Origin: Asterias amurensis
Lineage: Eukaryota > Echinodermata > Asteroidea > Forcipulatida > Asteriidae
NCBI RefSeq assembly: GCF_032118995.1
Contig: NC_092651.1
Span: forward strand, 23,234,349 to 23,298,348
Length of the DNA: 64,000 nucleotides
Direction: 5' to 3'
Shown: one piece after another, positions 1-64,000 of the stretch
Layout: each line of letters begins with the position of its first letter
Position numbering within the stretch: position 1 is the first letter of the stretch
Made by a program: the position numbers and the translations under genes
The notes under the pieces: generated by a model
The model's database searches: none
What the model saw: the letters and a program-made list of their open reading frames with translations, nothing else
Told to the model about the DNA's origin: nothing

Positions 1-22
1 CAATAGTGTCCAGAGTCTTTAA
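1..22. repeat. Terminal fragment of TTAA-MITE family B
   Basis: The window opens inside an interspersed element. These bases match the right end of family B copies seen complete at 17081-17465, 22967-23372 and 61490-61848, including the terminal TTAA. Confidence 0.7.
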
Positions 23-39
23 CCTGATCCTGTACTCAC

Positions 40-199
40 ATTAGCAGCATTTTTCCCTCTGTTGCCAACAACGACCACAACCCTTCCCTTGTGGTTGAAG
101 ATTAGAGTGACTGCCTTGCATGGTACCAAGTCTCCCTCAGGGGAGAACGCCTGGTTGAAGGGAATATTCAGACTGCCTGGAATGTTACCACGCACAAAC
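40..199 (-). CDS. TBCK: TBCK exon 19 (rhodanese, last exon in window)
   Basis: Encodes [19 protein letters not shown], then [17 protein letters not shown]. The G-x-I-P-G-S-x-N-I-P-F motif is typical of rhodanese. Acceptor ACTAACAG, donor GCTAAT|GTGAGT in phase 0. Remaining C-terminal exon(s) lie beyond position 1. Confidence 0.93.
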
Positions 200-3100
200 C
201 TGTTAGTTTTTTTGTTAAGGAACTGCAAAAATAATTAGTCAGCTGGCATTTAACTGAGGTTTTGTTTCCAGTAAGCAGTAGTCTTGTGCTTATAACAAAG
301 GAAAATCCAGCAAAGAGTAAGTATTTATTATGCACACGTACAACTCAATATGGTTTGAACCAACAAGGAGATACCAAACTGTTAACAGGTTTAACAGTCA
401 ATTTCTCTCATACAAACATTAGTTTAACGCATATGATTAAAAAGTGCACAAATTTTTCTCTGAAATGGATTGCATATTATTGTTCTTTCCTGAGCATACA
501 TTGTTCCTTTACTAATTTGTTTGGGTTTAATGTCTTAATGTTTTGCAATTTTTACTCTACTTGTATTTTCATTTGTTTGGTTGCTGTATATTTTCCTATT
601 GTAAAATTTTTAATATTTTTATGATTATTTTGTTTTGCGCTTTTGCACATTTTATGTAATGGGCGCAATATAAATGAATAAATTATTATTATTATTATTA
701 AATCAATAAATTGTGATTCAGTAACAAGACGATAAGATTTGTTATAGTCATTGTGACCATCCACATGTGATACATCCACATGGTCACAGTAACAGCATCA
801 ATTTCTTCAGATAATTGTATTTGTAAAGCTAGCCATAAGAAAAGGATACTCTTCAGAGCTTCGTACATCAACACACATTATGACTGGACGGCTGCTTTTT
901 GTCTTCTTGGTTGGAGATCGAGAACCAGGAACTGCCCCGGGCTTCAAGTCACAAAGTTCCAGGAGATCTTCTGCCGAGATTCTTGGACTCACTTCGGACT
1001 TGAGTTCCTCCAGACTCAGTGGCTCTCTAGACTGCAAGACATCAGATAAAATTTATTTTACAAAAAACCTCATATTACTGCTTAGCACACAAATTTGCTG
1101 AGCACTGAAAAATTCTGCTTACACAGGACTTGATGTTAAAGGAACACGTTGCCTTGGATCAGACGAGTTGGTCTATTAAAAGCGTTTGAAACCGTTTGTT
1201 ATGAAATGCATATGGTTAGAAAGATGTTTTAAAAGTAGAATATAATGATCCACCAAGTATCACTCGAAATTGCACGGTTTTCCTTTTACGTCGCGAACTA
1301 TCACGGTTGGCCATTTATGGGAGTCAAAATTTTGACTCCCATAAATGGCCGACCGTGTTAGTCAACAGGGTAAAAGGAAAACCGTGCAATTTCGAGGCAT
1401 GTTTGTGTGGATCATTGTATTCTACTTTTACAACATCTTTCTACCCATATGCATTTTATAATAAACGGTTAAAAACGCTTGTCAAAGACCAACTCGACCG
1501 ATCCAAGGCAACGTGTTCCTTTAAGTAGAATTTGAAACTGTGCATGGGAGAAGTCTTATTAGGTGAGGTTTGCGGTAACACCATGTGAAAATCTCTGTTG
1601 AGTGGTGTTGGGTGTAAAAAGAACCAGTGGGTGACGACTCAACGTTTCAATCAGTATATTCTAGACTTTATATTGTTTGGAACTGATTTCATGCTAATTT
1701 TTTGCTCAACATTGTTATTGGTTAAGGTACTTTGTGCGAAAGATGAGCGTCAAAAAGCAGCACCGTTATTTCAAAACCACTGCTTACCAGAAGCAAAGCA
1801 AAAGGCATATGCTAACTTGCAAGCTAATTTGTAAGTGGCGGAGTGAATACCAAATACCAACTGCTTGAACCAGAAGCCAATAAACCACTTGAACAAGATG
1901 TCTCATGTTTAAACAGCGCCCACAATGAGGTCCAAAGAAGACCTCCATTAACTGAGAGTCATTCGGGGGCATACACAAATTAATGATCTCATCGTTTGGC
2001 CTCAATGCTAGCCGCCTTTGTTAGGAAACTAGACTCACCAGCTCTAATAATGGTACATGTACGTCATGGTAGTCAGTAGTGTAATATGAGACAGGCTTGA
2101 CCATTTGCATTGTTTGGCCTCAACGCTAGCTGCCTATGTAAGGGACCTAGACTCACCAGCTCTGATAATGGTACGTCATGGTAGTCAGTAGTGTAATATG
2201 AGACAGGCTTGACCGTTTCCATTGTTTGGCCCCAGCGCTAGCTGCCTGTGTAAGGGACCTAAACTCCCCAGCTCTGATAATGGTACATCATGGTATTCAG
2301 TACTGTAATATGAGACAGGCTTGACCGTTTGCATTGTTTGGCCCCAGCGCTAGCTGCCTATGTTAGGGACCTAGACTCACCAGCTCTGACAATGGTACAT
2401 AATGGTATTCAGTACTGTAATATGAGACAGGCTTGACCGTTTGCATTGTTTGGCCTCAACGCTAGCTGCCTATGTAAGCACCTACATGTATACTCACCAG
2501 CTCTGATAATGGTATGTCATGGTAGTCAGTACTGTAATATGACACAGGCTTGACCTGAGATGCAGCTGTGTTCCCTTGGTCTGGCCTACGGGGTGGTCTA
2601 GCGTGCTGCCTGTACGTTGCACTCTTTGGGGTGTTGCAGAAGATGCGGATAGACTCTCGCACACACTTCTCAATGTCGATTTCTGTGCATGAAAATAATC
2701 AGCCAGAATATCATTGCAGGAGAATCATGGCTCAGTTTCATTAAGCTTTTTGACCACAAAAATTTGAAAATCACTAAACAATATGAGACTTTGGAATACT
2801 AGGTGACAGCAGACATACTAGGTTTAGTTACCATTGTTTACATAGTTCTGAGCATGCGCACTTAACCAAGAACAGTCGGTTTACCTGGTAAGTCTTCTGT
2901 CACCTAGCTTCCCAAAAAGTCCCCCGTTAGGTTTACCAGAATAATGTTACAAGCATAGGGTTAAGAGCACTGCCGTCAATTTCACTTAACTCTTCCTAAA
3001 TTAGGATAGGACTTAGGACGAGTTCCAGCCTTGCACTGTAACATGTAAACCTTAAGATTAATCCTAAGTCAGGATGAGTTAGTCATCCTAACTCAAGTTA

Positions 3101-6100
3101 GGATTAATCCCAGCGTTTGATGAAATCGGCCGCTGGACACATAGCTCTGGTGTTTCTTGATCAGCAGAGGGTGGGTTCTATTCTCGGTCGTGGCACTTGT
3201 GTCCTTGAACAAAAATACTTTATCTGATAATTCCTTCAGATGGGACATAAAGCCACTGGTCTTGTGTACTAAGATTGGTAGTGCATGTAAATAAACCTAG
3301 AACACTTATTGTAAACGAGTAGGGGTTAACCCTAGTGTTGCTGGTTCACATACCAAGCATCCTTGTTGACAGGTTTCCTCAGGCTTGTGAGCTACAGTGA
3401 TTACTTATTAGGGGCCTTTCTCAAACCACGGCTCGGGCTTCGGCTCAGGCTTGGGCCCCGCGTGCTGTGTATGCAGCTTGCATTGTAACCTGCATTTTGG
3501 AGCAGCGCGTATTGCACAGATATCAGCACACGGAGCCCGAGCCGGAGCCCAAGCTCTTAAGTTTCATAACCATCAAAATAATCATGACAACTTACCAGGC
3601 ATATCAGAGAACAGCAAGATGCATTCATTGAAACCAAAGTTCAACAAACCAAACCTCAGCTGCTGTAAGATTGCAACCCCGATGCATATTGGGAAGGAGG
3701 AGTTGCCAAGCAACAGAGTGTCCCATAGATGAAAGATCTTGTGCAGCGGAAAGACATCTACAGGTACAAAAGCGAATGGCAAAAATATATTCATTTCAAG
3801 ACAAAGAAATTTACAAAGTGCTGGTATTTTTGTTTACCCAAATACATTTATATCCATCTTCTTTTTTGGGATATAATAGTTGCAGCAGGAATTCAATTTG
3901 TTATTTTGGTTTCACTTTTACACCAATATGGGCATGTATGCACATTCAAACCAGGACCCTAAAGTAGGGTCCCGGTTAGGTTAAAGGAACATGTTGCCTT
4001 GGACCGGTCGAGTTGGTCTTTGAAAAGCATTTGTAACCGTTTGTTATGAAATGCATCTGGCCAGAAAAAAGAAGTAGAATATAATGATCCACACAAGTAT
4101 CACTTGAAATTGCGTGGTTTTCCTTCGTCGACTAACACGGTCGACAAATTATGGGAGTCAAACTTATGGGAGTCAAACTTTTGACTCCAATAAATTGTAG
4201 ACCGTATTTGTTCGCAAAGTAAACGGAAAACCACGCAATTTCGAGCAAATTTGTGTGGATCATTGTATTCTACTCTAAAATCATCTTTCTAACCATATGC
4301 ATTTTATAACAAACGGTTACAAACGCTTTTCAAAGACCAACTCGACCGATCCAAGGCAACATGTTCCTTTAAATAATTGAAAGGCTGAAGATAAAAAGAG
4401 ACAGTATGAGGTCCAACATTGCAGGCTGTATTTTTATTTAGAGTTGTGCAGAATAAATTTGTTAATATAGTACTCATGTACTTGCTATGTAATTTGACCT
4501 TTGGGTCACCATTTTAATAAAATGCATTTAATGTTTTATACTATTTGAAAATGAACAATATCTATGTTACAAAAAGTAAAATTTCTCATATGACCAGCCT
4601 GCAAGGAAATGCCACATTTACAAGACTTAAAAAAACAAACAAATATTACCTGAGCTCTAGGAATGATTTTCATATTTTTATTTAGCAAAGAATTATGAAA
4701 TTATATTGCAGGAATTAATGGGGCACATCTCAGAACATGTTCATCAGCTGTTTCTTTTGCCTGCCAGGAAATACCCTGGAATGTACAAGCTCACTATTTT
4801 TGAGACCAAAGACTAAGTTCTCTAGGACAAGGCTAGAGTAGTATCGTGTCTGCGTCACAAAACCCTTGTATGTACAACATCACTCTTGTAAACCATGAGG
4901 GTTAATGACTGCACTTACGTGAGAACATTGTGAGGAACCATGGTATAGCATAGAGCTCTGGAATGAACCCAATGCTATTCATGTGATTACTCAACTCAGG
5001 ATCATGAAATGCTATCAGATGGGAAAATACTGCAAGATACTCTGAAAATAGAAAAATAATCAAATGTGTGATTATTTGTGTTACAAATTTATTAACATCA
5101 TTATTAATGGCCTTGCATTTTCGACTGCAGTAGTGTCTTTTTTTGAAATACTTATTACTATTACAACATACACATACTAGACCAACAAACACATACTGTA
5201 TGTACATGTACCCAACTAAAATGGGTGTGAAATGAGCCGTGTACAAACCTGTGAGAATCAAAGATTCAAGTTTGCTTCAAGAAAATGATGATAGACCTTA
5301 TATGCACATGACATAATTTCATAATTTTCGTAAGCACATGGAAAGGCATGCTAACCTTCCAGTGCTTACTGTATCAAAATGAATTACTTAAAGCCATTAG
5401 ACCCTTTCGGTAAACAGTATTGTCTAAGGCCCACACTTCGTGTATTACAACTTCTATATCAAATAACAAACCTGTGAAAATTTTGGCTTAATCGGTCATC
5501 TAAGTCGGGAGAAAATAACGGGGAAAACCCACCCTTGTTTACCGCACGTTTCGCCGTGTCATGACATGTGTTTAAAATAAATCCATAATTCTCAACAACG
5601 AGAATTGATAATTGTTTTAATGTTTTCTCGAAAAGTAAAGCATTTCATGGAATAATATTTCAAGAGAAGTCTTTCACCATTACCTTCTGTAAACCCTGTA
5701 AGTTATTTGTAAATCTGTGAACTTTTTTTTTTTTTCTGTACCGAAAGGGTCCAATGGCTTTAACTATGCAAAACCATAGTGAATGCGCAAGATGGCCTTC
5801 TAATGTTCTTGTTAACCTGTGAAATACACTTACACCTAAGCAATTTTTTCTGCTACAGTAAGCATAAGAATTGTATTAACGTTAAAGCCATTATACACTT
5901 TGGAACAGAAAAAAAGAAAAAAAGTAATGGTGAAAGACTTCTCTTGAAATATTATTCCATGAAATGCTTTACTTTTCGAGAAAACATTAAAACAATTATC
6001 AATTCTCGTTGTTGAGAGTTACGGATTTATTTTAAACACATGTCATGACACGGCGAAACGTGCGGAAACAAGGGTGGGTTTTCCCCGTTATTTTCTCCTG

Positions 6101-9100
6101 ACTCCGATGACCAATTGAGCCTAAATTTTCACAGGTTTGTTATTTCATGTGGGTCTTTGGACAATACTGTTTACCGAAAGTGTCCAATGGCTTTAAGCAG
6201 CTCTAAGTAATAGAGTGGAGGACATTGGTTACTATGATACTAACCTTGTATGATGGCTGAGTTGTCCTTCAAGAAGAATTTATAAAGATACTTTGGAATG
6301 AAAGCTGACAGACAAGAGTAGGCTAGGGCTAAATGGGGCAAGAAAACACAACATACAGACCATCAGTTATAAACATTTGGCATTTCAGTAATGCAATAGC
6401 ACATTATTAACAAAATTTTAAGTGCTTTACAAATGCTTTAAGCGATACAAATGAGGAAGGTTTTGAGAAGTTTTTGAAAATCTACATTTAAAAAACATGG
6501 AACATCGAACTATTATATACAAAATAATAGAGGTCAAAGTAATTTAGCCATGGAGGTATGGTTAAAGAAATGGATACAAATTCCCCAAATGAGAGCCTTA
6601 CTTTAGTAAGTAGTACTACACACTAAAACATAACAGTACACAAAGTAAACATTGAACCAGAGAGAATTCAAACAATTACTCTAAAGACAGACAGAACCCG
6701 TGTTTTTTACCTTCATTGTTGAAATTGAGATAAAGAAATGGGGCACACAGCGAGTCCAAACCTGAGGAAAACATCAAAAGAAGAGGACATTTTTAGTCAT
6801 CGTTTCTTACCCACTAAACTCAATCCAAAACTCAAAATGTTAAAGGGATGACAAATATAACTGGTAAGGCATTTTTTTACATCCTAGAACAAGTGCCTTC
6901 ATACAGTAGAAGATCTTAAATGTTGACTTCTTATGAAGGCATTGTGGTTTGTCGTGGCCGAGTTTGTCGTGGTTTGGCGTGGGTTCGAATCCCGGTTATG
7001 ACACTTGTAGGCACTTAACCATAATTGTTTTGTAAACAATTGGACAGGTAGTGCATTTTCCTGATAAAAAGTCTGAAACTGAGATCCAGATCTTAGGAAG
7101 TACATGAAGGCAAATGAAGGCAGACCACCAAAAACACGTAAAAATGGACTTTAAAAACAGTTTAAACTTTAAAACTACACCCATCTATACAATGGTTGAT
7201 GTTAAACAGGGGGGCTATTGAAAAAATTTGAGAAAAACATGGTTGCACACTTTTTTATTTATTTTTTAAAAATTAATATGTGCTTCAAATGGTTAAATAT
7301 GAAGAAAAATTTCACATTTTTGTTCAATTTGATAAAAGTCTGAATTTAGTTAAAAACTGACATTTCTCATCCTTGAAATTAGCACTTTTGATGAAGTTAT
7401 TGTCATTACTGTTTCCCACAAGCCTTGCCTACCTTGCCAGTAAGTCAGATGAGGATGAGATACAACCCATGCCTTGAGAATGCGCTTGAATTTATTATGA
7501 GCCGTAGGGGAGGAGAGAAGTTCACTGTACTGATGGCACCTCGGGATGTCGACCTCGATCTGTCTGTCCGTCGTTGTGGGTGTCTCTTTGTCTATGCTGT
7601 CGTACACGGCCTTGAAGTCACCCTGTGTGTTATTGGAAGACAAGAATTGACCAATTAACAACTCACTCCGAGGTGGTGAAGCTAAAAACGAAGTGAAAAG
7701 TAGTAGTCTTGGTCGATTTTATATCTTATGCCCAGATAGTAGTTTATAAGCATGGCAATTCTTTTCGGAAGTGAGAAGTCTCCTGATTTTGAAAATCTAC
7801 TATTCTCCAGTAGTAGAGAAGTCTCCCGAGTTCCAAAAAATCTACTCTTGTGGTAGTAGAATGTCAGCGAGACAAAAGTTCTCAAGAGACGTTATCTACC
7901 CAGCAAGACACATAATGGTACTACAACGCAACCCCCCCCCCTATTGGGATTGAGATACCAAGATTGAAAACACTAATACTTTGAGGTGCTAGGTGGCAGC
8001 AGACTTACCATGTAAATTTCCATTGTTTACGTAGTTCTTCGCATGCGCACATTACCGAGAACAATGGATTTTACCTGGTAAGTCTGCTGCCACCAAGCGT
8101 CCTGAAAGTCTCCAATTGGGATTGAAACGCCAATCAGGATTGGAACACCAATTTGGATATATAAAGGGTAAGTTTTCATTTTGTTTTAGCAGCATTACAT
8201 CAGTGAAGCCCTGACCTCAACAGTAAGCAGTGCTGCCCATATCTCTGGCCTGTACAATGGTGGAGTATCAATCCTAGCCTCTCTGAAGACACGTCCAATG
8301 GTGTATGGATAGCCTCGTAGTATTCTGTCAAATAACACCACACGATGAAACTGCAAATGGAAAGCAACATCAGAGATTGAATCTGATTTGAATCTACTTA
8401 TTGGGCCTTAAGCTTTCCTAAATCCATCTCAACTCTTAGAAGTAAACAGCAGAGGCAACCAAATAGGCTCAGAGGTTAAATCATTCACATCAGCAATCTC
8501 TGCCCTCACAGGTACCCATATACTCCTGAGTGATTTGAGAAGCATTTATTATTAAAATAAAGAGGCATTCATGATGTCTTGCCAAAAAACAATATGTGTC
8601 ACTAACAGGATTCAAACCCACTGTATGATGACTAAATCACAAAGAACCACGAAGAATCTTAGGGCCATGTGATATGAGGAAGTTTTCAGGCAACTAGTTC
8701 AAGGCAATCTCCATTAAAAAAAAAACCCATTCATAAATACCCCAGACAGTTTCTCTACTCCTATTGGAGGAGAGCGCGTCACGTGGGTGTTCATAAACCT
8801 TTTGTTAATGCACACTGGAGCTCTGTTTATGCACACTGAGCCGGCTTCCGCGTGTCGGGCGCGCAAGATTATCACGTGGAACGCGCAAATCATAGCTATC
8901 AGCGCGTAATCTAAGCGCGCACACGTACACACAACCCACGCGCCTCGAACAGATTCTTCATAAAGTTTTGGAATTTTTTTTTTCAAACCTGGAATTTTCA
9001 ATTGTTAAAGTGTCTGTAACTGTATTTGTTTACGTTTTTAAACAAAAGGGCATTTATGAATGGGAATAAAAGAGAGGGCCGCCGACCCTGCCAGCTTTAA

Positions 9101-12100
9101 ACGTACGTTGAAGAACTCGTCGCTACCCTTTTATTCCCTTATTGCAGTTGGTTGCCTCAAGGTGACTGAACATACCTGGTATTCAATGTCCTTCTCTCTG
9201 ATAATGAGTGGCAAGGTGGCCGTCTCCGATAGATCGTTGCTACTTGGAGAGGTGGGTAGATTCACCTTATTCTTCCTGGTAAATTTACAGAAAATACACA
9301 TTTTAATATGGCCTGACAAAAAATAACATCGTATGCAAACCATGAACAAACTTAAACAATTGGAGCACTGCTAGATGATTATAACCTTGCCAACCGTGGC
9401 GGTCTCTGATAGATTATTGCTACTTGGAGAGGTGGGTAGATTCACCTTTTTCTTCCTGGTAGATTTACAGAAAACACACATACAAAAGAAATCTTGATTT
9501 TGGGTTGAACAAAGAATAATTGACTAGAGCGGGATTTGAACCAATGACCTCCGGTTTAACGTGCCGGCGCTCTACCAACTGAGCTATCTAGCCCTATGTT
9601 GGTGGTCTCCCCCAGTCCCAATTTTGTCAATATCTTATGACAGAAACACAGACAAATATGATCTTATGCAAACCATGAACAAACTAAAACAATCGGGGCA
9701 ATGCCAGATGAGTATAACCTTGTCGTCTTCTCATGATGCACGGTGAAAATGGCCGCTAATGAGCAAACTATAGAGGGTGCACTGTATTCAGATGGAAAAA
9801 CAGCCTAACTTGAAAAAAATGAACTTTTGAGAAAAGCAAGTAAAGAGATAAGCTGTTCGGGCATGAAAACAGGAAAACTGTAAAAGGAGGCTGAAAAATT
9901 ACATGTTATATTCACATCCATGCTTAGAATGTCTTTGAAACTTTGAAATTTGCCAAGAAATGATCTTAAATAAAAAAACACATTCTTTGTCATGGAAAGC
10001 TGCATTACTCGTGAGGAAACTCACTGCTCCAGCCATCATCAGGAAAACTGCATAATATCAAAAGTTAAAAAAAAATAAATACTGAAACCCAAACTTAATA
10101 AGAACTTACTCATCTTCAAGAAGAGGGTAGAAGGCTGTGTCGTCGATGTTCTCCATCCGCGTCTTAAGCTGCGTCATTGACAGCGTGACCACAGTGTCAT
10201 CATAGAGGGAGCTACTGTCTCGCTCTAGGCCCACAACGTCTCCATACTGCGTCACCAGACTAGAGAAGAAGTTTCAAAGCAACAATAGGTAATTAAGACC
10301 TGGGAGAACAGGGCTAAGTTACATAGAGATCCTTGAGCAAAAAGTTATGTTGAACAATTAACTGCTCAGCAAAATTTAGCCAGAATCCAGTCACAATATG
10401 TTATGTAAGCAAAATGGTATTTTGTATAGTTACTTTATTCCAGTAAGTAAAAATATTTTGTGCTGACCTACTTTTGTAAGTGGCCTGATGTTTCGACCCT
10501 AGCAGAGTCTTTCTCAAAGGCTAAAAGACAACACAACAAACATAAACAAGTTTACTGGTGTAACAAGTTCAAATCATTGCGGTACTTGCTGTTAAAAAAA
10601 CAGGATTCTAATTGCCTTTAGCTACCGAAAAATCAGTGGTCTAGTGGTAAATCTTCCATTCTAGAATGGCAAAAGTCATGGGTTTAAATCCAACTTGAGT
10701 AATACTTAATTTAAAAGTGCCTAAAAAACCTTATGCACATGACACCATTTGATGAGTAAGGCACCTTTATCTAGAGGTAAAAAGAAGGTTGTTCATTGGC
10801 TCATCCTGTGCGCCGTGCACACTTAGCTGTGAATCTTCCATTGTTTCATTATCCTCTTATCTCTAAGATGGAGGTGTGATAACATAAGAACACATTTTGG
10901 TAGTTTTTGCTAAAAGCTGATGTGGTCCGGCAATTCAACAATAATACTCTGCTCATCTTTTTCTTTGTTTTCTTTTTTTTCTCCCGAGGACGAGCAGAGT
11001 AAACTGTTTGAAACATCGTTCCCACAAGTTTACTATTGATTACGTTACATTTTTTTCAATTCAAATGATGTTTAAGACACTCACTCAGCTAAGTTACAGA
11101 TCGGTGGACTACTTCTTAAGAGACCTTTCTTTCGGAGTTCAGCTTCAAGATCTCCCCCTGCCAGACCCCAAAGGTAGTAAACCTCCACTATGGATCGCAA
11201 CTCAAGATGGTCATCGCTGGATTCTGTTTGGAAACCAAAATAAGGGTTTGTTTGCATTGAGAAACAAAGTTGTTTGCAAACCCAGGGTTCACCCCATGTG
11301 TAGGCTAGCGTATGTGCGAAATGTGTCCTGATACATGCAAATTCTACAGATAAACTAAGAAAAAAAGATCAATGCTGAAACCAAGACTCTCTAAAGTCGT
11401 TCCCAGAGTCGTTCTGAACAACTGGAACAGTTGATCCTTTGAATTCTATCGTGTCCAGTCGCAGCACAAAAATTCAAAAATTTTGTTTGTCGCTAGAGCG
11501 CCTGTCTGAAGTGGGTGTTACTCACAAAGGCCTTGTTCCAATTGAGCGTCCTTTGGCCAAACATTAAAACAAAATTGGGTCCAGAATACCCCACAGTTTT
11601 GAAAAAAACCTGGGGAGACTCTTGTCACCAACTTGCTCGTATCATGCAGATACATATATATATATATATATGTATAAGAATGAACATCATCTAACTCAAG
11701 TGTTGAAATAACATTAGAATAACTCTTTGTCAACAGGAGATGAGCTCAAATAGAATTCCATTTACAAGTCAGTCTTAATATCAGAAGAAAAGACACGTAA
11801 CGTTCCCAGCAACTGTGTTTTCTTATTATAATGAAAAACCTGAAAATTCCGGAGCATGAATTTACTAACCCAGTCTGACACTCTCAATGTATTCATCAAG
11901 GTTTAAATCCTCACATCTCAGACCAGGGTACTGGAACATTGTCATATTGTTCTTAGGTAGTAGTTTACAGGATTCATAATTTTTGAACAGATCACTAGCA
12001 AGTATATCAGCTGGACTTGGCCTAAAGACATGAAAAGATCAAAAGAAATATCAGTTAACCAACCAATCTCTAAAAAATAATAACAATAATAACTGGTTTG

Positions 12101-12594
12101 GAATAATGAGTCTTACTGCTGCCCGCATTGTGACAATGTCTAAGAAATCCTGTTTCATCACCCCCATTCTGAAACAACTACACTGGCTCCCTATCTCTCA
12201 ACAAATCATCTTCAAGCTGATGCTCATTGTCCACAAAATGGCAAGGCTCCCCTCTATATTTCTGAACTTCTCCAAGTTTACACTCCATCAAGAAATCTTT
12301 GATCAAGTTCCATGCTTCTTCTCATTGAACCCAAGTCTCAACACTCATGGGGAGACAGGTCTTTTTCTTCAGCTGTGCCCTGCATCTGGAACTCTCTACC
12401 ACTCTTAGAACTTGTCTTTGTACCACAACATTCAAATCTCTTCTAAAACTTATCTTATGTCACAGGTTTTCAAGGATTAATTTTGGTTGTGTCTGTTTTT
12501 CTTTGTTTTGTTTTTGTTTTGTATTGATTTGTTTGTTGTTGGTTTTACTGCGCCTTGAACACCCAGCAGGGTGGATACGTGTGCATTACAAGTC

Positions 12595-12628
<34 letters not shown>

Positions 12629-15600
12629 CTAAGGGTGTCTCAAAGTACTTCTTATTATTTAAAAAAAAACAAGCTTTTGAATTATGACACCCATTTATGT
12701 AGTATCTTATATTACTGGCATACCACCATATTCAGAGTCCACATTTTGGGTGTTGAGATACTGTATGGTGTTGGACTGAGGACTGCACTAGTAAACTGAT
12801 TATGCTTCACATGGGATCAGGCATACCACCATAATCAGAGTCCAACAGTTTGGGTGTTGAGTTACTGTATGGTGTTGGGCTGAGGACTGCACTAGTAAAC
12901 TGATTATGCTTTACATGGGATCAGGCATACCACCATAATCATGAGTCCAACAGTTTCGGTTTCGAGATACTGTATGGTGTTGGACTGAGGACTGCACTAG
13001 TAAACTGATTATGCTTTACATGGGATCAGGCATACCACCATAATCAGAGTCCAACAGTTTGGGTGTTGAGTTACTGTATGGTGTTGGACTGAGGACTGCA
13101 CTAGTAAACTGATTATGCTTTACATGGGATCAGGCATACCAACATAATCAGAATCCAACAGTTTGGCTGTTGAGTTACTGTATGGTGTTGGACTGAGGAC
13201 TGCAGTAGTAAACTGATTATGCTTTACATGGGATCAGGCATACCAACATAATCAGAGTCCAATAGTTTGGGTGTTGAGTTACTGTATGGTGTTGGACTGA
13301 GGACTGTGCTATATGTAGTAAACTGATTGTGCTCTACATGGGATCAGGCAAACCACCATAATCAGAATCCAACAGTTTGGGTGTTGAGTTAATGAATGGT
13401 GTTGGACGAGGACCGTACTAGTAAACTGATCATGCTTTACATGGGATCAGGTATACCACCATAATCAGAGTCCAACAGTTTGGCTGTTGAGTTACTGTAT
13501 GGTGTTGGACCGAGGACTGCACTAGTAAACTGATTATGCTTGGGATCAGGCTTACTGTGTTTTGCATTTTTAAGAACGAAAGGATGTAATCGTTCCAACT
13601 TACCGTTTATCTTGAGATATGGTTAAGCACTGTCTTAAGAAGCTCTTTAAGGAGTCTGACAATTCCTATAAGGAAAATAAAATCAATTTGAAATTTGAAC
13701 ATTTTCTTGGCAACATTAAAAAACATGTTACAACTACTTATGTAAGCACTTAAGAGCATTTTTGTAATGGACTTGGCACTGTATTAATGGTAGTCATTAT
13801 TATTCTTCATTTGGGGTCGAATAAAGAAGAAAATAACTAGCACGATTTGAGAAAATAACTAGCAGGATTTGAACCAAGACCTTTGGGTTAACACGCCAAT
13901 GCTCTACTAACTAATCTAGCTAACCCTATGTTGACAGACTTCCTATCTTGTCAAAGCCTTTGTTCCGGGGTGCCAGTCAAAAGCCATACAAACATTTACT
14001 GCCAGGTAGCCAGGGATAACCCCAAAGTTTACGATAGAACCTTTGAAGTAGCAGCCGGGGGATCACCTAAAGGGGTGCAGGGGTATCAATTAATAAACCA
14101 CAAGGGAAATTGACTGGGTATTAATTTTAAATGATTTTGGGTTGAATGAAGAGAAATTAACTAGTGGGATTTGAAGCAATGACCGCTGGATTAGTGGCTG
14201 GAGCTAATAAGCTCAGTCGGTAGAGTGCTCATTTACAAGAAGCTGAACCTTACAAAAAGCTGAACCTTCACTACTGAAGTCAATACTCTTTCTTATGGCT
14301 GTGAACCCCAAACACACTTTAGCAACCGAGCTCAATTAAACAGCTCCAGTTACAAACCTCTTTCACAACGAACCAACAAGCGCCCATACTGTTTGCCATT
14401 TTGGGAGTCAATTTTGGAAGTCAGATGTGCACAAAGGTGGAAATTGTTCAGAGGCGTGTTCCGTGTTGTGTAGGGGTCCACAATGTTGTTTTATACTCAT
14501 ATGCATCTGATATTTGTACACCAGTTTTCTCAATGTCGGCTCTCCGTCTTTTACCTGAAATTTATTTTGCAAGCCGTGTTCTTTTAGGATGGTTTCCAAG
14601 GGGTGTCCACCATTGCCGTGCTTCCCAAGTAACATCACCTTAGAGATGAGTTGAGGTAGAGTACAGGAAACCCACAGCTCCATCCCAAGGCAGATCTCCA
14701 TGATGATGATCCCCAGTGACCAGACGTCAACCTTAGGGCCCGAGGGAGGTATCTTCTCCTTGGACTCCCTGCCCTGGATGGGACCTTTCGCTAGAACTTC
14801 TGGGGACATGTAACGAGGGTGGCTGAGAACAAAAGTGAGAAAGCAGTTTGACAAAATTTGTTTACAGGAAAAACATTTTGGAGTTTAAAAACTCCTACTT
14901 TCAACAGAAAAACGCAGCAGAGTTGCCACCATTTGCATCTTGCAATCAGGGGCATTTTTAGAGTTGCTTTAAACATAATTAGGAAAAAGTTTCTATAAAT
15001 TTACTTTCTTGTTTTTATAATGTTCTTTGCATGTCTTCTTCATTGCATCTGATGAAGTGGTTGTTGCTGCGAATAATTAGAGTAACTAGAACGTCTTTAA
15101 GTGTTAACATGATCTCCCTGTTCTTAGCCTTTGAGTAAAACCATTATAAATTGTGTTGCGAAGTACATATTCTCTGCTTTTATGTTAAAGGTAACCCAAA
15201 CATAATTTAAAACTTTGTTCTTGCTTACATGTACCTCTCCTTCTTTGTTGTATTATAAGTTGAATTTTTTTATTGTTGTAACCCTTCCCCAGGGTATTGG
15301 GATTGTTCTGTTTTTTTTAATTTTTTATAAATGATTTTGGGGGTTGAACAAAGACAAATTGACAAAACCGGGATTCGAACCAAAGACCTCAATATTTTAT
15401 ATTGGAATAAAATTTGATACAATACAATACAAACAAAATTGACAGACTTTTTCAGGCATGCAACTGCCCGTTGAAAAAAAAAGAGGAAAATTTTCAAAGG
15501 CACAACGCAAGTGTGCGGAGCGAGGCAGCTGAAACGCCACGGGACATGATACCCACAATGGTACCCTAGAAAATGTTGAGGTTTATTATGCTCTTAGGTG

Positions 15601-18160
15601 CATTTTTAGCATGTACTAGGCTTACATGATTGTAGCTGTACACTGTTAATGCCAGGCATATACATATTAGGCTAAAACGCGGAAGAGTTGCATGCCTGCT
15701 TTTTTGGTTGAACAATGAAGCTTTTCCAATATTTTGCAAGATTTTAACTTACCCAACAGGAAAAGAGACACAAGCTCCATGCTCTGTTATGTGATACAAC
15801 CCGTGATTAGCAAGCTTAGCATGACCCTGTCAAATGAGGAAAAAAAGGAGAGGAGATTTTACATTCAAATTTGTTCTAACCTTTAAAAAAACTTTGTTTA
15901 AGGTACATAGCAACGTGTAATATTAATAATATTTTGCACATAGGCAGCAATGAGGACCTTTGTGGAAGCTAGGTGGCAGCAGATAAATCCATTGTTCTTG
16001 GTGAAAGTGCGCATGCTCAAAACAGCGTTTAAAAATGGAAACTTACCTGGTAAGTCTGCTGCCACCTAGCTTTCCAAAGTCTCCTATTGGCTTGTATCGG
16101 CACACAATGCACATGAATGAGCATGCAATAAGTGCGTGGTGGCTATATCTTCTTGCTTGTGCATAGACATTTTGTGCAAAGATTTATGGACAAATGCTAA
16201 CTGTTGAATGAGGTGCATGCTGGTCTAGCTAGCGATTAAACTGGATTGCTAGCTAGACCAGCATGCACCTCATTCCATGCTCAACAGGCACGTAAGCACG
16301 CAACAAGTATTTGCGATAAGGTCTATGGGAAGAACCCCAAAATACATACCTCTCCGTCAAGCAGTACATTTGTAGGTGATAATGCTCGATGCACCAACCC
16401 ATGTTGATTCATGAAGGTTAGGCCCTCTAACACCTCATGGATAAGCTGAAGCACTTTGTCTGAGCTGTGTTTAGGGGAAAAGCAAGTTAGGACCTTTTTA
16501 TTAATGGGATGAAGGAGGAGAAGGTAGTTCACATTCTGCCACAGTGAATTCAGGAGAAACAAAGATTGCAAAATGTTATCTCATAAAACATGTCATGCCA
16601 GTATAGCATGTTGTCTTACTTTCATAGGATCAAAAGAGGGGAGTAAGCATTTTCAAGACAATAAAAAGCTGTACCGGGCAAGTTTTAAAATTGTTCATGT
16701 AACTTTTTAACTTGAACAGATTTTCTCTTTGCCCTGAACACATATTAAGTCAGACAAACTGGCTGTAATTCTTGTACATGTATCTTATCAACTTACTTTG
16801 AAAATGTTCCTTTCTTGGCCTCCAAACGCAAATTGTTGTTGTAATACTCAGCAACGACCATAACTCTCTCTGAAATTAAAAGAACAATTTTCCTTGTGGT
16901 TATTCGCTCATTAGAAGAAAGGCCCAAGAAATGCCAGCAATGTCTACACATTTTTTTGTGAATACAAAATCTCTCACTTAAAACAAATCAAAGGAATCAA
17001 AGGAATGCACACATAAACATGTTTACATACAAAGTTCTAACTAATTTTGTGTTTTATTCCAATCCATTTCAGATGGCATCTTAAAGGCAGTGGACACTAT
17101 TGGTAATTAGTCAAAATAATTTTTAGCATAAAACCAACTTGGTAACGAGTAATGGGGAGAGGTTGATGGTATAAAACATTGTGAGAAACGGCTCCCAACT
17201 GAGGTGACACAGTTTTCGAGAAAGAAGTAATTTTCCACAAATTTGATTTTGAGACCTCAAGTTTAGAATTTGAGGTCTCGAAATCAAGCATCTAAAAGCG
17301 CACAACTTCGTGTGACAAGGGTGTTTTTTCATTCATAGTTATCTCGCAACTCCGACAACCAATCGAGCTCAAATTTTCACAGGTTTGTTATTTTATGCAT
17401 ATGTCGATATATACCAAGTGAGAAGACTGGTCTTTGACAATTACCAATAGTGTCCACTGTCTTTCAGCTAGATGGGGAAAACTGGCTCTAAAATAACTAT
17501 TTTAAAAAGTATTCACAAATCTTTCTGGTTCCAAGTTAGAATCTATAGAACCTTAAATTTTCATTATTCGCAGTTATAAGGATTTGGTTTTTTTGGTGTG
17601 TCATGGCTGACCGGTGTAGTAGGGCACTGTACTCAAGTTCTGTAATTATTTACAGAGTGTGTGTTTGAATCAAGGCCTTGTCAGTCAAAACACTTGGGTC
17701 CTTCAGCAAGGCACTTTATCATAATTGCTTCTCTCCACCCAGGAGTACAATGGATACCGTCTGCCAGAGGTGGGAAGAGACTTCGATGGACTGGCATCCT
17801 GTTTAGTGAGAATAGAAATATTCTCAGCCGTTTAATGCCAAGGAAACCAGATGAAGCACCAGCCTGATGAACAACATTGGCTCGGGACAGACTTCACCAT
17901 TTTTACATTGTTTTATTTGTCAATAATCATGCAAACTAAATTCCCTGTCATGTAGTTTTTTCCTCACCATGTTTGCCTCTAACAATGTCCACATACTGAC
18001 AAAGTCTTGGGTGCGAGGACAACTTCAGTTTCTGCAGACGTCCCAGGATTTTGATGGAGTTTGGTGTGAGTGGCAGACCATCTGTACCACACTGATCGTG
18101 TGCGTGTGCCGCAGCGTAGAACGTTGACACACCTAGATCTGCCTTACCCAATGGCTGCAT
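40..18160 (-). CDS. TBCK: TBCK: TBC1 domain-containing kinase-like protein (19 coding exons, 3' end off window)
   Basis: TBCK is a conserved animal protein with an N-terminal pseudokinase, a TBC (Rab-GAP-like) domain and a C-terminal rhodanese domain; in vertebrates it is linked to endosomal and mTOR signalling and is part of the FERRY complex. Nineteen exons can be placed from a start ATG at 18160 down to 40, giving about 866 codons, close to the vertebrate length of roughly 890, so only a short C-terminus is missing. The order is kinase-like (exons 1-6), linker (7-9), TBC (10-17) and rhodanese (18-19). The kinase is catalytically degenerate: the HRD position reads H-R-A and no DFG is present. 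The TBC part keeps the D-x-x-R and Y-W-Q-G finger motifs. All splice phases agree except exon 2/3. Several introns carry MITEs, a LINE tail and minisatellites. Confidence 0.95.
620..702 (+). mobile_element. LINE 3' tail (L2/CR1-type end with ATT repeats)
   Basis: Holds a GGGCGCAATATAAATGAAT-type 3' end followed by an (ATT)n run, as seen at the 3' ends of L2/CR1-clade LINEs. No coding remnant is clear upstream. Confidence 0.5.
850..1031 (-). CDS. TBCK: TBCK exon 18 (rhodanese start)
   Basis: Encodes [20 protein letters not shown] then [20 protein letters not shown]. The V-D-V-R-x-S motif is the first strand and helix entry of rhodanese domains. Acceptor CTTGCAG, donor GAAGA|GTATCC in phase 2. 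Confidence 0.93.
1136..1525. mobile_element. Family A MITE (TTAA-flanked foldback element)
   Basis: Near-perfect inverted repeat of about 390 nt: TTAAAGGAACACGTTGCC at the left mirrors the right end. The centre pairs ATTTATGGGAGTCAAAATTT with its own complement. Other copies are at 3981-4375, 26036-26415 and 44024-44415. Confidence 0.85.
1990..2560 (-). repeat. Minisatellite derived from the 3' end of TBCK exon 17
   Basis: Five tandem units of about 113 nt. The last unit (near 2490-2560) is the genuine 3' half of exon 17 with its donor; the four others lie in the downstream intron. In reverse complement each unit encodes a degenerate VKPVSYY..DYHD.PLSEL and three of the four extra units keep a GTGAGT donor; the one near 2261-2267 has lost it (GGGGAG). 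No unit outside the real exon keeps an acceptor. Confidence 0.85.
2498..2682 (-). CDS. TBCK: TBCK exon 17
   Basis: Encodes [20 protein letters not shown] then [14 protein letters not shown], ending [14 protein letters not shown]. Acceptor ATGCACAG, donor GAGCTG|GTGAGT in phase 0. Its 3' part and donor are repeated in the following intron; see the 1990-2560 repeat. Confidence 0.93.
2786..2928. mobile_element. Family D MITE
   Basis: Inverted-repeat element of about 140 nt with ends like CTAGGTGGCAGCAGACTTAC. Better copies are at 7974-8107 and 15951-16090. Confidence 0.7.
2955..3132. mobile_element. Family E MITE (TCCTAAGTTAGGA palindrome type)
   Basis: Foldback element rich in TCCTAA/TTAGGA palindromes, ending GATGAAATCGGCCGCTGG. 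Related copies are at 21771-21945 and 53723-53873. Confidence 0.7.
3133..3305 (+). mobile_element. tRNA-derived SINE-like repeat
   Basis: Contains a B-box-like GGGTTCTATTCTCGG followed by a GGCACTTGTGTCCTTGA segment and an AAATAAACCT end. Similar layouts are seen near 6940-7100 and 17600-17870. Confidence 0.5.
3415..3562. mobile_element. GGCCCTTTTC-type foldback element, diverged
   Basis: Starts AGGGGCCTTTCTCAAACCA and pairs CGGGCTTCGGCTC with GAGCCCGAGCCGGAGCC. It resembles the 168-nt MITE placed just before Ig exons V2 and V4. Confidence 0.55.
3596..3757 (-). CDS. TBCK: TBCK exon 16
   Basis: Encodes [19 protein letters not shown], then [11 protein letters not shown] and [12 protein letters not shown], the C-terminal part of the TBC domain. 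Acceptor CCTGTAG, donor CCTG|GTAAGT in phase 1. Confidence 0.95.
3981..4375. mobile_element. Family A MITE
   Basis: Complete copy bounded by TTAA, with TTAAAGGAACATGTTGCC at the left and its inverse at the right, and the TATGGGAGTCAAA centre duplicated. Confidence 0.85.
4919..5041 (-). CDS. TBCK: TBCK exon 15
   Basis: Encodes [20 protein letters not shown] then [18 protein letters not shown], a highly conserved TBC segment. Acceptor ATTTTCAG, donor TCAC|GTAAGT in phase 1. Confidence 0.95.
5388..5762 (-). mobile_element. Family C MITE, inverted copy
   Basis: TTAA-bounded element with TIRs like AAAGCCATTGGACACTTTCG. It faces a second, opposite copy at 5882-6195 across about 120 nt. Confidence 0.8.
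5882..6195 (+). mobile_element. Family C MITE
   Basis: Opposite-orientation partner of 5388-5762; ends GAAAGTGTCCAATGGCTTTA. Shares the ACATGTCATGACACGGCG core seen at 5560, 20515 and 58520. Confidence 0.8.
6245..6328 (-). CDS. TBCK: TBCK exon 14
   Basis: Encodes [19 protein letters not shown] then LKDNSAIIQ, part of the TBC helical bundle. Acceptor CATTTAG, donor CAAG|GTTAGT in phase 1. Confidence 0.92.
6711..6761 (-). CDS. TBCK: TBCK exon 13
   Basis: A 51-nt exon encoding [16 protein letters not shown], directly after the YWQG motif of exon 12. Acceptor CCTCAG, donor GAAG|GTAAAA in phase 1. Confidence 0.92.
6935..7115 (+). mobile_element. tRNA-derived SINE
   Basis: Contains a clear B box GGGTTCGAATCCCGG at 6980 and the motif GACACTTGTAGGCACTTAAC downstream. 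The A box is weak. It lies in a TBCK intron. Confidence 0.6.
7433..7622 (-). CDS. TBCK: TBCK exon 12 (TBC catalytic motifs)
   Basis: Encodes [20 protein letters not shown], which holds the D-x-x-R (arginine finger region), then [16 protein letters not shown] with the Y-W-Q-G glutamine finger. Acceptor CACACAG, donor CAAG|GTAGGC in phase 1. Confidence 0.95.
7974..8107. mobile_element. Family D MITE
   Basis: Ends GCTAGGTGGCAGCAGACTTA and TAAGTCTGCTGCCACCAAGC are inverted repeats around a CGCATGCGCAC centre. Confidence 0.8.
8216..8350 (-). CDS. TBCK: TBCK exon 11 (TBC domain start)
   Basis: Encodes [19 protein letters not shown] then [20 protein letters not shown]. The R-P-x-x-W-x-x-L pattern is the entry signature of TBC domains. 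Exactly 45 codons, phase 0 at both ends. Confidence 0.93.
9176..9275 (-). CDS. TBCK: TBCK exon 10
   Basis: Encodes [19 protein letters not shown] then [10 protein letters not shown], the run-in to the TBC domain. Acceptor TTTACCAG, donor CAG|GTATGT in phase 0. A partial copy of this exon lies at about 9401-9470. Confidence 0.93.
9331..9725 (-). repeat. Partial tandem duplication of TBCK exon 10 region, with SINE inside
   Basis: Positions 9401-9470 repeat 9217-9290 (exon 10 5' part plus its acceptor TTTACCAG-like site), and 9663-9721 repeats 9331-9390 (CAAACCATGAACAAACT). A minus-strand tRNA-SINE at about 9496-9640 interrupts the second copy. The copied exon reads [18 protein letters not shown] and lacks the original 3' end and donor. 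Confidence 0.8.
9496..9645 (-). mobile_element. tRNA-derived SINE (minus)
   Basis: In reverse complement an A box TAGCTCAGTTGGTAGAGC and a B box GGTTCAAATCC are in tRNA spacing, followed by the tail CAATTATTCTTTGTTCAACC. The same tail appears in copies at 13809, 34494 and 45559, so this is a SINE and not a functional tRNA gene. Confidence 0.8.
10110..10259 (-). CDS. TBCK: TBCK exon 9
   Basis: Encodes [20 protein letters not shown] and then [18 protein letters not shown], ending FYPLLED. Acceptor TTCTCTAG, donor GATGA|GTAAGT in phase 2. Confidence 0.93.
11085..11223 (-). CDS. TBCK: TBCK exon 8
   Basis: Found by reading the reverse strand and requiring a phase 1 to phase 2 exon here. It encodes [18 protein letters not shown] then [15 protein letters not shown], a well conserved TBCK segment. 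Acceptor CCAAACAG, donor GCTGA|GTGAGT. Confidence 0.92.
11870..12021 (-). CDS. TBCK: TBCK exon 7
   Basis: Encodes [18 protein letters not shown] and later [18 protein letters not shown]. It follows exon 6 in phase and ends in phase 1 at CTGG|GTTAGT. It links the kinase fold to the inter-domain region. Confidence 0.9.
12095..12632 (+). mobile_element. CR1/Rex-like LINE, 5'-truncated, ending in (ATT)n
   Basis: Plus-strand reading shows [20 protein letters not shown], the conserved C-terminal end of CR1-type reverse transcriptase ORF2, then a frame change to a FKSLLKLIL segment, a 3' UTR with GCCTTGAACACCCAGCAGG, and an (ATT)n tail at about 12598-12630. It sits in a TBCK intron in the antisense direction. 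Inactive. Confidence 0.8.
12718..13552. repeat. Minisatellite, about 104-bp unit x 8
   Basis: Eight tandem units start GGCATACCACCATAATCAG at about 12718, 12821, 12924, 13030, 13134, 13238, 13349 and 13452 and share CTGTATGGTGTTGGACTGAG. They lie in a TBCK intron just before exon 6 (in genome coordinates). Divergence is low. Confidence 0.92.
13604..13665 (-). CDS. TBCK: TBCK exon 6
   Basis: A short 62-nt exon encoding [20 protein letters not shown], the C-terminal helix of the kinase fold that ends in the CL....P..RP pattern completed by exon 7. Acceptor CTTATAG, donor ACG|GTAAGT in phase 2. Confidence 0.92.
13809..13992 (-). mobile_element. tRNA-derived SINE (minus)
   Basis: Carries GGATTTGAACCAAGACC (inverse B box) and a degenerate inverse A box, with the family's head segment CCGGGGTGCCAGTCAAAAGCC at the right end. 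A 25-nt internal duplication is present near 13830-13870. Confidence 0.7.
14125..14235 (-). mobile_element. tRNA-SINE fragment
   Basis: Matches the tail of the same SINE family (GATTTTGGGTTGAATGAAG and GGGATTTGAAGCAATGACC), truncated after the B box; an unrelated tRNA-like AGCTCAGTCGGTAGAGTGC follows at 14211 on the plus strand. Confidence 0.55.
14555..14822 (-). CDS. TBCK: TBCK exon 5 (kinase C-lobe)
   Basis: Encodes [13 protein letters not shown] and [20 protein letters not shown], the APE-like and DVWSLG motifs of the kinase fold, then a helical stretch ending LQNKFQ. Acceptor TTCTCAG, donor CAG|GTAAAA. It is the longest exon of the gene here. Confidence 0.95.
15753..15826 (-). CDS. TBCK: TBCK exon 4
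   Basis: Encodes [17 protein letters not shown], the position of the activation-loop DFG, which is absent (N-H-G). Acceptor TTGACAG, donor TTGG|GTAAGT in phase 2. Confidence 0.92.
15951..16090. mobile_element. Family D MITE
   Basis: Best-preserved copy: GGAAGCTAGGTGGCAGCAG at the left and CTGCTGCCACCTAGCTTTCC at the right, separated by a GCGCATGCTC centre. Confidence 0.85.
16120..16325. repeat. Palindromic element with GGTCTAGCTAGC hairpin
   Basis: Contains GAATGAGGTGCATGCTGGTC, TAGCTAGC, a 14-nt loop, and the exact inverse. A second copy is at 25600-25725. Both are followed by a GATAAGGTCTATG or GAAAAGGTCTATG segment. Confidence 0.75.
16350..16464 (-). CDS. TBCK: TBCK exon 3 (degenerate catalytic loop)
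   Basis: Encodes [19 protein letters not shown] then [18 protein letters not shown]. The H-R-D catalytic motif is replaced by H-R-A-L-S, as in other TBCK proteins, so phosphotransfer is not expected. The donor is GAG|GTATGT in phase 0. Confidence 0.93.
16797..16870 (-). CDS. TBCK: TBCK exon 2
   Basis: Acceptor TTTCAG, then codons for [20 protein letters not shown], then donor AAA|GTAAGT. It matches the hinge region of the TBCK pseudokinase. As read, it ends in phase 0 while exon 3 needs phase 2; see findings. Confidence 0.85.
17081..17465 (+). mobile_element. Family B MITE
   Basis: Bounded by TTAAAGGCAGTGGACACTAT and CAATAGTGTCCACTGTCTTT. An internal stem pairs TTTCGAGACCTC-like arms. TTAA is present at the left end; the right TTAA is degenerate. 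Confidence 0.85.
17600..17880 (+). mobile_element. Long tRNA-related SINE
   Basis: Starts with a degenerate tRNA-like head (GTGTAGTAGGGCACTGTAC, GTGTTTGAATCAAGGCC) and continues into CACTTGGGTCCTTCAGCAAG and CAGAGGTGGGAAGAGACTTC. The body plan matches SINEs with a long tRNA-unrelated centre. Confidence 0.5.
17968..18160 (-). CDS. TBCK: TBCK exon 1 (start codon, N-lobe of pseudokinase)
   Basis: The ATG at 18160 opens [15 protein letters not shown], which aligns without gap to the TBCK N-terminus, followed by [13 protein letters not shown] and [10 protein letters not shown]. The donor is CATG|GTGAGG in phase 1. The exon continues upstream as 5'UTR to an acceptor at about 18222. There is no glycine-rich loop, as expected of this pseudokinase. 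Confidence 0.93.
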
Positions 18161-18201
18161 GGTTAGATTGTAGTGTTTGACTCCAGGTTTGAATCTTTGG
18201 T

Positions 18202-18337
18202 CATTTGGTTTGTAGTTTGGTCTGATGGTAAAAACAAATAACATTTGATTTAAAAATGGACAAAATAATAATTTGGTTTGTAGTTTGTCTGATTATAAAA
18301 ACAAATAACATGATTTAAAATGGACAAAATAATAAAT
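18202..18337. repeat. Direct duplication spanning the TBCK exon 1 acceptor
   Basis: A unit of about 68 nt (TTTGGTTTGTAGTTTGGTCT ... ATGGACAAAATAATA) is repeated twice, copying the polypyrimidine tract and acceptor of the first coding exon. Confidence 0.75.
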
Positions 18338-18747
18338 GGCTTGACATTTCGTCCCTTAGCACTTTGAAGTTGGGATTATAATTATAGTTCTTGATCCTAA
18401 CAACAGTCAAAAGCAGGAGAGTTTAATATGATGAACCATTGGAATATTTATTGTAATTTTGTTTGCACCTTTTTTCGTTGTTGTAAAAAATATACACACT
18501 TGTTTTAATGGCTTTTTGGCAAATTAATTATCAATAAAACAATAAAAACAGTGGTGAGAAAGTGTTATATTTTAAAGAAGAGTTAAACCACGCACACTGG
18601 CAAACTGAATGAAAATTGAGAAAATGAGATTGTCACTTTGTCCATTAATGATAATTGATATTGGCAGACTGGGTTGCTCATAATCATATATGGTCCATAT
18701 GGTAAAAACCTCCAAAGATTAAATGCTCAGTCTTACATGTACTTCTT

Positions 18748-19085
18748 GCAGTGGACACTATTGGTAATTTTCCACAAAATAATTATTAGCATAAAACCCT
18801 TCTTGATTACGAGTAATGGGGAGAGGTTGATAGTATAAAACATTGTGAGAAACAGCTCCCTCTGAAGTGACGTAGTTTTCGAGAAAGAAGTAATTTTCCA
18901 CAAATTTGATTTCGAGACCTCAGATTTAGAATTTGAGGTCTCTAAATCAAGAATCTGAAGGCACACAACTTCGATGACCGATTGAGGTCAAACTTTCACA
19001 GGTTTGTTATTTTATGCATATGTTGAGATACACCATTTGTGAAGACTAGTCTTTGACAATTACCAAAAGTGTCCAGTGTCTTTAA
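18748..19085 (+). mobile_element. Family B MITE
   Basis: GCAGTGGACACTATTGGTAA at the left, CAAAAGTGTCCAGTGTCTTT at the right; partly shortened near 18960-18975 compared with 17081-17465. Confidence 0.8.
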
Positions 19086-19796
19086 GTTCTTGTCTTCTTA
19101 ATTAATCATTCTCAATCTTAGTTAGTTAGTGCCACATGTATGTTCTAAGTTTTAGAACCTATAAAGTAAGAAGGGGAACCGGTCAACTCGGTCCTTTGTC
19201 AACTCGATCCCAAGTCAACTCGGTCCCAAGACAGGGAAGCTTGCACGGGCGGGAGGGAGGGCGGGGAGGGACCGCAACCCAAGTTATTTGAACAATATTA
19301 TATTTGTTATTTATTTTCGACCACTGTTAAAGTGTTATTGTTAATGGCTGACTGTCTCTCGCAACGTAAAACCAAAACTTTAAAAATTTCAACACACCAT
19401 GAAGTGCAAGTATTATTGTTAAAAAATTTGATAGATGATTTGAAAAAAACCCGTTTCGTTGTTGATTGTGAACAATTTTACTGTTATCCTACTGAAAACA
19501 CATGACACCAGGATAGGTTGCTCTATGGATAATCAGATAATGGTGAGAGGATGGATGTGTGTGACGTGTGGTGGGCGTTGATAAACCCAGTCAGTCTTAG
19601 TGATTTGGACATAAACATTGTCGAAACAAAGCAGATTTTACTCCGTCTCAGCTCTGTGGAGGACGCACTCAAAACGGACGGACTAACAACAAAAACACAC
19701 TTCGTTGACTGGAAAAGTTTCCGTATGGCGCCACCACTTTGGGAAAATTTGAAGCTTACTTCTTAAATCAAACATAACAGAAAACAAAAAACTTAC

Positions 19797-20000
19797 AAAT
19801 TCAAGAATTTCCATTTTCCTCCTCCCGGCTTGATGATCGAAATGTTAAAGTCAACACATGAGGGCGCTGTTAACTTTTCTATGCTTTATCTGCGTCAAAA
19901 GTGCGCGGTAACCAGACTCTTGTAACGGGTTTACTCTGTGCTTGATATAAACGTACCACACTGACGGTATTCTTCGAGTATATCTTCGAGTTTGGGTGAA
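19797..20000 (-). promoter_or_regulatory. Possible TBCK 5' non-coding exon and promoter region
   Basis: On the minus strand a donor GAATTT|GTAAGT ends at 19797, about 1.6 kb upstream of the acceptor before the TBCK start codon. Joining them gives no in-frame extension of the protein, so it would be 5'UTR. No TATA box or CpG island is evident; this is a weak inference from a splice motif. Confidence 0.3.
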
Positions 20001-20305
20001 ATTTTCACTTCGTTCTCCCGGTTATGAGGCCAAACAAAATCATATTTTGAAGGCGTCACACAGTTTGGTCTTGGACGTACAAACCGGAGGTAACACTAAA
20101 CGTATTCTTAGTCTTAGTTTACGTTGTAAATACCTTTTCTATTTCAATTTCTTACTTTATATTCAAAATTAAAAGTCCCCTTTCTTTTTGGTTTGCAGTT
20201 TCTTGCATGTACTGTACAGCAGGATATCTAAAATTCGTTAAAAGGGTTGAAACAGTGGGCGTGACTGGGTGGGGGGTAACCTTGAAGTTGTTGGGAGACT
20301 TCATA

Positions 20306-20710
20306 TTAAGGCCATTATGATTATACACTTTCGGTACAGGAAAAAAAAAAAGTTCACAGATTTACAAATAACTTACAGGGTTTACAGAAGGTGATGGTGA
20401 AAGACTTCTCTTGAAATATTTTTCCATGAAAGTTTTTGCCTTTACTTTTTGAGAAAACATTAAAACGATATCAATTTTCGATATCGAGAATTACAGATTT
20501 ATTTTAAACACATGTCATGACACGGCAAAATGTGCAAAAACAAAGGTGGGTTTTTCCCGTTATTTTCTCCTGACTCTGATGACCAATTGAGCCTAAATTT
20601 TCACAGGTTTGTTATTTTATATATTATATAACTATAAGTTGTGATACACGAAGTGTGGGACTTGGACTATACTGTTAACCGAAAGTGTACTGTTAACCGA
20701 AAGCTTTAAT
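20306..20710 (+). mobile_element. Family C MITE
   Basis: Begins with TTAAGGCCATTATGATTATA, holds the ACATGTCATGACACGGC core and ends near TTAACCGAAAGCTTTAA. A short internal duplication is near the right end. Confidence 0.8.
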
Positions 20711-20715
20711 GGGAA

Positions 20716-21083
20716 TAAGCTTGAGCGATATCGATTTATTTTATTCACGATATATCGCCGTCAATATATCGCGATATTCGATATAATCGCGATTAATGAA
20801 ATTTGACATCATCAGTCTTAAAACTCCAGGTGAAAGTTGTAGAAGAGACAGTCCTAGCATAAGAGAGGTGTTCTAATGACCTATTCTTCTGGTTTTACTC
20901 CAAACCTATGGGGTGCAAGATGTCTCAGCTAGCAAATACATCGCGATATTTAATCGATGTATCGATTATCGCGATATATCGCGATATATCGATATTTCGA
21001 TTAAAACCAAATCCATCCGATATCGAAATCGTGTCCAAATTAATATCGCGATATTCGATAATATCGTGATGTCGCCCAAGCTT
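20716..21083. mobile_element. ATCG-rich inverted-repeat element
   Basis: Both ends are made of CGATAT/ATATCG runs inside TIR-like AAGCTTGAGCGATATCGAT and its inverse ending CGCCCAAGCTT. The centre of about 120 nt is ordinary sequence. Confidence 0.7.
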
Positions 21084-21770
21084 AACGGCCAGTTTTTCAT
21101 TCGATATGAAATAATGTAGTAGGCCTATATACATGTAGTATACCAATGTCAATATGAGATAGCCCTTTTTTACTTTTTGTCAAAATGAGAGAAAAAATGG
21201 TGGCGCCATAGCAATCAATAGGGGGGCCTACAGAAATTTATCCTAAAAAATGTGTGACTTCTGCATGATGCGACATCAGGTTTATCGCGAATTGCAAAAT
21301 ATCAAGAGAGGGCGCTGTTAAACCCACACAAAAGATATAGCATCACAACATACATGGGGGTCGTTGAACATGTCATTTTGACCCCTCTGCCTACCCACAA
21401 TGCATTGCGGTTCCACCCACATCGTGATAAACCTAAACAGCATAACCTGACATGCCTTTGCAATTTGTTCTAGTTTTATTGCGCTTTACCACTGGCATAT
21501 TCACATAAATGGTTTTATTTGTTTGATTTCGGTTTTAAAGCAAGAAAAAATGTAAACAGTTGCACGGTCCGCAGAGAAAGTACAGTAGTTTAGTAGTATC
21601 AATCAGGCCTGCGGTGTAGTGTATTGCATTCATTGCAAAGCATGCAGTTGTATCAGTACACTACAGTCGCTTCCAAGTTACAAATTACAAACTTGTCAAA
21701 TCGCTAAGCCTACATCCTAAGCAATGAGAAATGAGATACTTTTGAGATTGTAGGTCGCAGCAGACTTACC

Positions 21771-21945
21771 AGCGGCCGATTTCACGAAACACTTCGATTA
21801 ATCCTAACTTGAGTTAGGACGAGTAACCCGTCCTAACTTAGGATGGGTTCAATGCGTCCTACGTATTTGGATACGGAACTGAGCCCGTCCTAAGTCCTAA
21901 GATTAATCCTAAGTTAGGAAGAGTTTGGTGAAATCTACGACTGGT
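21771..21945. mobile_element. Family E MITE
   Basis: Starts GGCCGATTTCACGAAACAC, followed by TTAATCCTAACTTGAGTTAG palindromes and an inverse end GTGAAATCTACGACTGG. Confidence 0.8.
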
Positions 21946-22340
21946 TAATCTATTGCTGTGTTCTATAGGTAGAATGGAAGAAGTGTGCATGCACTTAGCT
22001 TTATGTAAATAATTTAAAAACTACTGGGCCCAAGCTCAGTCATGAAGCTGCTTGTGCTGAAACACAAAATGAAGCTAAGCACAACAAATGTTATGCTTAC
22101 CAGAATAAAGTTACCAGCCAAAATTCCATCTTTGACATTACCATACTTGATTGGTATCCTGCTTATTTTTTGTTTCACAGAAATTTCTTTTATATTAGCA
22201 TTTGCTACTAAGCAGCTCTATGAAATTAGGCACTGGTTCTGCCGTCTAACATCTCAAAATCTCCAACTAATTGTAGGAGATTTGAACTAAACTTGTGTTT
22301 AAATTCTTCTTGTTTGAAGGTAGCTGTTTGATGAAGCTGA

Positions 22341-22826
22341 ATGGATTGCTTTGCCGGTTGTAAAATGGAAACCGAAGTTGCCGCCAGCTCCATAGCAATT
22401 GACATTCTCCAAGCTGAGGTTGATCTTCATCTTGGACCACAAGAAAACATCATCGAGACAGTCGTTGAGACATTGGAAGACAACCTCATTGAGACAACTG
22501 AAACCTTAGAGGATGCTGAGGCGGCGCCTGATGATGAAGTCAGAGACGAGGGTGAGACGTCAATAACCCAGGAGCTCTCTGATGGGTTTAAGATCATCCA
22601 GTCCCAGAGAAACAGAAGGAAGTTGATGGATGGGGAGGGCTTCACATACACCCTAAAGAAGGAGAGCGAAAATAAGGTTTTCTGGAGGTGCTCTGTACGT
22701 AATAAGAATATGTGCTGCCGAGCAACAGTCATCCAGAACGGTGATTCATTCAAAAAGGGTAATCATGCTCACCTTCATGGTCTGGAGGTAGCCAAAAGAT
22801 CCAGCGGAAAGAAAATTTCTTTTGGG
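22341..22826 (+). CDS. FLYWCH/MULE gene, exon 1
   Basis: 162 codons with an acidic N-terminal region and the first FLYWCH finger (FWRCSVRNKNMCCRATV). The start is uncertain between the Met codons at 22341 and 22365. Confidence 0.78.
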
Positions 22827-25453
22827 GTAAGTGTACTTTTTCTTTTAACTTCAATACACAGGGATGTGACTCCCGTAGTTTTAAAACGGGATTCTGTTTT
22901 TTGTTTTCCTCAAAAAAAGAAATTCCTTTGAAAGATAAAATTCTAAAAGAAATGGAGATACATGTATTAAAGGCAGTGGACACTATTGGTAAATACTCAA
23001 AATAATTATGATCATAATTATTAATTATTATTCATAAAACCTTACTTGGTAGCGAGTAATGGGGAGAGGTTGATAGTATAAAACTATGTGAGAAACAGCT
23101 CCCTCTGAAGTGGAGTAGTTTTCGTGAAAGAAGTAATTTTCCACGAATTTGATTTCGAGACCTCAGATTTAGAATTTTAGGTCTCGAAATCAAGCATCTG
23201 AAAGCACACAACTTCATGTGACAAGAGTATTTTTTCTTTCATTATTGTCTCGCGACTTCAACGACCAATCAAGCTCAAATGTTCACAGGTTTGTTATTTT
23301 ATGCACATGTTGAGATACACCAAGTGAGAAGACTGGTCTTTGACAATTACCAATAGTGTCCAGGGTCTTTAACCGTTTAATAATGCCCAGGACTGTAGAG
23401 TGAGGCTTTTAAAACTAATGATACATGTTAATAATTGGGCTTCATCCTTTCAAAATTTCTAGCTCGCTTTGCGCTCAGAGTTTTTTTTTCCCCGCAATGT
23501 CAGCCTATCAAATCCCTGAATACATCAGAATGCGTCAGAGGTTTTATTAAAGAGGGGCTTTAATAGTCAAAAAATATTTTTGTGATTAAGATTTTAGATT
23601 TCCCATTAGAAAATTGGGGAAATTATAATTTTCTAGTTAGAGACATAACCTCACATTAAAATGGTGTAAAATGGTGTAAAATGCAACTTCGTCTGCTGTC
23701 ATGTGCAATTTTTTTTATTTTACCAAAAACGTTTGATCAGATAACACATCACATAAATTAAATATATGGTCTGTACATTTAATGTACTGGGTAAATGTCA
23801 GTTCAAATTGATACAGAACAACTTTAAATTTGAGGTTATGACTGGCGTAGAAATTCATATTTTGAATGTACAGACACATGTGTTTTTGATGTTTGCTGTA
23901 AATAAAAGAAAATTAAACAAAATAATAAAATCTTTTTTCTTCTTTTTGTAATTCAGAAATTGGGATTAACCAAGGTAAAACGAGAGTCCACCAAGAATAT
24001 TTTGACGTTCCAACCTCAAGCCACTGATGGCCAAGCGCTATATGATGGACAGACTGATGAGACAGAACAAGGAGGAGGTTACACCATTATACGGAGTTCA
24101 TCCCAGAGACTTCATCCCAAATTGATTGACGATGCCGGCTACACTTACACCATGAAGTCAAAAGGCAGTGAAAAAACACAGTGGAGATGTTCTGTACGGA
24201 ACAAGACCACATACTGCCGGGCGACAGTCATACAGCAAGGTAAAAACTTCAAGAAGGGGGCATTTGTACATATTCACCCGGGCAATCCAGGACGTCACAT
24301 GGTAGAGAAGATTATTGCTCAAGTTAAGACCAATGCCAAGCTGAAACCATTTCAGCCGGCAAGCAATATCGTAAATGAAGTACTCACTGCAAATGTTGGC
24401 AACCGGACACTCCCTGGCATGCCGCATCCTACTAATCTTGCTCGTGCTGCCAATCGCATGAGGCAAAGAGTTAAAGGAAAAGGTCTTGACTTCCAAGATG
24501 GCTTAGTCCCAGAGGACTTTGTGAAGAGAGTTGTCAACCGCGGGAAGAAATGCCATTTTCTACTGGCCACCAATAACCAGTTACAAATTCTCTCCCACAT
24601 GACACAGTGGTACATAGATGTAAACACAAAGATTGTGAACTCACCTTTTAAGTTGCTGTTGTCCGTGCATGGCTTCGTGAAGAAAAATCACCAAGCCAAA
24701 GTTGTGCCATTGTTCTTTGCGCTTATGTCTGGCAAAAAGCGAAAGGACTTCACAACTGTGTTTAATGCGTTGAAAGAGTTAATTCCAGATGGTATCCGTG
24801 TGACAGAGTGCATGCTTGACTATGATACCAACTTGTGGAGGGGCCTTAATGACGCCATCCCAAATCTAGAATGTGTTGGTAGCGCCTACCATTGGATCCA
24901 GACTATTTGGGGTAACATTAAAGCCTTTGGGCTTCATCTGAGTTACCTAGAAGATCCCAAGGTGTTTAAGCTGATGAGGAAACTCATGGCTCTACCATTC
25001 ATCCCAGCTGAACTCGTACCAGAGATGCTCACAAAGCTACAGCAGAAGGCCACCACAGGGTTAGTGCATCAACTCCTGAACTACGTTGAGGCAACGTGGG
25101 TTGAAGGTGATAAGTGCCTGTGGTCACCATCATCATGGAGTGTGTACATGCAGCCGTATCGAACATGCAACGACCTTCACAACTGGCATGACCGTCTGAG
25201 CAAAATAGGCAAGAAAGGACGACTTCCGCTGAGTGCCTTGGTGCTACAGTTGTACGGTGAAGCTAAGGTAGCATTGCAGGTTATGATCATATACGATGGG
25301 GTCCAGAAGAGGCCTCAGGAGGAATCTAACAAGGCTGTACAGAATAAAACCTCAAGATATTGGGACGATTATCAGCAACAAAGGAAGTCTTTAAAACATC
25401 TCCTGAAAGCTTGTGCTGCCACTGTGGTGGACGAAGGTTATGTTGAAAACTAA
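22341..25453 (+). CDS. Double-FLYWCH zinc finger / MULE transposase-domain protein (two exons)
   Basis: Two exons join in phase 0: 22341-22826 (donor GGG|GTAAGT) and 23957-25453 (acceptor TAATTCAG, stop TAA), giving about 660 aa. Residues about 20-85 are acidic. Two FLYWCH-type C2H2 fingers follow, each with the W-R-C-S-V-R-N-K...C-R-A core (Trp at about 115 and 238) and a terminal H-x-H. The remainder resembles the MULE transposase domain: PFKLLLSVHGF and PLFFALMSGKK, an acidic LDYD near 450 and YHWIQ near 474. The usual Cys before the His is Ser. Family knowledge: FLYWCH plus MULE proteins derive from Mutator-like transposons, some domesticated as DNA-binding proteins. I see no terminal inverted repeats around the gene, and the intron holds a family B MITE, so a host gene or an old immobile copy is likely. 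The alternative start is Met at 22365. Confidence 0.8.
22967..23372 (+). mobile_element. Family B MITE in FLYWCH gene intron
   Basis: TTAAAGGCAGTGGACACTAT to CAATAGTGTCCAGGGTCTTT plus AA, so bounded by TTAA on both sides. Confidence 0.88.
23957..25453 (+). CDS. FLYWCH/MULE gene, exon 2
   Basis: 498 codons and a stop. The second FLYWCH finger (QWRCSVRNKTTYCRATV) is followed by the MULE-like region and a charged C-terminal tail (WDDYQQQRKSLKHLLKAC). The reading frame is intact throughout, which argues for constraint or a recent origin. Confidence 0.82.
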   Translation, partial: KLGLTKVKRESTKNILTFQPQATDGQALYDGQTDETEQGGGYTIIRSSSQRLHPKLIDDAGYTYTMKSKGSEKTQWRCSVRNKTTYCRATVIQQGKNFKKGAFVHIHPGNPGRHMVEKIIAQVKTNAKLKPFQPASNIVNEVLTANVGNRTLPGMPHPTNLARAANRMRQRVKGKGLDFQDGLVPEDFVKRVVNRGKKCHFLLATNNQLQILSHMTQWYIDVNTKIVNSPFKLLLSVHGFVKKNHQAKVVPLFFALMSGKKRKDFTTVFNALKELIPDGIRVTECMLDYDTNLWRGLNDAIPNLECVGSAYHWIQTIWGNIKAFGLHLSYLEDPKVFKLMRKLMALPFIPAELVPEMLTKLQQKATTGLVHQLLNYVEATWVEGDKCLWSPSSWSVYMQPYRTCNDLHNWHDRLSKIGKKGRLPLSALVLQLYGEAKVALQVMIIYDGVQKRPQEESNKAVQNKTSRYWDDYQQQRKSLKHLLKACAATVVDEGYVEN

Positions 25454-25599
25454 ACCATACCTTGTTGTTATTTACCATCTATCTATCAGAAGAAATGATA
25501 TCAAACATTATAGGATACTTTCTCTTGTTTCAGATAAACAGTGTACAGTTTTCATGGAATGAAACGGTGTCAAGTTCTACAATAGACCTTAATATCCCA

Positions 25600-25725
25600 A
25601 ATACTTGGTACGCTAGCATTGGGCGTGGAATGAGGTGCATGCTGGTCCAGCTAGCAGTCAAGTTTGATCGCTAGCTAGACTAGCATGCACCTCATTCAAA
25701 TGTTATCGCTTGCGAAAAGGTCTAT
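25600..25725. repeat. Second copy of GGTCTAGCTAGC palindromic element
   Basis: GAATGAGGTGCATGCTGGTC / loop / GACTAGCATGCACCTCATTC, matching 16120-16325 with a few stem substitutions. Confidence 0.75.
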
Positions 25726-25748
25726 GTTTATCAGAACGATCATACTTT

Positions 25749-26036
25749 TTAAGCCATTGGACACTTTCGGAACAGAAACAAATTTAAAAGTTCACAGATT
25801 TACAAATAACTTACAGGGTTTACAGAAGGTAATAGTGAAAGACTTCTCTTGAAATATTTTTCCATGAAATGCTTTACTTATCGAGAAAACGTTTAAACAA
25901 TATCAATTTTCGATATCGAGAATTACGGATTTGTTATTTTCACATTTTATATGTTTCTTATTTTATATATAAGTTGTGATACTCAAAGTGTGGGCCATGG
26001 ACAATACTGTTTACCGAAAGTGTCCAATGGCGTTGA
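25749..26036 (+). mobile_element. Family C MITE, shortened
   Basis: Starts TTAAGCCATTGGACACTTTC and ends CGAAAGTGTCCAATGGCG; the CATGACACGGCG core is deleted. It abuts a family A copy directly. Confidence 0.8.
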
Positions 26037-26415
26037 AGGAACACGTTGCCTTGGATCGGTCGAGTTGGTCTTTGAAAAGCGTTTGTAACCGTTTGTTATA
26101 AAATGCATATGGTTGGAAAGATGTTTTAAAGATAGAATACAATGATCCACACAAACATGTCTCGGAATTGTACGGTTTTCCTTTTACCTCCTCGACGAAC
26201 ACAGTCGGCCATTTATGGGAGTAAAATTTTTAAATGGCCGACTGTCTTAGTTCACAAAGTAAAATGAAAACAACGCAATTCCGAGGCAAATTTGTGTGGA
26301 TCATTGTATTCTACTTTTAAAACATCTTTCCAACCATTATGCATTTTATAACAAACGGTTATAAACGCTTTTTATAGACCAACTCGTCCGATCCAAGGCA
26401 ACGTGTTCATTTAAA
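26036..26415. mobile_element. Family A MITE
   Basis: AAGGAACACGTTGCCTTGGA to CCAAGGCAACGTGTTCATTT, with the central ATTTATGGGAGTAAAATTT palindrome partly lost. It is followed at once by another inverted-repeat element. Confidence 0.85.
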
Positions 26416-26722
26416 GGGTCTCGGTACTTTTTGCAGGACACAAAACCAATGTCTACAGATTTAAAAATATTACTCCCCGAGGTCCTGTAGTTTTGAGAAA
26501 TTAAGTCGCCAAAATAGTTTTCCTCTCAGGAGTTGAACATTAAGTTTGCATGTTCAACATATTTTTGTGACATTGTTTACTCATTTCTCAATAAACTACA
26601 GCACCCCAGCAAGTAATATTTTAAGGGAAGCCTTCTAACATCATTATCTTCAAACAGTGTAAGTTTAATGTAACTCTGTGGACGTTGTGTTTTGTGTTAC
26701 AAAAAGTACCCCAATCCTGAAA
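26413..26722. mobile_element. MITE with GGTACTTTTTG ends
   Basis: Left GGTCTCGGTACTTTTTGCAG pairs with the right GTTACAAAAAGTACCCC. The body of about 300 nt has no ORF. Confidence 0.65.
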
Positions 26723-28350
26723 AACCTGTTAGGACAATACAGCACAAATTTTCCCAGAAGTAAGGAAACTAAAGTTGAATTTAAATTGTAGTGTTTATGT
26801 GCCAGTGCATTTCATCATGTGAGAGGTTGTCTTTATATATTTGTCAAGTACCTTGCAAAGCAACCACAGTTTGTGATGCTTCATTCTTAAAAGATTGAGG
26901 ACACCAGTGCGTTTTCTCAAAGGCACCTCTATGAAGAAATTGTATATACCAGTACATGTATTTTTGTTGGAATGTTTGCTGGGGCACCAAGGCAATGACC
27001 AGGGACATTGTTACCGCCTTGAAGCATCAGATCTGCCTTACAGTATCTCATTGGTAAACAATGATACTCCTTGGTGAAATAACTGAAATTGTTAAACTTA
27101 ATTATTCTTTGACATGTACATAGACAAGTTTTGTTATTTTATTTTTGCTTGTTGATCTACGCCCAATTTCATTAACACTCAAAAGGTCTTCTAACTGCCG
27201 AATTAGGTTGTTACGCGCTGTTTGAAAAAAAAACCATCATTCTATTGCTGTAAGTGCAGATTTTTCGCAAAAAGCAGTTTTTTTATTTTTAAAATTTCGA
27301 TCTGAGCCCAATTTCATTCACCGTCACAGCCCTTCTTACCGCAGAATTCTGTGGTAGGCACTGTCTGAAAAAAAAAACCATCATTGTATTGCTGTAAACG
27401 CAGATTTTCAGCAGTAAGCAGAGCGGTGAAGTTGGACCCTGTTTGCCTTCTGCTTCTGTTTGCCTTCTGATTATTAAAATTGCCTTGAAGATCAGGTCAA
27501 AACCCTGATATTGTAGATCACTTTTATTTTTTTAAGTTTTCCTATTTTTATTTCAAGGGTCAGGTACCATGTCTGGATGTATTTTGCTTAATATTTGTCA
27601 CTCTCTCTGCACGTAAACATTATATGTAGACTAGACGAGATTTTGATCAGTGCCGATATGCCTGAAAAATAATTTCATTTTGTTGGCCATTTGTGTTATC
27701 ATTGTTATCCAAGAACGTCAACTTACAAAGTGATAATATTGAACATATTGGTTGCGTACTCCTGCTTGTATCCCAAGCCAGAATTCATAGAGATATTTGA
27801 TGGGAAGCAAAGTTGTCTTCTTTATACTAAATGATTTGTTTTTTAAGCACAAGTATAAATTATTTCATGGGTGAGTTAGGCCAACAGCTTTCACAGTGGC
27901 TTTTCATTGTTACATCATTCATGAAAATCCCATCAGTAAGCACCAAAAAGATTAAGTGCTTTTTTTCAGTGCTATTGGTTAGCAGAGCTTTTAAATGAAA
28001 CCAAAACCAAAGCATAAAATTAGCTGTTAAGCAGCAACATGTTGTTGGTGCATACTGTATAGTCTTGTACATGTAACTGTTTCCAAATTGTATGTGCCCC
28101 AATTTTTTCAGAGAAGTTACTGTCCTATGCGGCACTATTTGTTAATTGCTTTAAACCCCTGAATGCCAACAAAGATGTTACTGTTTGATTTTAAATTGTA
28201 TATACATGCCTGGAATTTCATCTTTGAGTTGGAAAGAGCATTGTAATTTTGCAAAGGGCTAGTTCCATTGGAAAATTTCCAAGCTAAACGTATGGTAAAA
28301 ACTATTGAAGGGGCACCAAAGCCAAGACCAGGGCAACAGAGGCAATGGGT
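26723..28350. other. Non-coding spacer with one tandem duplication
   Basis: No supported gene. Positions about 27160-27285 and 27300-27420 are diverged direct copies (GCCCAATTTCATT ... AAAAACCATCATT ... GCAGATTTT). Confidence 0.5.
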
Positions 28351-29178
28351 CAGATAAATAAAAACTAGCATTTGCTTTTACTAGTCTTTTACTTAAATCC
28401 TTATAAATAAAAGTAAGCCTTAATATTGCTAGTAATTGGTCGAACAAGTAAGTAAAACAATGCTTGAGGGACTCTTCTTATTGAGATGTAAATAAAACCG
28501 ACATTTTACTATTACCTGATAGTTTCACAAGATACTGGGCCGTGTAAAGGCCAGCATTAACAAAATGTCGATAAGTTTAAGATCAGGCATGAGAATTTGC
28601 TCAAATCTCTATAAATAACCTTTTACTGGAAAAACACCATTTACTTGAACGGATAAATGGTCAGAGAAAAGCACAATAGCGGGGCATTCAGGAATATAAC
28701 AATAGAGGCATGGACTCGCAGATCAATAGCGATTAACTGAAATGCAGGCGGGGCAGTTTCCACTTAGTCAAGTTTTTGATGGCGGCAGTGGCTATGATGA
28801 GGAAACAGCCAGCCTCTCCACGCCAGCGCTCCAGAGATTGGTTCTTTTAGAGCAATTAAAGTACACAACAAATTTATAAGTATTTATCGTTGGATCATTA
28901 GACCAAGGGAAAAATAACCCTTTAATACTGACCCGATACCGAGCCATATATGCAACACTGTTGTTCAAGTAAAATCTCAAGCTCCTCATGCAGTAGCTTG
29001 TAAAAATACAAGTAATTGCTACAGTATGTTAGTAAAATGTCGTGATTATTTATATGTCTATAAGTGAAAGGTAATCTAGCGAGCAAAATGTTCATGCCTG
29101 ATCTTTTACTTTTCAGTCTTCTTGCTAATGCTGAACCTTTAACTTGATAAGTAATTGCTAGTTTTTATTTATCCGGCC
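28350..29178. mobile_element. Non-autonomous element with 22-nt TIRs
   Basis: GATAAATAAAAACTAGCA at the left and TGCTAGTTTTTATTTATC at the right are inverted repeats about 825 nt apart. No ORF of note inside. Confidence 0.6.
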
Positions 29179-30215
29179 AAATGTCTGTCTTTATCGTATA
29201 AAAGTATTAAAATGTTAAACTTTTTTTCTGAAAATATGATTGTTTCAAACCTGCTTGGAATATACATGTACAAGCATACTAAAGATGAGTAATTTATACA
29301 ATTGTGATTCTTGTTATGAAGTATTTTTTTATTGCTATTAGTTTGTGATCAATAACTGTAAAGAGTTTACACCAATTAGCACCGCTCGGATTTGTAAAAT
29401 ACCTACATGCAGCACCTAGCACCTAGTTTTTGTACAGATGTACAGAAGAGATATGAGGAATTAAAAGCTTGGTTTAAAGGGAAACTTTGCAGCTGTTTTG
29501 TTGTCTATAGGCCTATTTATCAAAACATTTTCTAGGTTTAAAAAGTTGATTATAGCTGGATTTGAACCTGAAACTTCTGTATAATTTACATGTAGGTGCT
29601 CTACCAACTGAGCTTCATTATTGGTGGTCTCCCTATGTTTGTGGTTGCTAGTCGGAAGCCATTCAAGCTGTAATTGCCATGTAGACTGGGATCACGTCCA
29701 AGTTTAAGATACAACCTGGTTCAAGTCCCGCTTAATCAGTTTGCCATGTGGTTTATTATTTGCAGTTCAAATAGTACTGTTTTTGTATGTCGCCCCCAAT
29801 CTTGAAGAAAGAATGCACTTAAGATTTGTGAGAAAAATCAAAGGAAAACCAAAGGAAGTTGGTTCAACAAGGAGATTCTGCCCCCCCCCCCTCCTCTAAT
29901 ACGGCGAACTGTGTACAAACTACTTCTGATAGCGCCCTCTTTTGAAACATCCTCTTTAGCCCCTGTTAGTTTTTTTTTTAATGGATGGGTGATAGAATCT
30001 TTGGCCGACCGATTTCCCTGGAACACCGGGCCCGCATTGGAGAAGGCTCGGCTCCTGCTTTCTGTTTGTTCAATGCTCGAAGAGAAGGTTGCATGCAGAA
30101 GGAACGTAGGTGCGAATTGGGTGAATCTGCCCTAAGACCATCAATAATCCGATTGGTCTATTGACAATCTCATTTCAACCGGAGTGTGTTTCGGTTACTG
30201 TTAACTGTTTCTAGG
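29179..30215. other. Non-coding spacer before the Ig cassette array
   Basis: Holds a diverged minus-strand tRNA-SINE at about 29540-29675 (GGATTTGAACCTGAAAC, CTACCAACTGAGCT) and C and T homopolymers near 29880 and 29970. No supported exon. Confidence 0.5.
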
Positions 30216-30548
30216 ACCAATATTCAACAAATGGAAAGTTTTTTGTAAATAATTATTGTCGTCATCGAAAATCAAGACATATATGACTAATTTAGTGTTG
30301 GGCCTATACTGGCTATGTGTCTGAGAAAAACACCAATTGGAGGGAATCGTTTTGTGTGCAAAAACCTTTATAGGAAATCCCCCGCGTGTACACCCCATGG
30401 CTAAGTTTGGCTCTGCTTACCGCCCAATTATGCACGTACGATTCACCGCTTATTATACTAGATTCAAGTTCTTGGGATAGGCCTATACCTGGCTGCATTA
30501 GCTAAAATTATACGCATTGTGACCATTTTGAAAACGGTACATAATTCA

Positions 30549-30736
30549 AAAGCGCTCGAACGAGATTGATTGAGTGACCTTTCGCCCTAACCAGGAAGTG
30601 CGGCACCATAAAATGAGTATTTTATTCGATTACAAGCAGTATAGAGTTTGTCATTCATGCTGCACGAGTTCAGCACAACTATCTGAACTAATACCGTGCA
30701 ATAAACAGAATTATAGTGATCTGCATAGAGGCAACT
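30549..30736 (+). promoter_or_regulatory. Cassette 1 conserved 5' block (ETS-type motif)
   Basis: Contains CCAGGAAGTG at 30591-30600, 146 nt before the ATG, followed by CACCATAAAA and an AT-rich stretch. The block is repeated in all five cassettes at nearly the same distance. Confidence 0.6.
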
Positions 30737-30800
30737 ATGAAGTCACAAATTCTTAGCTACTGTGATTCACGTCTCATTGCTTTGCTTATTTTTCTTGAAG
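30737..30800 (+). CDS. Cassette 1 signal-peptide exon
   Basis: ATG, then MKSQILSYCDSRLIALLIF and LE, a short n-region and hydrophobic core, ending GAAG|GTAAGCG in phase 1. It joins V1 as ..LE-GVTAQ.., a plausible signal cleavage region. Confidence 0.8.
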
Positions 30801-33800
30801 GTAAGCGTGACAGTATTTATAATTATAAGTTCATTTGTAAAACTCAATTACCTATTTTGTTCAACCGCAAATAGTTTTAAAAACTTTTACCCACAGGTGA
30901 GTTTTCCTTGTGGTTTATTACTTAATATTTTATTTACAATAACTACAATTTGAAGTTCATTACAATTAAATCCTATGTCAAAAAGGTCAAACAACAAGAT
31001 CATAACCAGAAAAAGTGCACAATAATCGGAAGCAGATAATTAATGTACGACAATGACAATCGGTTGCATTCGTAAACAAAGCCTTACGTTTACCTGTGCT
31101 GTGTGTCCATACGGACCCACTTTCATGGTCAAACATATTAGGCTTTAAGGCGGAATTTTAAATAACGGTTCATTGATAAAAGCAGATATTATTACAAAAA
31201 CAACAACAGGGGATCGAGCAATTTATTGTTGATTTTCTTATACGAAGTAATATTAGTAATTAAAATGAACATTATAATGTAGGGCAGCTTTTTCAAGCCC
31301 CTTTAAAAACAATTTGCCGTAAAACGATAATAAAAAAAAGGGGGGGGGGCAAACGAATAAGATTTTAAGCACGACGCAATTGCCCTTGATTTTTGCAGGA
31401 GTTACTGCACAGCCAGTTATTTCTGGAAATGCATGGGCAGATATTGGAATGGACACCGTCTTGACATGCTCGCCTGGAGATGGAATATTAGGACTACTAA
31501 GATGGAAAGATGGCAGCTTGAATAATGATGATATTTCAAACACGTCTACTGTAGTGAGAGTTGTGATATCAACTGGGAATCTCATTAACCGAGATGAGAC
31601 GCATTATGGATTTGATCCAAATGATCCTTTGTATCCATTAACAATAAAACAAGTGACATTGGATGATGAGGCTAAGTACTGGTGTGAGGTGTACATTGCT
31701 GGTTTTAGTCATGACACAAAGGAAATGCGAATAAGAGGTAGGAGCTCAACTATCAGATATCATTTTGATGCACATTATGTTACCATAGAAATGAAACAAC
31801 TATGGAATTGCTACAGGAGTGTTACCTATAAGTTTATGTTATCAGAAAAGTCTCTGTCTCTTTATTCAAAGTCTACTGCGGTTAAGCCACAGGCGTGAAC
31901 CTGGCTGCAGGTGGATTGGCAAAACTCTCTATACTTGGAGAACTGCCTAAAGAATTAACAACATATTCATGTGGAACAGTATACCCTATTATTCGTCATG
32001 CATGCTGATTGTCTAAAGTGAGTACAACGCAATGTTCCACTCAGCATACTCCCCTCATTACAACGAATGCCATTTTCTTTTCAAAAGAGAAGTGACTGGA
32101 CTTTTGTCCAAAATGATCAAGAGAGCATTTTGTCATCTTCACAAAAATAATGTAGCGTAAATGCATGTGACGAACATGTGACACCAAAAGATTTAACTTC
32201 TCTTATTTTGCTCCGTTTTTACAAGGATGGGTCATGGAGCAAGGTCATGCGGCTACTCCCGTACGATTGATTTTCTTTCACAAAGAGTGATGATTTATTC
32301 GACCTCAAACATAAAAAAAAAGAGTACATAACAAGGTACAATAAAGAAAATCAAATCGAAACAGGAAAAACAAAAGAAAAGATACCCTTCCTTAATATAA
32401 TCATTGGATCTTCTTTAAAACCATTGGGAACTTCCGTATACAAACTTCTGCTTCAAGGATTAATATTCAACAAATGAACAGTTTTTGTAAATAATATTTG
32501 TCGTCATCGAACATCAAGACATAACTAACTTAATGCTGGGGAAAAATACCAATTGGAGGGAATCGTTTTGTGTGTGTGAATGTTTATAGGGAATTCCCGT
32601 GTGTACACATGGCAAAATTTGGTTCTGCTTACCGCCGAATTGTGCACGAACGATTCCCCGCTTACTCGATAGGCCTAATCTGGCTGATGAGCTAAAATCA
32701 TACGCATTGTGCCCATTTTGAAAAAAAGTTCAAGGTACAACAAGATTGATTAGATGACCTTTAACCCTAACCAGGAAGTGCGGCACCATAACATTAGTGT
32801 TTTATTCGATTACAAGCAATAATATAGAGTTTGTCATTGCTGCACGAGTTCAGCACAACTATCTGAACTACAAAACCGTGCATGTAACAGACTTATAGTG
32901 ATCTGCATAGTGGCGAAAATGAAGTCACAAATTCTTAGCTACTGTGATTCACGTCTCGTTGTTTTGCTTATGTTTCTTGAAGGTAAGCGTGTTACTTTTT
33001 ACAATTATAAGTACATTTGTAAAATTCAATAACCGCAAATAGTTTCAAAAAGTTAACCAGTGAGTTTCCCTTGTTGATTATTACTTAATATCTTATTTAC
33101 AATGACTACAATTTGAAATTCATTTAAATTAAATCAATGCGTCAAAAAGGTCCCACAAGATCAGAGCAAAAATGTACGATAATGACAATCGATTGCAATC
33201 GTAAACATTCGCCTTTAAATACATTTACGTGTGCTGTGTGTCCATACAGACCCACTTGCTGGTCAATCAACATGTTAGGCTTTAAGGCGGAATTTTGAAT
33301 AACAGTTCATTGATGAAAGCAGATATTAATACAAAAACAACAACATCGAGCAATTTATTTTTGGATTTTCTCATGCCAAGTATTACTGGTTTTTAAAACG
33401 ACAAATAATTTGTATGGGTAGCTTTTTCAAGCCCCATTAAAAACAATTTGCGGTAAAACGATAGTTTAAAAAGGGGGGGGGGGACAAACGAAAAAGATTT
33501 AAAGCATAAGGCAAGTGTCTTAGGCCCTTTTCGAAACCACGGCTGCGGCTTTGGACTCGGCTTCAGGCTCCATCCTGTCGTCTGAAGCCCTGGGCGCGTA
33601 CGCAAAGCACGCGCAAATTGTCAAAACAACCGAGGGGCCAATCTAGCCTGAGCCGAATCCAAAACCAAAGGCGTGGTTTCGAAAAGGGTCTTAAAGAGCC
33701 GTTGATTTTTGCAGGAGTTACTGCACAGCCAGTTATTTCTGGAGATACATGGGCAGATATTGGCTTGAACACCACTTTGGCATGCTCACCTGGAGATGGA

Positions 33801-36800
33801 ATATTACTACTGAGATGGAGCGATGGCAGCTTGAACAATAATGATTATTACAACACATCCACTATAGTGAGAGTGGTGATACCAACATGGGATCTCATCA
33901 ACAGAGATGAGACGCATTATGGATTTGATCCAAATGATCCTTTATATCCATTAACAATAAAACAAGTGACATTGGATGATGAGGCTAAGTACTGGTGTGA
34001 GGTGTTCGTTGGTGGTGTTTACAGATATGACACAAAGGAAATGCGAATAAGAGGTAGGAGCTCAACTATCAGATTTGTGATGTGGATTGCTACAGGAGGG
34101 TTACCTATAAGTCAGAATGCAAAGTCTCTGTCTCTGTATTAAAAGTCAATTGCGGTTAAAGCCACAGGCGTGAACCTTGCTGATGGTGGACTGGCAAAAC
34201 TCTCTAGACTTGGAGAATTGCCTATACTTTAAGAATTAATAGCAGATTCATGTGGTACAAAGGCCTACCTTATTATTCGTCATGCATGCTGATTGTCTGA
34301 AGTGAAGTAAAACGCAATTGTTCGACTAACCATACTCCCCTCATTACACCGAATGGCATTTTTCTTTCAAGGAGAAGTGACTGGACTTTTGCCCAAAATT
34401 ATCAAGAGAGCATTTTGTCATCTTCACAAAAATAATGTGGTGTATAAATGCATGTGACGAACACGTGACAGTAAAGATTTAACTTCTCTTATTGTGATTG
34501 TTGGGGTTGAACAAAGAATTGACTAGAATTGGATTCGAACCAACGACCTCCGGATTAACGTGCCGGCTCTCTACCTTCTGAGCTATCTAGCCCTATGTTG
34601 GCGGTGTCCCTATTTTGTCCATGTCTTTGTTCGGGGGTGCCAGTCAGAAGCCATTCTCTTATTTTGCTCCGTTTTTATAAGGTTGGTCATGGAGCAAGGT
34701 CCCGTACGATTGAGTTTTTCTTAAAACAGTGATGATTTATTCGACCCCAACCATACAAAAACAAAAAGTACATAACAAGGCAAAACGAAGAAAATCAAAT
34801 CGATCTGGAAAAAACAAAAACAAAGCAAAAAAAAGCATTCCGTAGTATAATCATTGAATCTTCTTTAAACCATTGAACTTCCGTATACAAAATTCTGCTT
34901 CTAATATTCAACAAATGAAAAGTTTCTGTAAATAATATTTGTCCTCATCGAACATCAAAACGTTAGTCATTAGTTGGGCAATTGCCCATACTGGCTATGT
35001 GTCTGAGGAAATTGGAGGGAATCGTTTTGTGTGTGTGAATGTTTATAGGGAATTCCCCCGCGTGTACACATGGCTAAGTTTGGTTCTGCTTACCGCCGAA
35101 TAATTCACGTACGATTCCTCGCTTACTTGATTCAAGTTTGCGGGATCATAGGCCTATATCTGGCTGCATGAGCTAAAATCATACGCATTGTAACTATTTT
35201 GTAAACAAAAGTTCACGGTACATAATTCAAAAGCGCTCGAACGAGATTGATTGAGTGACCTTTCGCCCTAACCAGGAAGTGCGGCACCATAAAATAAGTA
35301 TTTTATTAGATTACAAGCAGTATAGAGTTTGTCATTCATGCTGCACGAGTTCAGCACAACTATCTGAACTAATACCGTGCAATAAACAGACTTATAGTGA
35401 TCTGCATAGTGGCGAAAATGAAGTCTCGTGATTCACGTCTCATTGTTTTGCTTCTTTTTATTGAAGGTAAGCGTGACATTATTTACAATTATAAAGGTAG
35501 GCCTACATTTGTAAAATTCAATTACTTTTTGTGTTGAACCGTAAATAGTTTTTAAAAAAATTACCCGGATGAGTTTCCCTTGTGGTTTATTACTTAATAT
35601 TTTATTTACTATAACTACCATTTGAAATTCATTTCAATTAAATCCATGTGTCAATAAGGTCCCACAACAAGATCAGAACCAGAAAAGGTGTAATTGGAAG
35701 CAGATAATTAATGTACGACAATGACAATCGATTGCAATCGTAAACATTCGTAAACAAAGCCTTTAAATACGTTTACCTCTGCTATGTGTATGGACCAACT
35801 TTCAGGTCAATCAACATATTATGCGGAACTTTGTATAACGGGAAATTCTTTATTTTAAAACAGCAGATATTGTTACAAAAACAACAACATCGAGCATTAT
35901 TTTAAATTGTCTTTATATACTATAGGTTTTCTCGGTCAAATTCGGCAAATGAGCAGCCAATTTCATTTTCAGGCGCTCGAATTACAGCTATTTTGCCTCT
36001 CCGGTTTTTACTGCGTTTCAAATTCAGAATTCGGTCATTCTATTTCGTTTTGAGGCATTCAAGTTCCTAGCACACTCATTCTTTTTCATGACACACAATC
36101 ATCATTCAATTTAGCAAAGCTGGTTTGACTAGAGATTTTGCTGATTTAATCATTTTCAATTTCGTAAAGAGGCAATCAATTTCGCTCACCGAGGATTCAA
36201 ATAAGTACGACTAAAGAAATACGAATAAACAGATAAACTGTATAAGGCAAACCGTTTCGTACTTTCACAGGTTCAAGATGGAATGCTCCCTTCAAAAAGG
36301 CGAAGTCGAATTGAACACTAAAATCAATCTTTCAAAAAATGAAAATTTATTTTTTTTATTTTATGTTTCCAGTAGACTTTACCTTGGGTCCCATAAGGGT
36401 TGTTTTCTTCTTTGTTTTTTCGGGAGACCTTCAATGGTTAACTGACCAAGACCTGACATTTGAATAGGTTTGAATGTTTTTTTTGTTTTTTTAAATGTTT
36501 TTAAATATTCACCAACCATCTGTGTTGGCGTGCCAGACATCTTTGGCAAATTATGTTCAAGAGTGCCAAAACATTAACCGAATGCCTTTAACATTCGTAT
36601 AAGGAAACAACAAGTTAGCCAAGCGTTTTTAAGACTGCAAAACTATCAGAATTGACTGCCTCAAAATGAAATCGAATGACTAAACACACGCCTCAAAAAC
36701 ACTCCTGCGAATTTGAATGCAGCTTCGATGAATTGTTAAATTGAATGATTATTTTGTTAACTCGAATGACGTAAAAGTAGATTTGACTAGTCTTAAAATG

Positions 36801-39800
36801 AAATCGAATTACCTTTTTTTAGTAGCATTCGATTTCGTGCGAAATAGAATAGGCTGGTGGTTAAATAGGCTGCTCATTTTCCGAAATTGACCGAGAAAAC
36901 CTAATGGTAATTAAAACGAAAATTAATTTGCAGTGCAGCTTTTTCAAGCCCCCTTAAAAACAATTTGCAGTAAAACGATACGTAAAAAGAAGAGGCAATG
37001 AATAAGTTTTAAAGCATAAAGCAAGTGTCTTACAAAGCCGTTGATATTTTGCAGGACTGACTGCGCAGCCAGTTATTACTGGAGAAGCATGGGCAGATAT
37101 TGGAATGGACACCGTCTTGACATGCTCACCTGGAGATGGAATATTACTACTGAGATGGAGCGATGGCAGCTTGAACAATAATGATTATTACAACACGTCT
37201 ACTATAGTGAGAGTTGTGATATCAACTGGGAATCTCATTAATAGAGATGAGACGCATTATGGATTTGATCCAAATGATCCTTTGTATCCATTAACAATAA
37301 AACAAGTGACATTGGATGATGAGGCTAAGTACTGGTGTAGGGTGTTCGTTGGTGGTGTTTACAGAGATGACACAAAGGAAATGCGAATAAGAGGTAGGAG
37401 CTCAACTATCAGGTATCATTTTGAATCACATTATGTTACCATAGAAATGAAACAACTATGAAATTGCTACAGGAGTGTTACCTATAAGTTTATACTATCA
37501 GAAAAGTTTCTGTCTCTTTATTCAAAGTCTACTGCGGTTAAGCCACAGGCGTGAACCTGGCTGCAGGTGGATTGGCAAAACTCTCTATACTTGGAGAACT
37601 GCCTAAAGAATTAACAACATATTCATGTGGAACAGTATACCCTATTATTCGTCATGCATGCCGATTGTCTAAAGTGAGTACAACGCAATGTTCCACTCAG
37701 CATACTCCCCTCATTACAACGAATGCCATTTTCTTTTCAAAAGAGAAGTGACTGGACTTTTGTCCAAAATGATCAAGAGAGCATTTTGTCATCTTCACAA
37801 AAATAATGTAGCGTAAATGCATGTGACGAACATGCGACACCAAAAGACTTAACTTCTCTTATTTTGCTCCGTTTTTATAAGGATGGGTCATGGAGCAAGG
37901 TCATGCGGCTACTCCCGTACGATTGATTTTCTTTCACAAAGAGTGATGATTTATTCGACCTCAAACATACAAAAAAAAGAGTACATAACAAGGTACAATA
38001 AAGAAAATCAAATCGAAATCAAATCCTTAATATAATCATTGAATTTTCTTTAAAACCATTGGGAACTTCCGTATACAAACTTCTGCTTCAAGGATTAATA
38101 TTCAACAAATGAACAGTTTTTGTAAATAATATTTGTCGTCATCGAACATCAAGACATAACTAACTTAATGTTGGGCCTATACTGGCTATGTGTCTGAGGA
38201 AAAATACCAATTGGAGGGAATCGTTTTGTGTGTGTGAATGTTTATAGGGAATTCCCGTGTGTACACATGGCAAAATTTGGTTCTGCTTACCGCCGAATGC
38301 CCGAACGATTCCCCGCTTACTCGATAGGCCTAATCTGGCTGATGAGCTAAAATCATACGTATTGTGCCCATTTTGAAAAAAAGAGTTCAAGGTACAATTC
38401 AAAAGCGCTCGAACGAGATTGATTAGATGACCTTTAACCCTAACCAGGAAGTGCGGCACCAGAACATTAGTGTTTTATTCGATTACAAGCAATAATATAG
38501 AGTTTGTCATTGCTGCACGAGTTCAGCACAACTATCTGAACTACAAAACCGTGCAATTAACAGACTTTTTTTTTTTTTTTTTTTTTTCCCTGGAGGGGGA
38601 AATTTATTCAAGTTTCTTCAATGTACAAAGCTACACAAACTACTGGTAAAACCAACTACTTATAGAACGATACTAAGAGAGAAATGGCCAATTGCAAAAA
38701 CAGGAAGTTTGATGATTATGCAAGGCATTTAGTTGGTACATAGCAATACAAAAGGCTCCCATTTGGTATTGAACTTATCTAAGTTGTTATTCTTAACAAA
38801 GATCATTTTTTCCATTACAAAATAATGATTTATTTCCTTTTTGATAAGAACAAATGAAGGCTTTCTGTCGTTCATCTTCATCCGATAAATATGAAAACGG
38901 CAAAGAATGAGAATTAAATTGAGAGCAGACCATTTTCTATTTAGGACACCAAACAGCTTAGTCGTGTTGTCAAAATTAATGTCAATGTTCAGTGTATTAG
39001 TCAACCAGTGTTTTATCTGACGCCAAAAATACAGAGACACCTTGCAATTACAAAACAAGTGGACTAGTGTCTCTTCTTCCCTTTTACAAAAAGTACACAG
39101 ATTAAAATTCTTCCGACCAATTTTAGAAAGAAAGGAATTTACACCCAGAATTCTATGCACCAATCTAAACTGGAACCAACGTAACTTGGTGTCACATGTA
39201 CAGTTAAAGGGTAAACCACAGAAAATGTGCCATTGAGGAATCGGAAAAATCACGCCAATTTTTTCTTCCCATTTAACAATAAACTTGTGCACAACTTTTT
39301 TGCTGGAGGTGAAAACACTGTACAGACGGGTGGAGCCCTTTATATCCATCAAAAAGTCTCAAAATTAAATGGTAAAAAAGGGCGAGCGATTTCTGTGGTT
39401 TCTCCATTCAGTACATTACGGAAGGAATGTTTGATTGCATTGACCACGCCCCCGTACTCTAAAAAATTTGTTCTGACCCTGAATTTCCTTTGAAATGCCA
39501 CAAGAGAAAGAGCCACACCTTGCGTGTCAAAAATGTCACACACGAAGTTCACACCCTTTTTGGCCCAGTGTTTATAGTTAATGTTTTTGTTACCGACCAT
39601 AATATTCTGATTATGCCACAACACATTTTTCAAAGCGTCAATTTGACTGGCAGGTACATGACACTTAACAAAGCTGCACCAAGCATTAAGAACATCAATC
39701 CAAAAATGGTTTTGATTTGCAGCCCCTTTTAAATAGATCAGCAATGCCTGGTGGCCTCCCTCGAGTGCTAGAGGATCATGAATGTTCGAAATCTTCAAAA

Positions 39801-42800
39801 AAAGAGTGACCCAACCCAAGTTATTTGAACTTAGAAATCTGCGGATCCAGGTGACCTTAAGGGCTTTTATATACGAATGCATGTCAATCATTTTAACTCC
39901 TCCATGACTATAGCCTTGAATCATCTGGTTCCTGGACACACGGTCATTCCCTTTCCATATTAAGTTATAGAACATACAGTCTAATTCTTTGATAACATTG
40001 CTAGGCGGGTTGGGAAGAGTTAAAATAAGAAAAGTAAGCTTAGATAAAAGGAGCGACTTTGTTACAGTAACTCTCCCCAGCACCGTTAAGTTACGTTTAG
40101 ACCACTGCTCAATTAAACTTTTAATAGCAGAAATGACCTTGGTGTAGTTCAAATTCACCATACTAGCAAGATTAGTGTTAAAGTCTATACCAAGGGCTCT
40201 GAAAGAGTTTTCAGCCAAAACCCAGTTAACTTTGATGTGCTCACAAATCCCTTTCTTACGCCCTTTGTTGCTACCAATCCAAACCGCATTAGTTTTGTCA
40301 ATGTTGACTTTTAAGCCAGACATTCTAGCAAAGGCCGCAAGTATTTCAAAGGACTTTTCAAAGGAGCCTTCTGAGCCGTCTAAAAAAAGAACTGTATCAT
40401 CAGCATACTGGGAAAGTCTGAATTCACAACCGCTATCCATTATGCCTTTAAGCACTTTGTCTTTTCGGATCAACATTCCGAACACTTCTGCACATAAAAG
40501 GAATAGGTAGGGGCTCAAACCGTCACCCTGTCTACAACCTCTTTCAATCTTAAAAGATTCGGAAAGAAAACCATTCACAAGAACGGAAGCTTTCGCCCCG
40601 CTATAAAAAACACTGAACCATTTCTGAATGGAAGGGCCAAAATTAAATTGTTCAAGAACCTTCAAAATGAAACTGTGTGAAACTGAATCAAAGGCTTTTT
40701 CAAAATCAATTAACAAAAACATACCGGGAATATTATTGTTTTCTGTAAAATTAAGCAGGTCGTACATCAGCCTAATGTTTTCTCCAATATACCGGCCACT
40801 AAGAAAACCCTTTTGTTCTTCATGAATAATGAAAGGAAGAGCTTTTTTAAGTCTATCAGAAATGCAAGAAGAGGCTAGTTTATATGAGGTATTCAAAAGT
40901 GAAATAGGTCTCCAATTTTTAAGAAATTGGCGTGGCTTGTCCCCCTTAGGCAACATCGTAACAATACCATACTGTTGCGTAATTGAAAGACTCCCTGAGG
41001 AGTATGCATAATTTAAAGAACGCAACAGGTACCATGCAATATCAGAAAAGAAAAACTTATAAAATTCGAAGCTGAAACCATCCGAACCTGGAGATATGTC
41101 ATTTTTGCTCCCCTTTAGGGCATTTAGGAGTTCATGGTATGACGAAGGACCTTCCAGACTCTCCCGCAGTCTATCCGGGAGAACTGGAACTCCATTAAAA
41201 ACAGAGCTCAAATTGCTGTCGTTCAAGTTTTCAGCCTCAGAATAAAGTTTTTTATAGAAAAGCCTAGACTCATTTAGGATTTCACCGGAGGAACTAGCAT
41301 AAGTGTTGTCATCTCTGACAACAGAACTGATAGTTTTATTAATCATCTTGCGTTTTTCCATGTTCAAAAAATACCGTGATGGTTTTTCACCCTCTTCTAT
41401 CCAGCGGGTCTTAGATCGAATAAGAACACCCTCCATTTTCTTTTTACGCAGATCAATAAGCTCAGTTTGTTTTGACTTAAGCTCTTCAGTGACTGTTAAG
41501 TCCCCCTGAGAAATTTGATAAGAAAGATTTTGAATCGCTGTCTCAATGTGGGACTCTCTCTTATTATTGCTTGTCTTTTTCCACGAAGCGTAAGAGATTG
41601 TTTTTGATCTAATCTCCAACAATAGCATTTCGAAAAAGAGCTGATCATTAACAGTAAAATGGATGTCATTTGGATGGATGTGAACCAAGTTGGAATGCAG
41701 ATAAGGAAAGGCTGCATAAGTTTCTACAACCTTTTTAATAGCATTTTTAATTTGATCAACGTACACCGTATCAGAAAGAAGGGAATTGTTAAATTTCCAG
41801 TAACCTGGCCCTCTATCCATTTGATTGAAGTCAAACTGAATGTCTATTAAGGAGTGATCTGTACGATACCCTGGCTTAATATCGCAACCGGTGACTTTAG
41901 AGTTCATTTCTGAAGAAATGAGAAAAAAGTCTAATCTAGACTGCTTCACTGAATCATGCCGCCTCCAAGTGTAACTAGCAGTAGTAGGATTCTGAATACG
42001 CCAGGGGTCAGTAAGATCATGCTCACCACAAAGACTGAGAACTCTTTTCTTTGCTAACGGGTTATTGATATTTACGTAGTTAATACAATCAATATTATCG
42101 TTCAAAACCAAGTTCCAGTCCCCACAAATAACCGTGTGGGGGTTATCAAAAGTATTAATAGTATTGCTAATACCATCGTAGAAAAAAGGCTCATCTTTAT
42201 TAGGACCATAAATATTAATCAAGGTGATGTTCATGTCACTCACTTCAATATGCAAAGCCAAAAAATTACCATTAGGATCGTTGCAAGACCTATGGACATT
42301 AAACTCGAAATTATTGTTAAACAAAATAGCCACACCTCTAGCATTGCTTTTAAAGGAACTAAAATAGCATTCCAGCCCCCATTCAGCTCTTACTCTACTC
42401 TCAATATTTTTGTCCCAATGGACGTCCTGCAAACAATAAATGGAATGTTTCTTGGATTTCAAAAAATGCAGAACATCCCTCCTTTTTGTGTGATCAGCCA
42501 AACCACGGCAATTCATAGAGGCTATGGATAGGAGCTGGCGTTGCTTTATATAAGTACTTTGACCGTTAATCATCTACAATCCTTTGAAATAGTAGAGGCA
42601 ACTCAATAATAGAAAGAAAGCTGACATTCCATGTAACCAACACAATAGCCTTAACATTCTCTACATATCGTATACACGAAAGCTTTGACTGTACAGAAAA
42701 AAAGGTTTTACTAGTACTGAATATTTCCTCCTCCAGGGTTTTTACATTACCAAAACCCCCCCAAACCAGCAAAAAAAGGGCCACTGGCAGAAAAAAACAA

Positions 42801-45800
42801 AAACAAGGTTGGACAAAAAACCCTCCCCCCAAACCACTAACCCAAACCCAACCCCACCCCCCATGGACCAAAAAGGACCCGTGACGTAACTGATGAAACC
42901 GTCCAAAAACCAAAGCTAGATGGAATTTAGCCATAGAAAAGACCCCTGGGAACTCCGCAAATAAAAAAAATAAGAACAAAGGGTAGCAATACGGACTGAA
43001 ACCCACGTTTAACGCAAACCAGGCAGATAGGTAGAAAAACGAGGGAAAACTACCCTAACCAGATTATAAGAAAAACCAAAGCAAAAAGAGATTATATTAT
43101 AAACCAAACGTGAACAGCAAATGAATATATAACTTATAACTTATTTAAGGACCATACACCTCTGAAAAAGTTCAACACATCAAGATACCTTATTACTGGA
43201 AATGTAGGTCTGGATATGGCTCCACAATTAAATTATTGTTCGTGAAAAAACGATGTTTTTTTTTTTAGTCAAACTTGTGTTGAGCTCCCGTAGAGTTACG
43301 CCAAAAACCCGCAAAGAAACGCAACTTTGTTCCGCGGTCGTACAGTTTCTTCACCTCCGTTTTCCATTTGTATCTCTCTGCTCTATCCTTCGCCGTGAGG
43401 TCGTCAACTACGAACAGGGGTAGGCCCTCCAATGCAGAGCGATGGGATTTTAGTACCGTAATTTTGTCCCTGTATGACAGCATTTTAACCAGAATATGGG
43501 CTGGCTTACCGGTTCTGTCTTGACCGTCCCGATGAGCTCGCTCTATTCTTGGTGCGTCGACCCAGTGGAACTTGTCGATTAGCAGGTCTTCAATTCTTTC
43601 AATTAACAGACTTATAGTGATCTGCATTTGTGGCGAAAATGAAGTCGCAAATTCTTAGCTACTGTGATTCACGTCTCATTGTTTTGCTTATGTTTCTTGA
43701 AGGTAAGCGTGACACTATTTACAATTATGAGTACATTTGTAAAATTCAATAACCGCAAATAGTTTCAAAAAGTTAACCAGTGAGTTTCCCTTGTTGATTA
43801 TTACTTAATATCTTATTTACATTTCAATTAAATCATTGCGTCAAAAAGGTCCCACAAGATCAGAGCAAAAATGTACGATAATGACAATCGATTGCAACCG
43901 TAAACATTCGCCTTTAAATACATTTACGTGTGCTGTGTGTCCATGCAGACCCACTTGCTGGTCAATCAACATATTAGGCTTTAAGGCGGAATTTTGAATA
44001 ACAGTTCATTGATGAAAGCAGATATTAAAGGAACACGTTGCCTTGGATCGGACGAGTTGGTCAAAACAAAAGCGTTTGTAACCGTTTTTTATAAAATGCA
44101 AATGGTTGGAAAGATGTTTTAAAAGTAGAATACAATGATCCACACAAGTTTGCCTCGAAATTGCGTGGTTTTCCTTCTACTGTGCGAACTAACATGGTCG
44201 GCCATTTATGGGAGTCAAAATTTTGACCCCCATAAATGGCCGACGTGTTAGTCGACAAGGTAAAAGGAAAACCACGCAATTTCGAGGCATGTTTGTGTGG
44301 ATCATTGTATTCTACTTTTACAACATCTTTCTACCCATATGCATTTTATAAAAAACGGTTACAAACGCTTTTCAAAGACCAACTCGACCGATCCAAGGCA
44401 ACGTGTTCCTTTAATACAAAAACAACAACATCGAGCAATTTATTTTTGATTTTCTCATGCGAAGTACTGGTTTTTAAAACGACAAATAATTTGTATGGGT
44501 AGCTTTTTCAAGCCCCATTAAAAACAATTTGCGGTAAAACGAAAGTTAAAAAGGGAGGGGGGAGCGGGGCAAACGATAAAGATAAAGCATAAGGCAATTG
44601 TCTTAGGCCCTTTTCGAAGCCACGGCTTCGGCTTTGGATTCGGCTTCAGGCTCCATCCTGTCGTCTGAAGCCCTGGGCGCGTACGCAAAGCACGCGCAAA
44701 TTGTCAAAACAACCGAGGGGCCAATCTAGCCTGAGCCGAATCCAAAGCCAAAGGCGTGGTTTCGAAAAGGGTCTTAAAGAGTCGTTGGTTTTTGCAGGAG
44801 TTACTGCACAGCCAGTTATTTCTGGAGAAGCATGGGCAGATATTGGCTCGGACACCATTTTGGCATGCTCACCTGGAGATGCAATATTACTACTGAGATG
44901 GAGAGATGGCAGTTTGAACAATAATGATTTTTCAAACACGTCTACTATAGTGAGAGTTGTGATATCAACTGGGAATCTCATTAATAGAGATGAGACGCAT
45001 TATGGATTTGATCCAAATGATCCTTTATATCCATTAACAATAAAACAAGTGACATTGGATGATGAGGCTAAGTACTGGTGTGAGGTGTTCGTTGGTGGTG
45101 TTTACAGAGATGACACAAAGGAAATGCGAATAAGAGGTAGGAGCTCAACTATCAGATTTGTGATGTGGATTGCTACAGGAGGGTTACCTATAAGTCAGAA
45201 TGCAAAGTCTCTGTCTCTTTATTAAAAGTCAATTGCGGTTAAAGCCACAGGCGTGAAGCTTGCTGCAGGTGGACTGGCAAAACTCTCTGGACTTGGAGAA
45301 TTGCCTAGCAGATTCATGTGGTACAAAGGCCTACCTTATTATTCGTCATGCATGCTGATTGTCTGAAGTGAAGTAAAACGCAATGTTCCACTCACCATAC
45401 TCCCCTCATTACACCGAATGGCATTTTCCTTTCAAAGAGAAGTGACTGGACTTTTGTCCAAAATGATCAAGAGAGCATTTTGTCATCTTCACAAAAATAA
45501 TGTGGCGTATAAATGCATGTGACGAACATGCGACAGTAAAGATTTAACTTCTCTTATTGTGATTGTTGGGGTTGAACAAAGAATTGACTAGAATTGGATT
45601 CGAACCAACGACATCCGGATTAACGTGCCGGCTCTCTACTTCTGAGCTATCTAGCCCTATGTTAGCGGTGTCCCTATTTTGTCCATGTCTTTGTTCGGGG
45701 GTGCCAGTCAGAAGCCATTCTCTTATTTTGCTCCGTTTTTATAAGGTTGGTCATGGAGCAAGGTCATGCAGGCTACTCCCGTACGATTGAGTTTTTCTCA

Positions 45801-48800
45801 AAACAGTGATGATTTATTCGACCCCAACCATACAAAAACAAAAAGTACATAACAAGGCAAAACAAAGAAAATCAAATCGATCTGGAAAAAAACAAAAACA
45901 AAGCAAAAAATAACCTTCCGTAGTATAATCATTGAATCTTCTTTAAACCATTGAACTTCCGTATACAAATTTCTGCTTCTAATATTCAATAAATGAAAAG
46001 TTTCTGTAAATAATATTTGTCCTCGAACATCAAAACGTTAGTCATTAGTTGGGCAATTGCCCATACTGGCTATGTATCTGAGGAAATTGGAGGGAATCGT
46101 TTTGTGTGTGTGAATGTTTATAGGGAATTCCCCCGCGTGTACACCATGGCTAAGTTTGAGTCTGCTTACCGCCGAATTATGCACGTACGATTTCCCGCTT
46201 ACTCGATTCAAGTTTGTGGGATCATAGGCCTATATCTGGCTGCATGAGCTAAAATCATACGCATTGTAACTATTTTGTAAACAAAAGTTCACGGTACATA
46301 ATTCAAAAGCGCTCAAACGAGATTTATTGAGTGACCTTTCGCCCTAACCAGGAAGTGCGGCACCATAAAATAAGTATTTTATTCGATTACAAGCAGTATA
46401 GAGTTTGTCATTCATGCTGCACGAGTTCAGCACAACTATCAGAAAAAAACCGTGCAATTAACAGACTTATAGTGATCTGCATAGTGGCAAAATGAAGTTA
46501 CGTGATTCACGTCTCATTGTTTTGCTTCTTTTTCTTGAAGGTAAGCGTGACATTATTTACAATTATAAAGGTAGGCCTACATTTGTAAAATTCAAATACT
46601 TTTTGTGTTGAACCGCAAATAGTTTCAAAAAGAATTACCCAGGTGAGTTTCCCTTGTGGTTTATTTCTTAATATTTTATTTACTATAACTACAATTTGAA
46701 ATTCATTTCAATTAAATCCATGTGTCAAAAAGGTGTAACAAGATCATAACCAGAATAGGTGTAATAATGTACGACAATGACAACCGATTGCAATCGTAAA
46801 CATTCGTAAACAAAGCCTAAATACGTTTACCTCTGCTATGTGTCCAGGGGGTCGGTTTCACGAAGCTCTTCTTAACATACGATGCATCGTATGGTTTACG
46901 ATGCATCGCGGCTCTGCGATGTATTGTAGCTCCGACGAACTGCATAAACGATTTCACAAAACGCGTCGTACGGACGACGCATCGCAACGCATTGAAAATG
47001 CCCTTTATATAAAACGAAGTTTTAAAACGAGGATGACCTTTTTGCACTACGGCTGTTATATGTCAAATACGCGTTGTAATAACGAAACAGCCGTTTAACA
47101 AGAGACGAAGAGAGGAGAAAGAAATGGCGCAGACGCGCAAAATGTGCAAGACACTGCGTGAACGCCGCCATGTTTGTTTATGTTTTTTTCATGTTTTTTG
47201 AGCAAACGAATGGTGGCGCTAGACAGTTTACTTTTACTGCTGAAGGGATTTTAATCACTGGCGTTTTGTCGAGTACATGTACTTGTGTAAGTTTACAGAA
47301 ATAAATTAAAATTGTTCATGTAATAAGTAACAAATTAAACATTTCATCGATGCTTATTAATTTAAATTTACCTTTTGTGTCGTGTTCTAATTCAACCCTT
47401 TTCAATAAACCAACAATTCCATTTCGTGTAAAGCGATAGCGCCTGTAAATTTCATCGTCCGTTAATAATGTATCAAGTGGGCATCTTTGGTCACGAAATA
47501 ACCTTTCTAGCTCGGCGCAATGCCCGCCCGGCTTCTCTGTCTAGAACAGCATTAACGCCATTTGAGACTAGAGCAACGTGAGTTAAGACGACCCTTTGGG
47601 TGATCGTAAGTTACGATGTACCTTAGCTCGTTGTCAAGGAATTTGCGACGTCTAGAATGCATCGTAAGTTTCGTGAAATCGATGGGGGAGCACGTCGTAA
47701 GTTTACGACGCGTATACATCGTAACTAGAGCTACGACGCCTCGTAGCGCTTCGTGAAATCGACCCCATATGGACCAACTTTCAGGTCAATCAACATATAG
47801 GTTTTCTCGGTCAAATTCGGCAAATGAGCGGTCAAATTCATTTCCATGCGTTCAAATTAAAGCTGTTTAGACTCTCCAGTTGTTACTGCGTTTCAAATTC
47901 AGAATTCGGCCATTCAATTTCGTTTTGGATCGAGTCGAATTCCTTTAGCACTCTGTTCAATTATACGCATATCGTCATTCTTTTTTGTGACACACACGCC
48001 TCAAGAAGCGACTGTGAATTTGAATGCTGCTTTGATGAATTGTTAAATTGATTGATCATTTTGTTAAATCGAATGACGCAACATTACATTTGACCAATCA
48101 TAAACGAAATCGAATGACCCTTTTCAGTAGCATTCGATTTCGCGCGAAATAGAATAGCTCGGTGGTTAACTTGGCTGCTCATTTGCCGAAAATGACCGAG
48201 AAAACCTGTATTATGCGGAACTTTGTATAACGGGTAATTCATTACTTTAAAACAGCAGATATAACAAAAACAACATCGAGCATTTTTTTTTTCTTTTTTA
48301 TATACGAAGTAATACTAGTAATCAAAACGAAAATTAAACTGCAGTGCAGCTTTTTCAAGCCCCCTTAAAAACAATTTGCAGTAAAACGATACGTAAAAAG
48401 AAGAGGCAATGAATAAATTTTAAAGCATAAAGCAAGTGTTTTAAAGAGCCGTTGATATTTTGCAGGACTGACTGCACAGCCATTTATTACTGGAGAAGCA
48501 TGGGCAGATATTGGCATGAACACCATCTTGCTCACCTGGAGATGAAATATTACAACTGAGATGGAGAGATAGCAGCTTGAACAATAATGATTTTGACAAC
48601 ACATCCACTATAGTGAGATTGGTGAAAGCGTCTGGGAGTCTCGTCAACAGAGACGACACACATTATGGATTTGATCCAAATGATCCTTTGTATCCATTAA
48701 CAATAAGACAAGTGACATTGGATGATGAGGCTAAGTACTGGTGTGGGGTGATAGATGTTAATGGTTTTAACAAAGATGACACAAAGGAAGTGCGAATAAG

Positions 48801-51800
48801 AGGTAGGAGCTCAAGTATCTTTGTATCATTGTCATATAGATGCTGAACAGGCTTTGATGGGGGGATTGTGATACCATGGTAATGAAAAATAATATGGAAT
48901 TGCTAAAGGAAGTTATCTATAGGTTTGTATCAGAATGCAAAGTCTCTTTATTCAAAGTCAATTGCGGTTAAGCCACAGGAGTGAAACTGGCTACAGGTGG
49001 ATTGACTTGGAGAAATGCCAAAAGAATAATATAACTGATTCATGTGGTACATAGTTTATTATTCGTCATGCATGCTGATTGTCTAAAGGGAGTAAAACGC
49101 AAGGCGAATATTATTCCACCCACTGGTACCCTCATTACACTGAATAACATTTTCCTTTTCAAAGGGGAAAAAGAGCATTTTGTCAGTCACCTGGAAGTGG
49201 TATTTTTTCAAAATAAAACTTTTAAAGATAATGTGTTTTGATGAGTGGAATGTGAATAAACAGTTAACTAAGGTTCTAAAAAAAAATCGTTCTCATTTTT
49301 ATTAATACAAATTTAGGAGTAGACCCGACCCGAGAGGGCGCTGTTTGTGACGTCAATTGAGGCGCGATATTTGAAGAGAAAATGTGTCGTCTGGGCTCCT
49401 TACACTACGTCTGGGTACCTGATTGATCGGTATGATGCCTACGTACACAACTACGGCCACAGAGCAGACTGCTGCACGCACTACGGCTGCTGTGCATGTG
49501 GACGGTCCATGAATCGCAATTCTAAAAACATGCCCTCAAAGTTAAAACTTTTAGCCGAACTATTCACGTTTAGCATACGCTCTTCTAGGTTCGTCACGTT
49601 TTTCAGGTACCTTCTTTGACTTTTCACTCTTGACAAGTTGTTGGGATGGCGTCATGTTTTAGAATAATCTTTCTCTTCATGTCAAATGTGTGGTTGATTC
49701 CGGATTCGAAGCACGACGGCTCGAAGTGTTCGCTGCACAGCGCTGGAAAAGACGTCGCCCCGGACCACTGTTGCTCTTGTTAGTCCGACTTTCGCGGCCC
49801 ACAACCGCCCATACTTGGGATCTGCAGGAAACACATGCAACCTGACCCCATCTTTGTTGTTTTGCTGCATCCAGCAGCAATACACCTGGTCTACATTGCC
49901 GGGGAAAAAAAGAATTTTGGACCGCATGTACTTTGCACTTTGCACGTGTGTTTACTCCATACGCCTTGTAGGCAAAGTCTGCCTCGATTGACGTCACAAA
50001 AGGGGTAGGCGGAGTCAGCCCCCAAACAACTTTATCTATTTTTCAAACTTATAAATCGTGACAAACAACTACTTAAAAAATTGTTTTATTGTCCATAAGC
50101 TTAATACTCTTATGTTTGATTTTTTTTTTTTATAAAGACAACAACGCAGTAAGGACTTGTTATAATATGGTTATAATATGGACAACCGCTCAGAGTGCAC
50201 TGCAATGGCCTCCTTCCAAGAAGTTTTTAAGAGTGCGATAATGGGGGGGGGGGGGGGCGGTGGTGTCAGCGATCAAATACGACAAAATGTATGTACAGAA
50301 CTGGCATGTTCAATACCCAACATAGCTCTTGATAATGCACACCGGGCTCTGCACTGTGGCGACCACTTCTTTTTTGCGCTGCATGTGCTGTGTCAAGTTT
50401 TGTTCTGGTAAAACATGTCGGCCATTTTTAATATAATTTTTGTCTTTGGGGTCTGTTCGAGTGCATCATTATGTCGTCAGGCCAAGATTGTTCGTGCAAT
50501 AGTTTTTCGTGTGTTATTGTATTGTGTATTTAAAGATATTTATGCACAAACCACAACCTAATGAAGTTGGCAGCTTCACGAATGCCTGAATGAATTGTGT
50601 AGCGGGACGCTTTATTAAAACTTAGTCACTTCGCCACTTTGTGACTTTCCTAAGTAAAGTAGCTATACCTAAAACGCCGTAAGGTTGATATTGCTGCTGT
50701 TCAAAGGTCACTGAACAGGGCCAGATAGAGTTTGCGATAAGGTTCTAAAGTGTTTTGTCCACAGTTCGTCAAAATTTGGAAAACTGCAGATGGCATTCCT
50801 ATTGCTAAAACTTGTAAACCTAGAGTGCTTTGACGGATTGTTAAAGATTTTATTGTTGAGCAAACTGCATCTTTCATTGATCCCTAGCATTTTGCCGATT
50901 TCACATTTTTACAAACTAATAAAAACGCTCACTGAGCGATAAACTCCAAACGGGAAATTAGTTTTATTTATTTCTCATCAAGTATGACATTTCAGATAGA
51001 AATATATGTTTCTTTAGATATTGTGTATTTTTTTAATATGTGCAACCGAGGAAATGATTTTCATGCTGGCATGATGAACATTAGAATTTAGTTGAATCAA
51101 AATGAGATGTGCCCTGTCTGTTGTATTTCAATTGTCATAAATAGTATATAAACCACAATTATCAGAAACAATAAAGTCTGTAAACGGTTTTTTTCCCGGA
51201 GCCCTACAAAATATAGATACATGTATTATACAATAAAACATTTTTCATATCGCCGAAACCTTGAGTGAATATTATGTCCACGCATGAAGAATACTTCCTT
51301 GTAGGACTTCACATAATCTCAGAAGCCTCACTGGTAACACTGCTATTTCAACTTTTGTAGGATAAAAAGTGATATATTTTTCCATAACCGCAGTAAGTCG
51401 AAGTGAAATGTTTCTCAAAATGCATTAATCCAAAGCTATAGGCCTACACTTTACTTCTTACCACGTCAGTTTACAGACATTAACTTTCACAGTCGTACCA
51501 AAGGTACCCTCGGGGTAAAATAGTAGCCAGAACTAGACTACAAAACAAAGAGGCATTTTACCAAGATCAATTATGCACTAAATTGAATAAGGTTCTGTCT
51601 GATCCATCCATCCCATATTCTAAGTCGTGGCGATCACATTATTTTTGCAACTGAAAATTTATAAGAAAAAAACGCTACAATAACTCGTGTTTCTACAATG
51701 ATGTGCTATTCAGAGTTTTCAGTTTTACAGACTATTGTGAAATCAAGTAAAGAATACGTAGGCGAGCCAATAGCGTCTTCATCTGCCATGGCCTCTGTGG

Positions 51801-54800
51801 AATTTGCGAAAACTAAACGGTTTTCTTTAAAAGAGCATTAAGAGTTGCCGATAGATGAAAATAAATATATGATATAGCCCAGATTTGGAGTTGAGATAAA
51901 TTGCGATTAGAAGCCATTTTAGGTGAAAAAGCAACCAAACGCATGTGTTACACATTATAATGCCAGTTTGGACGAAAATGGCATATCTATAGCAACTATA
52001 CGCGAACTGGCCCCAAGAAAACTGGACCCTCTTTATAAGGCCACGGTAAACTTGAAATTGGCCTGTTTTCCAACAAGTAAATCTTTAGAATTGAACTATA
52101 TCGAAGTCTATCACATTTACGTCTGTTTTTTATATTCCAGTTCCGCCTGCTACCATATATTTAACATATAAGAATACCATCTACGCCGACCAAGCCGATG
52201 TTGAAGTGATAGCAGGAGATGGTCATCAGTTTAGTTGTGAGACGCTCGGCATCAAACCTAATGCAGTCTTCACCTGGACTCTTCAGGGTACACCACTCTA
52301 TCAAGGACTTCCTGGGACTACCACTCCCAATAGTGGAGATAGCAGATTGAGTGACAGCTTGAGTGCAGTAACTGTGAATGTTCCAGAGAGTCCTGCAGTG
52401 CAGCAACTGACATGTGGTGCTACTAACAGACAAGATGGGAATACAGATACTGAGAAGGATACTTCTGTAACTTTACAAGTCAAAGGTTCGGACTTGATTT
52501 ACATTCGAATTTAGATCTGTTTATTGTCCGCATTATAAATACACAGAAATTTGGCTTCCATTGGCATAAGAATAAAACATTTGTTAAATAACATGCTGGC
52601 ATGCATCAATTCAATTGCTTTATATCCGATATTCGTCTCTTTTTCAATAAGAGACCTGAGTGCCAAAATCTTGCTGTGAAAACAGCTCAACCTAACTTAA
52701 AATGCTGACTCTTTTTAAATGATATTTTATTTGAACCCCAACTCAAGTGTTCCACTGACCTAGGATTTATATTCTTTGCATCGTTGTGGTTCTGTACTTC
52801 TCGTTAAAATTTTATGTGAGTAATCATAACCATGGTTCAATTTTCTAGCTCTCATTGCGCTGTATACTATATAGTTATGCTCTTTTGTTTCTGAGCAGAT
52901 TTTTTAATACAAGAAGGAGAAACAAGTTTCGCAGCAATATACTGTCATCAGATTATTATTGATTAATTTCAGTCGGTGTCATAGTGTTACGCTGTACTTT
53001 TTTGTGTGTCATCGGCGTGAGAAATTCCTTTAAGATAACCCTGTTTGAGGTAATTTGTTCTTTTCCAGTTCCTCCAATATCATCCAAAATGACTCTCCAA
53101 GGAACCAACTCAGACGGTACATTATCTGTAGATGAAGGTTTGATGAGCACAATCACATGCGTTGTTATGGGTACCAGACCATCTGCAGATATCAAGTGGT
53201 TTCTCAATGGTGTAATGCAGTCTGGTGGTACAGTATCCCCACCTTCAGCAGACTCTGATGAACTATATGATACCACAGGATCTTGGTGGATTACTCCAAC
53301 TAGGAACAACCATAAAGATGAGGTGATGTGTCAGGCAAGCACTCCACAATCACAAGGAGATCTACCAAAGGTGACAGCAGTACTCAATGTGAATGGTACG
53401 TAACGAACACTCATACACCAATGGAAAAGGACTCATTTATTTCCTAAAGTATTCCACAACTTTAAGTACAAACAATGGCATTTGTATCAGCAGTTTAAGT
53501 TCACATCATCACATTCACACAGGAACTTTTTAGATCAAAGACAAAGTACTTACATGTATAAGAGAGATACCTCGGTCTGAATTACTAACAAAGTCGAAAA
53601 AGACCCCAAAGTATTTTGCTTGTTTTTATTGACACAATAATAAAATATATAGATCCAACATGGGCTATCTAAGGTCATGCAGATGAAATAAAACAGCATG
53701 ACTGCATTGATTGAATGGTGGGCAGCCGATTTCACGAAACGCTAGGATTATCGAGTTAGGACGAGTATATTTAGGGTTCTCTGCGTCCTATAACGTAGGT
53801 GGACACGGAACTTAACTCGTTCTAAGTCCCAAGACTAATCCTAAGTTAGAAATAGTTTGATTAAATCGACGACTGGTTCCTTGAATTGTTAAAGGTTTTT
53901 TTTTCACCAAACCAGGCTCCTGTGATGTTCCCCTATACATCCTCACTTGTTCTTTAGTTAGTGTGAAGGTAATATGAACTATACATGTACAGTTCAAGGT
54001 AATAATGCCCATGAAGAAATTGCACATCGTGTGAGAATGTCTTCAGGTATACATTCCCATATGCACTGTGTTAAAACTGTACTAGCCGTGCTGGTAAAAT
54101 TGGCAATGAACAAGATGAATCAGAAGCGATTATTATAAATGCAATTCCTTTATTCAGAAAAGAGATGCAATACCAAATTAATTTACCCAAGACAGGGAGG
54201 TTGGTGTATTCTTTATGGTGATCAGCAATTCTGTGTTATATTTTCTAATGTCCAATGACGATGTTTGTTTCGTCTTCGTATGCATGTAGGTTCTCCAGAC
54301 ACTCCAAGCATAACCGGCAATACACAAATGACTGAGAATGTACAGACAAGTCTGATGTGTGAAGCAGACATGGGGTTTCCAGACGATTGGAGTTTACATT
54401 GGTTCAGAGAAGATACAGCAATAACACCCAACCCAATCACAACGCCTTCACCGTCAGGGAATCGCTTCATGTTCAGCAGCACTCTGAACTTCACACCAAT
54501 CAGAGAATATAATGGACATACCATCAAGTGTGGTGCACAGAAGCATTCAATGAGTGGTTCAAAGGCAACGCTTGGTCCGATAGATGTTCAATGTGAGTTA
54601 AGCATTAAGTGTCTGTTGACCCCTATTGACGTTTCGCGAGGCTATATTAGGGCGGTTCAGCTGCACGTTCCGCGTGAACATGAACGTGAACGTGAACGTG
54701 AACGTCAGAAAATTGTGTCATTAAAATCTCACGTTTTTAGCATACGTGAAGTAACCATTTTCACGTCAGGTACCTATGTGCGCGCAGACGTCATACGTGA

Positions 54801-57800
54801 GCATGCAATAAGCCCAAAGTGGTGACGCGTCGTGACGTCACCACGTAACAACACAATTTGTTGACGTTCACTTTCACATATTTGGTTGCGTAACGTGCAG
54901 CTAAACCTCGCCATCTGACCGTAATCTGCCATTTTTGGTATGCGTAACTATTGACACGTTTTCTCTTTGTATAAAAGAGAACAATGAACGTGAACAAGAG
55001 TCTACCTAAAAATTGCGCAATCAGATTTATATTTAAAGACGCCAGGTAAAATTGTGAACAAAGTTACACTTTTCTTTTGAAATCCAACAAATTTAACACC
55101 TGTTTCCGCCATCTTTATTTATTTTTAGTCTGTGTCAGATCTGTGAGCATCATGGCATGTGCGACTGCCACTGCTGGCAACACTGCTGTATTAAGATGTG
55201 TATCCGACAGTAGTAACCCAGCTACTACACTGACATGGTCAAGAGATGGTATGGATCAAACTAACACTAGTCCTCAACCAGACTCTGATGGTAGCAATGG
55301 AGGCATCATCACCACACTGGACATCACAACCAACGTGTTAATATGACAATGGTGCTGTATTCCAATGCAGTGCGTCTAATGATGCAGTCACGTGTGGAGT
55401 CGACATTGACGTCACTGATTCATGTACACTGAATGTGCAGTGTAAGTACATGGGTGGTATTACTTCAAATACAATTTTAATAATTTTTCTCTAAATACGT
55501 GACATTTTGATGATTTTTTTTTTACAACAACCATCTATAAAAACATTATTTATGATTCTACCCCACTGTGTCCCTTTAAATTAATTGTAATGTTTGAACA
55601 AAGAACAGCAATACTGATCGACAACAAGATATATAACAGCCATGTTTGAGCATCCTTCCTCCATGGTTTGAGACTCAAGACTGTTCTTCAAGACTGCTCC
55701 AAGACTAGGTGCATGTCGCATTTGACCATTTTCATATAAATATAAATATATTTGTATTAAACAGTTCAACCCCAAAAGTAGAAAATTATTTCAAGGTCAT
55801 TATTGTTACATGTATGTGCTGTATGGACTTACGCAATAAATCCTCTTGCAGAACAAAAACAAGTTTTGTTGTTTCTTTCACAATCGCTGTCCGACTTTGG
55901 ACTAGATTTACCTTTTATACCTTTTGCAGATACTCCTGAGTTTACTGCAGCCTCAGTCAATCCTGTCACCCCAGTCATTGAAGGTGGTGAAGTCATCCTA
56001 ACATGTACTGCAGATGCTAACCCGAAACCTAGTAACTTTATCATATGGGAGAAGCAAGACTCCCCCAGTACAGTACTTAGCAGTGTTTACAATGACGGAA
56101 GCAGTACACTAACATTGAGTGATATCCAGAGAGATCAAGCAGGGAGCTATAGATGCAAAGCTAACAATGGGATACCAACGAGTAACTCAGATGTGTTTTC
56201 GGAATCAGTGATTGTCAAAGTACACTGTAAGTACATGTTTCTCATGTTTACTGTTTGTAATTTATAAAAAAAGAGTTTCTTTTAAAACGAACTTTGTTAT
56301 CAAGGTAATTTTTTTCTTTTTAAATTGATTGCCATAACAGAGTTGCTGTGTTTTACCCTGTAATGTTTTAGATGATACGTATTTTATCGTCATTTATCGC
56401 AAGTAAAGTGTTATCTAAAGCAATTGTGGCGAGCGAGGATAGATATATATTCAGGCTGTTGTACAAACTGTTGTATCAATATTCACTATAAAATATTTCT
56501 TTGTTAATAGTTTGGCATGTACGTGAATACTGATTGAAACTTCTCTAATGACTTGCCTATAAATATGTTATCTAAAGTGGACATTTAAACAAAATAAAAA
56601 ATTGTCATGTCACTGTGATTGTGGTTTATTTGAGAACACTGTTGCATAAGGTCTTCACGCACTTTTTTAAACAACAGATGAGGTTAATATCACCAACAAG
56701 GAGGACAATGAGATGGGTGTAAGGGATAACATTGATGCCAACTTAACATGTAAGGCAGTCGGCAATCCAGCGCCTGTCATGATGTGGTTCGATCCAGACA
56801 ACACTTTCATTTCTAGCACGAGAAATCCCGATAAGTACACAGTAGAAGATACCACTATCGGGGATGACATCTATGGATTCATGGTGACCAGTACCTTGAC
56901 GATCAAGAGAGTGGACTCACGAGTTGACTTTGGAGTTTATACATGTCGCAGTTCTAATGGGATCGGACAGGTGGACATGCTGATGGTAGTTGTTAATAGA
57001 ACAAGTAAGGTTATTTTGAAACCATTATCCTTAAAGATGCCCCTTGCATAAGACTCAACCTGTGAATATGTTAAAGGTAGGGCTGTCATGCTTTCTTTAA
57101 AAAATCAGCAAATCTTAATACAATGACATGCATTTTCCAGGAAGACCAAATCAGCCGTCCGGCTTGGTATTGAACGGCCGTACCTCAAGTTCAATAGCAG
57201 TAAGATGGTCAGCTGGTTATGATGGTGGTGAGAATCAGTGGTTTCATGTCAGCCACAAGAAGACTGCAGAAGACTCCTCAGAGACATTCAGCGATATGAT
57301 TGACGGAGGGGTGACTACATACAACGTGGATGGTCTCGACTCATACACGGAGTACGAGATCAAGGTTTATGCTGAGAATGACGTTGGGAAAAATCCCAGT
57401 CCTGCCAGCGTAGTGGAATACACATTGCGTAAGTTCGTATGTTTCAATTTCAAATATTTTGCTCCCTTTATCGACACAAATTTACAACACTTAAACTTTC
57501 TCTCTTTGTTCATGGAAAAAAAGTAAACATTGTTTTTGCGTTGTACGAATGATCGAGGCGTGTGGATAAAGCACATCACATGAAATTGTTTTATCCAGAC
57601 TAGATGGTGGTTTAAGGGGTGTTTTACTGCATAATACTCCTCATAAACTTTTTAAGCTATATTTTATGGGAGTTTAATCATAATGTATCCCGAGTGTGCA
57701 TCTTTCTATTTTATTTAAACTGTAAATTTTGACCAATGAGATCTACCTTTTCCCTTCCTTTCCAAGACATAAAGACTTACACAGGCTCTTTATTATAGAT

Positions 57801-60800
57801 TTCTATGAATATTTGTCAATATTTGTCAATAATTTGTCAATAATTATACACTTTTTATCCTTCGTTTCCACACCAGCTCAAGGACCAACAGATAAAGGTT
57901 AGTATTATTGGTTATTGCACTTTCAAGATTCACCATCGTGTGTTTGCCATTGGATAAATAACAAGTGTTTTTTTGTTAATTCGTTTTCAACTATTGCAGT
58001 TTATACATTACATGCATTTTAGTAAACATTTTCTGATAAACCAACTCTGAAAACTTGATGACGCAATCGCATTACCACCCAAACAAAACCCATAATAATG
58101 ATAGTTATAATAATTTGATGTAAAATGATTTCACAAATAAAAATGTAATGCTTGAAATAGAATTTTGAGGACTGTGGACATATCAAATTGCATGTATAAA
58201 AAAAAAGACAATTTGAAACAGAACATATTCTTTCTGTTTTTGTAAGAGACCTTCTTTAGCTGGAAGATTTCTACCTTTAACTATCAACTCAAATTTACCC
58301 TATTCATGGTTTTTATATCGTCATGTTCATATTCTCAAGTGAGAGTCCATTAAAGCCACTTTGGACACTTTCCGTAAACAGTATTTTCCAAAGGCCCACA
58401 CTTCGTGTATCACAACTTGCATATAAAATAACAAACCTGTGAAAATTTAGGCTCAATCGATCATCGGAGTCGGGAGAAAATAACGGGGAAACCCACCCTT
58501 GTTTCCGCACGTTTCGCCGTGTGATGACATGTGTTTAAAATAAATCCGTAATTCTCGATATCGAGAATTGATATTGTTTATTTTAACGTTTTCTCAAAAA
58601 GTAAAGCATTTCTTGGAACAATATTTCATAAGAAGTCTTTCACCATTACCTTCTGTAAACCCTGTAAGTAATTATTTGTAAATCTGTGACTTTTTTATTC
58701 TTTTTTCTGTTCCGAAAGTGTCCAATGGCTTTAAAGGCAGTCTATACCTTTAGTTTTTGGAACCACTTGATTGTTTTAATCCTAAATGCAGCTAATACAA
58801 CAAACTTAACTTGCTAAAATTTCCTTTCAAGAGTGGTCGCGTTTTTGAGATATCGCCGAAATTCCGGAGCGAATATATGTCCACGTAAGAATAACCCCTA
58901 AAGGAATACACAATCTGAAAACCGTTGGGCGGCCCGGTTACACTTCTTAAATTCAAATTTTTGGGGACTCAAAAGTGATGTCTTTTTCTATATCCGTAGA
59001 ATATAGTCTGCGAAGTGAAATGTTTTCTCAAAATACATTATAAGCCTATCTATAGCAATATCTGATCCAAAGCTGATGTAGGCCTATTTTTTACCATGTA
59101 AGTTTTTATCGCCATCAATTTTCAGAGTCATTACCGAACGTATATCGAACATATACAGACGGGCCCTTTAACTGTGTAACTGTATCGTGTTGTCTTAATA
59201 AACTTTCACTATAGGTTTAATTATTGAGTTTAACAAGGATGCGGGCAGAGTCAAGGTTTCTGGATTGCAAGGCAGTGGAGGATGCGTTCAGCTCGAGGTG
59301 AAGTTTGAAGGTGGCTCATCAGACTGGACAGAGTGTGGAAGATGTATCACAACAGACTCTGAAGTGGTTCTAGCAGATTGGTGTCCACAAACTCAGAAAC
59401 GAAGACGGAGAGCTATAGGGGATGTGGATGAAGTGCAGGCAAAGTATTGCAAAGGGAATGGCGATAGTACACTCTGTAGTGATCCAATAACTCTTGAGAA
59501 GTGTAAGTCAAATAAAGAGATAAATGGTTTCTCAGATACCCTAGCAACCAAACAGCTTACACTATTCCCGACACTTGATACAATCAGGAACACCCACTTT
59601 TTACCTTTAAAGGTATGGGTCATAGTGCGTTATAGCGACCCGAAAAGATATTGTTTGTTATAAATAGTGTCCACTGCATTTAACTTTCAAAGTTGACTTT
59701 TATCAAACTGTCTTGGTAGTTGCAAGTATGCAGGGAAACTTAAACCTGATTTTATACCCCATTATATAGTTTCAGATCCGCCTTCTACTCCTCCCCAGGC
59801 CATCAACTCTGGTGTCATTGTTGGTGTCGTTGTCGGTGTTATTCTGCTTGTCGCCATTGTCGTTTTAGTTTATACTCTGAGGAGTAGACTTCAGTGTCAC
59901 CTTGAACTTGAAGGTATTTTATATATACAAATTGATTTCTAACCAAACATGGGATGAGAGAAGAATCAAATGCTCCTGATTGGAATTTGAACCCAAGACC
60001 CCTGATACTCTTGGCAGATGCTCTACCAATGAGGCACAGCGGTTTACTCTCAGGTTTTCCCCCAAGAACCCCACATTTGTTTCTCTCGGTGTTGCATTTT
60101 CTAACAAAATGATCTCTGTGAAAGTTGCATGCTCTCACACCAGAGTTATTGTATCCAAAGTGACAGCCATTGACGTGGATATAAGAGAAATGGGGAAAAA
60201 CCTTGTTTTCCAGATATTTTACGAACATTTGAAGTATTGTAGTCTGAAAGTGTTACCGCGGTAACACTCCTTATAGTAACTTTTTCGGGATAAAACATGA
60301 CATCTTTTTCCACAGCCGCAGTGCTTTGAGGTGAAAAGTTTCTCAAAAATGACTTATACTATCCAAAGCTGTTTGACTTCTTACCACGTAAGAACTCATT
60401 GTCATTAATTTTCAGAATCATTACCAAACGTACTTACAGGGAAGGTACACGTTTGGTAATTATACTCAAAAACAAATATTAACTTAAACACTGACTTGGT
60501 AACGAGCATTGGAGAGCTGTTGATAGTAAAACATAGTGGGATACGACTCCCTCTGAAGTAATGTAGTTTTTGAGAGAGAGGTAATTTCTCACTCTAATAA
60601 TAAAAGACTTCTAGCTAGAAGTCTTTTACTACAACTGAAAGCACACAAATTCGTCCAACAAGGGTGTTTTTTCTTTCATCATTTTCTCGCAACTTCGATG
60701 ACCGATTGAGCCCAAATTTTCACAGGCTTGTTATTTTATGCATATGATGGGATACACCAAGTGAGAAGACTGGTCTTTGACAATTACCAAACGTGTACAA

Positions 60801-61427
60801 TGCCTTTAAGACCCTTTAAATCCGCTATAAACTGGTCAACAAAATTTGTACTTGTTCAGAACATAACGTTGAACAAACTGTAGGGATGTGTTGTGTCTAT
60901 ATTTCAATACTAACAGCAATGTTTGTTTGTTTGTTAATGTTTGTTTGTTTGTTTGTTTGTTTCATTCCAGTCACAAGAAAATCATCCACTCGGACGTGAG
61001 TTTGTTTTTTTATCACATTGTGATTTTTTTTTCTAAAACAATTAACAGGATTTTAAGTCCTAATTTCTACAACACACAATAGGCCTAATGCTATAATGCG
61101 ACCGAGCATACATCTTCGAACGAAATCGAATTAGTAAAGTTGAATTTGTTGCAATTTGCCGGGAAAAAAAGGTAAATGCCTTTACCTAATTTGTAGCAAA
61201 GTAAAACCAAAACATGATATATTGGACGTTTTCTTCGTTTTCTGGAACCAACTGATTTCTTTTTAATGGAAATACACAAATACTTAGATAGTACTCTTAT
61301 TTAAAGAGTCCCGACTATCCTTTAAGAACCCATAAATCATAACTTGTTGTTTGTTTTATCACTAGTAACCGTTCTGGCAGAAATAAAACCGATGCAGATA
61401 AGCAGCCCGTCTACCAAGATGTTACAG
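30737..61427 (+). CDS. Immunoglobulin-superfamily receptor with five alternative signal/V cassettes and shared Ig-FN3-TM exons
   Basis: Predicted type I membrane protein: signal peptide, one V-type Ig, six further Ig domains, FN3, a 7-residue linker, an FN3-like domain, a transmembrane helix and a cytoplasmic tail with a tyrosine. Exons from V to TM are all phase 1-1. Five signal exons (30737, 32919, 35418, 43639, 46492) and five V exons lie upstream of one set of shared exons (52141-61427). A V donor (AGAG|GTAGGA) joined to the first shared acceptor gives ..RIR-VPPATIY.., a normal inter-Ig linker. I infer alternative promoters, one per cassette, with splicing onto the shared exons. A simpler alternative is that only the last cassette belongs to this gene and the others are short secreted paralogues. 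I do not recognise a named orthologue. The gene probably continues beyond 61427. Confidence 0.75.
31399..31737 (+). CDS. V1: V-type Ig exon of cassette 1
   Basis: 113 codons, phase 1-1. Cysteine in LTCSPGDG, Trp in LLRWKDGS, and the second Cys in DDEAKYWCEV define the Ig fold. The loop after the second Cys reads EVYIAGFSHDTKE, differing from V2-V4. V1 has one extra residue in the first Cys-Trp loop (ILGLL). Acceptor TTTTTGCAG, donor AGAG|GTAGGA. Confidence 0.88.
32735..32918 (+). promoter_or_regulatory. Cassette 2 conserved 5' block
   Basis: CCAGGAAGTG at 32771-32780, 148 nt before the ATG, then CACCATAACATTAGTG. The upstream CGCTCGAACGAG segment kept in the other cassettes is shortened here. 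Confidence 0.55.
32919..32982 (+). CDS. Cassette 2 signal-peptide exon
   Basis: 64 nt; MKSQILSYCDSRLVVLLMF then LE, donor GAAG|GTAAGCG. Nearly identical to cassettes 1 and 4. Confidence 0.8.
33523..33690. mobile_element. Short MITE 24 nt before V2 (TTA target duplication)
   Basis: GGCCCTTTTCGAAACCACGG at the left, CGTGGTTTCGAAAAGGGTC at the right, flanked by TTA on both sides. Cassettes 1 and 3 lack it at the same site. The size and 3-nt duplication suggest the PIF/Harbinger type. A paralogous copy lies at 44606-44773. Confidence 0.85.
33715..34053 (+). CDS. V2: V-type Ig exon of cassette 2
   Basis: 113 codons, phase 1-1, same Cys/Trp/Cys frame as V1. It reads LRWSDGSLNNNDYYNTSTI in the first loop region and EVFVGGVYRYDTKE after the second Cys. 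It is separated by only 21 nt from the end of a MITE and its flanking TTA. Confidence 0.88.
34494..34654 (-). mobile_element. tRNA-derived SINE in cassette 2
   Basis: Flanked by the 9-nt duplication TCTCTTATT (34485-34493 and 34655-34663). Inverse B box GGATTCGAACC and inverse A-box-like GAGCTATCTAGCC. The empty site is seen in cassettes 1 and 3; the same insertion is in cassette 4. Confidence 0.92.
35227..35417 (+). promoter_or_regulatory. Cassette 3 conserved 5' block
   Basis: CCAGGAAGTG at 35272-35281, 146 nt before the ATG, followed by CACCATAAAATAAG. Confidence 0.6.
35418..35466 (+). CDS. Cassette 3 signal-peptide exon (short form)
   Basis: 49 nt; MKSRDSRLIVLLLFIE, lacking the QILSYC segment of cassettes 1, 2 and 4 and resembling cassette 5. 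Donor GAAG|GTAAGCG in phase 1. Confidence 0.78.
35926..36903. mobile_element. Family F element (GGTTTTCTCGGTCAAATT ends)
   Basis: About 975 nt with TIRs GGTTTTCTCGGTCAAATTCG and the inverse near 36868-36901; flanked by TA. The interior repeats ATTCGATTT / AAATCGAAT-type motifs. A shorter copy lies at 47798-48211. Confidence 0.8.
37055..37393 (+). CDS. V3: V-type Ig exon of cassette 3 (mosaic)
   Basis: 113 codons, phase 1-1, intact. The 5' edge (GACTGACTGC..GTTATTACTGG) matches V5, the next part (GGAATGGACACCGTCTTGAC) matches V1, the middle (AGCGATGGCAGC..GATTATTACAACAC) matches V2, and the 3' part matches V4/V1. After the second Cys it reads RVFVGGVYRDDTKE, with Arg where others have Glu. 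Confidence 0.88.
38398..38567 (+). promoter_or_regulatory. Cassette 4 conserved 5' block, cut off from its gene by a LINE
   Basis: CCAGGAAGTG at 38444-38453. The block breaks at 38567 inside CAATTAACAGACTT and resumes at 43600, next to the start codon, after about 5 kb of LINE. Confidence 0.65.
38729..39350 (-). CDS. LINE ORF2, C-terminal part (after frame break)
   Basis: Continues ORF2 in another frame: begins near MDIKGSTRLYSVFTSSKK and carries CTFCKREEETLVHLFCNC, the zinc-ribbon-like Cys-rich motif seen at the C-end of many LINE ORF2 proteins. About 200 codons. Separated from the main ORF2 by a one-base slip in a T run near 39351-39356. Confidence 0.8.
39349..42573 (-). CDS. LINE ORF2: endonuclease-reverse transcriptase
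   Basis: 1074 codons. The N-terminal APE-type endonuclease shows SMNCRGLAD, GDWNLVLND, SRLDFFLIS and YRTDHSLID. The reverse transcriptase has LLIDFEKAFDSVSHSF and the catalytic SQYADDTVLF, preceded by GCRQGDGLSP. The layout and the presence of a separate ORF1 fit the L1 group. Needed for target-primed retrotransposition. The ORF ends early at a TGA produced by a length change in a T run. Confidence 0.93.
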   Translation of the reverse strand: MINGQSTYIKQRQLLSIASMNCRGLADHTKRRDVLHFLKSKKHSIYCLQDVHWDKNIESRVRAEWGLECYFSSFKSNARGVAILFNNNFEFNVHRSCNDPNGNFLALHIEVSDMNITLINIYGPNKDEPFFYDGISNTINTFDNPHTVICGDWNLVLNDNIDCINYVNINNPLAKKRVLSLCGEHDLTDPWRIQNPTTASYTWRRHDSVKQSRLDFFLISSEMNSKVTGCDIKPGYRTDHSLIDIQFDFNQMDRGPGYWKFNNSLLSDTVYVDQIKNAIKKVVETYAAFPYLHSNLVHIHPNDIHFTVNDQLFFEMLLLEIRSKTISYASWKKTSNNKRESHIETAIQNLSYQISQGDLTVTEELKSKQTELIDLRKKKMEGVLIRSKTRWIEEGEKPSRYFLNMEKRKMINKTISSVVRDDNTYASSSGEILNESRLFYKKLYSEAENLNDSNLSSVFNGVPVLPDRLRESLEGPSSYHELLNALKGSKNDISPGSDGFSFEFYKFFFSDIAWYLLRSLNYAYSSGSLSITQQYGIVTMLPKGDKPRQFLKNWRPISLLNTSYKLASSCISDRLKKALPFIIHEEQKGFLSGRYIGENIRLMYDLLNFTENNNIPGMFLLIDFEKAFDSVSHSFILKVLEQFNFGPSIQKWFSVFYSGAKASVLVNGFLSESFKIERGCRQGDGLSPYLFLLCAEVFGMLIRKDKVLKGIMDSGCEFRLSQYADDTVLFLDGSEGSFEKSFEILAAFARMSGLKVNIDKTNAVWIGSNKGRKKGICEHIKVNWVLAENSFRALGIDFNTNLASMVNLNYTKVISAIKSLIEQWSKRNLTVLGRVTVTKSLLLSKLTFLILTLPNPPSNVIKELDCMFYNLIWKGNDRVSRNQMIQGYSHGGVKMIDMHSYIKALKVTWIRRFLSSNNLGWVTLFLKISNIHDPLALEGGHQALLIYLKGAANQNHFWIDVLNAWCSFVKCHVPASQIDALKNVLWHNQNIMVGNKNINYKHWAKKGVNFVCDIFDTQGVALSLVAFQRKFRVRTNFLEYGGVVNAIKHSFRNVLNGETTEIARPFLPFNFETF
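43265..43599 (-). CDS. LINE ORF1, C-terminal fragment
   Basis: About 110 codons reading RIERAHRDGQDRTGKPAHIL, then a basic region, similar to the RRM and C-terminal domain of L1 ORF1 RNA-binding proteins. The 5' end of the ORF is missing because the insertion is truncated at 43599. Stop at 43265-43267; about 690 nt separate it from ORF2. Confidence 0.7.
43639..43702 (+). CDS. Cassette 4 signal-peptide exon
   Basis: 64 nt; MKSQILSYCDSRLIVLLMF then LE, donor GAAG|GTAAGCG. Intact, but its promoter block lies beyond the LINE, 5 kb upstream. Confidence 0.75.
44024..44415. mobile_element. Family A MITE in cassette 4 intron
   Basis: Inserted at TTAA: cassette 2 reads GATATTAATACAAAAAC at the same place, cassette 4 reads GATA-TTAA-element-TTAA-TACAAAAAC. 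This demonstrates the target duplication directly. Confidence 0.93.
44606..44773. mobile_element. Short MITE 24 nt before V4
   Basis: Same insertion as 33523-33690, flanked by TTA (44603-44605 and 44774-44776). Confidence 0.85.
44798..45136 (+). CDS. V4: V-type Ig exon of cassette 4
   Basis: 113 codons, phase 1-1. ILACSPGDAILLLRWRDGSL (Ala for Gly before ILLL), then DEAKYWCEVFVGGVYRDDTK. Intact frame although the cassette's promoter is displaced. Confidence 0.87.
45559..45718 (-). mobile_element. tRNA-derived SINE in cassette 4
   Basis: Orthologous to the copy at 34494-34654: same flanking TCTCTTATT (45550-45558 and 45719-45727), same orientation. Confidence 0.9.
46306..46491 (+). promoter_or_regulatory. 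Cassette 5 conserved 5' block
   Basis: CCAGGAAGTG at 46348-46357, 144 nt before the ATG, followed by CACCATAAAATAAG. Confidence 0.6.
46492..46540 (+). CDS. Cassette 5 signal-peptide exon (short form)
   Basis: 49 nt; MKLRDSRLIVLLLFLE, donor GAAG|GTAAGCG in phase 1. Closest to cassette 3. Confidence 0.77.
46846..47766. mobile_element. Non-autonomous element with GGGTCGGTTTCACGAAGC ends
   Basis: TIRs GGGGTCGGTTTCACGAAGC and GCTTCGTGAAATCGACCCC, about 920 nt apart, with palindromic TACGATGCATCGTA sub-ends. No long ORF. Inserted in cassette 5; the other cassettes show the empty site (GTGTCCATACGG-like). Confidence 0.8.
47798..48211. mobile_element. Family F element, short copy
   Basis: TIRs as in 35926-36903. 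Inserted between CAACATA and TTATGCGG, which are contiguous in cassette 3; the TA is duplicated. Its position differs from the cassette 3 insertion, so it is an independent event. Confidence 0.85.
48466..48802 (+). pseudogene. V5: V-type Ig exon of cassette 5, frameshifted
   Basis: 337 nt, not a multiple of 3. Compared with V1-V4, five bases are missing where the first Ig cysteine codon should be (..CATCTTG-CTCACC..), so this Cys is lost and the frame runs into a stop. Downstream the frame is recognisable (DDEAKYWCGVIDVNGFNKDD), with one extra codon in the loop after the second Cys. Splice sites look intact. Confidence 0.85.
49340..50010 (-). pseudogene. Degenerate THAP zinc-finger copy inside an inverted repeat
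   Basis: In reverse complement, DGVRLHVFPADPKYGRLW in one frame and ALCSEHFEPSCFESGINHTF in another are the two halves of a THAP domain, with a frameshift near 49785. It ends RRAYAKRE then stop. The ends share an inverted TGACGTCAATTGAGGC-like repeat. Likely a dead THAP gene copy or transposon remnant. Confidence 0.6.
50011..52140. other. Long intron between V5 and the first shared Ig exon
   Basis: No supported exon. Contains a G homopolymer near 50242-50257 and a diverged family G repeat at about 51190-51520 (ATATCGCCGAAACCTTGAG, CCAAAGCTATAGGCC). The intron upstream of 52141 is about 3.3 kb. Confidence 0.5.
52141..52485 (+). CDS. Shared exon C1: Ig domain
   Basis: 115 codons, phase 1-1. 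VPPATIY linker, Cys in HQFSCETLG, Trp in VFTWTLQGT and Cys in QLTCGATNR. Acceptor TATATTCCAG, donor AAAG|GTTCGG. First exon downstream of all V cassettes. Confidence 0.87.
53069..53395 (+). CDS. Shared exon C2: Ig domain
   Basis: 109 codons, phase 1-1. STITCVVMGTRPSADIKWFL gives the Cys and Trp; EVMCQASTP the second Cys. The GTRPxAxIxWFLNG style resembles Ig domains of nephrin/Kirrel-like adhesion proteins. Confidence 0.88.
53723..53873. mobile_element. Family E MITE
   Basis: Starts GCCGATTTCACGAAACGCTA; palindromic TAAGTTAG/CTTAACTC parts; ends TTAAATCGACGACTGG. Confidence 0.7.
54290..54592 (+). CDS. Shared exon C3: Ig domain
   Basis: 101 codons, phase 1-1. TSLMCEADMGFPDDWSLHWF supplies Cys and Trp, TIKCGAQKH the second Cys. 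Acceptor CATGTAG, donor CAAT|GTGAGT. Confidence 0.86.
54637..54925. mobile_element. CGTGAA-rich inverted-repeat element
   Basis: Left GCGAGG..AGCTGCACGTT mirrors AACGTGCAGCTAAACCTCGC at the right; contains a (CGTGAA)n run near 54675-54705. Confidence 0.6.
55129..55441 (+). pseudogene. Shared exon C4: Ig domain with one extra base
   Basis: 313 nt where the other shared exons are multiples of 3. NTAVLRCVSDSSNPATTLTW gives Cys and Trp; the second half DNGAVFQCSASND is in the next frame. The slip lies near 55338-55342 and creates a TGA at once. Acceptor TTTTTAG and donor CAGT|GTAAGT are good. It could be a real allele defect, an exon that is skipped (phase 1-1), or a sequence error. Confidence 0.8.
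55930..56226 (+). CDS. Shared exon C5: Ig domain (I-set like)
   Basis: 99 codons, phase 1-1. EVILTCTADANPKPSNFIIW and DQAGSYRCKANNG are classic C2/I-set motifs. Acceptor TTTTGCAG, donor CACT|GTAAGT. Confidence 0.9.
56678..57004 (+). CDS. Shared exon C6: Ig domain (I-set like)
   Basis: 109 codons, phase 1-1. IDANLTCKAVGNPAPVMMWF and VDFGVYTCRSSNGIGQ. Acceptor AACAACAG, donor ACAA|GTAAGG. Confidence 0.9.
57141..57428 (+). CDS. Shared exon FN1: fibronectin type III domain
   Basis: 96 codons, phase 1-1. RPNQPSGLVLNGRTSSSIAV, RWSAGYDGGENQWFHV and LDSYTEYEIKVYAENDVGKN show the FN3 pattern of Pro/Trp/Tyr. Confidence 0.92.
57877..57897 (+). CDS. Shared 21-nt linker exon
   Basis: Codes for AQGPTDK between FN3 and the next domain; acceptor CCACACCAG, donor AAAG|GTTAGT, phase 1-1. 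Assigned from splice motifs and frame only. Confidence 0.65.
58350..58733 (-). mobile_element. Family C MITE
   Basis: TTAAAGCCACTTTGGACACT at the left, AAGTGTCCAATGGCTTTAA at the right; bounded by TTAA. It abuts a family G repeat. Confidence 0.85.
58731..59173 (+). mobile_element. Family G TTAA-bounded repeat
   Basis: Begins TTAAAGGCAGTCTATACCTT and ends ACAGACGGGCCCTTTAA. Partial copies are at about 51190-51520 and 60265-60440. Confidence 0.65.
59215..59502 (+). CDS. Shared exon FN2: FN3-like domain with tetra-arginine site
   Basis: 96 codons, phase 1-1. GCVQLEVKFEGGSSDWTECG and KYCKGNGDSTLCSD; Cys-rich compared with FN1. The middle reads TQKRRRRAIGDVDE, matching the furin consensus R-x-K/R-R. 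I call it FN3-like from its length and position before the TM exon; the fold is uncertain. Confidence 0.75.
59776..59913 (+). CDS. Shared transmembrane exon
   Basis: 46 codons, phase 1-1. DPPSTPPQAINS stalk, then VIVGVVVGVILLVAIVVLVY, a 20-residue helix, followed by the basic stop-transfer TLRSRLQC. Acceptor AGTTTCAG, donor GAAG|GTATTT. Confidence 0.9.
59935..60060 (-). mobile_element. tRNA-derived SINE, diverged
   Basis: Inverse B box GGAATTTGAACCCAAGACC and inverse A box GCTCTACCAATGAGGCACAG. Confidence 0.6.
60440..60810 (+). mobile_element. Family B-like MITE (GTACACGTTTGG ends)
   Basis: AAGGTACACGTTTGGTAATT at the left and CCAAACGTGTACAATGCCTT at the right. The interior matches family B (GGTAACGAGCATTGG, GGTTTGTTATTTTATGC-like) with an added CTTCTAGCTAGAAG palindrome. 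Confidence 0.8.
60971..60995 (+). CDS. Shared cytoplasmic exon a (25 nt)
   Basis: Codes for VTRKSSTRT in frame after the TM exon; acceptor CATTCCAG preceded by a (GTTT)n tract, donor GGAC|GTGAGT, phase 1 to 2. Small, assigned by motifs. Confidence 0.6.
61366..61427 (+). CDS. Shared cytoplasmic exon b (tyrosine motif)
   Basis: 62 nt, phase 2 to 1. NRSGRNKTDADKQPVYQDVT; the Y-Q-D-V is a possible SH2-binding phosphotyrosine site. Acceptor ATCACTAG, donor ACAG|GTTGGT. Confidence 0.7.
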
Positions 61428-61489
61428 GTTGGTGTTCGTATCATGTGAATGATACTTTTAAATGTAGACCTATCAGACTTAGACATATG

Positions 61490-61848
61490 GTAAGGCACTG
61501 GACACTATTGGTAATTACTCAAAATAATTATTATAACAAAACCTCACTTGGTATGAGTAATGAGGAGAGGTTGATTAAAACATTGTGAGAAACGGCTCCC
61601 TCTGAAGTAACGTATTTTTCGAGATAGAAGTAATTTTCCACGAAGTTGATTTCGAGACCTCAGATTTAGAACTTGAGGACTCGAAATCAAGCATCAGAAA
61701 GCACACAACTTCGTGTGACAATGCTGTTTTTTCTTTCATTATTAATTGAGCTGAAATTTTCATAGGTTTGTTATTTTACGCATGTATTGAGATTCACCAA
61801 GTGAGAAGACTGGTCTTTGACAATTACCAATAGTGTCCAGTGTCTTTA
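61490..61848 (+). mobile_element. Family B MITE
   Basis: AAGGCACTGGACACTATTGG to CCAATAGTGTCCAGTGTCTT. It adjoins an inverted relative at 61849-62210. Confidence 0.85.
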
Positions 61849-62210
61849 AATGAACTGGACACCTTTGGTAATAATTCTCAAAGACTGGTATTCTCACTTT
61901 ATGTATCCCAACATATGCATTTAATAACAAATCTGTGAACACTTGGACTCAATTGGTCATCGAAGTTGCTATATTGCAAGAAAATTATGAAAAAACCCGC
62001 AAAATGTGTGTGATATCAGATGCCTAAAAAAAGACTTCAGGCCTGAAGTCTTTTTATATTAGAGTGAGAAAAAAACTCTTTAAAAAAAGTACGTTACTTC
62101 CGAGAGAGCCGTTTCTCACGATGTTTATCAACAGCTCTTGCTTGTAACCAAGTAAGTTTTTATGCTAACAATTTCTTTGAGTATTTACCAATAGTGTCCA
62201 GTGCCTTCAA
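61849..62210 (-). mobile_element. Family B-like MITE, opposite orientation
   Basis: AACTGGACACCTTTGGTAAT at the left and CCAATAGTGTCCAGTGCCTT at the right, with an internal GACTTCAGGCCTGAAGTC palindrome. Confidence 0.8.
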
Positions 62211-63060
62211 GTGATAGAAATGTAAATTCATAAATTTGTCTCTTGTTTTTTATTTTTGGTAAAAGCCTTGAAATAACCTGAAGTTAAATGTATTTACATC
62301 ATTGGTAGAGCGGACACTAAGGCAGTGCTCATGTTTTGGGAAACCAACCAATTTTGGTTGTAATGTTTTACTCATTTATTTTATGTTTAATTAATTAATT
62401 TTAAGTAACTGTTCTCCTCCCTGTAAGAGTGTACAGTACTTCTCCCTCTCAGTTTTTCTGTGTAAGATTCAGGCAATTTTAAATAGTAATGTAATGTTTT
62501 ACTCCAAATTTTTTAACTATGTAACTGTTCATGTAATTCTGCTGCTGGCAGCGAATTGAATAGAATTTTAATAAACCATTGAATGAAATGAACCATCCTA
62601 CATAAACCTGTGCAAAGTGGAGCTCAATCGTGTGAGAGTCAGGAGAAAAAGAGTTACAAACCATGTTAAATTTGTATCATGTGAACACATTTTCTTAAAT
62701 TTTTGATTGTAACGACCGTATTCATCTGTTGCGTTCTTCATTAGGTTTTCAGACACAGTTTGCTGGAATATGACTTCATTTCATAGGGAAATATTTCACA
62801 GGAAAACATTAACTCGGTTAGCTATCACGTTTATAAATAATTTTCTTACAACGGCCAAAAGGAAGGATGCCTGTAACCACCAATAGCCTCCCAACATAAT
62901 AACATTTTACCCGTTAAAACATTGCAGAATTGTGTTCTTATGTTATGTTGCCAATGTCGTTTGGGCAACTCGTGTCCCTTGCGAGTTCATTGATTTATTT
63001 CATGATTGGCAATCATTGCGCACTCTTTAATGGGTGCAATCAAACCAAATAGATCATGTA
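62211..63060. other. Spacer or intron, no clear feature
   Basis: AT-rich; a possible retroelement 3' end near 62540-62595 (AATAGAATTTTAATAAACCA). No supported exon. Confidence 0.4.
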
Positions 63061-63075
63061 TTGTTATTATTTCAG

Positions 63076-63126
63076 CATATCACATCTGCAACAGGTCTAC
63101 CCTCACAGTTGTTCCAGTCTGAGACC
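63076..63126 (+). CDS. Candidate next or terminal exon of the Ig receptor
   Basis: Acceptor TTATTATTTCAG, then in phase 1 after the last tail exon it reads AYHICNRSTLTVVPV and a stop. Only the splice motif and frame support it; a donor AACAG|GTCTAC inside is an alternative. Confidence 0.3.
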
Positions 63127-63229
63127 CTTATATTGGCCGCCATCTTTGATGAACTGTGCACGCGTGAAAGATTGAAGTCGTGCGCAGCACGCACTTTATT
63201 GTTCTACATCCAAGATGGTGGTCAATTGT

Positions 63230-64000
63230 GTATGGTTGTGTAGTTTCCCATTGACTTGTGTATGGTTGTGTAGTTCCCATTGAGTTGTGTATGGTTGTGT
63301 AGTTTCCCCTTGACTTGTGTATGGTTGTGTAGTTTCCCATTGACTTGTGTATGGTTGTGTAGTTCCCATTGAGTTGTGTATGGTTGTGTAGTTTCCCCTT
63401 GACTTGTGTATGGTTGTGTACTTTCCCATTGACTTGTGTATGGTTGTGTAGTTCCCATTGAGTTGTGTATGGTTGTGTAGTTTCCCCTTGACTTGTGTAT
63501 GGTTGTGTAGTTTCCCATTGACTTGTGTATGGTTGTGTAGTTTTCCATTGACTTGTGTATGGTTGTGTAGTTTCCCATTGAATTGTGTATGGTTGTGTAG
63601 TTTCCCATTGACTTGTGTATGGTTGGGTAGTTTTCCATTGACTTGTGTATGGTTGTGTAGTTTCCCATTGAATTGTGTATGGTTGTGTAGTTTCCCATTA
63701 ACTTGTGTATGGTTGTGTACTTTCCCATTGCATTGTGTATGGTTGTGTAGTTTCCTATTGACTTGTGTATGGTTGTGTAGTTTCCCATTAACTTGTGTAT
63801 GGTTGTGTAGTTTCCCATTGCATTGTGTATGGTTGTGTAGTTTCCTATTGACTTGTGTACGGTTGTGTAGTTTCCCATTGACTTGTGTATGGTTGTGTAG
63901 TTTCCCATTGACTTTTGTATGGTTGTTAAGTGTCCTACTGACTTGTGTATGGTTGTGTAGTTTCCCATTGACTTGTGTATGGTTGTGTAGTTTCCCATTA
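63230..64000. repeat. Minisatellite, 30-bp unit, runs off window
   Basis: About 25 copies of a GTGTATGGTTGTGTAG / TTTCCCATTGACTT unit, with a few 29-nt units near the left end. The minus strand is open through 63222-63998 (MGNYTTIHKS repeat) because the unit is 10 codons without a stop. Confidence 0.95.

Follow-up and report, generated by a model that had tools for sequence, protein, structure and literature searches.

Five tandem signal/V-type Ig cassettes ahead of a single receptor body in Asterias amurensis, a possible case of alternative promoter use

In chelicerates, the sDscam-alpha genes carry tandem 5′ cassettes of two exons (a leader exon and one Ig exon), each cassette with its own promoter, ahead of common exons, as described in the available text of two reports (PMC4835542, PMC5775551). 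According to the same portion of the first report (PMC4835542), transcription from an upstream promoter can also lead to splicing of downstream sDscam cassettes to the constant exon. In the clustered protocadherins, one large variable exon holds the ectodomains, the transmembrane segment and part of the tail, and the rest is shared, as stated in the accessible part of PMC8787164. Here we analyzed a stretch of 64,000 nucleotides of A. amurensis DNA, hereafter the window, in which an initial annotation had described V-type Ig cassettes joined to common receptor exons. The annotation knew of no echinoderm V-type receptor with this layout; the layout does have a precedent, which the annotation did not name, in chelicerate sDscam-alpha as described in the available text of PMC4835542. 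Our literature search, to which most subscription papers were out of reach, found no echinoderm V-set receptor with this layout.

Self-BLAST and a repeat search of the window showed a tandem array of five units at 30205–49169 (+). The units are duplicates of one another, and each consists of a promoter-like block, an exon with the ATG and signal sequence (S) and one V-type Ig exon (V). Homology among the units starts at about 30205, 32198–32448, 34654–34903, 37854–38083 and 45718–45981, and the last unit ends at about 49169. The coding parts of the signal exons were located at 30737–30800 (S1), 32919–32982 (S2), 35418–35466 (S3, 15 bases shorter with the frame kept), 43639–43702 (S4) and 46492–46540 (S5), all on the plus strand. 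The V exons, on the same strand, lie at 31399–31737 (V1), 33715–34053 (V2), 37055–37393 (V3), 44798–45136 (V4) and 48466–48802 (V5); the first four are intact, and the frame of V5 is broken by a net loss of two bases. Clean splice sites in matching phase were found for all ten exons, with the donors GAAG/GTAAGC in 5/5 signal exons and AGAG/GTAGGA in 5/5 V exons. The exons, donors and self-BLAST results thus agree with the five tandem cassettes, each with a 5′ block, an ATG/signal exon and a V-type exon, that had been annotated.

Two of three tRNA matches in the window (9521–9593, 34520–34592 and 45585–45656 (−), the last by Rfam only) fall inside units 2 and 4 and are possibly tRNA-derived repeats; the tRNA and Rfam scans of the window gave nothing besides these matches. 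Upstream of the array, a TBC-domain exon (7350–7718) and a protein-kinase-like exon (14408–14884, with a kinase match below the Pfam cut-off) are present on the minus strand, and together they are reminiscent of TBCK. A DNA transposon is probably present at 23906–25450 (+), where a frame encodes a FLYWCH zinc finger and weakly matches a MULE transposase.

The receptor body is encoded by a single set of exons at 52141–61427 (+), 3 kb beyond the end of the array. It is a run of phase-1 exons in the order of six Ig exons, an FN3 exon, a membrane-proximal exon, a transmembrane (TM) exon and two tail exons. When the exons were scanned one by one against Pfam, Ig families were found at E<0.01 in C1 (52141–52485, Ig-like, Ig_3 at E=0.003, which is below the curated cut-off), C2 (53069–53395, C2-set_2), C3 (54290–54592, C2-set_2), C5 (55930–56226) and C6 (56678–57004), and FN3 in F1 (57141–57428). 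C4 (55129–55441, 313 nt) is an Ig exon whose first part matches C2-set_2 and whose frame is broken inside the exon. A possible optional micro-exon of 21 nt, with phase 1 on both sides and open in the chain, lies at 57877–57897. No Pfam match at E≤0.01 was found for the membrane-proximal exon MP (59215–59502), whose basic RRRR stretch is a possible protease site. The TM exon (59776–59913, mean hydropathy 3.57 over 19 residues) might instead start six bases earlier, from the acceptor at 59770. The tail exons are T1 (60971–60995) and T2 (61366–61427), and T2 carries a YQDV motif, which, read as VYQDV, might serve in tyrosine signalling. The donor ending T2 is weak and the tail may run past the window, at whose 3′ end a 30-base tandem repeat array occupies 63332–63991. 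By sequence, the solved relatives of the body were generic Ig/FN3 adhesion receptors; contactin-2 came first (2.9e-20) and Dscam lower (4e-15) among the best 60 of 133 matches, these being match scores and not a tree.

The body exons that were searched for occur only once in the window. A tblastn search (E≤0.05) with C1–C6, F1, MP and TM as queries, C4 being queried up to its stop and the tail exons left out, found no second copy in the window. This, with the Pfam results, agrees with the single run of shared Ig, FN3 and TM exons that had been annotated. The annotation also held that no cassette has its own TM exon, and we found the same: no phase-1 exon candidate with a hydrophobic 19-residue stretch was present in the regions downstream of V1–V5, and the scan of the shared region recovered the real TM exon (3.57, with acceptor 59770) and two weak candidates (1.73 and 1.74). 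The reverse-strand controls gave 0 to 3 candidates per region. Unit homology ends before C1 and no further copy of a body exon was found in the window, from which we conclude that body exons were probably never part of the duplicated unit. The simplest history would be that one gene had its 5′ end duplicated, rather than that five whole genes decayed. It is also highly improbable that the cassettes are five separate short genes, each encoding a secreted protein with one V domain and terminating in its own 3′ flank. At least one AATAAA occurs in each of the five flanks, that of V2 lying in the S3 leader, but this motif is common in AT-rich sequence. Moreover, the unspliced read-through tails of V1–V4 have 22 to 53 residues and resemble each other only in the two recent pairs, V1/V3 and V2/V4.

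Each unit has a promoter-like pair, TATAGAG ... TTCAGC. A pattern search located it at 30640–30674 (+) in cassette 1, and from 32823, 35321, 38496 and 46397 (+) in cassettes 2–5. These were the only matches in the window, none being on the opposite strand, for a pattern that was read off the cassettes themselves, which are duplicates of each other. In 5/5 units, the TATA-like TATAGAG stands 28–31 bases ahead of the A of the initiator-like TTCAGC, and in the frame of each ATG, the sequence upstream contains a stop nearer than any other ATG. When cassettes 1, 2, 3 and 5 were compared in pairs, mismatches were fewest in the stretch from −120 to −60 that includes the pair (9/351, against 31/351 and 34/354 in its neighbours). 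This stretch is, by a modest margin, the least variable of the 5′ region: of its 57 gapless columns, 3 vary, compared with 72/386 in the well-aligned surroundings (p=0.013) and 19/116 in the neighbouring stretches (p=0.051). The whole region from −180 to 0 was not distinct (22/173 columns against the same 72/386, p=0.088). A stronger contrast for the 180 bases before the ATG (p=0.0003) was rejected because it leaned on poorly aligned outer columns. The pair and its modest conservation suggest a putative core promoter in each unit.

All S, V and C1 junctions are in phase 1, and C1 has a good acceptor at 52141. The initial annotation had pointed to the phase-1 V donors and first shared acceptor, which we confirmed, yet this agreement is weak evidence for joining because most Ig exons are phase 1. 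When joined in silico, S1-V1-C1, S2-V2-C1, S3-V3-C1 and S4-V4-C1 had 0 stops each; the V1-to-C1 intron would span about 20 kb. Every V exon also has its own phase-1 acceptor as well as a donor, so that several could be joined, and the choice of one V among five is not forced. S1-V1-V2-V3-V4-C1 was likewise open, without a stop. A single promoter might then serve several V domains in a row, as in this string, but the promoter-like pair, ATG and signal exon in each unit would be needless in that case, and adding V5, with its 337 nt, breaks the frame; we regard such strings as unlikely.

Our preferred reading, to which we give a probability of about 0.5, is that the cassettes are alternative-promoter cassettes placing one V domain per receptor on a common body. 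The 5′ end of a single IgSF receptor gene (promoter, signal exon and V exon) would have been duplicated in tandem to give alternative first cassettes. Transcription from the promoter of one cassette would lead to splicing of its signal exon to its V exon, and that V exon would be spliced over the later cassettes to C1, so that each receptor would carry one of several V domains atop the common Ig/FN3/TM/tail body. That promoter choice picks the V domain had been proposed in the initial annotation. In its favour are the TATA-like/initiator-like pair, ATG and signal exon of each unit, the frame of cassettes 1–4 with C1, the constraint on V1–V4 described below and the example of chelicerate sDscam-alpha; against it, the V acceptors leave V strings possible, V1 would have to be spliced to C1 over about 20 kb, at most 3/5 cassettes are fully intact, the shared exon C4 is frame-broken, and the conservation of the block is modest. 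That the individual promoters are used, that a transcript carries a single V and that the receptor has a role in recognition, conceivably of microbes or self, are inferences.

Analysis of the V domains showed that V-set is the best Pfam family for V1–V4. The Pfam cut-off of 26 bits was reached by V3 (27.2) and V4 (26.0), and V1 (24.0 bits, E=4.5e-5) and V2 (23.6 bits, E=6.1e-5) were just under it. The canonical Cys-Trp-Cys core (C23, W34 and C94) is invariant across these four. The best solved relative of V2 by sequence was the polymeric Ig receptor (E=0.00036), and none of its 46 matches at E≤1 among solved sequences was named Dscam. No recombination signal (CACAGTG, a spacer of 11–13 or 22–24 and a nonamer of at least 7/9) was found on either strand of the window, and neither CACAGTG nor CACTGTG was present within 200 bases 3′ of any V exon. 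In a search of viral contigs for V-domain relatives, 52 stretches fitted a pattern and 0 were confirmed. An AlphaFold model of V1–V4 (four sequences) gave a mean pLDDT of 35.8 and a pTM of 0.27 and was set aside, and we do not claim the variable positions as binding loops.

The V exons V1–V4 are under constraint. Their dN/dS values range from 0.36 to 0.58, and the exon has two indel events of 3 bases each, whereas nine such events occur in the 301 bases of intron that come next, and the lengths of six of these are not multiples of three. In the alignment of V1–V4, 26/113 columns vary, 18 in columns 1–60 and 8 in columns 96–105, directly after the second cysteine. The 35 columns from 61 to 95 are invariant in a row (permutation p=0.00045).

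The relationships among the V exons are mixed. In the 3′ introns, all 29 two-against-two sites group V1 with V3 and V2 with V4; of the 12 such sites in the V exon, 6 support this grouping and 6 oppose it (Fisher p=0.0002 against the introns), with the conflicting sites arranged in blocks. A shared-run test on the 47 sites of V1–V4, from which V5 was left out because of V5-only sites, showed long runs shared by V3 with V2 (12, permutation p=0.0006) and with V1 (9, p=0.003); the other four pairs gave uncorrected p values of 0.027 to 0.14. The signal exons show yet another pairing, with a 15-base deletion common to S3 and S5, which indicates that the units have recombined. The mosaic sites of the V exons suggest that the cassette duplicates swap sequence by gene conversion.

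Synonymous change in the V exon is also high against the intron, being 9/~75 against 8/330 for V1/V3 (p=0.001) and 8/~75 against 20/636 for V2/V4 (p=0.006). Positive selection as the sole cause of the exon change was rejected on this ground, and conversion fits better. A breakpoint near the 3′ end of the V exon explains part of the V1/V3 contrast, because the 5′ flank (7/34), the signal exon (9/49) and the first intron (33/281) all diverge more than the exon (27/336), and only the 3′ intron is low in divergence. Tentatively, promoter choice among germline V-set cassettes may be combined with conversion between cassettes that reshuffles the V exons, with damaged cassettes as possible donors. 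Such a conversion-fed V repertoire on one body in an invertebrate deuterostome, itself a possibility to be held with caution, would be convergent with chelicerate sDscam.

Cassettes 1–3 are intact in this haplotype, and this is the most that can be counted as fully intact among the five. The initial annotation had all five feeding the shared exons, but it missed that V5 of cassette 5 has lost its frame and that cassette 4 is split by a LINE. V5, the V exon nearest to the shared exons, is 337 nt and not 339 nt long; compared with V2–V4, 5 bases have been deleted from it and 3 inserted. It could not be read in frame from S5, as S5-V5-C1 contained 23 stops. Its dN/dS was 1.08 against V2 and 0.55, 0.69 and 0.49 against V1, V3 and V4, so V5 is not clearly constrained. 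In cassette 4, a LINE insertion of 5,032 bp in antisense (38568–43599, −) lies between the initiator-like site and promoter-like block, which runs to 38567, and the ATG of S4 at 43639, with an identical 14-base target duplication at 38554–38567 and 43600–43613. It thereby separates S4 from its promoter-like block and probably disables the cassette's own start, though transcripts starting at an upstream promoter could still include V4.

The LINE itself looks young and has a frame of 1,074 residues (39349–42573) with endonuclease and reverse transcriptase matches. A second LINE-like stretch was seen by eye in a different frame at 38729–39358, and the element may therefore not be intact.

This damage to two of the five cassettes, together with their recombination, could mean that only one or two are in use and the rest are duplication debris of a birth-and-death process, with diversity lying between haplotypes or species and not between cells. 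We find this doubtful, since V1–V4 all keep their frame, both cysteines and their splice sites, and their exons have only 3-base indels where the 3′ introns have many others.

C4 presents a second frame break. With C4 included, the body chain shifts by 1 base within the exon and meets a stop at residue 398; without it, the chain remains open for 807 residues, the tail exons included. The shared exon set that had been annotated is present, but the annotation missed this shift in C4, and the chain is open only if C4 is skipped. Such skipping is possible, C4 being bounded by phase-1 introns on both sides. Two independent frame breaks, in V5 and in C4, the latter touching every transcript that includes C4, would fit a gene that is a recently dead or dying copy, with an intact paralogue perhaps elsewhere. 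This seems quite improbable to us, as the body can be read without the skippable C4, and one small indel may stem from misassembly or represent an allele. Both breaks, near 48520 in V5 and near 55344 in C4, may be alleles, fixed lesions or assembly errors.

As an arrangement of alternative cassettes, the locus is closest to chelicerate sDscam-alpha, in which, as far as the available descriptions go, tandem cassettes of a leader exon and one Ig exon also precede one Ig/FNIII/TM/tail set, and lineage-specific cassette duplication is a further likeness. The Ig domain of the cassettes is V-set-like here, without a match to Dscam, whereas that of sDscam is related to Ig7; there are five cassettes here, two of them damaged, against up to 62 in those descriptions of sDscam. 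Because of the V-set-like cassette domain, we do not file the locus as a member of sDscam, although it may work alike; relative to sDscam, what would be new is this V-set-like domain in the cassette, judging from its Pfam matches. The vertebrate clustered protocadherins have their own promoter for each variable unit and shared 3′ exons, as is proposed here, but the variation here is limited to the signal sequence and one V domain; no cadherin family was found at E≤0.1, and the TM segment sits in a shared exon.

UGT1A genes encode enzymes and not receptors, and their cassettes have one exon. VCBPs, the V-region chitin-binding proteins, combine V domains with a chitin-binding domain, whereas the chain assembled here, with C4 left out, matched no chitin-binding family at E≤0.1. 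To our knowledge, the SpTransformer genes of sea urchins are whole small two-exon genes without Ig domains or shared exons. The locus resembles the UGT1A cluster in its tandem variable first exons, with promoters that are putative here, and common downstream exons (PMC3325998, accessible part). It resembles SpTransformer (Sp185/333), a family of immune genes, in being duplicated and clustered in an invertebrate deuterostome, as described for that family in the available text of PMC5103432 and PMC5491942. With the sea urchin IgV-IgC1 receptors it shares a V-type Ig transmembrane receptor in an echinoderm, and the available portion of a review that mentions those receptors describes no multi-cassette organisation (PMC3308324). 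It differs from the rearranging antigen receptors in that no recombination signal sequences were found beside the V exons. If transcripts confirm the preferred reading of alternative promoters, then alternative 5′ cassettes on a common cell-surface receptor would have three origins or more (in protocadherins, in chelicerate Dscam and here). In the present case the domain concerned would be the V-set domain, the one used by vertebrate antigen receptors, and the locus would illustrate one way for an animal to diversify a V domain while the rest of the receptor stays constant and no genes are rearranged.
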